Source of the DNA: Polytrichum commune
Taxonomy: Eukaryota > Streptophyta > Polytrichopsida > Polytrichales > Polytrichaceae
Length of the DNA: 64,000 nt
Assembly (NCBI GenBank): GCA_950295325.1
Contig: OX485809.1
Coordinates: 39,713,081 to 39,777,080 of the forward strand
Reading direction: 5' to 3'
Shown here: in pieces, positions 1 through 64,000 of the stretch
Layout: each line of letters starts with the position of its first letter
Numbering within the stretch: the stretch's first letter is position 1
The notes under the pieces: generated by a model
The model's input: the letters and a program-made list of their open reading frames with translations, nothing else
What the model was told of the DNA's origin: nothing
Database searches by the model: none
Position numbers and translations under genes: made by a program

Positions 1-3000
1 GAGAGAGCCATTGTAGAGAATGAAAGCTAGTAAAACTAGGGGTCCGATCCAATTTTGTATTCAATATCCAATTAGAAAGGAAATATGAAGAGTTCTTACA
101 TTTTGGAAGTGTATGTCTATTAGACATTGAGGCAGTCATGAGATCATGCTATTTTGGAGGTTGGACATGATAGTGAGGTGGGGTTGTAGACGTGCACCCT
201 TGAGGCTAAAGCCTTTCTCAACGCTTACATCTTCATTATTGCAATATCGTGATGCCCAATAGAACCTATTGTTTTTTTGAACCAGGTTGGTAATGAAAAC
301 ACGAGCCAACTAGTGAAATGAGACAACCCCACATGTCAGAGGTAGGTATTGCTTGGAAACATAGAAGACCAAGAATCGAGGACTTGCTTCAACTCGAAAC
401 TCTCACATAGTAGAACTAGGAGTTGGTCATAACCACTAACTAGTTCCCAAAGTTGTGAAATCATGAAACATATAAATGGCAGAGCGTAATTTGGGTAGCA
501 TAGGGTAGAGGATCAATATAAGATAGAACCAAGTTGGTCAAGAAAAAACACATGCCCCCCCCCCCCCCAACCCCCAAGATAGAGAAATGGAGATAACTAG
601 ATTGAAGGGAAAATACGTGAAACAACAAGGGGCTAGAGAAGCTTGACAACTTGTTTTAAGGTTGTCAAACTAGACGAGATGGATCATCGGGATGAAATCA
701 TGGGCTTTGCAATTGTTTGCAAAGCCAAATTCTAACAATTACATAACATGTTCCAACTTCAAATTCGGATGATCATGTTAACAATCTTAATCTTGTAGTC
801 ATTCCTCATAATTTTTTTTGGTTTTTCACCATATCTCTTGGCTATGCCCGATAATTAATGGGAAATCCAACTACTGTATTGTGCAATTGATGTCACTACT
901 TGTTGGACAAGATGATGAATGTATATATTGGAATGGGATTGGAACTTCATGTAGGTTCCAAACTTGACAATGGTGTGATGGCCCTTGTCACCAACACACT
1001 ACGTTCACCCAATGTTGTTGCAAATGAGGTGGCCCCCTTTGGAGTCTAAACGGGCCCACTTGCTTATAAATTCCCCTCCCCATAGACTAATAAACTTGGC
1101 TAGAACTTTATGGACCCTTGTAGGCCACCAAATCTGGAGACAACTTCCCTCCCATCCTTCCAACATGAGTGTATGGGCCAAAATCAAGTGAAAATCAAGA
1201 AATACAATGGGCACCAAATGGGTATTAAATTGTTTCCCAACATGGCCACTCATAAACTACAACATGTAGTATGTGTATAAAAACAATTCACTTCCAAATT
1301 AGAAATGTTTGCCTCAAAGCTACAACCAATAAATAAATATTACTAACTTGACCTCGCAAAAAACAATTAGCAAGGGTTGTCTTCATAAACCAATGTTCAA
1401 TTCCCTTGATTCTTTGTGAATCAATCACCATCTATGTTCCAAGTTAAAGGCTTTGGGTTGGAAGCTCATTTTTTGTTTAAAATTATGAACTAGGTTTAGG
1501 TTCAGATCTAGTTAAATAAACCCTTAGAGATTCGACTCAAGGGTTTACTATTAATGATTAACCAATGTGTTATACATCATTTCTACGATTCCTTACCAAG
1601 TCTTGTGGTTTTAATTTTAAATTTCTTTGCTAAAATTAAATAATCATGTCAACATTTATCCTATGTCAAGGAGTGATTAAGGCATAGTCATGACATGCCA
1701 TAGTGAAGATCAATATACTATTTATTTATTTGCATAAGAGAGGATCCAAAATAATATGTGAATATGAATCTTCACTTAGACAATTAGCACAAAATGGAAG
1801 CATGTAGTTTAAACTTCAAATACAAACTTTTGTGCATATCGAAGTCCAAATACAACCTCTTAGACACTTAGAGTTAACATTGTCTAGGAAGTCAAAGTAG
1901 ACTAAGGTGTGTGGATGTTCTTTGATTCATTTTTCATTCACACAAATACACATAAATACCCATCCACATCAGCCACATCTAAAAAAAAAATTCTAACATG
2001 TTGTCAAATTCTTACCTAAACACTCCAGCTAAGCTCCCATGTCCGTACACACAATGGACATTTGACTACAAGCACACACGCACCCACCCACAACAAAACA
2101 TACCAAGAAAATACTTGTAAATGATAATCACTCCACCATCTAGTCAATCTCTTACACAACCTCCTCCAACCTTGCACAATATAATCACTCACCCACACAC
2201 ACCTTGTGTTAGGAATTTTTTGGTTTTTCCTAGCCCAATAAAGAATCAAGTGGAAACAAACTCTAAAATGAACTAGAAAAGTTCCATTGAGTAAGTATGA
2301 ATAGTCCCTATCCTCAAGATTAGGGTGTGGTGGGTGAAAGGACTATGGTCTGATTAAGATTTATAAATGGTTTGGAAGATTCATGAAGTTGCTAGAGGTA
2401 AAGGTCCACTATCATGAGATTGAGGTGTGCCACATGTCAAATTGGTTTAGAAGGATTATCAACTAATCTAGAAGGTTCATGCAATTGGTAGAACACTCTA
2501 GTAACATTGGTTGGAAGGTTCATGATCTAGCTTGAAACCTTCATGAAATTGAGTAGCACTTCTAAGAAGTATTCTTACCAAATGAGTGATAAGCTACACC
2601 CATATCTTTGGTTGCACCATTCTAACTAAATTTTTCTAAGTCACCTTCCAGCCATAGCCAAATTTACCTATGTGGATTAATGGATCTTCAATGATCAAAT
2701 TAACCACAAACTCTCAAACCACTCATGAAAAGCCCAAGGCATCTTTGACACACAAATAACACAAACACTAAAAGTTTGATACACACAATACATGCACAAT
2801 ACATTGGGCAACCACAAGACAAATCTCTTTTGGCCCATTGTAATGAACCTCTCACCGGTTTATCACCAACTTCTACACTAACACGTATCAACCCAAAACA
2901 ATCATAGACCAAGTAGGTCTTGGTTAAAGCTTAACCACCCGACCATAGGAGAGAGACCAAAGGTGCTCTCTCCTCCCCCGAGCTTCTTCTTATGCCGACG

Positions 3001-3134
3001 CACTACTTTTACCTTCTATCTTTACATATAGTAAAAGTATCATATTCATAGCTCTATCTTTTAGTTCTATTATGAATCTTCTATCTTTGGTTCTTCTAGA
3101 ACCTTCTTCCATCTCTTATCTCAATCTCATTCTT

Positions 3135-3498
3135 CCAATTGGAATTGTCTAATTCCAATTGGATTCATCCATCCTTCTTTCTAGTTGGAACTGTCTAATT
3201 CCAACTAAATTCATCCATTCATTCTTCTAGTTGGAATTGTCTAATTCCAACTAGATCTATCTATTCATTAAGAGTTGTCTAACTCCAATGAATAACATTC
3301 ATCTTTCCAATTCTGGAGTGGTCCAACTCCAATGCACCTCATCGAGAGTTGTCTAACTCATGTGCACGTGTTCTCAATATGGAATGGTCTAATTCCAATG
3401 CACTATATGCGGAGCTGTCTAACTCCAGTGCACATGTTGTCAATATAGAGTTGTCTAACTCCAATCCATCCATCTTCAACTAGGAGTTGTCTAGCTCC
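3135..3498. repeat. Array of ten hairpin units with GTCT/GTCC loop
   Basis: Ten copies of an inverted repeat of the form GGAGTT-GTCT-AACTCC or GGAATT-GTCT-AATTCC lie 25-50 bases apart. Units start near 3135, 3181, 3227, 3263, 3315, 3344, 3379, 3409, 3445 and 3483. Two units (3135-3162 and 3227-3254) have perfect 12-bp stems around the same four-base loop. Stem position 4 alternates between an A-T and a G-C pair, so several differences between units keep the pairing. Spacer sequences vary. Function unknown; it could be a decayed minisatellite or part of a transposon end. Confidence 0.75.
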
Positions 3499-3639
3499 CA
3501 TCATCCGCTTACACACTGGCACATGTGGTTAGAATATTCAATTATCCATCAATATTGGTAGTTACCTTACAATGACACTACCGTTGATGACTAGGTGTCC
3601 ATACACCCAACCTCGTCATCATGGTATACATTAGATATC

Positions 3640-3793
3640 ACATTGCCAATTAGCCTTGTCGTTGAGGACGCCTCGTCGTCGTAGGATGTCAACTAGGTGT
3701 GGTTACTTTACAATATCATATTGTCAATTAGCCTCGTCGTTGAGGACGCCTTGTCGTCGTAGGATGACAACTAGGTGTAGTTACATTACACCT
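3640..3793. repeat. Two-copy tandem repeat, unit about 77 bp
   Basis: The sequence beginning CATTGCCAATTAGCC, followed by GTCGTTGAGGACGCC and GTCGTCGTAGGATG, occurs twice in a row. The copies start near 3640 and 3717 and differ at only a few bases. No coding role is visible. Confidence 0.7.
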
Positions 3794-4977
3794 ACTACAC
3801 ATCCAAACCCAAACTACACCATGTGCCCAAACAATGCAATCAATACATGAGCACACCTACTCTCCACATGCCCAAACAAACACATAAATGGTCTATGTAT
3901 TGCACACCACAATAACGCACACATTCCAAATCAAACAAACGCAAAAGAATTTTCAACCTTATTAATGCATGAAACCAAGCCTCCATGCCCCAAGACATGA
4001 TAGTCCCAACATGGCTATTGCAATGTACATGTAGTACCACCCCATGCACATGCCTGGCTCGTTTAAGACCAAACATCCTATGCACACTTGGTGTCCACAA
4101 CGATAGCCGACCCCCTCTTACCACATCCCCTCAAGATATCATAACAATGGAGAGAGGGAATTATCATATATGAGCATACCTCTCATCAATCCAACATAAA
4201 ACATGACCCCCTATGGGTTTGTTGCCGATTCATCTCAATGACCGTGAGTATGCTAAGTTGGGGTCTTTAAAGTTAATTCTAGTGTCAAATCAACTCAAAT
4301 TATTTAACCACCGGGTTGCATATCATGTAAGGATGTTTGTGTTTGGATGAATGGGAGGTATGCTCAAATTTGATAATTCCTTCTCTCCCCATACACTACA
4401 TCAAATTCACCTATTATCATGACAAATTCCCCTCTACTGTCATTCAAGAAAAATACAACCCACTGATACAAACACTCCTGGACCAAGATGTGGGATGAAA
4501 AGTTAACTCTCTTATATCCATCATAGCTGGTGTAAGGGGAGCCATGCATGAACAATTGATTGAAGCACCAAAACACCTTCAAATACCTCCAACCAAAATA
4601 AAACAACTATTGAAACAAATACACCAAATATTTATAAAAATACCTCACATACTTAGTGTTGACAAAGGAAAACTACATAACAAAGAAGCTCCCGTGGAAC
4701 CACCATAGATAGATCCCGACACTTGAACACACACTCACTCTTTGAACATGCTACTAAAGGGAGCCCACCCACCAAAAAGATGGAAATAACCTTACCTTGA
4801 AGCTTGATGAAACATGATCAAGACAAGGAAAAATGAGCTTCCATTTACATTTGTGTCAAAATTGCACCGATGTTATTTTGATTTTAGTTCATGGCACTTT
4901 CACACGAAGGCCCTTGTGTTTTGAAAGAATAAAAGTGAAATGGGACTTAAAGGGCTTTCCACGACATGTCGAAGTGC

Positions 4978-5046
4978 TGACGACCTTGTTTGACGACTTC
5001 GTTTGACGATGTCGTTTGATGACTTCGTTTGACGACTTCGTCGTAG
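4978..5046. repeat. Short minisatellite, unit about 13-14 bp
   Basis: Roughly five imperfect copies of GACGACTTCGTTT stand head to tail. The array ends just before the first methyltransferase ATG; it supplies the in-frame TAG at about 5044 that closes the upstream frame. Confidence 0.6.
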
Positions 5047-5058
5047 CTTGGGGCTGTA

Positions 5059-8000
5059 ATGGAGACAAGCTCGCTCCTGTGGCTTGGAATCCCCACCCTT
5101 GTCGCAGCTGAGAATTCGTTCCACTGCCACTCTACCATGAATTCCTTACACATTTGCAGTGTCACTGACATGCCGGCAATCTTCCGGTCATTTCAGCTCA
5201 GAAGTCACCGAATTTGGTCCAGAGATGGAGGCATGGGAGGACTGCGTGTGGAGGATAAGAAACGGCCCAAGTCATGGCTCCTGTGTTCTGCAACCGAGAA
5301 GGGATGTGGAAGGAGGGAAAGAGTTGCAAAGAGCTTGGATTCCGTTTCTGGAGGTGATTATTCTTGTATAACTGTTTCACATGGGGATGAAAAATTGCTC
5401 ACTCTCCAGCTTTTGGAATGGTGTTGCTTCAAGGGTTGCAAATCTATTTAATTTCAGATTTAATTGAAACACCATTTAAGCTGAAGCGTGACAAATTAGG
5501 AAACGCCATTCCAAGTGAATTCATGTAGACTGATAATCTCTCAGTTTATGCTTAGTGACAGAGGAGTTTGATTGCTTCATACACTATATATGATTGAGCT
5601 GTGCATTGAAATAATTTGAAGGGGTTATGATATGAGTTTGCACTCTGTGATGTATTTTTTTTCTTTTGTACTATCTGAAATGCTGCTACAATTGATACAT
5701 TATCTACAGCTGTGTTCTGATTGTCATATATGTGTAACCTAGTGTGAGATACCTGTGTGGATCTCTTTGTCTCTTTGTTTCTGTGGTGACCATAACTATT
5801 TTGTGAATACTAAATACCTAGTGACAAAGTAATTCGATTGTTTACTTTACCATTTGTGATTGAGCTGAAAAAATGTGAAGGAGTAAGTGTTCTTGAGCTT
5901 TCTAAGGGAAAATGGCAGCCAGAAATTTGGATTTGTAATGTCTTCTATTTCATGAAATGAGTTTGCACTCTGTAATGCACTTTGAGGCATTTAAGGATCT
6001 ACTTTCTCAAATGCTGCTACAAGCGAATCGATCTCTACAACTGTGTGAGATTGTACCTATGTGAATCTCTTTATTTCTTCGTTTCTATGGTGACCATAAC
6101 TATTTTTTGGCTGTGATGGCAAGTTAGGCTTTAAAGGCAGCCAGAAAAATTGGATATGTAATATCCTCTATTGCATGACATGGATTTGCACTTTCTGATG
6201 TACTTTGAGGCAATTAAAGATTTAGTATCTCAAATACTGCTTCAAGTGAAACAATCTCTACAGCTGTATTGTGATTGTCACATATATGTAACCTTGTGTG
6301 AGATTGTACCTATGTGAATCTCTTTATTTCTCTGTTTCTGTGATGACCATACCTATATTTTGGCTGTGATGGCAAGTTAGGCTTCAAAGGCCAGCCTGGG
6401 CAGACTTTGTGTCCTTGTTGTAGTCGACGGAGTATGCTCACATCCTTGGGAGTGGCCCTAGCTTCCACAATTGGTGGCAAAAAATCACTGTCAGCTGCTC
6501 CTACTGACCTGGATGCTGAGGTAATGCTTTACCCATTAAAATGTGATAGACTTCACTCTCTTTGTTTGTAGGATCTTGAATCGATCAGGGCTTGAATGGA
6601 ATCAACTGTGAAGTGGCAGGATGTGTGATTGGACAAGAGGGCATTTGGTGTAATAGAGTCACCCATTGGCCATCATTAAAGTGTATACCAGCATTTGCTT
6701 AACATAAAAATTATCAGCATATGTTCGTGACAGCACTATTGTTGGTCAAGAGGTGCAAAAATGGGTCACAAAATATTTCCATTACATATTCAGTACATGG
6801 ACACTGGTGGGAACCAGGGACTACATTCCATTTCCTGTCAAACCGGACTGTAACTCCAGTTTTCTGTGTGCTTTTTGCCTATGCAGGCGGTGCGAGAACT
6901 GGTACACCCAGCTCGGGCAGACTGGTATGAAGAATTTTATGCAAAAGCTATGCAGACCATGATGCGCTCGTATGAAGCTCAGGTGAGAAGGTTTTGGAGC
7001 ATTACATTGTTGTTTATATAAGGTAAGCAGGCCTAATTCAGTCACTTATCTTAAACGGACACCTAGATTTGGGTGGTGTGTGTTCAGGTGTGGATCTAAG
7101 AAAGAACACCTAAAAAGACATGTGTTTTAAAGAGATAGGACAATGTGATCAAAATTTTTGAACCATTCTAGGCTCAGTACTTAGCATAGTGTGGGGGGTA
7201 TATGATCATTCAGTGAGAAAGAGATTTTTCACTTTCATTATGAATAACATATTCACATGAACTCTAAAAATTATGAGGATGGCTATGGGCACGATTATAT
7301 TTGCTATTCATTTTTGCACTAATTGCGTGTTTCATATGCTACGAGATGTGGGTGCAGAGCTAAAAGTGTCTATTTAAGACCCATCTACCTTAATACAAAT
7401 CAGGAGTTACATTCTCATTCATTCAAAGCTGAGACCCCTGGTTGTCTGCGTCCCTTTTGTCAGATGTGATCACTTTCTTTACCCACTTAAATGTAACCTT
7501 TCATTTCTGGGAATACAATTTCATGCCTCTCAGAACTCAGACTTTTCCTGATGGCTTGAGAAGTACAACAGTCACCCTATGTTTGAATTGAGATGACAAT
7601 ATGCTCTCACATGGTGAGCAACAATTTCTGGTCTTAAAGCACAGCAGGGGCCAACATGGACAAATATAATGATAGTTTGGTAAATTTGATATAGTTATGG
7701 TGGATTTTGCTTTGCATGTTCATGAATCTGTATTGACACCACTGCAGAATGGAAGGTTGCAGGCTACAAGAAGCAGCTGTTTCATGATTTTGATGAAAAT
7801 GTGAAGACAGTGATGGAGCTAGGCATCGGCACAGGCCCGAATTTGATGTACTATGGAGGACGACCATCTGTCAGTAAAGTCATTGGTGTGGACCCTAATG
7901 AGAAAATGGCCCCTTATGCTCAAGCGGCTGCTTCAGCAGTCGGCCTTCAACCATCTCAGTTTCAATTCCTTCATGCAGTATTTCCTCTCACTTTTCCCTT

Positions 8001-10132
8001 GAATATGCTACACTCTTTATGGTATTTATAGTAACGTACACTATTTGCAAAGATTTACACTAGATTGCCCAGAGACTTAGAAATTTCACTTCTGCTAATT
8101 ATCATCATCAACGTTATTTCTCAATATAGTAACGTTTTGAAGTGAATTGGCATTTAGCGTAGTGTGATGTGTTTACACTAATGGTAACTTGTTGAGCATA
8201 TTAATTTCATGTGTGATGTGTTTACACTAATGGCAACAAATGAATATTATATGCATGTATGTCCTGCAAGAATGGTGAGGAAGCTTTCATCCGTATGCTC
8301 TGTATGCACTCTTGCTGACCAAGAAAACTTCCTAGCATATCAAAGTCTTACTACAGAAGGATTATTTGGATATCATTTAAGGTGTAAAGAACCATACGAT
8401 GTAGGAGCAGAAGGAACTGTCATCACTTTGCTTTTGAATGTTTCATGCATGATTCTTGAAACTTAACAGGTGGGTGAGAAGCTACCATTACCAGATGCAA
8501 GCGTGGATGCAGTAGTGGGTACTCTCGTGTTGTGCTCTGTTTCAGATGTTTCTTCCACCCTCAAAGGTAATACTCTCACTAGCTGAACTTATTTTCTTTC
8601 AGGAGAGTTTCCTTAAATATAGTCCTCTGTAGGTGAAACCTATTCCCGCATATACTATTGTATTTTGCAATTATAAGCTTATTAGCAGCAAAGGACTTCA
8701 CAGGTGTCATGCCTCAAGGGTTTATGTAGTTCGTCATTAATTACAACTGGACAAAGGCCCAATTCAACATGCTTGAGTTGTATGGTATGAACTCCCGATA
8801 GACTTGCCCATGCTTATGATTCAATCAGAATAGATTTTTTGATCAAAATTTTCATTGTTTATCACCTGAAGTATTGATTTAACAATGTACATAGTACATG
8901 AGCGTTGTTTATCATACTTTGATAATATAACAATCAACCAGTAATCACTGTGGATTCATATATCTCCCATGAAGGTTAGATATATTGAAAGTGTATTGAC
9001 AGATGCGCCCATAAAAATAAGTTAACCCGTATAATATATCCACTTTCATTTAAATATGTGTTATGTGGGATTGTGCAGAAGTTCAAAGGGTACTTAGGCC
9101 AGGTGGTGCATTCTTGTTTGTGGAGCATGTTGCAGCACGTGGTAAGCACATAACTTATGCATGTTCTAGCCACTCACGAGTCTTCCTTATTCTTTTTGGA
9201 GTTTGCATAGGATGCTCATCACTGATTTGCTGGTCCCATCCCTTGTTGAATCACGTTTGGGTCTCAAAAGTTACAACATTAGTAGCCAGACGGATACAAA
9301 TCATCTCTTCTACAGAGAAAGAAAGAAAGACAACACTGATGTTGCCACCGGCATGAATTATGATGTTGCTTCATTTTTTAGTTGGTCTAAGACTACACGT
9401 AATCCCAAATGGGCATTACGAGAATTAGAGGGCCCTGACAACTACTGCCTCCTTTCGAGGGTGAACACTTTGAACTGGTGTGGACGACCCGGCTGACACC
9501 TATCTCCAAGGGCAAGCCCCTAGGTACCCACATGGTTGGTTGATAATATCCCATTCACCTGGATATCCCCACTATGATAAGATGGACCATAGGTGGTAGG
9601 GTGCACCGGAAATCAAGTTCTAGGAAGGTCACCCATTTGAGTACTAATTGGACCTCTGGCGGCTTAACCTCAGAGTTGCCATGGGATCCGGGTTAAGGCC
9701 TTGGGTTAAGCCACCCTTTCTTTCACATAGTAATGGTAGATGACCTGGAGGAAGTCTGATTTTTCCTTGCTCTTTCTGAAAGAATGGATTTCAAAGTTAT
9801 AACAACCGGCAAAAGTGAGAAGCCTGGTGGACTGTTAAACCTGTGTTGGAAATGTCTCTTTGGATTGGCTAGACACACAGATAAGGTCCAATCATTTTCT
9901 TGAAATTCATTCACCAACTCTAGCGTCTCTTGCAGAAGGGGAGCCACTTAGATTTTGGCAAAATCTCCTTGATCCTGTTCAACAGCTGGTGGCAGATGGG
10001 TGCCACCTTACCCGTGACACACTTAGTCTCATAGAAGCTGCTCAGTTTGCAAGCGTAAGTGCACACAAGGTCCAAGTTGAGGGAGTATCCATCCTTGGAC
10101 CACATGTTATTGGTATTGCCCGCACTGCCTGA
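5059..10132 (+). CDS. Plastid-type SAM-dependent methyltransferase (METTL7-like), 7 exons
   Basis: Exons as read: 5059-5353, 6381-6520, 6887-6982, 7756-7977, 8470-8566, 9079-9141 and 9936-10132. All phases close, giving about 369 aa. A class-I methyltransferase fold is visible: motif I ELGIGTGPN (about residues 198-206), the post-I acidic motif GVDPNEKM, DAVVGTLVLCSV, and RVLRPGGAFLFVEHV. The upstream HPARADWYEEFYA and the C-terminal RFWQNLLDPVQQLVADGCHLTR segments are typical of the plant METTL7-like family, several members of which carry transit peptides. The N-terminus lacks conserved sequence and ends in a CPCCSRR segment before motif I, consistent with plastid targeting (inference). Start is uncertain: ATGs at 5059, 5137 and 5170 share the frame, and 5170 (MPAIFRSFQLRSHR) looks most transit-like. 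Exons 2-7 are firm; exon 1 rests on phase and a GAG/GTGATT donor. Substrate unknown. Intron 6 holds a 5S-derived SINE. Confidence 0.85.
5550..6380 (+). repeat. Three-copy degenerate tandem repeat inside methyltransferase intron 1
   Basis: The block containing GAGTTTGCACTCTG, then CTCAAATGCTGCTAC, then GTGAATCTCTTT and GTGACCATAACTATTTT recurs with starts near 5636, 5948 and 6180. Sequence before the first copy (about 5554) also reappears at about 5819, so the duplicated unit is roughly 240-310 bp. The last copy runs into the exon 2 acceptor. The middle copy carries a close match to that acceptor and to the first exon bases (near 6126-6145). Confidence 0.8.
7021..7440 (+). repeat. Dispersed repeat family A, intronic copy
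   Basis: A diffuse repeat starts with a GCCTAATTCAGTCACTTATC-type sequence and includes GACATGTG, CCATTCTAGGCTCA, ATATGATCATT, a CTTTCATTATGAATAACATATTCA-like motif and CCCATCTACCTTA. Related copies are at 12541-12880, 14232-14310 (fragment), 14820-15015 and 60400-60642, and at 62080-62319 continuing after 62822. No coding potential remains. It lies in methyltransferase intron 3. Confidence 0.6.
9315..9716 (-). mobile_element. 5S-rRNA-derived SINE, copy 1
   Basis: Read on the minus strand from 9716, the first 120 or so bases align along their length with plant 5S rRNA. CGGATCCCAT, AACTCTGAGGTTAAGC, TTAGTACT and ATGGGTGACC fall in the right order and spacing, so the box A and box C regions of the 5S internal promoter are recognisable. 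A body of about 280 bp unrelated to 5S follows, ending in a TTTCTTTCTTTCT-like tail. Flanks at 9304-9314 and 9717-9727 match at 8 of 11 bases, a plausible old target-site duplication. It lies in methyltransferase intron 6, antisense to the gene. The 5S homology comes from my recollection of plant 5S sequence. Confidence 0.75.
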
Positions 10133-11091
10133 AAATGTGGAAGACAATCAGCGATCCTTTATTATAGGTGTGTTTAAGATCTGTGAATCCCTTGAGCACT
10201 TTGTAGCAGATTGCAAGGTAAGAAAATGAGCTAATCCAGCTAGTGGACTGGGAGAGCAGTAACCAGCCAACAACTGACAAAATTATGTTTTCAAGAAGGA
10301 CCTGTCGCATGTACAGTTTTAAATGTTAGACTTGGCTTCTGAAAAATTCTGATATATTGCAGATGGTTTTTGGACAGCTGGGCTATTTGGATGGTAAACC
10401 CTCACTAACCCGTGACTCAGTTAAGGTGATATGAAAACTTGAAGGCAGATTCTTGTACATATTGGATCCCACAATGTATGTAGTACCTCAGGCCGTAGGA
10501 TGCTATGATCCCATACTGGAAGTCATTATACTCTCGAGGTACGTTTATACACAACCATCATTTTGGTGGTTGATGGTTTCAGTTTACTTTCTTTGGGTCT
10601 CTTTTTGAGGGATAAGGAGAATTTTGCATTGATGACATCCAAAACTTCTCTTCTTTGCCCAACTACGATACAAGGTGTAGTTTGGAGTAGTTGCAATAGT
10701 TGTAGATTACTTTCTTTAGCTCTATTTTTTTTGGAGTTCCTACGAGGCACCTGGAGAGAACTTCAAGGCCAAAGCATGGGAGATGATTTGTGGTTGGCGT
10801 TACTCTTAGACAAATTTTCCATTAGAATCCATAAATAGTTTGCATTCACTCCACGGATTGCACCAATTGGAGGGATGATCGTTGAGGCCAGATCCACTCT
10901 TCAATTACCAAGAGTAGTAAGTTGTGTTTAAACAAAAAAAGCCTTTAGTTGTGGTTGAAAGTGGGTCCAAACTACAACCACAACTACCCAAGTAGTTGTG
11001 TAAAGCACTAGTATTGGTGGTGGATATTTGCTGGAAATCAGTTAGGAGCCCTTGATGGAATGCTTGTTACTTTGAATTAGACTAAACCCAC

Positions 11092-11520
11092 ATGATCTTC
11101 TCGGGAAACATACAGACCTCCGATTTGCAAGGTGGAGGTAAGCAATATTGGTGTCACGTGGAGTCCATTTGGGCTTCCTTCCCTTATCCGATTGGTGTCC
11201 AGTCAGATTGGCCAGATCCATATTTGGAATTTTTCAGGTTTGCCTCCCCTGGTGGGTATCTACTTTTTAAGATCTCGAACATTATCCAAGAGTGGGGATA
11301 TAATAAATTAGCTTGCAAGTATATGCATTAGGCACATCTTGTGGAACAGTGCGATAGCTTTTGCATCTCCGATGAAGTGGTGGTGGTGGCCCGCACTTAC
11401 AATGGTCCGATCCATAAAAGCGACTTTGAATTTGAGGAATTCAACTATCATTAGTCGACCCATCCTTTCAATTTGCAAAAGCTAAGGAGATTCGTGGGCT
11501 CGATATTCTGCTGTGCTGGA
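11092..11520 (+). pseudogene. Possible decayed coding segment, unrecognised
   Basis: One frame stays open for 79 codons from 11092 and then continues past single stop codons at about 11329 and 11452 for another 60 or so residues. Composition is protein-like (WGYNKLACKYMH, then VEQCDSFCISDEVVVVARTYNG). I do not recognise the family. It could be a remnant of a retroelement or of a captured gene, or chance. Confidence 0.3.
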
Positions 11521-11975
11521 AATAGAGCTATTTGATGAGTCACTCAGTATGATTGCACAAGGACTGCAGGAGTCGCTTTTTCATGGAGACCTCCTCAGAG
11601 GTCGATGTCTGTCACCCAGGTTTAAGTTCTGTTCAGTTCATTACAACCCCTCCCAATTTTTACACATGCAGCATGTGAAATCTGCCAGTGGTTCATCCAG
11701 GTGATCCGATGTTGGCACTGGGCAAGGATGCATTCATCATCGACATGGATTATTACACAAAACTATCAATGGTTCGGGCCTTGGACATGAGAAGAAATTA
11801 AAGTGGTTATCGTCGTTGCTGGCCTTGATTTGTAGTGTGGAAGGGCTTGTCTCAATTTTCTGCCCAAACCTTGACCTTGAATCTCTTTAGTTGAAGCTCT
11901 TGAAGCTTAAGCACACAACATAGTGGGGTAAACGTGGTTGGGGTTGTGAGCTTTGGCAGTCCTACACTCATAATC

Positions 11976-12171
11976 CCAATTAGTGTGTGCTACTATTTGG
12001 ACTTACGCAGTGCAATAACCTCTTTACTCAGGAGTTCAATTTTTACTAATGAAAGTTCAATGGGTTGTTCAAACAATATAGAACATACATGGTTTTGCTT
12101 GGTAAAATATTGCATTCTCATTAAACAATTATAGCATTGTGTAACTCCAAAAAGTAACATGCACTAATTGG
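11976..12171. mobile_element. MITE-like element with long imperfect terminal inverted repeats
   Basis: The left end CCAATTAGTGTGTGCTAC and the right end, read in reverse (CCAATTAGTGCATGTTAC), match imperfectly for about 40 bases, including TTTGGA and TTACGCAGTGC / TTACACAATGC. The roughly 196-bp element has no coding capacity. Its interior shares a TTGTTCAAACAATATAGAAC-like segment with the element at 32473-32687, in opposite orientation. No clean target-site duplication could be read. Confidence 0.55.
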
Positions 12172-12540
12172 GATAATCCAATGTAGCTTGGTAGCCAGAT
12201 CCTTATTCTTGCCACCTAGATTCGGGGAGCATGTACCAACATTGTTGCAAACAACGCTGATATTAACTTTGACATCATGGTATTGTTGAAACCATGAAGA
12301 TAGCATCAGGTGGGAAGTGACATTTTATGGGGAAGCATGTAGTTGTAATCAACAATTATTATGTTTTTTCCCATGGAAGTAGAACCAAGGAAAGTAAACC
12401 ACAACCATAACCATCCCTAGTGTGGTTGATGCTTGAGAGTGTGGGTGGTGTTATTTTAGTCTCCACCCTTTCATGAAAAGGGAAAAAATTATAGCCTCAA
12501 ATGTAAACATAGGTCATTATTACTTTCTTTCCATATTATA

Positions 12541-12880
12541 AGCTTGGTAGACATGCTTGATTTGGTTACTTATTTATGTCATACACTTATACTTGAGTGG
12601 TATGTGGATTGGTGTGGCTCCAAGAATGGATACTAAAAGACATGTGTTTGGGAGAGATTGGACTACTGTTCAATATACAATAACCATTCTAGGTTCAACA
12701 ATCAACATAATGGTTGGGGAGGAGTATATGACCATCACTTGAGCATGAGAATCTTTACTTTGATAGTGCATTACATATTCATATGAGCTCCAAAAAACCA
12801 TCTCATACCATCTGCATGTTTCATATCCTAGGAGAAATGGGCTAGTTGGAATAAGGCCCATCTACCTTACTACATATCAA
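12541..12880 (+). repeat. Dispersed repeat family A copy
   Basis: Shares the order of motifs with the copy at 7021-7440: GTAGACATGC, ACTTGAGTGGTATGTGG, GGCTCCAAGAATGGATAC, CCATTCTAGGTTCAACA, ATATGACCAT, ATGAGCTCCA, GAAATGGGCTAGTTGG and CCCATCTACCTTAC. It is the best preserved copy for defining the family's right half. No open frame of note. Confidence 0.65.
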
Positions 12881-13022
12881 CATTTGAGAGAGAAGATTTC
12901 CTTAATGTGAGGGAGAAAGTTGCTAGAAGCAAATGAAAGCAATGGTGAAGTACTACACCATTTATGGTATTTAGTGTCACATGTGTAATAGACATGGTGT
13001 AAGTGCCACTATTACACTTGTG

Positions 13023-13044
13023 AACCCTAAACCCTAAACCCTAG
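13023..13044. repeat. Interstitial telomere-type repeat (CCCTAAA)3
   Basis: Three head-to-tail copies of the Arabidopsis-type plant telomere heptamer stand alone in intergenic DNA. The motif fits a plant nuclear genome. Three units are too few to tell a break-repair scar from a promoter-type telo-box. Confidence 0.85.
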
Positions 13045-14309
13045 CATACACCTCATGATACTTGGCAATTAAGTGAACTTTCTTAATATCTTGGCATGAG
13101 TATGTTTAGTAGTGTTAAGAGGTGTATGTTTATGTTACATAATAGTCTACAAGTTGAATAAAATATAGAGGATGACACTTGGCACTCATGTGCTCAAGAA
13201 TATCTTCCTCTTGCACACTAAATTCTAAATACATGACACTTGCCATTTGTATGCTCAATAATATCTTCCCCTTACATACTAAAAACAAACTTTCATCTCA
13301 AGTATCCTAATGTGTTATGCTAAATATCATGAAGTGAATAAATTTTCACTTAAAAAGTTACTTATGTTGACAAATAGTTTCATATTGACAATACCCGGAT
13401 GTGACACTTTGAGACCGATGGGAGGACATGCTTACCTATAATCATGGGCTTAAACGATCATCTACTTTGAGTATATAAAAGAATACGACTTGGCAATCAA
13501 AGGCAAGAAAGTGGGGGAGCTTCCCCTCTTTCTTTTCATCCATCCAATTCATGCTCACAATTTTTGTCATCCAAAGTCTTCATCTGACACTCTTCAAAAC
13601 TCGCTACAACGTCTAACCTTGGCCCTTGATCGCAAGGAGCACCCTACAACTCAAGATGCGTTGCAGGCACATACCCCCATAGAGGTGTGAGCCACTCATT
13701 GGAGGCCCCTAAAAGTTAGTGTGTGAAATTTTCTTATAGTCCACCCACACCTATATGGGCCACTGACGAACGACTCCTACTAGGAGGGACCACTTCTAAC
13801 TCTAATTTGACCAGTGAGAAACACTAGATGTAACCAATGTTGGTAGAAACGTTTCACCGGTGGCCTGCACCGGCAAGTGTGGGTGGGTTATTAGTATCAC
13901 ACCTTTGGGCATCTGGGTTATGCGCTTTGCAAGTAGTGTACGTGACACTACTAAGTACCATAAACGGTATAGTGACATGAAATAAGCAACTTAATATATC
14001 CTGATTCGTGCATGATTGAGGAGCTGGACCCATGCCTGCTTCTGTTCATGCTCCAACAACTTGCTGCATGGGGCCATCCACATGGGATTCTGAGCCTGAC
14101 CATCTTGCAGGGTGACGACGTCTCCTCATAGCCAACTGGTGGCGAAGGCCAGACACAGAACCCACCTCCCTCCTTGATTCCCCAAGGGACACAGGCCACA
14201 CCAGCAGCAGCCTCCTCACCACGGCCCGTAAGGTAGACATGCCTAATTCCGTTACTTTTCTTAATTGGACACTTATACTTGAGGGGTATGTGTATGTGAC
14301 AATGAATGG

Positions 14310-14830
14310 AGAGAATGACCCTAGTTACAGATGACCTGGTTGAGGGGTTGATCAAGTTTTGACACCATCTGTCGGCATCTCCGGCTGTAATAGAGTGTGA
14401 AAAGTGGTGTCCAACACCTATTTTTTTTAACATAATCCCCACAATTTCACGGCTGGAACTGGACATAATGTTTGGTGTGATTGGGGCATGAGGGGCTGAT
14501 CACACCGGCCAGTTCTGACACCATCCGTCGGCATCTCCGGCTGTAGTAGTGTGAAAAGTGGTGGACCATCACCTAATTTTGAACATAATCCCCAGCAATT
14601 TTCACGGCTAGAACCAGACATAAAGTTTGGTGTGATCGGGGCATGAGTTTGAGAAATATTCAGTTGGAGTTCAAGACTTCATGAAAATTTCCAATTATTT
14701 TAGAGGAATTTGTGGAATATACCTCAAATCATTGAAGAAAGACCAAAAGATCACAACATGTAAGTGGTTGAACTTGGAAACATTAGGATTTTAACCGATT
14801 TTATCCAAAATCATCCTTGGACATAGATAT
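14310..14830 (+). repeat. Dispersed repeat family B copy, split by a two-copy tandem repeat
   Basis: The repeat starts GAATGGAGAGAATGACC and TTACAGATGACC, then resumes after about 14640 with GAGTTTGAGAAATATTC through TAGGATTTTAACC. Uninterrupted relatives are at 20303-20540 and 21727-21910. Between the two parts is a roughly 148-bp unit, present twice (about 14341 and 14488), with TGACACCATC, GTCGGCATCTCCGGCTGTA, CATAATCCCC and GGTGTGAT. It expanded inside, or was inserted into, the family B element. Confidence 0.65.
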
Positions 14831-15015
14831 GTGATTAGGTGTCGCTTCAAGAACAGATATCAAAAAGGCATCATGTGTACAAAAAAGAGTTGGAATGTGT
14901 GCTTAAAATATGATAATCATTTTAAATTCAATAGTCAACAAAATTGAAGGGGACCTATAAGACCATTTAATGAGCTCAAGAATCTTCAATTAGATAATGA
15001 ATAAAATATTCACAT
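14820..15015 (+). repeat. Dispersed repeat family A fragment
   Basis: Motifs in the same order as the 12541-12880 copy: GTGTCGCTTCAAGAACAGATA, AAATATGATAATCATTTTA, CAATAGTCAACA, CTATAAGACCATTTAATGAGC and AATAAAATATTCACATGAG. It follows the family B copy directly. Confidence 0.55.
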
Positions 15016-15898
15016 GAGAGCTTCAAAATTTATGCGGGAAGCCTCGCAGATCTGGAATCATGGCGTGTTTTATAACCGAGGAGAAGCGGGCGGGCTACTC
15101 AGAAAAAGTAATCATTTCAGACCCATCGACCTTACCGCTACAAGTTACTGCAGCAGCAATCTAAGACACAGGCAGACTACGTCGCAGGATTGGTCGGTTC
15201 ATGGATTGGCTTCACTATCTCACAAATGCAACGACCTCCAGGTCACAGAAGAGAAAGGCCGCAGGAGAGGCCACCAGAACGACAAAAACGATCAAATTTA
15301 TGGACAAATTTCCCCCAAATTTCCCTTTTCAGGTACCAGCTGCCAGCGTGCAGATAATGAGCGCAGTGGCTTTGCGGGTTAGTCAGCAATGCCACCACAC
15401 ATAGATTACTTGTATCTTCCAAACTCCAATTTCGGACTGTTGATGTAGTTGAAACTTGCAGAGGGGTAAGGTGCATGACTCGCGAGTGGTAGTGCTCAAT
15501 GGCGCCGAAGTATATAGACACTCTGCGGTGTCGCAAGAGGAGTTTCGGAGTGGGTTTCGTCGACCACCATGCACATATAGGAGGTGACCCAAGATAGAAT
15601 ATATGGTGCAAGGATTTGTAAGTCGATGGTGTTAGTCTCGGCCTGCAGCTAAGAGGGATTAACTTGCGTTGGAGGTTCAGTAGGTACGTACTATGACTCC
15701 TGACATCACTTGTGCTGTGAAGAAATGCAGCTATTGCAGGTCCGAGCTGATGCACGCAAGATGTGTTAATGGTCTGACATATGCCACCTCTAGTTGTGCT
15801 AGAATTAGTTCCTCACTGAGTGATGAGGAGGAGCATGCCAAATCTTTGTCATTTTCCACCCGGCAGATCAATGACTAGAGCCGACCCGCTCATAATTA

Positions 15899-16595
15899 AG
15901 TGTAGTGGAATCATCAACATTTGCCTCCCTGCAGGAGCTGTATCAAGAGCAGGGAGAGTGACAAACATTGACCAACTTGCAACAACATTAGGCAAAAAAA
16001 TTCCACAATCATACTAGATGTACAACTGTAGCAGCCGAGCTCGATTTCACCACGATTCCTGCAGTCATCTGCTCTGCAGCTTTGTGGTTCAGAGGTGATT
16101 GCAGGATTCCAGACTCGATCATAAAGTCTACTAGTGGAAACATCAACATTTGTCTCCCTGCAGGAGATTCATCAGCAGGAGTGACAGGGAGTGACAAACT
16201 CTAAAAATGTGGTACCACACCGCCATGGCCATCTTGCAACAACAATAGGCAGCGAAATTTCACAATTAGTACTAGATGTACAGTAGCTGCTGAGTTTCCT
16301 TACACCACTCCTGCAGTAATCTGCTCAACTTTGTGATTCAGAGCTTGCGAGATTATTAGAATTACAGACCCACTCATAAAGTCCACTGGTGGAAACATCA
16401 ACATTTGCCTCCCAGCATGAGCTTCAGCCAGGAGTGACCAATTTTGTGGTACTGCACCGCCATTATCATCTTGCAACAACATGAGGCAACGATTGTAGTT
16501 GACAATCATACCAGATGTACAGAAGCTGCACTCATTTTCTCAACTTTGTGGTTCGGAGCTTGCGAGGTTATAGCAGACAAGAATGGCAAGCAATC
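15899..16595 (+). repeat. Three-copy tandem repeat (unit about 220-255 bp) forming the ATL 5' flank
   Basis: Copies begin near 15899, 16126 and 16381, each with an ATCAACATTTG...CTCC start, GGAGTGAC, CTTGCAACAACA, ACCAGATGTACAG-like and CTTTGTGGTTC-like segments. The ATL start codon at 16583 sits at the end of the third copy, so the proximal promoter and 5' UTR are made of this repeat. The copies have diverged clearly, so the expansion is not recent. Confidence 0.8.
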
Positions 16596-18353
16596 GATTA
16601 ACATCATTAAGTTCTCCCGCAACAAACGGATCCAACGATTCTGCTACCTCCCCGGATATGGCTAATGGAGCCAGGTTCGACCCCACCATGGCGATCGCCG
16701 TAGTCTGCTTCATAGCTGCCTTCTTCTGCATCGGTTTCTTCGCAGGCCAGCTCAAGCGATGCATCGTGGGGGAAAGCGCAGAGGAAGCAGCCTATCGTTT
16801 GCAACAACGCCGTCACCGTCGTCCATTCACCCGGCCGGATCCTAGCCCTAAAAGTGGCCTTGCGGATGAGGTTATCAAGGCGTTGCCTTTAGTGCGTTAC
16901 AAGGATATGGTGAGCGAGCTGGAGCAGTCCTCGGAGGACCTGGAGTGTCCAGTTTGCTTAGCACCTTTCGAAGCAGATGACAACCTCAGGTTGCTTCCTG
17001 GTTGCAACCATGTGTTCCATTTCAACTGTATCGCTGCCTGGTTCTCGTCTCACATTACCTGCCCTCTCTGCCGTGCGAGGTTGCTGCCTCCATTTATCCC
17101 CAAACAGCAATCCAACGATGATGCCAGGATGGCGATGCCGGAGGTCACGGCAACGGAGCGTGAAGTCGAATTTGTGGAAAGAGATGGCGGACAAGGTGAG
17201 GTGTTTCTTGTCTTCGATGCGGCCAGCAGTACTGCGTTGCTATCCCACACCGAAGCAGCCACCACTTCGGGAGGTGAGTCCCACATCTGGGAAATGTTGC
17301 GCGTGTTGCTAGACTTTTCTTATAACGCTTTGGATGATCTACTTCTTTCTCTCATCCATTTCTGCGCAGCTGTGGAATTTTGGGGGTATTTGGAAACATG
17401 TGATATGAATCGAAGAAATAATTAGGGATTGGTTTAGAAAGAGCGAAAATACTTAAGCTTATATAAGGTCAAGAACTTTGGGTGTAGGATTACTGAGAAC
17501 AAACCCTTCTTACGTTGATTCTTTTACGTTGGAGGTGGGAAATGTTGTTTGTGTTGCGAGACTTTCGTTTAAGGCTTTAGACAACCTACTTCCTTCCGTT
17601 GGCCATTTCTGTGCAAATCTGAAGAATTTAAGGCTTTAGAAACGTATGGTGTGAATCGAAGAAAAACATTGAGGGCGTTGTTAGAAAGAGCGACTGGAAA
17701 ACTCTTAACCTTATTTGAAGATAACAACTTTGGATGTACAATTTCAGAGAACAAATCCATGTTGCTGCACAATTCTGCGTCCACAATGTTTCATGGCAGA
17801 TGATGGGAACTGAAAGATTGACTCTTTATGTTTGGCAGAAGGAAGCGGAGTGGCAGCCATAACCACTAGAGTTAGGGACGACGAAAATGTCATTATGTCG
17901 GTGGCCCTGCTTGAAGACGTCAACCAGAAGAGCAACTTCAAGTTCAGTAGCAGAAAACCCCCCCTCACGTCAATTCGCCGTTCGAAGTCTGTGGGCACCG
18001 ACCTCAAGTCGTTGCGCGACCTCCATTTGGTCCACTGCGAGGGTACTCAACACAACATTGAAAATTATGGGAAATACGCTAATTTGCATGTCACAGCTCC
18101 TTCATCTTGTGCACAGCTTCCTCTGATCATCAAGCCTCAGGACCACTGGGTAACGGTGGACATTAATGCAGCCGCAGATTCACCAGGTGCAGGGGCAAGT
18201 ACAAGCGGGGAGAATGCTAAGAGCCTCGAACCTGACAGGCTTAATATATCTAATTCGGAGAAATGGAGTTTTTCCAACTTCATAGGAGTGGTGTTTCCGC
18301 TGAGAAGAACCTCTTCGGAACTTGTGCTTCCGACACAGATCATGCCAGTGTAA
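16583..18353 (+). CDS. ATL-type RING-H2 E3 ubiquitin ligase, 2 exons
   Basis: Exons 16583-17273 and 17839-18353 give 401 aa. Layout: a Ser/Thr/Asn-rich N-terminus, one membrane span (about 36-57), a basic segment, a GLD-like element SGLADEVIKALP (91-102), then RING-H2. Its ligands are C122, C125, C141, H143, H146, C149, C160 and C163, with W153 in the E2-contact position. This is the layout of the plant ATL family: membrane-anchored ubiquitin ligases that work with an E2, often in defence or stress signalling. The substrate cannot be inferred. Without splicing the frame ends at 17425 (280 aa). I prefer splicing because GAG/GTGAGT is a consensus donor, the acceptor at 17838 restores the frame, and the second exon adds an ATL-like basic/Ser tail (TSIRRSKSVGTDL). 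Most ATL genes lack introns, so this is unusual. Confidence 0.85.
17287..17770 (+). repeat. Two-copy tandem duplication in the ATL intron
   Basis: Block 17287-17515 and block about 17537-17765 share GGGAAATGTTG, CTTTGGATGATCTACTTC / CTTTAGACAACCTACTTC, CATTTCTG, GTGTGAATCGAAGAA, AGAAAGAGCGA and GAGAACAAA in order, a unit of about 248 bp. The first copy contains the stop codon that would end an unspliced ATL product. Confidence 0.8.
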
Positions 18354-19340
18354 CATACAACTCTTTCCTTTCCTTTCTCTATGCGATATTTCTCATCTTC
18401 GGCTGATCCAATCCCATGGCCCATCGTCATGTGTTCAGGTTGTTGTGAACCCCCCTCCCCCCCCCCCCTAAAAAAAAATGTTGCTACTCATGTAAAAACA
18501 AAATCCAGTAGAAATTCACAAAGAGCGTGAGGAGATAACCTCACAAAAGATTGTGTAAATTGTAGAGTGTTACGTGCAATGTAAACTATGAAAATTTCAA
18601 CATTTAGCATCTCAGAGGGTAATTGGTTCGGGGATATGGAGTGAGCAGAGGTGGGTTGTGGACTTCTGCAGTCCTCTTACTTGGCATTCAGATTCAACAA
18701 CTCTTCGCTTTCTCTTCCGAGATTTCTCATCTACTTCGGCTGATCCAATCCCATGGCCCATCAGCACGTAATCAGCTTGTTATCAAAAGCCCCCAAATTT
18801 TCTAATCATGTAAAAAAGAAGAGTCCAGTAGAAATTGAAAAAGGAGAATACCTCACAAGAGATTGTGCAAATTGTTACTTTGCATTGTAAAACAGTGAAG
18901 ATTCCCAAGACTTAGCATCTCAGAGGGTACTTGGATCGGACAGATGGGTTGAGCCAAGATGAGTTGCGAACTTTTGCAGTCCACTTTGCTTGGCATTCAG
19001 AACATACAACTCTTTCCTTCATCCGAGACTCCTCATCTTCTTCGGCTGATCCAATCCCATGTGCAATCATCCGACTGTTTCTTAATATATATATATATAT
19101 ATATATATATTAACCCAATTTTGCTACTCATGTAATACACAAAATCCAGTAGAAATTTAATAAGTGTAGGGATCTCAGATTACCTCACAAGAGATTGTGC
19201 AAATTTGTAGAGTGTCAAATGCAATGCAAAAGAGTGAAGATTTCCAAGATTTAGCATCTCAAAGGGTAATTTGGTTCAGAGATATGGACTGAGCAAAAAC
19301 GGGTTGTGAATCTCTGCAACACTGTTGCTTGGCATTCAGC
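18354..19340 (+). repeat. Three-copy tandem repeat (unit about 320 bp) in the ATL 3' flank
   Basis: Copies start near 18354, 18691 and 19001. Each runs from an AACTCTTTCC-like start through TTCGGCTGATCCAATCCCATG, ATCCAGTAGAAATT, CCTCACAAGAGATTGTG, TTAGCATCTCAGAGGGTA and finally CTTGGCATTCAG. A fourth, broken copy may follow. The first copy starts at the ATL stop codon, so the 3' UTR is probably part of it. Copies contain a C run (18450-18468) and an (AT)n run (19085-19111). Confidence 0.85.
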
Positions 19341-20302
19341 TCTCGCATCAATTTCTTCATTCCCTCCCTCCCTGAAAGACTTTTCTCAGCATTATGTAGA
19401 TTCCTTCCAATGTCCCAAATTTTGCTACACATCTGTACAGAATGTTGTCTGAACTAAGTGGATTGGATTGGGGAACTCCATGAGAAGCCTTGCCTCAAAT
19501 GGACGGGGAGAACCGGCACTTCCTTACATATGAACCCATCAATATGGACCAAAAATCGGTTACAGGAGGAGGTAACCAGATGGACATCTGATTAATTATG
19601 GGAGGAAACTGGATATCAACCGGTTTTCATTTTGAAGTAACGGATAATTAGCGGGTTAGGTTACTAATACCTCGGATTTTAACTATCCCCCTGAGAATAT
19701 TGGCGGATACCGGACGACCCCCGAGGGTTTGGACCGGATTCCAACTGGGTTTGGGGAGGGTCATGAGTTAGAATGTACTCCCCTCCCCCCATCATTTTTG
19801 GACTCATTCTCATGTCCTCTCCTCTCCTCTCTCAAGTAGGAAGTCTTTTGTAGCTTTGGCTTTGAAGTTTGCAGATTTTCTTTCTTCATCTCCATTCATC
19901 TTAGGCTCTTGACTTATCTTATTAGACTTCCATATCTTTCTTTCCTCTGCCAATGATTCTTTTCAGCACTCCAGTATGTCCGCTTTCACATCGCAAGTTT
20001 CTACGTTAGATCTGCCTCTAAATTTGCATCCAAACCTTGTGTGCTTACGCTATGTGTACTTGAAACTTTAGTGAGTATCCATTTCTTTCAGTTTCATATC
20101 CATGTTGGATTGATGACGATGTTGTCCTTGTGTTTACCTTTGTGATTCTCTTTTGTATGGAGATCAGCTGCTCATTGTGAATATGGTGTTGTTGTGTTTC
20201 ATGCTGACTACCTGATCTATAAATGATATGATTTGTGTCGAAAGTGTATTGCAAAGGCCCCTGTCCAATGGTGGCATTCACTTAAGGGTTTGATGCAAGG
20301 AA

Positions 20303-20540
20303 TGGGGAGAACCAACCTCTAGTTACAGATGAACCAGTTGAGTTTGAGAAATATCTGGTCGAAGTTAAGGAAATTCAGGACTTCAGGAAATTACTGAAGA
20401 TTTCAAAGGAATCTATGGAATATAACTCAAATTAATAAAATACTGTAAAACCGAAAGATCAAAAGATGTACCTAGTTGGACTTGGAAAACACTAGGATTT
20501 TAACCAATTATGCCTAAAATCTCCTTGGATATCGGTTTGA
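20303..20540 (+). repeat. Dispersed repeat family B copy
   Basis: Matches the split copy at 14310-14830 and the copy at 21727-21910: GGGGAGAACCAACC, TTACAGATGAACCAGTTGAG, GAGAAATATCTGG, GACTTCAGGA, AAGATCAAAAGATG and CACTAGGATTTTAACC. No terminal repeats were identified. Confidence 0.65.
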
Positions 20541-21514
20541 TGTATTTTGTGAGCCTTTTAATGGGTCACGAGAATTTTGTGTTCAAATTGGGTGCAAGCC
20601 TCTACGTTTGAGGCTCATTGTGATTCCTCCACTCTTACCCAACATAGTGCTCTAGGATTCTGCACAATGCGAATCACAACATAGGTTGGCCAATTTAGGT
20701 TATATGTTGTAGATATGACTTTGTTTTGTATTCCTCTAGGGGAGCGTAGTCTAACAAATGAATTACTACTAACTTTTGTGAGTGTTGTGATAAGAAATAT
20801 GTTGGGAAGGAGCATTGTTTTCTAAATAGTAAATTATGGGGCACAAGCAAAGGTGATTTCCTCAATCGAGACATTGATGATTATGTGCGTGTGTGAAGTG
20901 TCATCTCAGTTTGGCGTTAGTAAGTCGGATGTGAAATTTCCCAACAATCATTTTTTATTTTGAGAAGAATACTCATATATGATGAAACAAATGTCATTGT
21001 TTTAAGCTCCAATACTTGATAACTAATTGGGAAAAGCAATACTTCGAGGAGGCGTCACATAGAGCGCTCAACTTGTATTGACAACTAGATTGAAAATCAA
21101 ACCTCATTGATTTTTTCTCACCAAATTTTATTCTATAACTCTATTTGTCTAAGTCCAAGAATTGTTGCTTGTGTGGTAATAGTGTGATAAAGTTAGGTTG
21201 GATACAAAGTGTTGGATGTTTTATTTGTGATGATTAAGGATGTGGATGAAAATGTGGTGAACATAGAATTCATGCAGTTGAAATGAAATGAAATGAAATT
21301 GATTTTAAAATCTAGAAAGTCAACAAACTTATAGGACTAAGAGGACATCATGATGAAGTCCGTAGCTTCCATGGAAAAGAGGCTATTATCCACTCAATAT
21401 CAAAAGTGGGGATTGAGTTCCCTTCACGGAAAACTCCATTATTTCTACCAAAGTGATGCATCTCACAAAACAACAATATCATCGACCTATAAGAATGTGG
21501 TACTATACAACGAT

Positions 21515-21594
21515 GTCAACAGTGGGATTCGAACCCACGCCCTTTCGGACCAGTACCTGAAACTGGCGCCTTAGACCAACTCGGCCATATTGAC
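21515..21594 (-). tRNA. tRNA-Leu (anticodon CAG)
   Basis: Read on the minus strand from 21594. The acceptor stem GTCAATA pairs with the 3' TGTTGAC over seven positions, one of them a T-G wobble. The D arm is GCCGAG...AAGGC. The anticodon stem CCAGT/ACTGG encloses the loop TTCAGGT, giving anticodon CAG. A long variable arm (class II, as expected for leucine) precedes the T arm GTGGGTTCGAATCCCAC. Length is 80 nt without CCA. Box A (TGGCCGAGTTGG) and box B (GGTTCGAATCC) are intact. There is no intron and no obvious T-run terminator right after the 3' end. Confidence 0.93.
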
Positions 21595-21726
21595 TTATAT
21601 TCCTCACACGTCCAGATTAAAATATAAACAACTTTTGGACAGCGGCATTTAGATTCCACCAAATTTTATTGAAATTTTGTTCAGTACGCATGGCATCTTT
21701 TTCATCACGGATATAAAGATTTTTCA

Positions 21727-21910
21727 CAATGAATGGAGAGAACCAACAGCTTGTTACAGATGACCCATTGAGTTTGAGAATAACCGGTTCAAATTTGAGA
21801 CTTCAGGACAATTACCGATTGATTTAGAGGAGTTTACAGAATATTCTACCCTTTAATTAAGAAAACCCAAAAGATGTCAACACGTAACACTAGGAAACAC
21901 TGGGAAACCA
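21727..21910 (+). repeat. Dispersed repeat family B copy
   Basis: Begins AATGAATGGAGAGAACCAAC and TTACAGATGACC, continues with GAGACTTCAGGACAATTACC and TTTAGAGGAGTTTACAGAATA, and ends at AACACTAGGAAACACTGGG. It is shorter than the other two copies. Confidence 0.6.
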
Positions 21911-22187
21911 GAGTTCGGGAAGTTTTTGAAGCCTTAGTGGCTAATTGCCGGTAGTTGCTACGAAGGGTCGGATTTTTCCCAATTTACATCGGCAAGAGCC
22001 GGTCTTTTGTAAAATCAATCGGCCAATTGCCTATATTTTCATATTTTCATTGGCCAATATCCGCTTAAATGGAATTCATATCGGCACTAATTGTTTAAAA
22101 AATGTATGAAAAGTTATTAGAAATCATTTCTTAGTACAAAATCTTGAATAAGTGAAAAGAAAGGCATGTTCAAAACTTTAAATTTGA

Positions 22188-22262
22188 AGAGTTCATATCC
22201 TTGGCAGGAATTGAACCTAGCAATGCCTTCACCGCTTGAAGGCCAAGGGTCCCCCAATTCTT
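22188..22262 (-). repeat. Possible tRNA-derived fragment or SINE head
   Basis: On the minus strand, TTGGCCTTCAAGCGGTGAAGGC is followed by GGTTCAATTCC, resembling box A and box B of a Pol III type 2 promoter at about the right distance. The stems do not fold into a convincing cloverleaf, so this is at most a tRNA-derived relic. Confidence 0.3.
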
Positions 22263-23110
22263 CATAGAAGCAATTGGATTTGGTCATGGAAAGGTTGCAT
22301 AATTCAAAAAATTTAAGGTTTAGGGTACTTCCTCAAGTGCATCATCAGATGCCCCAGACAAATAGCGCTCTGGATGGTTATGGCTGAAATCCAGTAACTC
22401 ACAAGAAGAATCGGCTACATTTCCGGGACATTTTATGGTCCATCGGCTAATTGCCGGAGGATTGAAATTACAGTCGGATTGCCATCCGATGATTGAAAAT
22501 TTGGACCCGCCATGAGGGGAAATCCATCGGCTGATAATGAACTAGCCGTCGGTTTTCCCCGAACATAGGTTCACACGAATTCTCGACGGTCCACGTGTTC
22601 CAAATCAGAACATTATTATAACCTGAACGTGGATGTTGATGATGTTGAGCAACGGTGACGCACCAAATGAAAACACATGCCTCAATTTCTAGGGTTTAAG
22701 AAAGTCATAGGTTCTTCCGGCTTGCTCTTTGTGTGGCATTTATCGTACTTCTATTATTCCACACTGCTATTGATGAGGCCCAAATTCGCTATAAGGTAGG
22801 GGTGCTAAGACCATGGCATTCAGTGTTGAATACACTTACCATTATTGGGTTGCTAAACTTTTAAGTGTCTCCTGTTGGCAATTGAATCCAATCCACATTC
22901 ATGTTTGTCATTAATTGTGGTTTACATTGTCATTCTTAATTAATACTTATTAGTTATAGATTTCTTTTTTCTTTTTTCCCCTTTTGCTGCTGGTTAAACC
23001 ACACTTTATTCAAGTGTGTGTGTGTATATACACACACATGCATACTAGAAACGTATTATTTACTATACAGTTTAGATTTTAGAATATCAAACATGTGTTC
23101 AAAGAGCATA

Positions 23111-23544
23111 CTCCCTCCGTTTCATATCAAAAGTTACGTTTGGACATAATTTGCGTTACGAAACAAAAGATACGTTTGGTGAAATTTCTTTCAAACTTCG
23201 TCAAACGAATTGGAATGTTGCTATAAACAATGTAAATGTTGTTGCTGATGAACTACCAAGTCAATCAACTAACAATTTACACTTATTTAACAATTGATAT
23301 TTGAACTCAACCTAAACCCAAACATCAACATGGTTTTATGTGTATCATTCGTCAATGGTGATGAACGGGCGTGTTGCCTTCAACAAATTCAACAAATTTG
23401 ATTTTTTTTTTGGACACCCCTAGCTCACCGGAAAGTGCTTAGTGAGAGCTATACAACGCACACAATTTCGTGCTAAAAATGCGAAAAATGACCTTAATAC
23501 CACATATTTAGTGAAACGTAACTTTTGATATGAAACGGAGGGAG
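23111..23544. mobile_element. Stowaway-type MITE (Tc1/mariner)
   Basis: The ends start with the Stowaway-type CTCCCTCCGT and form a 31-bp perfect terminal inverted repeat (23111-23141 with 23514-23544). The element is 434 bp, has no coding capacity, and is flanked by TA on both sides (23109-23110, 23545-23546), the dinucleotide target duplication of Tc1/mariner elements. Perfect ends suggest fairly recent insertion. A second GTTTGG-ending copy of the inner end motif lies just inside the left end. Confidence 0.93.
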
Positions 23545-23876
23545 TATCTATTATGGCTATTTTCAATGAATCAACAATGACAATTAAAAACTTATAGCAC
23601 ATATGATAACCAATGTTTATTGGCTACAAACTGCGAGATTATGTCACTTATTTTCTATCATCTTCATTTACACTCTAACCTCCTTGATATCACACATGTG
23701 GCAACCAAAGTGCACATGATATTAAGGAGGTTTGCAGTGTTAACATGAATGTGTGATAATAGAGGATTAGTGTAGTATGTGACATTATGGAATAACATAA
23801 AGTCAACACTGCAATGATCACAATAATAACAATGATGACATCGTGCAAGCATGTGGTTTGAATTCTTGGGTGGCCT

Positions 23877-24035
23877 ATTTTAATGTCAAAACCTATGATA
23901 TTTGAGAGGGAAATGTGACAACAAGGAAGGAGATTTGAACTAAGCACATGTGTTCCCTAGGGTTTCAAGATAGAAGAGACGGAGTCACATTACAAAGGGT
24001 GACCTTACGGAGGTAGGGTTTGCTAGGGTGCAAAA
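23877..24035 (+). repeat. Dispersed repeat with an inverted relative at 48660-48802
   Basis: AATGTCAAAACC, TTTGAGAGGGAAATGTGACAAC, AAGGAGATTTGAACTAAGCAC, TTCCCTAGGGTTTCAAGATA and TTACAAAGGGTGACCTTACGGAGG all reappear in reverse complement at 48660-48802. No coding content. Confidence 0.65.
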
Positions 24036-25431
24036 AAAAACAATCCAATGAATCCAATGACAATGTATGCCTTCTTTGGATTCATAATGCAAATCTTCCA
24101 AGAGTTCAAAGTTTCATCAGTATATTATCTAACTTTATGAATGGAACCCACTTTGAAGGTTGTAATCACTCTCATAATTGATATGTTCTTACTAGGCAAT
24201 ATGTTACGAATTTTCTTTTTTAGTGGGGTGTTGGTTTTAGCTCACCCTGCCTTACTTGACGTTGTATTCTCCATTTGCACATCAAGAAAAACTTCCCCAA
24301 TTTGATCCCTCCCTTTGATCAAAATCATGAAGCTTTGGCCACTGTGTGAAATCATTTAATCAACAATGCTCAAAGGGAATATATAAGTTATATTTCTCAA
24401 GCATGTGATTGTCATCTTTATCCAAGGGTAGATTTCTCTAGGTGCTGACATAATTCATTTTGGTAATGTGTAATTTACTTGATGCATAGGCCTTGTTATG
24501 AATAAATTAGAAGTTTTGGTCTTTGAGCCTTAGCAAACACACATTACAAATAGTTCTTTCAAGTATTGATATACCTTAAACTTTTAAACTTTTAAACTTT
24601 AAGTCTTCATTTAAACTTGAAACTCCTTCACACAATGAGTTAAATACTACTATCCTCCAATAGGATGGACATTTAAACTTATTCTCGTAGCCTGTTGGCT
24701 TTGACTCTTGTAGTCTTTGCATGTGTAAGACCTAAATCGATGAGAGTATTTTATTGAGAATGTCTTTCCACATTCGGTCAATAAGTCAAAATCGTCAAGA
24801 TATAGAAAGTTCCAAATGCCAATAACCAGGAACCACGCAGTGAAATCAATTGGGAATGTCTTTGATGATAAATGTAGAACATAGTATTCAAATTGATGGT
24901 CCAATATTTTGATTTGATAATCTTAATGAAACAATTTGTTTCTCATAGTGCAAATCATTGGTGCCTTGAACCTCAAGCATGGATAGCTCATGTTATACAC
25001 CTGGATAACTTACTTACAAGATGTATGTTGATCTTTCAATGGATGTCGCATAAATGGTGCAAGGTGCATTTGTTAGGCACTTGAGCCAACCATGACTTGT
25101 GCAACCGCACTTAGCCACACAACTTTACCAACAAGATCATCAATTGAATGAATTTCATGGTCATACACTTAAGGAGCTACAATCACTTATACTAACACAA
25201 TTCCCTAGAACCTTACATTACAATGTATAGAAAGCACCATTTGTGACCAAATAAGACCCCTCATTGATCTACCATCATCATATTGATAATCTACCTGTTG
25301 CCCATTAAGGATTTGATAGGATCAACTTGGCATGTGCATAGAAGATGGAAGGACTTAATTCTTCAAAAGAATAAGAACCAACAACCTAAACAAATTATTC
25401 CTCAAAACAATTGTTCGGCATGCTCAAATTT

Positions 25432-28400
25432 CTAAAAAGTGCAACTAGCAGTTCTAAGAAGATTTTTCAAATTGATAAGTGCTTTTACTGGTCGGTGGTC
25501 GGAAGTCTTCACTGTGTCAATGGAAGTGTACATCAACAATTTTGCCTTGACGGGGCTTGAGCACTTCACCTTATACAAAATTCTATCTGTCCATGAAGGG
25601 ACCCTTTCCTGTATCATGCCATGAGAAAATGTTTATTCAATAAAACTCTCCAAAGAAATTGCTCTTGCAAAGACAAGGTCATGCAATATATAACAACCAC
25701 AACACATAATCATAGAGATACAAACACACATGTAATAAAAGACACAATCTTCACAAGCGTAGGTCAAGTCATTAAAAGTACACCCCTTGGTGGATGGTAA
25801 TCTTTCGATGAGGGCACATGTTACCACTCCCTTGAATGCAAGGAGGTATTGGACACAAACATGGGATGATTTTGGTGAACATACATTAAGCTCCCACTAT
25901 ATTGATATACAATTGTAGCATCACCAAGTAGCTATGAAATCATTAACCCAACAACCCACCTTTGCACTAGTATCATATATGTCTGTTCCAATATCAAACT
26001 TGAAGGTAGGTGGAAACAAGAGGGGCCCTTCAACAAACTCCTTAAAAATCTCCCCTCGTTGCACTGCTCTTTGTAGTTGGTCTTTGGGCCACAATGCCTG
26101 CATCAAGATTTGTTAGTACTCCATTTTGGAGAATATCATTGAATGAAGCATAAATAACTAAACGATGACTCCAAATCCACTCAAGCACATGTGTATGAGT
26201 GAATAATGTAGAGGTTATATGTGCGGAATACCTCCTCAAGGTTGTGGCTTATCAATAATCCAACAGAGTTGCGAGGCATTTCCACTCGATAATTTAGATC
26301 CCCAAGCCATATCACAAAATCTGAATCCTCTACAAAGTTGCCAGCTAGCCTCACTTTGCAATGAGGCTCATCAACTGCTGTAGATTTAGAGTCCTTACAA
26401 CCAGAACAAAAGCCCATTGGCCTTGTGAAGATTGTTTGACAAATGTGATCATATTGTTGATTGCGTTCCATTGTGTTGCATTCATGAGCTGCATTGGGAA
26501 TGTAATACTTATAAGTGTATGTACTTTAATGATAAATTGCAAAAACATCTATCGTTTGCAATAAACTAACCACCAATTAACCATCACTAACCACAATTGA
26601 CTAACCAACACTCAACCAACATGTCATTATTGGCTTTTGGTTTTACATGACATCTACATTTTGAGCCTTGATCATTAGCCCATTATCACATCACAATATT
26701 ATTGAAAAGTTCAAGTGACACTTTTACTCTTTGCATTCCAAAATAAATTAATAATTTTCCAATAATATCACAATGCATGTAATGGATATTGTTAAATCAT
26801 GGTATGTGGAGGACTAACAGTTTAAAGAAACAAATGCAATCAACTCAAATTTTGGAAAGGGAATGACTCACGAGCAAGATGAGAAGTAATGAATAGCATA
26901 GAGACCTTGTTGTATCGTAATAAAATGGCCGTGGCTCCTTTTTGACGGCCCACAACTTGACCAAACCCTCCTATTCCTACCTTGTCCACCAAATGACCTG
27001 CTCAAATTGCCAAATGAAGAATTCATTGATGTATACCATGCTCTAGAATATCCAAGATTTGAGTCATAGCCATGTTATGAGAAGTTTTTATAAGATTTTG
27101 GTCAGCGTGAAGTCATTAAGGCTACGCCCTAACATTTTAGGTATCCAAATTGGAACAAGGCCATATAAGCAAATTGAGGTGAGTTCCACACACCATACAA
27201 TTTGGCCTCATTGCATTTTCCAATAATGGATCATCCTTGTAATATTGACGTTGTCCCAATTCCATGATAAAACCTCAAATGCTGTCCATCGCATGATTCA
27301 CAATAACACAAGTTCATGTCTTGTACCAATCATCTAACAATCTTCTTCCCATGTTTGACATGTATTTATTAAAACACTAGAAGAGTTTTTTCAATATCAA
27401 AAGTACCTGTAATATAAGGTCGCAAAGACTTCTTTGCAAATATGTAAAGTTGAAGGGACATCATTAAAGACGCCCCAACACAACTGCAATGCCACCAAAA
27501 AATCATTACCATGCCTTGTTCTAGAGTTGTGTTCATAAAGAGTTGCACAAGGATGGGACTCCGCAACCTTAGCCTGGCTCGGTCTCTTTGTTTGGACAAT
27601 TGTTTTGAATCATACAATGCACCTAGTACATCTCTACAAATAACTTCACTATTGTCCATATTGATTACCAATCTAGGGATATCGTCATGTCAATTCCCAA
27701 GTCTTGATTGTATTTTCCTTTGTCATTATGCAATCTTTACTAGCTACAACCTTATCTTTGTCATGGTGAATTGCCTTCACATTATGGTCATAATAAGATT
27801 CTAAGATTTTATGCAAATAATATTTCCGCGAGCTTCTAGACTCCCAAAGCGTCTCCCATCTTGACCAACTTTCCCATAGTTTTTATTTTGTTAACTACTT
27901 CAAGTTAGAACCTTACTCCTTCCAAAGAGTAGAAATTATAGCAAACATATGAAGCAAAGCAAAGAGAAAGCAATTTTAAAGGACGCGAAACATACAAGTA
28001 CTTGTCACCCAACACTTCGGAGATGACCCTGTCGCCTGAAAAGTTTGGGGCTTCTTGCAACCCTATCACATACATATCATGCTTTTCTCCAGTGACATCA
28101 AGGAGCGTTGACATATTCTTAACAGGTTTCTTCAACTGTCATCATAATGGGACATATCTCCAAATGAGCTTATGTTTACACCATTATCTTGCTAACGGAC
28201 ACAATGTACCTACCAAAAATATTATACCACTCTTTCATAAATCACCATAACATTTTGGAGATGCGAATCTTTTGGTAGAGTTCTTCCCGTTTGTTTTGAA
28301 AGTCTTGTGAAGGTCTAAGAGTATATAGACCATCTTATGACTTAAAATCCTTTCACATAGACCTCACACAACAACATAGCAAGGTGCTCACTCTCATTAC

Positions 28401-28945
28401 CCAGTACAATGTGCTTCTCAAAACGCAAGGTTATTGAATTATTTCTTGACACTCAAAACTAAGCATTGCTTGGATGGAGTTGAATTGGGACAACGTTTGG
28501 GACTCACCCTTCCATTCATATTCCATGTCACAATGTAGATTTGGAGCTCCGAAGCTGCCTTCCTCATCGCTTTTATTTCCCCTAAACCTTGGGCCTCATT
28601 CACATTATGGCACAACACAAGGTTACCATTCGCATTTGCCAAGGGTGACTTAAGCATCTTAGGAGTATGTACTTCAACTACCATGGGGTCAACTTGTAAA
28701 GAACATGGTTTCATGACTTTCACAAAGGGAATGCTTAGGCTACAGCGATGAGCATTACGTACTTTCAAGCCTTGAGATTGTGATTCACCCATTGAGCATA
28801 CATTCTCATTTTGATTCATGAGCCTTGTGGATTCACTATCTTCAATCTCTTCAAGGTCTAATTTATCGTTACATTGTTGCTCCATAGAATCAAGTCTCAT
28901 GTGCGGTATAGCACAAACCTCACACTTTCGGGCACAATTTCCCAT
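25432..28945 (-). CDS. Type I inositol polyphosphate 5-phosphatase, 7 exons
   Basis: Exons, 5' to 3' on the minus strand: 28945-28508, 28135-27996, 27483-27407, 26997-26872, 26488-26232, 26097-25960 and 25608-25432. All phases close; 450 aa. The enzyme removes the 5-phosphate from inositol phosphates or phosphoinositides in Mg-dependent fashion and so tunes membrane signalling. The catalytic set is complete: WNMNGR (141-146), GLQEAP (from 171), SHLAPHE, WLGDLNYR (321-328), PSWTDRILY (from 396) and SDHRPV (428-433). The N-terminal 140 residues are not conserved and begin MGNCARKC, a possible myristoylation/palmitoylation site, though position 6 is Arg rather than Ser/Thr. No second domain, membrane span or WD40 repeats are visible, so it resembles the smaller plant 5PTases. 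I chose the MGNC start; an in-frame ATG lies 24 bases upstream. Substrate preference cannot be read. Confidence 0.93.
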
Positions 28946-30359
28946 TCTCGAACTATTAGAACAACTCAATGGTTTGTTGCGCTATTTGCAAGCAAAAGGA
29001 ACAAATATGTCTCATAACCATATCTGAAGTCTTCATCCTTGATTTAGACGTCATCAATAGTAGCATGATGTTGTATGCCCACACTTAAAGAAGATGGCAG
29101 CCACCTCTTCCAATCGCTTATTACACCTGCACTTGCAAAGAAAATTGTGAGGAGAAGCTAAGGGACCATCATGGATTGGAATCCTAATGATGGTGACATC
29201 ATAATCTATGTGACGCAAGTTTCAACACCAAGTCTTTTTTTCCAAGAACACGGATAATGACATTGGTTCCTTTGAGGGAAGCTATTTATTAATGATGGTC
29301 TCATTTATTAAACTAATACACAATGCTAGATTAATTAAAAAAATTATAAGATATTTCACAACTCTTGTTATTTGCACAAGTTTGCATCTCATCATTCCAT
29401 CGCTTTCACCAAAACAAGAAATGTGACATGACCTATTATATTGTTGCTCATCAAATATCAAGCAACTAGGTCATGCAAACAAGCTAATGACACAATTAGT
29501 ACGCACTGGTAGAAAGTGAGCATGACTCACATTTCCTATCCATTACCTAAATCTTTGTACCCTCACACTTTGCTCTAACAAGGTGTCTTAGAGCAAGGTG
29601 TTGGTGCTGACCCTTTTTTGTTTTGTTAAGAAGCACCAACAAGGTGTCTTAGAGCCTAAGGAGAGTTGAAGTCACAATCATTGCAAGTGTGTAAATTATG
29701 CACATGCGGAGAAGTATGAATGATAGAATTCCTCACGAGCTATAACTTCCAGATAATTGTATTGCATGATGTCCACATCTTGACGAGTTATAACCTACAA
29801 ATTATGTTGTTTTCTAGTGCATTTTCCTTGCAATGTGTTCCAATATATCATAGTATGATAATAAAGTCCATAGTTTGTGTCACAATTAACTAAACATAAC
29901 CATGCATTGCCTCTACAACAACAGACATATACTATGATAGGTATACAATAGGTAGGCTATGATATCACACATGTCATGTTATGCTTTTATCAACACCGTC
30001 ATCAAACCCAATCAACTAATAATAGTACTACAACATCTTGGCATGGAACCTAAACACCTCTTAATTGGCGATCACGTAAAACGCAGGTAATTAACAAGTA
30101 GATGTACAGAGAGAGCAATAAAATTATTACCTCAGCACTGGCAATAACATGGTGACGAATTAACATCGTCCACTGGCAACATCAGTGACTATGTTGGCCA
30201 CTTGATTGAGCCTTGGTGTTGCTCAATAAACTTAGCACATGTTTTTTCCCACATACATTTTGCAATTCAATCAATTTATGACAATTGATGCCATCACAAC
30301 GTCTTCGTAAACTACCCCTATCAGCTTGGTGATGACGATAGACGTCCTCTTGTTTTCTT

Positions 30360-31363
30360 GGTGACGTGCACATACAACAACAATATTCCAATTCAGCATG
30401 ACATGGCAAAAAAACAACATTCAATATTCTTTCATAAAAAGCGTAACATACAACATCATAAACTTTAGTTGTTTTCAACAAATTATGTCTTATTAACATT
30501 GTAATGTCCAATTATCATATCTATCGCCACAACTCGGTGGAGAAGTAAGCTCCCATAAGCTTGGTGTGTGGAGACAACGATTCAATTAAATACCATGACC
30601 TCATTTCAGCATGACATGCAAGAAGCATTCTTCAATCCTACAAAGTGAAGTCCACACTAGAGCTTTACACAGACCGAGAACAAACTTATGTATAAATATT
30701 TTCGCACATCATTTAAACACTTCCAATTCTGTCGAATATTGTGCACATGAAGACAAAGAAACATCGTTATTTTAGCATGCCATAGCAAAAATTAGCATTA
30801 GTTTCCTCATGAATATAACGCTCCACATGCAGCACCAACGTGCAACCAAAACTTGTCCACAATCAATCCCCTCAATATGAATCAACGCGCTTTGCAAGAG
30901 TATATATACCTACTAACACCTTCGCAAGTTCAAATAAGCTTTGCAACCTCTCGGCAGAGTGGTTCAATACCTAATAGCCCTATTCGCTCCGTGATTACCC
31001 AAAACATCATGTATTCTGAGATCGTTGATGTGGAGAGACAACAAGTAATGGAAAATCACACCACTATCAATGCAATATACCATAGCAAAACATACGCATT
31101 GGCTCCACAAGAAAGAACGTGCACGAAACAAGACCAAATCTGATTCCCTAGGTCTGATTCAACAAGCTAATAGCCCTATTCACTCCGTGATTACCCAAAA
31201 CATCATGTATTCTGAGATCGTTGATGTGGAGAGACAACAAGTAATGGAAAATCACACCACTATCAATGCAATATACCCTAGCAAAATATACGCATTGGCT
31301 CCACAAGAAAGAACGTGCACGAAACAAGACCAAAGCTGATTCCCTAGGTCTGATTCAACAAGC
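30360..31363. repeat. Degenerate tandem array ending in two near-identical 196-bp units
   Basis: The units 30971-31166 and 31167-31363 differ at only about five positions. Each contains CTAATAGCCCTATTC, CATCATGTATTCTGAGATCG, GTGGAGAGACAACAAGTAATGG and CACAAGAAAGAACGTGCACG. Looser relatives (CAGCATGACATG, GTGGAGACAACGATTCAA, AGCATGCCATAGCAAAA) occur upstream from about 30360 at roughly 170-200 bp intervals. Open frames across it (up to 96 codons) reflect the duplication and are not conserved proteins. Confidence 0.75.
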
Positions 31364-32472
31364 TTTCCGCCACACCTTCATAAGACCTTCGGTGAGCAAC
31401 TTGAGCTATGAAATGAGCGATGACGACTGTTAATTTCACCACGGCAATGGTGGTGCCTGTTGTTGTAACTCCAAGGCTCCTCCAACAATTTACCATAACC
31501 CAAGATGCTCATCTACGACAACCACTCAAAACAAGATTACATGGGGTTCAATTCATCCATCCAGCATCTGCTGCAACTCCTCCTTTTATTAGCCTCACCT
31601 TGGGGCTTCATGAAGAGCGCTCTCTCCTAACATGTAGTATTTTGTCATGGTACACCTGCCATTACTTACTCCCCAAGGCCTAAACCTAAAAAATATTCAC
31701 AAGGGCGACGTGGTAGCTTGTTGTGGCAAAGTCCCTCAACACACAACAATTCTTGAATCATCAACCACTCACTATGTTTTTGTGTTTTTTTTGTTTTTCA
31801 CTATCATTTGTGAGTGAGGTATCAAATGAAATATCTTCATAGGCAAGACTTAGTCCAATAATATTTCGTAGCTCCAATTATCAAGGGAAGGGACAGCAAA
31901 ATCCAAATGATAAGCAATTAATCTTTGATTGGTCATTGCGCACAGGAGGTGATCTTGAGAAGCTGTACAAGATGAAGAGGGGAAAAAACAATCTTTGACG
32001 AAAATACCACCATTTGAAGGAACTAAAGATGTTTCTTGCAGACATGTTTTGGTGTTGAGCACCACCTATACTAAGCATGTGCTCACTTCAAGGATTAAAA
32101 ACCACATGTTGAACGCCTACCAATACATTGCTCCACTTGGATAAGATCTTAATACACTCTCCCTTGCCTTTCTCTCTTCCCATTGGCCATGAAATGTGTG
32201 TTGGCCAAGTTCCCTTCCCCCGAAGCCCCCTCCAAGAGCACGGTACCTATTTAGCTTAATTGTGACGCTTGTGTGTGCTTCTTGGACTACCCAATGGACT
32301 CATAATATAAACTTAACATCACACATGGTTTCGACTCAGGACTTCCAATTTACAGAGGTGATTGGGATGTGGGATTGCCACAATGGCCATTCAAAACAAG
32401 ATGACACATGACCGAATTTTCATGCCTTAAGTTAGTTTGAGATAGTACCCGTGCAAAGAAAGACAAGATACT

Positions 32473-32687
32473 ACACTAAATATGATATTTAGTGTCACTT
32501 ACTATTTGGAATTATAATCTATTTTCACTACTAATGTAATTTTTCACCAAGCAAAGTTGTTTAATGTTCTATATTGTCCAAACAACCAATTTGACATTTG
32601 TTGGTAAAAGATGAGATATATAGTAATTAGATATAGCATTGTGTAATTCCAAATAGCAAGTGACGCTTAATAGTGTAGCTTGGTACG
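32473..32687. mobile_element. MITE-like element, relative of 11976-12171
   Basis: The left end starts with a perfect 23-bp palindrome (32473-32495), then GTCACTTACTATTTGGAATTA. The right end, read in reverse, gives GTCACTTGCTATTTGGAATTA, matching at 20 of 21 bases. The interior TTCTATATTGTCCAAACAA matches the interior of the 11976-12171 element in reverse. No coding content. The target-site duplication is not certain. Confidence 0.55.
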
Positions 32688-34254
32688 GTATAAGGAGAGT
32701 AGACTAGAAATCATCTTGGGGGCTTGGGAGTTGTGGCAACCAATGCCTGCAACTTAACATAGGTGCCACAAACCCCTTCAAATTAGTCTACGGAAGTGAG
32801 ATTAAGTTGGGATGAAACCTATATAAATTAGGTTTTACCCAGAGCCCCTAACATGGTTACCATGAATCATAGACCCCATGTGGGGCCCAAACCACTCACA
32901 AACCCCAAATGAACCTTCTGAGCAGTTATTTAACATTTGGCAAAATTAAAAATCCAACTTAGTAAAAAGGGGAGGGATAACTTCTACACGAATGCACACG
33001 TTCACCTTGAATGATCTTAATGGATGTCATGAAGCCAAGGCCATGGGGGTGATACAGGATTGGAATCAGAGAACTTGCAAGACTAGATGACTGAAATGCC
33101 TTTGAATACATCCCACTTTGAATGACCGTCCAGAGAGATGTCGCCAGAAAATAACTTTGAAATATATCAGGACTTGCATGAATCAACAAATGTATGATAT
33201 TCCATTACTTTGTACATATTAATTTGGACACAAGAGGATTGATTTACTCATTAATTATAATCGTGTCCAAAATTGATATTGGCTTCAAATTAGTGTAAAC
33301 TGCACCCAATTTCAAACATGTGGATGCTCCAAAACTAATATGGTACACACTAAATTGGAATAAGTAGCACAGCATCCCTTCCCCTCCTCTGTTCATTCTA
33401 TTTTTTCATCCTCAGGGCCTCAAATTCATGACAGCCATTAAGGTCATCCAAAGCAGGATTGTTCATGCAATGTTGTACCTCCAATATTTCAACACTATTC
33501 CAGTCACATAAACGACCGTAAAGTCTTGAACTTATGAATCTTTCATTGTTTGATTATTGTTATATCAAATCAGGAGAATGTGAATGATGCATAATGATTG
33601 GTAATGAATCTCAGATGCACCTCCAAAGTATTAGTTTAATCTGGTGAGAATTTTGACATGATGGAAATCTCTTATCTGTACGAACTATGATCTATTAAAA
33701 AATTGCGACTACAGATTACTGTGGGGTTGTAGGGATCACAAGACCTCTTCAAAATATGATACTGGGTTCACAACGCCCTTCTGAAAACCTTGAGCCGTAT
33801 TAGGAACCTTTGTAAGCTGTAGGTGTGTGAAACCTTAATTAGTATCACCTTTGTAATAAATGACAATCTATAGCATAATCTGAAAGATCAAAAGGCAATG
33901 GCAATTTTCACTTCCTTGCCAAATCCTATTACACTCTTGCTTTACAGCAAAGACCGAGTGTGTATCAGTCCTTCCACATGGTAAACACCTAAACAGGTGT
34001 TGAGTCTGACTAGCCATTTTCCAGCAATTTCCTTTCCATCAAAGAAGACTTCCACTTAAGGACACTATTTGATCAACCTAAGCTTACCCTGAAAGTCCAA
34101 CTCCTTTACTCCGATGTTCAGACTACATCCAGAATGACCATTTCTATATACAACACATTGTGTTGTGAGCCTTTCTAGCTAGTTCATCATCTCCAGAAAT
34201 GACTATGCTTCCGATGTTTATGGTAATTGTGTTCACCTAGTGATTTGACCAGAG

Positions 34255-37200
34255 TCACCGACCACCCATGGCATAAGAGATGATTTGCTTCTTCAGAGGG
34301 CCCAACAGATGCACCGCATTGAAACCGGCTGCACGAGCTATGTTAAAAGGTCCAAAATCTGTGGAGTAGATCTTTTGGAAACCATCCAAGATAGCCATCA
34401 TTGCCATATTGGTCTTCTTTCGCTCTCCTTCATATTCTTCCAGTAAAGTTGTCTGAAATGTGATGACAAAACAATTAGAGATAGTCACATCATACCAAAT
34501 ACCATTTCAGCATGTTCACTTTAGTAGTACATAGCGAAAAGGGTGGCTTAAACCCAAGGAATAAACCCACATCGCATAGGAAGTCCAAGGTTAAGATGCC
34601 TTAGGCCAGAATAGTGCTCAGATGCGTACTCCACCCAATCATAGTGGGGGTATCCGGGTGAACCCGATATTTTCAACCAACCATGTGGGAACCTAGAGGC
34701 TTGGCCTTGAAGGAGATTAGGTAAAGGTCAGGCTATTCACGCCCATTCAGGGTGTTCACCTCTGATAGGAGGCAGTATTCTTCAGGGTCCCTCTAAATCT
34801 CGTGATGTTTGTTTCAGGATTACATACAGAATGGAACTAACTTGAAGATGAAGCGACACTATAATGCACGCCAGTGATCACATTGAAACATCTCTTCTTA
34901 CATTGTGAAATCACATCGTCAGCAGCTTCAACTTCACCAAAAAGGAAGAAATCGAGACATTGGAACAACAATATTTGCACATACCTCTCCAATATCACGG
35001 CCAGTTTGTATTCCTTGTTGCAGAACTTTTGTAAGCGCATCAGCATCTCCAAACCCTAAATTGACACCTTGTCCAGCAAGGGGATGCACTGTATGTGCAG
35101 CATCACCAACAAGAGCAACACGGTGGCTCACATACTTGGTTGCATGCATTAAAGACAATGGAAATGAAAGCCTGTCTGTGACACAGTCTACAATGCGGGG
35201 AGGAACTTGGAACTGCTCCACTGCTGAAGGTGCCATGGCTCCAAGCACTTGAGTCCCTAGCACTCCCCCCAACACCTCTGCAATCCTTGAGTTTGGTTGC
35301 GATCCATAGTCTTCTAGTAATGCTCTGTTTGCTGCTGTAACAAAGTTTTCACGTGACATGGTCTTTAGGTCCTGGGCAGTTAGAGGTGATGTTGTCCACA
35401 CTATGTTGCTATATGTGCCTCCCAATGGCAGCAATGCAAATGGGCCAGTGGGAAGAAAACGTTGCCAAGCTGTAGCGTGATCCCATTCCACCTTTACTGT
35501 GCAGATCACTGCTGTTTGTTTGTACTCCCATCCTCTTGTCTGGAAGCCTGCCATCGCTCTTAATGCTGACCTCCCTCCATCTGCCCCAACCTAATCACAG
35601 CAGCATTGCATGTAAGTTTTGTAACACTCGTAATCTCAACCTCAAACCTGGCAATTGATCCTTTAGTCACATAAAAACAGTCACCACAATGACACTTTGG
35701 CATTGGTAATCTTCTAAGGTAATCTCTTGCATTTTTACTCTTCTAGAAGAGAGGAGAAGAGAAAGAGCTGACTTCAATGCTGACACTGGCATGAAAAATG
35801 ATGTTGCTTCATCTTCAAGTCAGACTTGAGTCTATATGTAATCCCGAAACAGGCATCACAAGAATTAGAGGGCCCTCAAAGACTATTGAATCTTATTAAG
35901 GTGAACACCTTGAACGGGTGCAGACAAGCCGGCCTGCACCGATCTCCTCCAAGGACAAGCCCTTGATTGAAAATATCCAATTCCCTCATATACCCCACTA
36001 ATATCAGGTGGAACATAGTAGTAGGGTACACCAGAAAATCAAAATTGTTAGAAAGGTCACCCATCCAAGCCCTATTCCAGCCTTAAGCAGCTTAACCTTG
36101 GAATTCCCATGGGATCTGGGTTAAAGCCTTGGGTTTAGGCCACCCCTCTTCTAGGACCAATATAAACTATGTCACCACAAGATCCTTTCCATGAGGTAAG
36201 TCATGAAGGCTAGAATTTGTTTGAACACAGAAAGATAATATAGACACATACAGGAAACTGTGAATCAACGAAATAGCAAGTGGAATTAGTGGAGAAGATG
36301 GTGTCGTGTCAAACCAGATTGGACCAAACAAGACAGGACATGTATCCTTACCACAAGACGTGCTCGCAGGGTTCTTCCATCAGCAAGTCCAACCTGAGCC
36401 CAGTCTTGTCTTCCATCAACATTTGCCTCGTTAGCAACAGTAGTGGCTGGTGCAATAGGAGATGGGAAAAGGACGGACTGCACTTGGGCAGGATTGATGA
36501 GCTCAACCGATCCTGTACTCTGCAATTCCAGCCCATCAGGCTCTTTCCACAACACTTCACTCTGTTTCATGAAGAACTAATAGTGCAGGAATGGTTCAGA
36601 TTCTAGAGCTGACCTGCAGATGGGAGAGTAGAGCAGCAAGCAACACTTTGTTTTCCACCACATATCTGCAAAAGACATCCCAAGAAACATATGACCTTGT
36701 TAAGCCAACATCTGGAAAACAGCTTACACACAAGTAGACGATATTGTTCAACCACTGAATGTAGGTTTCTTCAGTCGAGTGTCTTCTCCTTCAGCATATT
36801 GCATCATTGAGGTGCACCCATATCCGTTTCCACAAGCTAAGGGTTGTCTCTATGCAAGTAACTCCTTAAGCTGAGTTGTAGCAGGTTAACAAACAAGAAG
36901 TCAACATCTAGTAATTGTGGATGTATGCATGGCAGCTGCCATTCAATTCATCACCCCAAGCCTTAATCATACAAGGAGAGCAGGATTGCATGATCAAAAT
37001 ACCTAATGACATTGGTTGTTTTAGTGCATGGAGTTACCATTCTACAGCTCACTTGTGCAAGATAGAAGAGGGGGAAGTCTAAGATTCCACAGAGAAGGTA
37101 ATTGCTGCTAAAGATTCTCACTTTGATGTGGACTATAAGCAGTTCAATGTTTCAAAGATCCCAGTGAGACAACTTTGTTAATATAAATAGTCAATTCAAA

Positions 37201-37484
37201 TGAGCAAATTACTTTTACACCAGTAGACTCTTAATTTCTTCTGTCTTCAAGTAGGATAGTCACTGACCAAATGCCAGAGAGTAAACCATATATGTATGCA
37301 GCTACAATGTCTAGGAATTCATAAAACCTCAAGAGAAACTCGTTGGCTTATCTTACCCTAGTACAGATTCACCAACATCCTCAGCAGTGTAACGAGTGTA
37401 CCCAAGGCCCTCGTAGTCCCACACCTGCCATATTCAACTTCTTAGCTATCTCTTTTTATTCGTCTTCATATTATTTATATATAT

Positions 37485-37521
<37 letters not shown>

Positions 37522-39354
37522 CACGCGTGTATTCTTATTTTATCTGCACCTAGCAGACCATCAAATCTATCACAGCAGAGTCTAATTACTAAACTGAAAA
37601 CCATGCCACAGCATATTAGCTCACTTAGAAAGAAGCAATTCACACCTGCATTGCATGGAAGGGCGCAAGCCTTGCTGACTGCAATCCCTCCCAGGCTCCT
37701 ACTTCTGGAACACTTCCCAGGCAAAGATATTGTAAGGATCCCATAAATCACATAGAGTGCCCGTAATCTGCACCAAGTTCAAGATGAAGATAAAGATGAA
37801 GAGACTGCCTGGTTGCCTCATGCTTCCTCTTTAACAAGATCCACCTTTGATGGTTTCGAGTCACATCCAGCGAAATTGTGAGCAAATCCTTTACACATCA
37901 ATTTCTTGACTGGAATGTTTGATAATGTTTTATCAGCTTTAATCACGTAGGAATTCAACTAAGATGATAATCACCATCAACAAATAATCTGGCCATGGCT
38001 TGCTGAGGCAACTGTAAGTTGACCAATGTGATCCTGCCTTCATATATCTTTCAAAGACCACTGCAGTGATTAAATCAGTCATCTCTCATGGGTGATTTCC
38101 AATCTGAATATCAATATTGCACTGTGACAAGATCACTCCTATTGAGAACATGCAGGTAACCCTCTTTTTTGGAGGAAAATAAGCTCCTTTTGGACGCAGA
38201 ATATGTAACATAATCGATGCGTGATTCTCATTGATCCAAGAACTATCAACAACAACATCCCTGGCAGAGTCTAAGCCCAACCAGCCCAATGAGAAACGTG
38301 GCAAAGAAGCACCTTTGAAGAAATGGACTGTGGCTGGAGTGATTGAGCTGACGCGCTGGTCCGGAACAGCATTCGTGTCAACATTTTGCAAGGTGGGCAG
38401 CTTGGCATTGCTATCAATCATGGCCACCCGCAAATCCCTCGACAATGGTGAACTTGCTGCAACAGCTCGAGAGAGAGGCACAGAATGAGACCCCAGCATG
38501 GCATCACTAAAATGGGAGCCCACAAAGCATAGGATCCAGAACCTCGTCACCTTTATGGGAAAACCAAACACATAGTAGATCTATGGTAGTTGCAAAAGAA
38601 AAGCAAAATATGGTTTCCAGACCTAACGCAATAGGTGGAGAATTCTCAATTTTTCATGTCTTCCCATGTCAAAATTAGGCAGAGACCAATGCCAGGTTTA
38701 AGACATACCAAGGCCACAGCCAACTGCCGCACGCGCCATTCCCTCACCAACAATGACCACATCATCGTCCTCTCTAGGATCTATGGTAGATACAGAAGAA
38801 TAGCGGGCAAGTATGATTTCCACACCTAATACAATGGGTGAGAATTCTTATATGTTCCCATATATAAATGAGACATAGACCAATCACGGGTTCAAGTCAT
38901 ACCAAGGCCACAGCCAACTGCTGCCCCCACCATGCCCCCACCAACGATGACCACATCATAATCCTCTGGAGGAGTCTCCTGTAATCAAAACCCTCACATC
39001 TCTTAATAATCATTGAAGCCAAACCCATCTTTCCGAAACCTACCAATTCCTTCAGTGCATCACACACACACATCCAAATTCATCCACTCATCTTCTACAG
39101 TCCGCATCCAATCAAACCACATACATAACCTATGTGCAAGATTCAAAAGCCACCTCAAACTGAGTAAATCTTCTCCCCAAATGCATACGTACAGAGCACA
39201 TCCTCTCAAAACAGCATGCATAAATTTCAAAAACGCTCCTAATTCAAAGTACCTTTGCAGCATGGCTTGAGAAGCAGGTCGCCTGGATGAGGTGTCTGGG
39301 ATGAGCACACCAGAGGTTCTGAGTCCTCACCAAACTCTGCAAAGCTCTCTTCAT
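34255..39354 (-). CDS. COQ6: Ubiquinone biosynthesis flavin monooxygenase COQ6, 9 exons
   Basis: Exons, 5' to 3' on the minus strand: 39354-39253, 38978-38903, 38456-38313, 37698-37646, 37424-37357, 36665-36614, 36576-36352, 35590-34985 and 34452-34255. All phases close; 507 aa, the family's usual length. COQ6 is the mitochondrial FAD-dependent hydroxylase that modifies C5 of the ubiquinone ring precursor. Visible: residues 1-34 are basic, Ser/Thr/His-rich and free of acidic residues (MKRALQSLVRTQNLW...), a good mitochondrial presequence. The FAD Rossmann motif VIVGGGMVG follows (45-52), then RVSSITPAT, the VGADGG NAD(P)H/FAD motif (241-246), GDAAH with HPLAGQGVNLGFGD (402-422), and a conserved C-terminus ending LKKQIISYAMGGR. 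Introns 7 and 8 each hold a 5S-derived SINE. A decayed copy of exon 2 lies in intron 2. Confidence 0.96.
34541..34899 (+). mobile_element. 5S-rRNA-derived SINE, copy 2
   Basis: Starts GGGTGGCTTAAACCCAAGG like the other two copies and shares the body (CATAGTGGGGGTATCCGGGT, CAACCAACCATGTGGGAACC, GAGGCAGTATTCTTCAGGG). The 5S box C region is missing and the copy is about 40 bp shorter, consistent with an internal deletion. Flanks TACATAGCGAAA (34528-34539) and TACATTGTGAAA (34900-34911) match at 10 of 12 bases, a probable target-site duplication. It lies in COQ6 intron 8, antisense to the gene, and its right end is only about 75 bases from exon 8. Confidence 0.72.
35747..36145 (-). mobile_element. 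5S-rRNA-derived SINE, copy 3, with perfect target-site duplication
   Basis: Flanked by perfect 9-bp direct repeats CTCTTCTAG at 35738-35746 and 36146-36154. The element therefore starts exactly at the GGGTGGCC that begins the 5S-like head, as expected for a Pol III-transcribed retroposon. The head reads, on the minus strand, CAGATCCCATGGGAATTCC, AAGGTTAAGC and TTGGATGGGTGACCTTTC, matching the 5S internal control region. The 399-bp body matches copies 1 and 2. The 3' end is pyrimidine-rich (TCTTTCTCTTCTCCTCTCTT); no poly(A). Located in COQ6 intron 7, same strand as the gene. Confidence 0.85.
37485..37520. repeat. (TG)n microsatellite in COQ6 intron 4
   Basis: An AT/GT stretch followed by about 15 uninterrupted GT dinucleotides. 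It lies in the intron between exons 4 and 5 and is likely length-polymorphic. Confidence 0.9.
38579..38973 (-). repeat. Tandem duplication covering COQ6 exon 2
   Basis: Unit 38579-38778 and unit 38779-38973 start with ATCTATGGTAG and share GAATTC, AGACCAAT and CATACCAAGGCCACAGCCAACTG. The second unit (5' in gene order) carries the real FAD-binding exon (38978-38903). The first carries a decayed copy ending at 38709: its glycine motif reads GEGMAR instead of GGGMVG, and its possible acceptor would splice out of frame. The decoy keeps a GTATG donor. Confidence 0.85.
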
Positions 39355-42300
39355 CTTCCGAAATTTGACACAAATTTAGGGTTGAGTGTTGAGATCGAAT
39401 TGTTGCAATTTGTTCACGCTTGTTCACATTGCCGTGAATGATCGTGGCAGTGGAGATGGAACATGGTGCTCGAGCCCGCTGCAATGTGCGGAGCGCTCGG
39501 CATGCACAATTTCCTTCCTCTCCCCTTGCTATCCAGGAGCAAATCCACCAGCTAACGGGATACTGTCCGGTAAGGTAGGGCTCTCGAGGCAGTGTTGGTA
39601 AGTTTCGTCTCGATTTCATACCATTCGGGTATCTACGAGACTACGATGGGCTTGGGTTTCTCATCTCGAAGCCCAAGGCAATGGATTTTCATCTTTGTGA
39701 CACGGAATCTAAAGTAACACCTTCCTTTTGGTGACAACTATTTTGATCTTTAAACCATCAACAAACAAGTGTAACAGTGCCATCTAGTGATTCATTGTTT
39801 GAAACCATTAATCATTTGTGGTGTAAAGTATAGAATAGCACCACTTTAACCATTCATAATGATGGTGCAAGAAGGAATCAAGAACACTTTCAGAAGAGCA
39901 TTACCTTTGGCCAATCGCAATGGTTAATCAGGGATTTATTCGCTCACCAGGGCAATGCAAGAAGTGATCCACAAAAGGGGGACAACATCTTCATTTAATA
40001 GAAGATCCTCACTGTAGTAAGGATAATTTTGTGGTGATTCTCACTAAGCAATCCAACTTCAAAAGACCCCCCCCCCCCGTTAGTGGAGAGTAAAAGACTC
40101 GTTCCATGAGACAATTTTGCAATTTTTTGTAGGTTGCATATGAATTTTATTTTATTTTTGAATTTTTTGTTTTGTAGACTATGTATAGATTTGCTAATTT
40201 ATGGAATTTTTCCAAGCTACTTAACCTTTCTAAAACAGCAAAAGTATCTTAAAATGTTGCTATAAGGCCTATGTGGTTCTAAGAATATCACTTGGTGTAA
40301 GATGGCCCCTTGTCTAAAGGTTGGTCTTTTCATCATGATTACAATCCATAGTAAGTTGTTGACTTTGTATCTATAATATGTTTAGCTACCCACAACTAAC
40401 ATGCCTTAAGTCTTATAAGGGCAGCCAAGAGCACTTCCGGTCCCACCCACCCACACAAAGAACCTCCTAAAAGGCCTTTGTGGCACTTTTATCTTCCTCT
40501 TTTGTCTATCCTCTTCAAGCTCTAGGTGGTTGTGGCTCTCAGCTTGTGGGTGCAAGCACAGTCAAGTACACAACTCCATTACCCTACATAGGTTTAAGTG
40601 AAAGTGATTCAAAATTATATACTAACTTTGAATTTTGTGAAGGAAAAAAAACCATAAACATTTGGAAAACACAATGATCTACAAAGCCAAGCAATTTGTG
40701 TTGACCAAATCAATTTCAAGAAAAGTCTTCATGTTTTAGAAGACAATGCAAGTAGTGTGTGCAATTAGGTACATTGAACACATAATTGTCTAAAATTTAT
40801 TTAAAACATGATAAAATCACATTTAGTTCATTATATTCTAATTCTTTTTGTCATGGCGCCCTCAAGTTTAAAATGAATTCAATGAATCACGGGTAGATCA
40901 CTTAGTGCATTTTAAAAACGACGTGCGGCATAATATAGAGAGGATTAAAATCATTTGAAATAAAAATTATAAAGGAAATCCAAATAATGAAGGGGCCATT
41001 AAATGTAGACAATCCCATTATAAGTAACTTAGATGGACATAAAACGTGGGCCATTATTTTTTTGTAAAATTAATATAGGGGCTGAAGATAAGGATCCTAG
41101 AAGGTATGTTTAGTATGGTATGTAAATGGGTTTAGGACTCATGGGGATGGATGATAATTGGGATTTCCGTCTGTCCAAAAATGGATGAAAAAGGAACGCG
41201 CCATCGTTAAAAGGAATATAGAGTACAAAAAATTGCAGTGACTTGGACAATATAAGTAATGGAAGGGTGCAAACAAATGGGCCATTTTTGAAATTTAAGT
41301 AATCATAGGGAGGCTTTAATTCAACCCTTGAAGGTAAATAGCCCCAAAACAAAAAACCCCCAGCCGCATGTGGTGCACAAAAATGCCTTAGAGTGATCTA
41401 CCCGTGCAATGAATATGATAAAAAAAAATCCAACTCCAAAATATTTAAGGTCATGAAATCTATGTTCAAAATCAAATTTATCAATTACCTTTTGAGCGGT
41501 ACTTTTAATAATAATTATTGAGGATCTCCTTTTGATATTCTATATTTGAGTACCTAACACAACAATAGAGGGCACCTTGAAACAATTCCAATTTAAATAA
41601 CATTTTTTTACTAATTTGAGGCATTTGACTAAAAACATTATGGTTTTAGTATACCAGAGCATGTTTTCCGTATACTTGACCGTGCTTGCTCCCTTGTAGA
41701 ATATATGTTTGTAACTTTTGGATTGTGTGAGGGTTGTGTGTGGTTATTGGATTATGCTTTAAAGAGTTTTTGGTTTGAGTTTTTAGTAATTGTGTTCCTT
41801 CATTTGTATTCTCAAAGCTTCTATATTTAGTTTTAGTACCTTAGTGGTCCCTCTTACTCTATTAGCTTAAAACCATTCTTGAATCTCACATAATCTCCCA
41901 GTTTTGAATTGTTAGCAAATCTCTTTTGAATTTTCATATCTCTTGGATATCTCTTAAATCTTAGATCTAACTTTTAGTTTCTTCACTTTGAATCATTAAT
42001 GAATCTCTCTTAGTATCCTAACTTTGAAGTGTTATTGGATCCCTCTTAATTTCTTAACTTTGAATCAATATAATATTTCTCTTAGTCTCTCAATTTTCTC
42101 TTTGATATAATTTATTCATATATATCACTTTTCATTTTGAACCTCTGTTAGTTTCAAAAACGAATCGAAACAACACATGAACATGGATTAACTATTGACA
42201 ACTCCACTACATGTAGGTTAAATTTTCATCAACACAACTCAAAGTAGTGTTGACATGTTTTTTTGGTTGATTGTTTTCTTTTTATACCATAAGTTCGGCT

Positions 42301-43522
42301 CATATTACATTATTTATGAAATTTTACATTTACTATACTCTAGAAAAAAACCATAATTTGGAGTTAAACATTACAAACATGATAGGTTAGAGTATCAAGT
42401 GAGAGTACATATCACAATCGATACCTAACTTTAATGTGTATGTAGATATATATATATGTAAGTTAATCTAAGGGTTAAGAAATTGATTGTGGCACATGCT
42501 CTTGGTAGGGCAAATCAATAGTTGTCCAAACACCTCCGGTAGGGCAAATCGATCATCGTGTTTTGGTGTGGCAAAATAGTGAACAAAAAGGTGAAAACAT
42601 GTCTAAGCTTACAAGGGATTTTTTCGGGAGATTGTCTGAATTCAAAACGGAGAGAAGATTGGAGATGGTAGTATATAATTTGTGTTGAATTTGTGGGAAA
42701 ACACTTCCATCCTAAAGTCAAATGCAAGTGCGTGTACAAATTATTTCGCACAAAGGGCTTAAGAAACTCAATCGAAAGAAAGAATAATTGGTATGAGTTG
42801 ATACTATAAAAATGCAGTTGTTGATGAATACCATCAGAGTCAATACCCTAACTAATTGAAACTAACTATGGATTATGGCGCAATCGATACCTTGTTATAT
42901 AATGGGTATTAGGCGTTCAAGGACCTTCAATTACTGCACCAACCAATAGTCTACACATGGGGGGATCACTCCATTGTCAAGTTGAACACCACGTGCGACC
43001 AAAAAAAATCTTCTTTTGGTAAGTTGCACCACCAAAATGGGTCAAAATTTTATCAAATTTTTTTTCATGAGTAGATATACACAGTACCTATGACATAGTT
43101 AAAAGTGGTAACTAAATTTGATGATTTTTTTTTTTCATAAAACATACCGTTTCTAACTAGAATGACACAGAATTGAACTAAAATAATTACTAAAAAAAAT
43201 AAAGATGACTAAAATTTTCAAAAAAAATTTCCAAAGATACTATCAATGGTTATGTATATGTAGAAAAAATATCATAAATTTTAAAATTATATATGGCATG
43301 TAATGTAGGGGTAGCAAACTTTGTCCGCATGTGGTGTCAACTTGACAATGAAGTGACCTCCCCGTGAGTCTACATCATAGTCCATATCCTAACACTTGAT
43401 GGATTTTAGCCTGTACTTTTGGTGAAGTGTTGAAAGACCTAAGGTTAGGGCATCAATCAATAGTTATTGTATAGTTGATATCCTAACCTTTGGTAAATTG
43501 TAGCCTTATCTCTAGGTTGAGG

Positions 43523-44307
43523 CTCGGGGGGTGCACCTTTCATTAAAACCTAGAATCACGTGCGTTCACTACATATTCTAAAAACCCCCTATATACAAGT
43601 TATTTTTTGTGAAATGAAGTAATACACATACAATTACAACAATAAATATACAAGTGACAATATGTATACACAAAAAAACATCCATTCATATATAGTCATT
43701 AACATAAGTATACAAATATACTTTTGAACAATAACAAACCCTTATAATATGTATAACAAAATATCCTAGCTTTCATCAGCAAAGTCGTTGAAAACTTTTT
43801 CATCTCCCGGATGTAACTCATAAACATTTGATTCACCAATATATGTCATTATAGCCAATGCAATTATTGTCTCTAAGTCTACCATCAAATGATCAATAAG
43901 ATCACATGTCCACTTGTTGTTAGCCCCTTTTTGATACCAACATAAACCAATCTCCTTGTTACTTTGAGCTGAACGAATCATTTCAAAACCCTAATACTGC
44001 CTCTTTCCCCGATATTACCTTGACACCTTGTACATGGTTCATACTACCCTATAAGGTTGCTAACGAAAATCGTTAATCCTAGTTAATCATAATTTCATCC
44101 AATATGAAAACTTATGATATGTAGTATAGTAACAATACCATACAAGTACAATTATTGTATACTTTTTAAAGGCCTCCCATATATGTACGTAATTATAAAT
44201 TATAACATGTATACCATATGTATACGTAATATGGCAAGGTCCAAATCAATACCCCTCTTGTGCACTCACGTATACTCGTACATGTTTAGTACAATGCACC
44301 CCCCGAG
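43523..44307 (-). mobile_element. TIR element with 8-bp TSD and conserved 71-aa ORF, copy 1
   Basis: Ends are CTCGGGGGGTGCAC and its reverse complement except for the last base on one side. Direct repeats GGTTGAGG (43515-43522) and GGTTGAAG (44308-44315) flank it, an 8-bp target duplication with one mismatch. The 785-bp element matches 60643-61417 nearly throughout, in opposite orientation. It carries a 71-aa open frame (43981-43766, minus). Eight-bp duplications are typical of hAT and P superfamilies, but the TIR sequence does not let me assign one. No transposase is present, so it must move in trans. Confidence 0.85.
43766..43981 (-). CDS. Small conserved transposon-borne ORF, unrecognised (copy 1)
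   Basis: 71 residues starting MIRSAQSNKEIGLCWYQKG. It differs at only four residues from the frame at 60959-61174. Central part hydrophobic (LETIIALAIMTYIG), C-terminus acidic. I do not recognise the family. A more distant, broken relative lies at 60073-60230. It may be an exon captured from a host gene (an uncertain thought: the WYxKG...LxDHL...IIALA pattern suggests the C-terminal end of some larger protein) rather than an independent gene. Confidence 0.4.
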   Translation of the reverse strand: MIRSAQSNKEIGLCWYQKGANNKWTCDLIDHLMVDLETIIALAIMTYIGESNVYELHPGDEKVFNDFADES

Positions 44308-46724
44308 GGTTGAAGTGTTAAAAAACCTATGTTATGATAGTACTTGTGACCGTGTGTTGTAGTCCAAACCCTAACCTTTGGTTACAAACATCCACTTTTT
44401 GGAAAAGTATAAAAAAAATCAGGATAACAATATTACGTATTATCTAATCAAAAGATATCATATAACATATGTTTTTTTGTTTTCTATTTATTTCCTCGCT
44501 ATTCTCCCTCGTGTTAGCCTCTTTCTCTTAGTCTTTTCCTCTCTCTAAGGGCATCAAGCTTATCCAACCTTTTGTGAGCTCGTTTCGCATAAAAAATAGC
44601 CTTAATCGCACGAAACCCCAAAGAGAAGTCTCAAACTGTTAGTTTCTCGTTGACAACCTTTGAAATATAGACTTTGCAATCTTCGTATTAAGTAATATGA
44701 TAGAAGGCCGAGAATATTCCATGGAATACTATCAGTCCCAGTGAACATTGTTATGAATTTGAATAATGTTCAAAAACTGTTGGAATATATTTCCATCCTG
44801 AACCACAACTATCCAATCCCACTACACTAGTTTCGGCTATAGCCCCGTAGAGGTATTTTGCTTTCTTATTTTCTTTTTAAATCCTACCAATAGGGTTTGT
44901 TGCGACATGAGTTTCTTGCCTCTTGTTCTCGGAGGGTGTCGCCTTGCGGTTAAGGTTGGCCAATGAAGAAGTCAAGCAACCCTTGACCCCAACTTCAATG
45001 TCTACAAACAAATGATGCTTAAGCACATACAACTTAAGCTGTTTATTTCAAAACATAATAATCCTTGTATCTAGCCCATAAGTAATCACATCTCATTGGG
45101 TGGATCCTAGAACCCAAGTTTACAAGGGCCTCCACAACATGCTCCATTAAAGGGTCAAAAATAGATTGCATAATGGGTAGCATGATCGGGGCCCTTCAAT
45201 AGTCCCCAACAACTATACGGACCGTTAGACATAGTTCCACAATAATTTTTCATCCACTCGTGTGTTTCATGAGAGTTTGAGAGAGGCACATGTATATTGC
45301 ATGAAGATGGAAATAGTTTGATATCAAAGATTCAATAAGTGAAGCACTAAGATAGATAGGCGATCAACCCTAAAATAAGATTGGAAGAGGAAATACATAG
45401 GAGATAGGGTTATGAGCAAGTGAGCGCAATTGAGAGAGTTAACATAAGTTGTTAGAAAGGTTGTTAGACCACTAGGTTGTTGGAATCCTGATTACTTATT
45501 GTCATATGATGTGTACAATGTGCTTATCTCTATGGCTAATTGGATAGCCTAGTCATAGCCTATGCATGTCGCTTTAATCACGTATTGTCCTTTTGATGTA
45601 TTTGTATGAAAGTATTGTGGCAGTTTTCTTCCCTTGCATGTGTTGGCCTTTGGTTTTCATGGAAATCAAACTGTAAGTGAATGTTTGATGTTTGATCAAT
45701 GCAATTCTATTTTGAATTACAGTTAAACATAAAGTAATCAAGGGATGGACTATTCAAAACTCATGACGAAAGTCTTGAGTAGACTATTGCCTCCTAAAAA
45801 GGAAAAGAGCATTGCCAAGTTACAAAGACTATCGCCAAAAGCTATTGAGCTTCACATCTGACGTACAAACATGCAAATTGTACACGTAGGAGTCCACATA
45901 TAAGTCGGAATCACACACGACTATAAAAACACAAGGGAACCTTCTTGAGAGAATGAAATGTTTGATTGACCTTGTTAAAAGGGAATCAAGCATGAAGAGC
46001 CATAGATTGTTATAGATTTCCTATTCCAATGTGAAAATTAATCCTTACAGACACTATACATGTCTTCTCTAAGACCTAGTGCCCTAGATTGTTGTCTTTA
46101 TTTTGATCAAATGATAACAAAAATCTAAAGTACAAATATGCAACCTGAAGATTACTTTAAAAAAATTGATATGTCATTAGGATTAGCTTTGAAAACTCCA
46201 AATTAATATACATGAGGTAAATTGATGAATCAACAATAAACCTATAGGAGGTCAAGATTTTATGTTGGATAAATGAGAAGTATGCTTATATACAATAATT
46301 CCTTCTTTCCCCACAATCACTTTGTTGTTGATTCATCCTAATTTAATCTCAATATCTTCATTTGGAAATCTTTATGCTAATTATAGGACCATCTCGGTTT
46401 CAAAAAGAAATATCCAAGCTCTAAAGAGTTTGCAATGATTTCACCTTCACCGAATCAACATGGTGGCCAATATTTAATTTGTAGGTCAAAATGTCCGATA
46501 AAGTACAAATGTAGTATATTTTGACTAGGTATGTTTTTATCATCACTTTTATGCACAAGAATCAATGTAATTATACACATGCTTGATAAGTAAGAACATT
46601 CCAAAAAATCCACTGCAAAATGTTTGTGTTGTGAGGCCAGGGTGAGTTGACTTAAAAGGTGAGTTTGAGAGTTCATAGGTAAAGTCATAAAAAAAGAAAA
46701 TTAGACTTTTATCAATATTCTAAA

Positions 46725-47297
46725 CAGGGTTGTCTATTGTGTTGTGACGGAGGCTAATCTCGGCATAATGTCGTGCCGTCACGACACGTATCCGTCACGA
46801 CATTATGCCGGATGTTGTCTTTATCCTGATGGACTTGAATTTTACCGAATCCTGTGTGTAATTACATTACCCCATTTCGGACACGTAGGATGTAAGATGT
46901 CCACGTGTGATGACATGTCAGCAAAGTAGAGGTAAAGTGGGGAAAAAATTACTAGCGCCCGTCCGCCCCCCCATCCGCCCCCGTTCCCGCCCGTCCGCCC
47001 CCGTTCCCCGATCGTCCGCCCCCGTCCGCCCCGCACCCTTCTTAGTCATATTTTACTACTTTGATTTTAACAGAATGATAAACAGAATGGCAAAATGGTT
47101 TACCTGGCGCTAGGCATATTCACGTCCATGTCGGCCTTTTCTGCCACATAGGACGCCACCTTGGCAAGAAGGTAAGTATTTTACCCACCCTACTAGCTTC
47201 CCCCTAGGTTGACCCTATGTGGACCCTATTGTGTCGTGACGGAGGGGTTTGTCATGACACGACACGACACGTCATGACGTCAGGATAGACAACCCTG
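46725..47297. mobile_element. Non-autonomous hAT-type element
   Basis: Terminal inverted repeat CAGGGTTGTCTAT at both ends, with perfect 8-bp target duplications ATTCTAAA at 46717-46724 and 47298-47305. A CAGGG terminus plus 8-bp duplication is characteristic of hAT elements. Subterminal zones are dense in TCGTGACGG/CACGACA motifs, including a long imperfect palindrome at 46761-46810, as expected for transposase binding sites. No transposase gene. The centre is a GC-rich minisatellite (46956-47038). Confidence 0.92.
46956..47038. repeat. GC-rich minisatellite inside the hAT element
   Basis: Repeated CCGTCCGCCCC / CCGTTCCCG words make an 83-bp tract that is almost free of A and strongly C-rich on the plus strand, in sharp contrast to the AT-rich surroundings. 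The opposite strand has many G runs. Confidence 0.85.
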
Positions 47298-48659
47298 ATT
47301 CTAAAAGGATGATGTCATGCTATAAAAACTTGACTGTCCAGCTTGTTAGTAGGTTTCAAACTAGGTCGAACTCCAAGTTTGATCCCTGAGTCTTTTAGAG
47401 ATTTCATGGATGATTAAACATTGAAGTGGGGCTTTTGAACCCAACGTGAAGGAGCTGATTCAGATTATGTGGTAGAACCCACCTTCCAACCCTGGTTCAC
47501 GCTCAAAACTGGTGGTGGGATTCACCAACATCCGACTTAAACATCCCATTCAGTTAAAGGATAATTACTCTATCGACAATGAGATGCTTCCTTAACCTCC
47601 AAAAAAGGCTCGATCCTTTGTGAAGTTGGGTAATCTAGTGGTTTCACATGATGTGCTAGTAACATGCACTTCTTTACTCAAAACATCCTCCTGTGAAACC
47701 TTCTCAATCTTGTACCATTATTTGGAAACGCATTTCCAACCATAATGTGGTGTATGATGGCGAACTTGTGTGAAAAATAGGCCACTTGCCTAAAGCCAGA
47801 CAGTTGTAAAGAGTAATTAAGTTTCCTATGAACCATGAACCCCTGTAAATTGGAGACTGGTTAGCTGACCAAATATGAAGAACAAGTGTCATCAAGAGCA
47901 AGATCAGAACCTTACAATGTTCTTGCTTGATGAGTCGTATACTCAGGTCACAAATCCATGCAACCAATCCTGAAAAAATTCTCACCCGAAAGATTGAGTC
48001 ATTGTCTGCAGAGAATTGTTCTTGAAATGTTGACATATCATTTCAGGAAGTGTGCCCATGAAGTAAAGAGGAACTCAAAGAAAATTTAAAGACAAGGAAC
48101 AATGGCCTCTGAAATAGTGATGCTTGTTGCACTTTTATTGGTTACTGCTTTTTCTTAGGAGCGTAGAACTTTTAGATTGGGAACTCAGCTCGCATGATGA
48201 GAGTATATATATTTCTTATGGATGCTCAATTATGGTTTGCTTAACCAATCGAAACACCGTCAGGAAAAAATCAGTAGCATACGGCAAAAATCATGTCAAG
48301 GGGTGAATTCCCATGTAATCAACCTAGTATTTGAAGATCTAGAAATGCTTGTTGGGATCTCTCACTAATAACTCTTGGGATGTGAAATTGTTGATTGAAT
48401 GTTCAATGTCTACCTTTTGAATGGATGAGTTTGAGAGTCGGGGACACTCTAGTCATTGTGTACAAGCGTACACAACATGGCCATCTCATTGTTATGGCAT
48501 TCTAAATGTAGGTACACAAAAAGCATTGTGGTAGTACCCTCCCTTTATTGCTTTTGTACACTCATTGTACAAAAGACGTACACGGAACAAGGTGCTACCT
48601 AATGTGAGGCTTCATCTGATGGATTGATTTATGATTGGAATGGGAGTTTCTGGGGACCC

Positions 48660-48802
48660 TAGTACACCCTAACCTCCGTAATGTCACCCTTTGTAATATC
48701 ACTCCCTCTCTTATATCTTGAAACCCTAGGGAATGGATGTGCTCAATTCAAATCTCCCTCCTTGTTGTCACACTTGTCTCTCAAATGTCACATGTTTTGA
48801 CA
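48660..48802 (-). repeat. Inverted copy of the 23877-24035 repeat
   Basis: CCTCCGTAATGTCACCCTTTG, TATCTTGAAACCCTAGGGAA, GTGCTCAATTCAAATCTCC, TTGTTGTCACA and CTCAAATGTCACAT are the reverse complement, in order, of the plus-strand repeat at 23877-24035. No terminal repeats were seen. Confidence 0.65.
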
Positions 48803-50801
48803 AAAAAAAAAATAAAGATATATAACTTACTATTACAAGTATTAATCAACAATGACAATATAAATCATTTTACATGTGAAACATGAGTAGCTAGTAGAAT
48901 TGTTGCATTCAAATGAGTGTTGCCCAATCTTACTTCCACGTCAAGCTTTCATTAGATTCTCTTTTCTTATGTGCGACCCTCCACGGAGAAGACTTGTAAG
49001 TTTCATAGGTTTAGAAGATGGAGCTTGAAAATGACAACATTCTGACCTAAAGTTGTGCATTTAGGCATTCAGTTATTACAACCATTCATTCATTAGACTC
49101 CTGCCATGTTAACACAAATTTTGTTCACCAAAGGCTGAAGTTGTGGACCTAACTTAATTAAGATGCCAATGAATCTGAGAGGTCAGCTCCAGGGATGCCG
49201 ACAATTCTGTCCAGAACTACTGTCTAGCTCTGCTACTGTACACCTAACTTATGCTTTTTCCAAAGAAACGTATTTGCAGAACCAGCCTGGCCTTGATGAA
49301 GAGGTTTACATAACCAGGACACATGCGGAGGAGGCGTCTGTATACACGGGTTGTATGTGGGCTGAGCTCTGTTGCCTTTGTCAACATCAAAACTGAACGG
49401 AATCGACTAGACATACCTATCGTTGTGGTAAAGGGCCAGAGGTGATAACGTACTGAATTGAAAGGCATTTAGAGAGACACATATCACATACAGTTGCGAA
49501 TGATGGCCATGAGCCCCCCAGCTGGGCTAAGAATTATAATATGCGATCAAATTAGTAAATATAAGTGGCCGCATCTGAGTCTGATAGTATCGGACCTGCA
49601 TGCATCTTATATTTGACCATGCTTACTGTAGCTTGTAGCCTGGAATCCTCTTCAATGCGTTCTACCTCATCTGTTTTCAATTTGCAATACAGTTAGTGAA
49701 TTCTCAGGGAATCTAAACTTGTTTTTTCATGACGCTGGAGCCCTAGACTTCATCACCTCTGTCCCAATATCTAGGACCATGGTAGAAGTAGCAATTTCAC
49801 CAGTGGTACCATCTACCTCTCTCTTAGATATCGGTTAGTCTAGAGGATCCCCTTGTACAAGGATCATTAGCATATTTCAAATTAAGCCATGACTGCAAGG
49901 ACAACTATGAATCCTGTATGATATATGTACTGTAACTGTGATTTAGCTGGCATGATGCACATGAATGCTCATCACTTTGCATTTGCAAGATCAGATTAAA
50001 GGGGCATTGGATATGCGTGAACTTTTCCTCTTCTCTTCTCTGCTCTTCTCTACCATAATTGCTATGTTGCGAGGCAGATGTTTCCTGCAGGGTCATTTTT
50101 CTTTTTGACCCATTTTGTTGACGGCCATTTGCTACTATTTAGATTTAACCAAAGAGTGCTGGACTTCGATCATGATGATTTGGACCACTACAGTTCTTTT
50201 AGCCTGAAAAGATAATTTATATCTGGGGTAATTTAAGATGAGTTGCTTTTACAGGAGGTGTTCGGAGGTTCTGCTGTTATAAACATTCATTATAATAATT
50301 GTTGCTGTTATAAAGAAATGTTGAATGATATTGTGATGAGGAGTTCTAGGTTCGGAGAAAATCTCTGAGAACGTTCGAGGTTCAGAGTCCTTCTTGTGCA
50401 AGATGTTCATGTAACCTTCATGCCGCATATTCCTGTGGAGACTATGAAAACTGACTACTCACAGATTCCGAACCTCTTCTTCTGCGGATCCACCTGCGGG
50501 ATCCACCTGCGGATCGACCAGCTCAATTTCCAAGGAGTGCCATCAGCAAGATCGTCATTGCGGATCTACCAAAATCTATTTTGGTAGAGTACCTTATACT
50601 GGAAATCTAGGATTCCAGCAAGTGCAACTATACTAGACTTATTGCATGAAGACATTTTCGCATAATTTTCTACATCAAATGTTCCACTTTATTTTTGCTA
50701 TTAATACATGTTTATAGACCAGTACTGATGGTCACCGTGCGTGGCTTTTCCTGCAGATTTGCACTTGAATTGCATTTTTCTGACAAACAAACTATCATAA
50801 A

Positions 50802-53800
50802 ATGAATTATCAGCATCACCATAGCTCGTCGTCGATTGAGTTGGGCCAGTCTACCATTAGTGACTCAACAATCTGCAATGCATGTATTGGTTCGGGACAT
50901 CCTCTTTCCCATACAAGGGATTGTGATAAACATATGGGATCTTCATTGGAGCCAGATGCCAACTCTTATTTAGAGCTCCATGATTTCAGGTTTGCAATTT
51001 TCCTTGCTCCAAGTAATTTATCAGCCTTCCTCCGTAAAATGGCTGTACAGGAATTTAATTCATATTTCAGAGCTTGATGCTATCTTTTCCAAGAATGGAA
51101 AATCTTAGAACCGTATGAATTTTTTTGCAGAGTAAAGACTCACGAGTTCATGCTAGCTATTAAACCAGAAGTGTATATGATTATCAAACGACTAGTAAAT
51201 TGATCCTATTTGCAGGGCAACGCCCACCTGTTCGAAAGGAATATTCGGCAAGGTGTTGAACCCACGCTCCAATGCCATTCTTCGATACAACCAATGGTTC
51301 CTTGTTTCTTGTGTGGTGGGAGCGGCCATTGACCCATTATTTCTCTCTGTTCTTGCCATCAACAAAGAACTTTCTTGCTTGTATATGCAAAAGGGGTTTG
51401 CAATTGCCACCACCACATTGAGATCCTTGGTCGACATCATGTATATGTGGCAGATATGGTTACAACTAAAACTAGCATATGTTTCCAAGAAATCTCTTAT
51501 TCTTGGTCAGGGAGAACTTGTCTGGGATGCTCGTAAGATTGCAAGGCACTACCTCCTCCCCCTTCGGAGGTTCTGGTTCGATGCTTTTGTAATACTGCCC
51601 ATACCCCAGGTACTACTTTTTGGATACTACCATTGCTTGACTCACTGCGGAATTGGCAGAATGTTTGGAAAAAAGTTTTCAAAAAAACACTTTTGTGCAT
51701 TCTCAAGTGAGCCTAAGTTTTGGTAACTCGATTTAATATTGGATTTGTAATCAGGTGATGATATGGGTATTTCTACCAGACAGGATTTCCAGAGGTGGAG
51801 CTACAATGCACATCATGAACTATATCCTCATGACCTTCTTATTTCAATACATTCCTAGAGTTGTGCACTTCGTCTTATTCGGTTGGCGTCTCCAACGAAT
51901 AAATGGTTATATCTTTGGCACAGCCACGTGGGGATTTGTCCTCAATTTCGCTATGTATTTGTGTGCCGCTCATGTAGGTATCTCCACCTTGGCTTAAATG
52001 TTTTCTTCCAATTTCTGGCTCAGACAACTGAGAATTATCATGTAAAGTGTATGTTCATCTACGGTGTGGTCACTGGGTCAAATGATCTTGTTGACATGGC
52101 TATTCTTGTTTGTAAAGGATGGAACACATCATCACTTCTAACTACACTGATTGTCCCATGTAGTACATGTAGTATGAATTCCCTGAACACTTACTATTTT
52201 GCCAAGTCTCAAATTTAGCAAGGGCTGAGTGATACTAAATTCATGAATACATATTCATATACCATACATTTCAAAAAAATTAGTGCGTGTTCTAAGGTGT
52301 TTGTAGAGTGGTATAAAAAAAAGTATATGCAAGCACATGCTTGTCAACATAATATTACTTAGTCCTATGGTTGAAATCCATTTCTATACATAGCATCTAA
52401 CATGGACCTTACCTTGCCAATAGTGCAGTTTGGTAACTGGATGCCTATTACAATCCATGGTCAGGTCTCTTGTATCCACATAACGTTACTAAGGTTCATG
52501 CTCCCTTACCCACTCTAAATAGAAGAGATGCTATGTTTCATGGTGACCTGGCCAAGTTATTTTCATGCCCTATTTGAAATAACATTAGTATGCTTCACCT
52601 GCCACTGAATTGCAGGTTGCTGGTTGCATTTGGTATCTACTCACAGTGCAGCGAGTGGAGTCCTGCATATACGAACAGTGTGAATTCATGGCCAATTGTT
52701 CTTACAGAAATATGGGTTGCCCCATTTCTGTTTCATATGGGTCGCAACCTCCGGTGGCTTGGGCACAAGGTCCCAGTATCATCCACTCAACCTGCTCCAT
52801 ATCTACAGCAGTCCGCTCTAATGCCAATTACAGCTTTGGGATTTACTCTCTTGGAGTACCCCTAGTGACAGACACCAATCCTGTGAACAAGATTGCGCTT
52901 CCACTCTTTTGGGGTATAATGACGATGAGGTAAAGTAGTCACCCAAAATATACATGGAACACTGCACTACTTTATGCCAATCTCCTTCACTTGTGTAGCT
53001 GTGAATAGCATGCATGTAATATTCCATGAGTCCTTGGGTCCATGTTTTATTTCCACAATATCAGTGTTTGATATCAGCGCCATCTATGTGGTGAAAGCTC
53101 AGGCCAGAGGTATCACCAATCATCTGATCATATATTGTGGGTAGTGGCAGTTCTTTTGGCAATGCTTTGTACCCCACGGATCATACCTTGGAGATCGCTT
53201 TTAGTATCCTGGTCATCACTTGTGGTCTACTTCTATTCACTATGCTGATCGGCAACATTCAAGTAAGTCTATGGCACCTATGTGGAAACAATTCGGCTTT
53301 GGTACTTTTCCTCGGGTGGCAAATCTAGTCTCCTATAATCAGCTGCTGCTAAACCACTTCTATTCCTGAATCTTATGTATTGTTTATTTGTTACTTCACA
53401 ACTGGGAGAAATGTGCTTGGAAAGATAGCATTAACAGGAATAAGTTGACACCTTTTCTGTGAATAACAAAACAGAGCATTATTCAGTTGCTACCCATCAT
53501 TCCATTCTAATAATATTAGTGATAGTGTTTCGCCTGAGCTTATCACGCTGAATTGTTGGTAAGAGAGAATAAGCATGATATAGTTCCGAGTAGTGTCTGA
53601 CTTATTCCCGGCCTCACCCAGCCTAAAGTCGTAGTTGGATCATGTTTTGGGATTTGCACTCTCAAATATGGACGCTTATTCTAGACTCTTCTTTTTGCAC
53701 TCTTCTTTTTTATCTCTATCCTTGAAGTAGGGGTCACCATCCAAACACTATAAGGACGTAGGGGTACTTTGACATGAAAATAGTAGGGCTCCATGACATT

Positions 53801-56800
53801 GAAAAAAAACATTTGTGTCGAAGCCAACAAAAATAAATAGTGTTTAGTGATTCTTCTTCCATATATGGTAGTTGTTTCACTTCTTTGTCATGTAAAAGGT
53901 CTATGAAGATTTTCTTATATTTTTGGCTACTCAATAAATCTAGATCTATGTTTACTTAGTAGATATAGAATCCATCCAAGCTTACTCATTAGTTATAAAT
54001 TCTATGTATATTATTGAGTTCACATTGAGGAATGTTCTCTCTTTGTTTAGTTTAAAGATCTTCTTATAATGATCTATTTCCCCTCTTATAAATTGTTATA
54101 TTTTTGGCCACTCATTCAAGCTTACTCACTAGATACCATTTTTATTATTGAATGTCCGTAAAGGAATGTTTTATCTTTGTTTGGTTTTAGAGATCTTCTA
54201 GATCTAGATGTGAGCCACCTTCCTAAGTAATTACTAATTAAGGTGGGAGAGAAGGAATTATTGCATACAAGTGTCTCTTATTCATACAACATAGAAGCAC
54301 TCATATAGTAAACCGTCTGTATTATACTATTTTAAGTTATTTAGACACCGAATTTAGGTTAAAAGACCCCAAAATAGTCTAGTCCAAGTCATTTGAGATG
54401 AATCTGTCAAAAATCTATAGGGGATAAGTTTTTATGTTGGATGAATGAAAGGTAATTTACTTGATAAATCCTTAAAAATGTAAATCCCTACTTGATAAGT
54501 CCTTGCATTTCAAGAGAAAGGTGGCCTTCGAACTCACATAGAATGGTTTGAAGCACTCTCTTGTACATGTGTAGTGCAACGAGTTAGTGGCTAGGGCATC
54601 CAAGTGGGGGCCATGAGGTCCAAAGTCTAATTCCTTTGGCCACCACCCTTGACATAGCCTTGTAGGTGGAGGCCTACCACCATGTTATGCAAGCTTTTTC
54701 ATGAGATGACTGTAAATATCGAATTTATAACAATACTGACAACAATACTGACAAAAGCTACTACCCAAAAGTACCTTGTTAGAATGAAGAACTGCTAGTG
54801 TTTTAAAATTAAAAATATGAGAATGGTTGTGTCTAAAAATAAGACAGGTCTAGGATGATTGATGGCTGACATAGATGGCCTCAGTGGACCACACATGTCA
54901 CGCTCGGCCATTGTGTCCTATTGATGTTGAAAACGGTGTCATAAGAACCCAGCCTTCCTACTACTCTAGTGAGAGCCCCAAGATAACTACTCACATCTTT
55001 AAAAAAATCCAATCTTCTCAAAATTTTCTGATCCAAAAAATGCTTGCAATTCAGAAGCTGCTACAAAACAGCGCTTAATATGCTTTAAATCGTTTTAGCA
55101 ACTCAGAACCTGTTTCTAAAGATGCTGACACCTGTGGGCGCTACAGATAGTTGCCACCGTGAGGCATTTTGCAGTGATGTGATTGTCCGAAAGTAATTGG
55201 ATGGGCACAAATATAATGATCGAGGTTAATGAACCACCTGCACATGGATTCAAATACAGTTTGTCAAGGTCACTGAACGTCTGCATTGAGATGAGTAATT
55301 GTCGTGCCTCTCGATTTCCAGGTTTTCCTCCATTCAATCACTGCAAAGAAGGTGCAGTCACAGCTCCGCGTCCGGGATCTTGAGTGGTGGATGCGGCATC
55401 GGCAGTTGCCAGTTCTGCTTCGGCAACGTGTGCGTCAATATGAGCGCCAGAATTGGGCGGCCACGTGTGGTATCAACGAAGAGGCCACTATCCAGAATCT
55501 GCCTGAGGGTCTCCGCCGGGACATCAAGCGCCATCTCTGCCTCAACCTTGTTCGTCAAGTAATATGAGCCTCCTTCCCTTCTATTTTCCCATGTGAAATG
55601 CAAATTTAGGACCTAAATGTCCAGTGAGCTGACTGTGTTTCAGCCATGGCAGTCAATGCAGCAGCTCTACACTAGTACTGATGTGTGCAATTTCGTTGCC
55701 CCACGCCAATCAATCGACATTCCACACCAATTTGGATACTTTAGACCATGGTAAAAGATACAAGATATATGCTTTTTACTGTGGTTGCTACACAGATTGA
55801 AACACAATGTTATAAGTTTTTGTGACCTGGTTTTGACCCAGGGTATTTGCATGGGTACGTAAAGAGGCAACCTCTTTGCAAAAGGCAACGTAATTGCACA
55901 TAGTAGCGTAGATCTTAAGATAATAAATAACAAGCTCATTCAGTTATATGTTAACCAAAATGCTCTGATTTGGGTTCTTGTGGACCATTGTCTTGGATGT
56001 TTTTTTGACAATGGAATAAAACTTGTTCCAAAAAAATTAAATTAATTAAATAGGCTTAAAACAGCATCATCAACAAACCTCCAATTAACTCATCATAGTC
56101 TGAGAGAATTAGTAACTCATGTCTACATGCAAAACTTTATGTGTGCAGGTGCCGCTATTTCAACATATGGATGACCTTGTACTCAACAATATTTGTGAAC
56201 GCCTGAAGACTGTGATATTCATTGAAAACGAGACGGTTAGTCATCAATTCAAGTTCCTCCCGTTTTGACCTAATTCCAGTCATGATGGCAATTAAGGTCT
56301 ATAAGAGGCACTTTTTATAATGTAAAAATCAACCGAGTTCTTAATGACTCATGTTTGTATCATTTTTGTAGGTGGTGAATGAAGGTGAGCCAGTGCAACA
56401 AATGTTGTTCATAGTGCGAGGCCACATGCAGAGCTCATACCGGCTGCGACATGACAATACCATTATCTCATCCGTCCTGGGTCCGGGCAACTTCTGTGGC
56501 GATGAACTTATATTGCGGTGTCTGGACAAATCCCTCGGGGGGAACCTGCCCATCTCAACTTCATCACTGACAACATTGGAAGTGACAGAGGCATTTGGGT
56601 TGGAAGCGCAAGACTTGGAGTATATCATGAAACATTTCCCACACAGGTTTGCAAATGCGAAGCTACAACGCACAGTTCGCTTTCACTCATCGAGATGGCG
56701 CACGTGGGCTGCAGTTTCAATCCAATTAGCCTGGCGACGCCATAAAGCTCGCCACTGGACTAGCTGCAGAATGAATGCGACCACCTCTCAAACACTCCAT

Positions 56801-56968
56801 GATTTCGCCAACACACCTCCCATGTACTCCACCCTCACACAGCCTGCCCAGGAAGACAGACTGCGGTTGTACACAGCCATGTTTTCATCACCCAAGCCCC
56901 AAGATGACATCAATCATGATATCAAGGTTCCTCAACAAAGTCATCAGATCGAACCTTGTGCTTACTAG
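50802..56968 (+). CDS. Cyclic-nucleotide-gated cation channel (group IVa-like CNGC), 8 exons
   Basis: Exons 50802-50989, 51216-51609, 51755-51973, 52616-52929, 53145-53262, 55322-55558, 56149-56235 and 56372-56968. All phases close; 717 aa. An in-frame TGA lies 21 bases before the ATG. CNGCs are plasma-membrane tetramers that pass Ca and K under cyclic nucleotide and calmodulin control. The N-terminus has Cys/His spacing (C25, C28, H33, C41) as in CNGC19/20-type proteins. Six membrane spans and a pore (FWGIMTM then SSFGN, 374-378) follow, then a C-linker (EWWMRHRQLP, RVRQYERQNWAATCGINEE), a cyclic-nucleotide-binding fold with phosphate-binding cassette FCGDELILRCLD (560-571), and an IQ motif (SIQLAWRRHKAR, 635-646). 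The pore triplet FGN is unusual. A further upstream exon cannot be excluded, since CNGC19/20 have longer N-termini. Confidence 0.93.
53898..54200 (+). repeat. Two-copy tandem duplication in CNGC intron 5
   Basis: TATATTTTTGGCTACTCA, CCAAGCTTACTCATTAG, TATTATTGAGTTC, GAGGAATGTTCTCTCTTTG and AAAGATCTTC recur in the same order about 180 bp downstream. The second copy (about 54098-54195) is shorter. Confidence 0.65.
54575..54720 (+). repeat. Possible degenerate tRNA-derived SINE
   Basis: In CNGC intron 5, GAGTTAGTGGCTAGGGC followed about 30 bases later by GGTCCAAAGTCTAATTCC resembles decayed box A and box B of a tRNA promoter. An unrelated tail follows. No target duplication was found, so the call is weak. 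Confidence 0.3.
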
Positions 56969-58439
56969 ATAGACCATAAGTTTGATGATATCTACGAAGG
57001 TATGTGGGCATTATTTGGTTCGTTTCTCAAGTTCTCCAACTTCCACCGATTAGGTTAAATGTACAATGAAACTTGTGTTGTATTAGCATATCTATGATGA
57101 AGTATTAGCGCAAACCGATCCTCTCATCTATTAGTTATGGTTATCGAAAGTGTATATTTGTTGGTTCCGTAACCGAATACATAGGTCTTCTCAACTGTGT
57201 TCACTATTGAGTGTGGAATATTTATAAAAATTTGAAGAAGTAGTCCAATCTCTTTCAAACATGTGCCTTTATGATGTTTGCTCTTTGATCCTCACCAAAC
57301 CACACACCAATCAAATTGAAGTGTCCGGTTAAGTAAAAGAATCAAATAGCACTCGCACACCTTTTACACTTGGGAAGTGGACGGTGGTTGGCTCTATGTG
57401 CATTGGCATAGTTTGCAAGGACAATGGACGGACAGTGGGCGTTCAACATTGACATGTTGAGCAATATTTAAGGACTCCGACTTGCCCAATAATTGAACTT
57501 AAATGGTAGGAGTAAGGTAGATGAGGCTAATGTGGACACCTTTAGCCCTAGGGAATCATCTAGCCAATGGATTCGAGCATTAGAAGCTTGAGCAAGTTAG
57601 TAGTTACGAATCATGACCAAAGAATTTGAAAATGTTGAAATCGGAGTTGAGGATAGTGTGGATCTAGGCTTTGGAATCAAAGATTCTCCACTTCCAATTT
57701 GGTATTACAAGGGGGGACTCTTGCATCACTCAATGTTGTGTAAGTGGACAACATCACTAGCAAATTCTACAAGGATCATTTGCCAATGAAAATCAAGTTT
57801 AGTGCTAGTATAGATTGTTTCATGTCTCTAAAGTGGTCACGGGTAAGTTAAATGTTGGCGAACTAGCTTTTAAAACTTCTGATCCTCACATAATGGACGA
57901 ATATAATTTCTAAACATCACAAATTCATTACAATCAATGACACAAGTCCCATTGTTGTTGAAAAAACCAATTGATATGATTAGTTGAAAGTACACATACT
58001 AAACATCTCTTGATATGCAAGCACTTTTTGGGTGAGCTGAGTAATGTTTGTTGAGACATTGAGACCATTGAGGGTTAACTTGTCCTTGTGTTATAATTTT
58101 ATTGAACCAACTTTGATACATATCTAAATTTTTTAATTTTTTTTAAAAAATCACATAAAAATCAAACAAGCTAGATCTAAGTGCTAAAGTTAAACCAACA
58201 CCCTCCCAAAAACTAAGACTTTGAAATCGTGCACAATGAATACATATTGATTCTAAGAATGCCCAACCACCTTAACATCAAGGTCCCATATTGGTTTTGG
58301 ATCATCTACCAACCATACCTTGAATCCCTTACAAATTTTGCTTAAATCAATCAAATAAGAGATGTTTGTGTGTTGGTGAGTGGACTAAAGTCCAATAAGT
58401 CAACGTCACATCCTAATTTAAGAACCAAGAAAACACACC

Positions 58440-59709
58440 CACTTTGAGAGGAGTTGGACCCCCTCAGATGTGTTACAACCACCATGTTAAAAGTAACAAA
58501 GATTTGACCCCACCAAGGATAACCCATCATAACCACTAGCCAAGGACAACTCCCACTCCACCAACAAAGGATAACCCAAGACCACCAAAAAAATCAACTA
58601 GAATGCCTAGCTACCTATGTATGTTGTTGCTTCTAATTCCATGTGATTTCATTTTATCCCTCCTACAAAATACAATATTATATGATGATGCCAAGATGAC
58701 ATCAAATATGGCGGAGCCTCTTTTGAACGCCCAATATGCCTACAAACTCCTTAAGATACAAAAAAAATACCCTATGCGTAAAAATAACATCCATTTATGT
58801 TGCCCTCCACTTCACGAAAGAAAACACTGCATATTCATACATCTTCACTAATGGCCTCAACCCCATCTACCTCATCCACAACCATCTCCACCAACCCTGC
58901 TCCCAACATAACCATCTTGACAAACTACTTATACGAGCCATAACCCGATGACTATCACAACACACATTCCCATTCATACTCCAAAAAATATGCACACACT
59001 CATGATTATTGGGTAACAAAACTACCAACAAACTTGTCAAATACAGGGTTAAGAAACCCCTCCAAACAATACCCCCAGCCCCTCCCTCCAAAAAAACAAT
59101 AAATAAAAATAAATTAATGTCTCACATACCACCCCCTTATGGCACTTTAAAATCCTCACACAACACCTCCATATCACATCATCAAACACCTCAACTCCTA
59201 CATACATAAGGATTACACCAATCAACTTACAACCGCAATCTACCTCAGTACCCATATGTAGCAAATGGCTCAATGATCCACTAGGTCACTCCTCCTTCTC
59301 CAACTACTTCTAGTCAACCTATTCGAACAATGCTACATCCCCTTTATATGCATACGTGTAGTAAATCCATATGATAGTTATTCAGTACCTTACCTTACTC
59401 ATGCTCAACATGTAAACTAAGAATAGCACCCACAACTTGTGCTCCCCACCTAAGCAAACACCAAAACCACATACACACAACAAAACCTCAAGATTGATAT
59501 CTTACAACATGATACGCAAACCCAAACAATTAGCTCGTATTAAGGGATGATACAACCTCCCTAAGACACCCCCAAAAATCAAACCCAACTCAAATTGCAA
59601 GGTAAGCCATCATGCCCTCATAACACCCACCCTTTAGATGCACAACATTGCTAAACACAAACCCACTATTTCCCTACTAGGCCTATAGTGCGCCCCCCCC
59701 CCCCCCCCC
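58440..59709. other. A+C-rich, G-poor block ending in a C homopolymer
   Basis: Over about 1.2 kb the plus strand is dominated by A and C, with few G. Words such as CCACC, AACCC, CATACC and ACAACACC recur without a fixed period. Several open frames exist only because of this bias. Similar but shorter blocks lie in 1900-4780. It may be a transposon interior or an old, strand-biased repeat; I cannot assign a family. Confidence 0.5.
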
Positions 59710-60072
59710 TTTCATTGGGTACTAATAGGGACTACCTCCGACAAGTAGCACTTGTTCCATAGCCATGCTCAGTAAACCATCTCAAGGTTCACATACAAGC
59801 TTGTGGCTATGATTAAAGTGAAGCGTCCGTCATTCACACCAACCCTATAGGTTGGCCTTTCTCTCTCTCTAGGTTTTCCAAATTGGCTCAACTCTTCGAG
59901 TGTTTTTATGTTCCTTTTTGTCAAGCTATTCACATTGTTCCTTTGGTATGTAAGACTATCTAAATCTACAAAGACTATGACTACCAAAACTCAATATATT
60001 GGAAGGCTTTATAGAAGGTGCCAAAAATTTGGTAATACATTTTTCACCTAGTGGCCCACCCTTTGCATATTA

Positions 60073-60230
60073 AATTAGGATTATGGTGGTATCGGAACTC
60101 AAATGAGTCAAAGTGGAATTATGACTTAACTGATCATATAACAATGATGCTATTATTGCCTTAGCTTTAATGACATATGTTTTAGGGCCAAATATTTTTG
60201 AGCTAAATCATGTGGATGAAAAAATATCAA
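60073..60230 (+). pseudogene. Decayed relative of the transposon-borne 71-aa ORF
   Basis: The translation in pieces (LWWYRN, KWNYDLTDHI, then after a frame change IIALALMTY and FELNHVDEK) lines up with GLCWYQKG, KWTYYLTDHL, IIALAIMTY and YELHPGDEK of the two intact copies. A frameshift and loss of the flanks make it non-functional. It is not bounded by the CTCGGGGGGTGCAC ends, so it may be a remnant of the gene family that was captured. Confidence 0.55.
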
Positions 60231-60399
60231 TAACATTCTCATTTGAAACCTTAGTATAAATACATGAGTGCAATATAGCATTAGTACATATACATCGGTT
60301 TTCCTCCACAAATATTTCGAATATAGGGAATTTTATATCATAGTCACCCATGCACGTCATTTAGAGTTCCAACAAAGAGTCCACCCCCGGGCCACATTT

Positions 60400-60642
60400 A
60401 ATTACCTATCATATATTTTTAGGAACACATGTATTTGAGTGGTATGTGGTTTTGTGTGGTTCCAAGATTGGATACCAAAAAGCATTATGTCTGAAAGAGA
60501 TTGGACAATATCCTCAAAATATGATAATCACTCTAGGCTCAATAGCCAACATAATTTGGGGGCAGGGGGCAAGGGTAGGGGCGGGGCTATTTGACCATTA
60601 ATGAGCACAAGAATCTTCACTTTGACCAAAGATAATGCCAAC
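60400..60642 (+). repeat. Dispersed repeat family A copy, interrupted by a transposon
   Basis: TATTTGAGTGGTATGTGG, GTGGTTCCAAGATTGGATAC, ATATGATAATCACTCTAGGC, CAATAGCCAACATAA and TTGACCATTAATGAGCACAAG match family A. The copy stops where the TIR element begins at 60643. Confidence 0.6.
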
Positions 60643-61417
60643 CTCGGGGGGTGCACTGTACTAAACATGTACGAGTATACGTGAGTGCACAAGAGGGGTA
60701 TTGATTTGGACCTTGCCGTATTACGTATATATATGGTATACATGTTATAATTTATAGTTACGTACATATATGGAAGGCCTTTAAAAAGTATACAATAATT
60801 GTACTTGTATGGTACTGTTACTATACTACATATCATAAGTTTTCATATTGGATGAAATTAGGATTAACGATTTTCGTTAGCAACCGTATAGGGTAGTATG
60901 AACCATGTACAAGGTGTCAAGGTAATATCGGGGAAAGAGGCAGTATTAGGGTTTTGAAATGATTCGTTCAGCTCAAAGTAACAAGGAGATTGGTTTATGT
61001 TGGTATCAAAAAGGGGCTAACAACAAGTGGACATATTATCTTACTGATCATTTGATGGTAGACTTAGAGACAATAATTGCATTGGCTATAATGACATATA
61101 TTGGTGAATCAAATGTTTATGAGTTACATCCGGGAGATGAAAAAGTTTTCAACGACTTTGTTGATGAAAGCTAGGATATTTTGTTATACATATTATAGGG
61201 GTTGGTTATTGTTCAAAAGTATATTTGTATACTTATGTTAATGACTATATATGAATGGATGTTTTTTTGTGTATACATATTGTCACTTGTATATTTATTG
61301 TTGCAATTGTATGTGTATTACTTCATTTCACAAAAAATAACTTGTATATAGGGGGTTTTTAGAGTATGCAGTGAACGCACGTGATTCTAGGTTTTAATGA
61401 AAGGTGCACCCCCCGAG
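60643..61417 (+). mobile_element. TIR element with 8-bp TSD and conserved 71-aa ORF, copy 2
   Basis: Terminal repeats CTCGGGGGGTGCAC at both ends and perfect 8-bp target duplications ATGCCAAC at 60635-60642 and 61418-61425. The 775-bp element is nearly identical to the reverse complement of 43523-44307, with mostly single-base differences. It is inserted into a family A repeat. The perfect duplication suggests a recent insertion. Confidence 0.9.
60959..61174 (+). CDS. Small conserved transposon-borne ORF, unrecognised (copy 2)
   Basis: 71 residues, same start and stop as the frame at 43981-43766. Substitutions are limited to the WTYYLTDHL segment and VDES near the end. Both frames are intact although the flanking non-coding parts also differ, so either the insertions are young or the frame is conserved. 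Function unknown; no transposase signature is seen. Confidence 0.4.
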   Translation: MIRSAQSNKEIGLCWYQKGANNKWTYYLTDHLMVDLETIIALAIMTYIGESNVYELHPGDEKVFNDFVDES

Positions 61418-62189
61418 ATGCCAACCTCTAGTGTTCGCATGAATGAGGGACCCCTTGCCTTGATCATAGCCACAAGCTGGTATTGGAACTTGAGGGTGGA
61501 ATCTTCATTGAAAACCTAAAAGATGTGCACATGTGACTATGAAATAAAACCCCTATATACAAGAAAGTCATAGAGAAAAACATACTTTGCATACTAAAAA
61601 TAGCCTAGAAAATGGACTCATGTATTTATACAGAGCTTTTCAATTCAATCGAATATATGTCTCACAAAAATAATTTTTGAAATTTATAAGCCTTTTGTAC
61701 ATAAACAATCCACTATCACTTTCCAATGAGAAGGTCATTGAACATTTTTCAAGTATAAGATATAGTTCATAATAATTTGACCCTCAATCACACATCATTT
61801 GGTTATTAAGGTAAATTGGATGAAACTAGCACATTTATTGTCAATCATTTCTTTAAACCTTAGGGGCCCCTTTTGTACATCTACCTTTACTTCCAAATTA
61901 TTAACAAACCTTTTTAAATGTACACACAAGAGAAAACAATATCTCTCTCTTATGTATAATGTGTACACTATTGCCTTAGATAATACCCCTTTCTACACTC
62001 ACGTTACTTCATACGTGGTATGAAGAATCCACCCCCTAGATGTTGGACCCCGAGACAGATAAACTAAGCAAGGTTACATGACAAGTGCCTCTTGCCTCCT
62101 TCACTTTGATCATGAATAACATGTTCATATGAACTTCCAATATACACGTTTCAGGTTCACATATGAACTTGTGACTATTTTCAAGGTGA

Positions 62190-62217
62190 ACTCTCTCTCT
62201 CTCTCTCTCTCTCTCTC
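62190..62217. repeat. (CT)n microsatellite
   Basis: About 14 uninterrupted CT dinucleotides, inside or beside a family A repeat remnant. Confidence 0.95.
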
Positions 62218-62319
62218 AAAAGTGACTACAAACTCAATATGGATTCACTAAGCATGTTGTATTAATGGTGTGTTCGTATTCTAGGAGAAATGGGCTAGTT
62301 GGAAAAAGTAACCATGTAA

Positions 62320-62818
62320 GGGCCACTTCACACACAAGCCAAGAGCCGTGACCATGAATTTGTGAGAGCCCAAAAGAAAGTGTCCAAAGGCCGTCCCAAC
62401 ACACCTCCAAAATCATGCGGTGTAGTCATGGACCTTCAAGTGTAGTGTGAAGTCATATGTGACCATGCCCTCAACCAAATGCTATTTCAATGAATTTCTA
62501 TTCGTGCAGGTCCTCACACATGATAAAATAGAATAAATCAACGGTTAGGAGCGTTCGGAGTGCCATGGTCTCCCGGTTTTGTGTTAGGCCTACCTCTAAG
62601 AGATGGTTTATGAAAATAGTCCAAGTGACCATGAAACATGATCCATTTGATGCCATGTAAGAATCCATGTAGACTTTACATCCATCTTGCATTCACATAC
62701 TCCGTTGGTCCCTCAAGCATAGTGGGAAGCGAACTTGGACCGGCTCCGCCTTTTCCACCAATGAGAGTGCTTGAAGTGTAATGGTCACGGGCTCTCAGTC
62801 TCGTGTGTGAAGTGGCCC
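62320..62818. mobile_element. PIF/Harbinger-like MITE, complete copy
   Basis: Ends GGGCCACTTCACACAC and GTGTGTGAAGTGGCCC form a terminal inverted repeat. TAA flanks both sides (62317-62319, 62819-62821), a three-base target duplication of the TWA type typical of PIF/Harbinger elements. Length 499 bp, no transposase. It sits inside a family A repeat: GAAATGGGCTAGTTGG lies before it and ATTCATCTACCTCAC after it, matching the uninterrupted copy at 12541-12880. Confidence 0.85.
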
Positions 62819-63534
62819 TAAGATTCATCTACCTCACCTCCTCGGCTCACAATTTGTTTTGGTGTTGAAAGGATATTGACACGGTCTTCAATTCATCATC
62901 GATGATTGAACATGGCCTCTATTGTTTATTAAGTTGTCTAGAATCCAGATCCCAGAATTGGTGAAATATCCCCCTTGGCAACCATGTTAAGCTTGGATTG
63001 AATTGATTAGACTAATAGAGTTTTTTTTGGAAAAACAAAAGACTACATGAAATAGTGTATTTGGTGTAATATGGTGGTCTATGTCATTGTGGTAACTTTT
63101 TGAATTACACTTCTTATGAAAGAGTTTATGAGTATTATGATGGATGATTAAGAGTTGGATCAAATCCATGCCAATTATTGAAACAAAGTTTACTAATTTA
63201 TGTATCCTAACAATTTTGTAATGAAATATTGTCATGGATGATAAATCACTAAATAAGTGACAATATTTGCAACATTGTAAATCATAATTGTCCAATTCTT
63301 TTACAAGGAATGATTTAAAAAAAGATTAGGTTTACAGTTAGTGTTGGTACTGCGCAAGACAAATAGAATTGGTGACACTAAATACAATATTTATTGTAAC
63401 AATCAAAAGGGCGACCAGGCTTAGCCTTCAAATCTAAGCTTGCAAATTTGGATATGATTGTTTAGGGTCTATAGCTCTCAACCAATGATACACCAATTCC
63501 ATCACGAACAAAATTTAATTACCTTTGTACCTAA

Positions 63535-64000
63535 AGGCCACTTCACACACGAGCCAAGAGTCGTGACCCTGAAATTGTGAGAGCTCAAAAGAAAGTGTCT
63601 AAAGGCCATCCCAAGGCACCTCCAACATCATGTAGTGTAGTCACGGGCCCTCAGGTGTAGTGTGAAGCCATATGCGACCGGGCCTTGCACCAAATGCTAT
63701 TCCAATGAATCTCTATTCACGCAGGTCCTCACACATGATAAAATAGAATAAACCAATGGTTGTGAGTGTTCGGAGTGCCATGGTCTCCCAATGGTTTTGT
63801 GTCAGGCCTACCTCCAAGAGATGGTTTTTGAAAATAGTCCAAGTGACCATGAGACATGATCCATTCGATGCCATGTAGGAATCCATGTAGACTTGACATC
63901 CATCTTGCATTCACTTATATACTCCAGTGGTCCCTCAAGCGTAGTGTGAAGCGAACTTAGACCGGCTCCTCCTTTTCCACCAATGAGAGTGTGATGGTCA
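63535..64000. mobile_element. PIF/Harbinger-like MITE, second copy cut by the window end
   Basis: Starts AGGCCACTTCACACACGAGCC after TAA (63532-63534) and follows the 62320-62818 copy base for base with scattered differences to the end of the window. The right terminus is not included. The first base differs from the other copy (A instead of G). Confidence 0.85.

Follow-up and report, generated by a model that had tools for sequence, protein, structure and literature searches.

Our analysis places three elements of the window, the 64,000-nt stretch of Polytrichum commune contig OX485809.1 studied here, in a family of short interspersed elements (SINEs) whose head derives from 5S rRNA, that is, in class SINE3; we put the probability of this reading at roughly 93%. 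Copies of the family, on the order of a thousand or more, are dispersed in the genome; as is usual for SINEs, they are short and non-coding and have common ends. The genome looks like that of a moss whose chromosomes number seven.

The 5S-derived head

The preliminary description of the window had reported three related elements, and the bounds given by a profile search agree with theirs (9321-9719, minus strand, for copy 1; 34539-34898, plus, for copy 2; 35760-36148, minus, for copy 3; Table 1). Since the profile was built with these three copies included, its E-values for them are circular; an independent BLAST search of the genome with copy 3 alone found relatives, with further full-length copies at E-values down to 2.7e-69. 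Each copy had also been said to start with a 5S-like stretch of about 120 bases. Aligned locally to the 5S gene of this genome, copies 1, 2 and 3 scored 36.5, 27.5 and 42.5, and the best of 300 shuffles of each reached 17.0, 16.5 and 15.0. The A-box and C-box parts described in the heads belong to a promoter region that is kept in the family consensus, but in copy 2 the C-box region is damaged because of the gap around the end of its head. The Rfam 5S model gave no match reaching E 1 over the window, which we ascribe to the three copies being too decayed for the curated model. Copies 2 and 3 lie on either side of a monooxygenase open frame, COQ6-like by eye, which is host context only.

Table 1. 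Positions of the 5S-SINE copies, their duplications and the neighbouring open frame in the window
Feature	Coordinates	Strand	Remarks
5S-SINE copy 1	9315..9716	-	5S head first, from 9716 downward, ~120 nt; then body; (TTTC)n tail to ~9315
5S-SINE copy 2	34541..34899	+	profile match and alignment; ~45 bp absent around end of 5S head
Copy 2 putative target-site duplication, 5' copy	34528..34539	+	TACATAGCGAAA; weak alone
Copy 2 putative target-site duplication, 3' copy	34899..34910	+	TACATTGTGAAA; 10/12 match; weak alone
5S-SINE copy 3, full length	35747..36145	-	head from 36145 downward; profile match; BLAST query
Copy 3 duplication, 5' copy	36146..36154	-	perfect 9 bp, CTAGAAGAG
Copy 3 duplication, 3' copy	35738..35746	-	perfect 9 bp, CTAGAAGAG
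FAD-binding monooxygenase open frame	34937..35590	-	Pfam PF01494, E 2.1e-15

A poor alignment of head to 5S had been named as the result that would remove the idea. The alignment of the consensus head with the 5S gene of this genome covers the full length of that gene and has 83 identical positions in 122 columns (z 13.5, 1,000 shuffles); identity is 42/52 in the promoter region and 29/45 and 12/24 elsewhere. The count against the present 5S of this lineage, 83/121, is close to that against a flowering-plant 5S, 85/123, so that the head may stem from either the present 5S or an older plant one. With A box, IE and C box in a 5S-derived head, the family has the defining feature of SINE3. The 5S-like copies carried by TFIIIA genes were rejected as source of the head, since they align with it less well than 5S does (score 27.5 vs 42.5).

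An Rfam 5S scan of the genome, in which 47 of 15,430 candidates were scored, returned 42 matches, 29 over the cut-off of 38 bits and 13 below it. All 13 below-cut-off matches listed are 5S-SINE heads (model positions 1-120, 24.2-35.2 bits); eight were assigned by the fetched locus, two are L065 and L058, and three were assigned by coordinates fitting word or DNA matches. No 5S-SINE head was present among the 19 of the 29 over-cut-off matches examined, and the other ten score 98-108 bits. Judged by the sequence, RNA polymerase III may have transcribed the 5S-SINE from the A box, IE and C box of its 5S-type internal promoter. A run of four T at consensus position 172, each base of which is kept in at least 80% of copies, is a potential Pol III terminator and a caveat for such transcription; T4 occurs anywhere before the last 30 bases in 58 of 73 copies, and the exact word around the consensus T4 in 26 of 73.

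A dispersed and old family

Many genome copies had been predicted for a SINE. A 20-mer word from the 3' end has 1,253 matches in the genome (3 for its reversed-pattern control) and one from the head has 954 (2 for the reversed control). Searching with the consensus gave 2,778 first-look candidates, and the 40 that were scored were all near full length and 85-89% identical. The consensus is 401 bp long, with a mean identity of 86.5% to 73 aligned copies, the alignment leaving out L075, whose flanks are identical to those of L072, and L030. It consists of the 5S head (1 to ~120), a body (121 to ~360) and a 3' end in which the word ATTCACG is followed by a hairpin, AGT and a pyrimidine tail, mostly (TTTC)n; the copies end in this variable (TTTC)n-type tail, the common 3' tail that had been foreseen. 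Some copies are truncated at the 5' end, among them L029, which is cut at about base 16 and has a perfect 12-bp duplication. The 5S-SINE copies are old, with old divergence and strong CpG decay among them.

These features bear on the idea that the elements are processed 5S pseudogenes with adjacent sequence, or remnants of tandem 5S spacers, and no self-propagating SINE, which is scarcely credible: dispersed 5S genes or fragments do exist (11 further over-cut-off Rfam matches show only the head part, without the body), but one 401-bp consensus with a common 3' end unites the aligned copies and the thousand or more in the genome, many copies bear duplications at both outer ends, and the body is absent beside the 5S genes examined, save for one SINE fragment ~1.3 kb from the L032 gene.

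The 3' end and a candidate partner LINE

Comparison of the 3' end with LINEs of the same genome, as the preliminary description had advised, brought out a LINE with a similar end that encodes an APE-type endonuclease, a reverse transcriptase (RT) and an RNase H (PF14529, PF00078, PF00075). Its 3' end consists of ATTCACGCCGGT, a hairpin and a pyrimidine tail, like the last ~40 bp of the 5S-SINE, and LINE L106 has a 13-nt exact match and the hairpin in common with the SINE. SINEs typically end either in poly(A) or like a LINE that shares their genome; here no more than 10 of 500 dinucleotide shuffles matched the likeness shown by 17 of the 22 LINE pre-tail variants, and that of the other five was no better than chance (the 22 segments are 23 less L115, cut at the wrong place; L138 is short of the 3' end). 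The hairpin shows covariation, with 89.5% of cells paired and changes to both partners in 6 of 10 pairs, and the G-A mismatch of the SINE hairpin is common to only one of 19 LINE rows (L123). All five short LINE copies are truncations with 10-14 bp duplications, by eye.

The RNase H LINE copies are near-identical and apparently young, and its sequence makes this LINE the likely partner of the 5S-SINE. Its reverse transcriptase would have recognised the hairpin and tail of the SINE RNA and, in target-primed reverse transcription, would have copied that RNA at a nick in the target. With apparently young LINE copies and an old SINE, this one genome offers both a possible machinery and a fossil record of what it carried.

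It is unlikely that the 5S-SINE had another partner LINE, for example a poly(A) or a zf-RVT one, and that its likeness to the RNase H LINE 3' end is convergent. The stretch in common is short, ~40 bp, as convergence would allow, but the RNase H LINE agrees with the 5S-SINE in the word, in the hairpin, in the type of tail and in the length of the duplications. Four LINEs of one class (L092-L095) end in poly(A), not in pyrimidine tails, and were rejected as partner for this reason. The zf-RVT LINEs (L099-L102, L107-L110) showed no recognisable 3' ends, and the zf-RVT loci gave one weak match to the SINE profile (E 0.011), elsewhere in the SINE (224-280). A DNA search with the 3' 126 bp of the SINE (40 of 2,009 candidates scored) found no LINE; 15 of the 16 loci fetched from it carry more SINE upstream, and L076 begins at the query start.

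Target-site duplications

The duplication score was at least 8 in 30 of 74 independent copies and at least 10 in 13 of them, compared with 0.87% and none of 3,000 mismatched flank pairs. The duplications measure 8-14 bp, with one of 21, and adjoin the head, often stopping two bases upstream of it, ahead of an extra 'AA'. Both a start at the 5S head and variable duplication lengths had been predicted and are seen across the genome copies; variable duplications of this kind, as left by target-primed reverse transcription, are characteristic of SINEs. The other 44 of the 74 copies had no significant duplication, which is what old copies would be expected to show.

In the window, the perfect 9-bp duplication claimed for copy 3 is present, and the first base of the element is 36145 as claimed. 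The imperfect duplications proposed for the other two fared less well: that of copy 2 has a score of 6, which ~10% of mismatched flank pairs reach, and is weak alone, and that of copy 1 (score 4) is at chance level in the flank-pair scorer.

The ends and duplications also bear on the possibility that these elements are solo LTRs of a Cassandra-type TRIM with 5S inside the LTR, which we consider highly improbable. Among plant elements, Cassandra is the one known to bear 5S (accessible text of PMC10853983 and PMC10886601), and in length its LTRs, with a median of 270 bp in Asteraceae, are roughly comparable. In the present elements, however, the 5S is not internal, since it forms their very start; TG opens only 3 of 75 copies; the clear duplications are mostly of 8-14 bp, not 5 (the scorer counted at least 6 letters after the tail, so that the 5-bp class is outside its reach); and the tail is a variable, LINE-like pyrimidine repeat. 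Of 30 loci taken with 1.5 kb of flank on each side, three contain a second same-strand copy above 20 bits, in each case as abutting partials with no internal region that could hold a primer-binding site or polypurine tract. The statement that paired LTRs and TG..CA ends are lacking is consistent with the loci examined, where there were none, nor did these loci hold the LTR pairs with 5-bp duplications that would have spoken for Cassandra. Duplication length, the ends and the absence of an LTR-internal-LTR structure in the loci examined speak against solo LTRs.

A second family and the apparently modular build of the 5S-SINE

A second SINE-like family of the same genome has in common with the 5S-SINE its 3' end and, directly after the head, a 32-bp motif, but not the head itself; this motif is the one traced part of the 5S-SINE body. 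The second family is young. By eye, its head contains A-box-like and B-box-like words; ARAGORN found a tRNA in none of six loci and Rfam had no tRNA match in four, so that a tRNA origin of this head is without support from either. The 5S-SINE itself looks modular. Because the second family has the motif and the 3' end behind a different head, we infer that the 5S-SINE arose when 5S RNA sequence was added in front of a SINE body and tail that already existed.

Comparison with known systems

Zebrafish-type SINE3 elements and the 5S SINEs of fruit bats have a 5S head and depend on LINEs; their hosts are vertebrates, and they are likened to the moss family by description, not by body alignment. 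The Angio-domain SINEs of flowering plants are not known to have a 5S head; by the title of the work cited on them, they are defined by a shared 3' domain, and the likeness is again by description only.

The preliminary description was right that SINE3 is known from vertebrates, not that it is known from vertebrates alone, since 5S-derived SINEs are also reported from insects and a fungus (accessible parts of PMC3272025 and PMC10886601). SINE3 is a known class, and the P. commune family is a plant member; no plant 5S-derived SINE was found before in the literature searched (titles and beginnings of abstracts, subscription papers and Repbase lying outside). The proposal of a new plant SINE family is supported by many dispersed copies, common ends and variable duplications.

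Among insects, the 5S heads of PxSE4 and PxSE5 of Plutella xylostella (4,415 and 1,952 copies) contain, as here, A, IE and C boxes, and the accessible text (PMC8010984) also mentions a LINE whose 43-bp 3' end is similar; these elements too are likened to the moss family by description, not by alignment of body or LINE. In HaSE3 of the moth Helicoverpa armigera the head likewise derives from 5S and contains A, IE and C boxes, and HaSE3 shares body and 3' tail with the tRNA-SINE HaSE1, whose tail resembles that of the LINE HaRTE1.1, while the moss families share only the 32-bp motif and the 3' end, and their LINE is of the RNase H type (compared with the accessible portion of PMC3272025).

The Cassandra TRIM of land plants is, like the moss family, a plant mobile element with a 5S internal promoter; as far as its accessible descriptions go, it has paired LTRs and carries the 5S within the LTR, neither of which was found in the moss family (PMC10853983, PMC10886601). 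One published speculation derives Cassandra from the insertion of a SINE3 in an LTR (PMC10886601, in its accessible part). We give even odds to a wider reading, in which this is the first plant 5S-headed SINE, and mosses hold modular SINEs in which swappable heads (5S or other) precede a shared central motif and a hairpin tail that is recognised by an RNase H LINE; plant SINE3s of this kind are possible donors of the Cassandra 5S. If this is true, a plant SINE3 would be a candidate for the 5S donor step of Cassandra, so far proposed without a plant example, and would make the path from SINE3 to Cassandra testable through comparison of heads and junctions.

Genomic distribution of the 5S-SINE family

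The three related elements (copies 1-3) reported in the window by the preliminary description are present (see the table), and the many genome copies that it predicted for a SINE were borne out by BLAST, a consensus search and word counts. With copy 3 alone as BLAST query, near-full-length relatives were recovered on all seven large contigs, the top non-self match in the genome having an E of 2.7e-69 (40 scored of 1,741 first-look candidates). These contigs, of 42-78 Mb, make up about 406 of the 408 Mb of the assembly and presumably represent seven chromosomes. A 507-residue segment of the plastid psaB protein, encoded on contig C8, had its top PDB matches in chains 7ksq, 6l35 and 8htu (1175.4 bits each), followed by 9lut (1154.4) and further chains at 1133.5 or less; the three top chains belong to the moss Physcomitrium patens, and the host appears to be a moss. 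A consensus built from 30 fetched loci and two window copies yielded 2,778 first-look candidates, with 85-89% identity in the 40 scored. With at most two mismatches, a 3' word of the family matched the genome 1,253 times (reversed-pattern control, 3) and a head word 954 times (control, 2), the lower figure being expected with 5'-truncated or decayed copies; these word counts did not point to a far larger set of repeats carrying the 5S-SINE tail behind other heads. At three of 30 loci (L017, L025 and L030) partial copies directly abut in the same orientation, possibly as dimers or template switches.

Locations of features in the window and at fetched loci (locus-internal coordinates)
Feature	Location	Strand	Remarks
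5S-SINE copy 1	window 9315-9716	-
5S-SINE copy 2	window 34541-34899	+
5S-SINE copy 3	window 35747-36145	-
tRNA gene	window 21514-21594	-	Rfam 58.4 bits; tRNA-Leu by eye
Inverted repeat pair	window 43523-44308 / 60642-61417		97-98% complementary, about 790 bp, 16 kb between
snoR31 match	L031 1993-2085	-	47.8 bits, over cut-off
5S-like pair	L088 294-403 and 476-589	+	Rfam 42.8-51.9 bits (range over L088 and L089)
5S-like pair	L089 328-441 and 511-626	-	Rfam 42.8-51.9 bits (range over L088 and L089)
PCIF1_WW match	L098 residues 730-818 of frame		28.0 bits (cut-off 31.1), E about 2e-6
PCIF1_WW match	L096 residues 734-818 of frame		27.2 bits (cut-off 31.1), E about 4e-6
Young SINE-like repeat	L090 1-217; also L140-L145	- (in L090)	about 370 bp; adjoins one 5S-SINE copy in L090

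Relationship of the head to 5S rRNA

The consensus head aligned with the best 5S gene of the genome (locus L031, 109.6 bits in Rfam) at 83 identical positions in 122 columns (z 13.5 against 1,000 shuffles), and the identity was highest in the internal promoter (42/52; 29/45 before it and 12/24 after it). The snoR31 match lies about 370 bp upstream of this gene on the same strand. As independent evidence, we scanned the genome with the Rfam 5S model (47 scored of 15,430 candidates, 42 matches listed, curated cut-off 38 bits). Among those listed, all 13 sub-cut-off matches were heads of the 5S-SINE. Each spans positions 1-120 of the model, and scores range from 24.2 to 35.2 bits, with genome-wide E from 0.0025 to 2. 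For eight of them the identity was confirmed at fetched loci (L157-L164), where the SINE profile runs on into the body; two others are known copies (L065, L058) and three were assigned by coordinates matching other searches. The body was absent from the 19 examined of the 29 over-cut-off matches, which were 5S genes, 5S fragments or TFIIIA copies; the other ten score 98-108 bits. Taken together, these two results indicate that the head strongly resembles 5S, yet, on the matches examined, the 5S-SINE has diverged out of the curated 5S family. The listed matches are scattered, which, with few candidates scored, remains compatible with arrays.

The 5S-like pairs in L088 and L089, with about 180 bp between members, are flanked by what appear by eye to be TFIIIA zinc fingers, and we take them to be the plant 5S-mimic exon of TFIIIA, in tandem at both loci. 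L155 holds a similar pair.

Element ends and target-site duplications

Duplications were scored in 75 copies kept from 91 fetched loci and window copy 1 (near complete, strong match, enough flank), which are the best-scoring copies and not a random sample. A score of at least 8 was reached by 31 of them (30/74 without one segmental duplicate) and by 0.87% of 3,000 mismatched flank pairs, and a score of at least 10 by 13 copies and none of the 3,000 pairs. Both the variable-length duplications and the start at the 5S head predicted for a SINE were found: lengths are 8-14, plus one of 21 that extends into the head, and 51 of the 75 copies begin with GGGTG (three with TG). Since A prevails upstream of the head (48/66 at -1, 45/66 at -2) and the 5' duplication copy most often stops two bases upstream of the head GGG (11/31), the true element may start with AA ahead of the 5S-like sequence. 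The copy at L029, which misses its first ~15 bases, is flanked by a perfect 12-bp duplication.

A probable partner LINE with a similar 3' end

RVT_1 searches of the genome (150 scored of 2,620 candidates) matched several LINE classes, one of them with poly(A) 3' ends at four loci. Comparison with LINEs of the same genome, as the preliminary description had proposed, uncovered a similar word, hairpin and tail in a family with endonuclease (PF14529), RT (PF00078) and RNase H (PF00075) domains. This candidate partner LINE ends in (TTTTC)n, where inter-copy similarity stops (LINE L106, AATTCACGCCGGTATTTGATACGGGCGTTCACTTTTCTTTTC; SINE, AATTCACGCCGGTGGCAACATCGGAGTCATCTTTCTTTC); one member, L136, has (TTTC)n as in the SINE. 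The hairpin immediately precedes the tail in both (SINE, -10.0 kcal/mol, z -2.8; one LINE variant, z -5.4). When 19 LINE 3' ends and the SINE were aligned without using structure, 89.5% of cells were paired and both sides had changed in six of 10 pairs; among 500 shuffles none attained that percentage, 13 attained that number of pairs, and sliding by 1-3 columns gave at most 49.5% paired. For 17 of 22 usable LINE pre-tail variants, no more than 10 of 500 dinucleotide shuffles did as well; the other five (L128, L131-L134; 19 to 75 of 500) were indistinguishable at that level. The variants are mutually related and therefore do not amount to 22 independent tests.

A search with the LINE 3' end itself as query returned 763 candidates, the first 21 of the 40 scored being 95-100% identical to it, and the family looks young. 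Five short 5'-truncated copies (L111-L115) have 10-14 bp duplications by eye. The PCIF1_WW matches, between RT and RNase H, are unusual for a LINE. Near the start of the L139 LINE frame (886-3600) lies GDIHPNPGP, presumably like a 2A-type motif.

Proposed mobilization and age

Beside the anatomy, copy number, duplications, truncation and LINE-like 3' end observed in the 5S-SINE, we propose that Pol III would transcribe it from the 5S promoter, that the protein of the candidate partner LINE would recognise the hairpin and tail of its RNA and that insertion would proceed by target-primed reverse transcription. The consensus tail TTTC has a shorter T run than the TTTTC or longer usual in the LINE and would avoid a Pol III stop; a T4 at consensus position 172, well kept across copies, counts against such avoidance and makes it necessary to assume read-through or a tolerant terminator.

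Across 73 copies, identity to the consensus averages 86.5% (range 79.9-91.3), with 2,673 transitions and 1,163 transversions, and divergence reaches 38% at CpG and 11.3% at other positions. None of the 40 copies scored in the consensus search exceeds 89% identity, a number per search at which younger relatives could escape. The family looks old, is probably inactive and, because of its CpG decay, looks once methylated.

A second family and comparison with known SINEs

The young SINE-like repeat has 1,031 genome candidates, the 40 scored being 95-100% identical to the query. Its 3' ends were traceable in five of six fetched copies. Four of these have (TATC)n tails, and all five have clean duplications of 11-12 bp by eye. 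It has in common with the 5S-SINE a 32-bp motif just behind the head, with 84% identity (pairwise E 3.4e-5; 0/400 shuffles as good), and the 3' end ATTCACGCCGG..CGGAGT with its hairpin (11-nt exact 3' word, 1/400 shuffles as good); the two heads are unrelated (392/400 shuffles as good). The motif pattern matched the genome 1,181 times (control, 0), and the first 100 matches comprised 88 of the second-family version, eight of the 5S-SINE version and four other forms.

Identity with the LTR of Cassandra, the plant TRIM with 5S in its LTR, was rejected on the tested features. By those same features the 5S-SINE belongs among SINEs of the SINE3 kind. Our search of the open-access literature, with Repbase and subscription papers outside its scope, found no plant SINE3, so priority is not established; SINE3 is known from vertebrates, insects and Aspergillus. 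Among these, the 5S-SINE HaSE3 and the tRNA-SINE HaSE1 of the moth Helicoverpa armigera (PMC3272025) parallel our two families, and this likeness suggests a possible head exchange.
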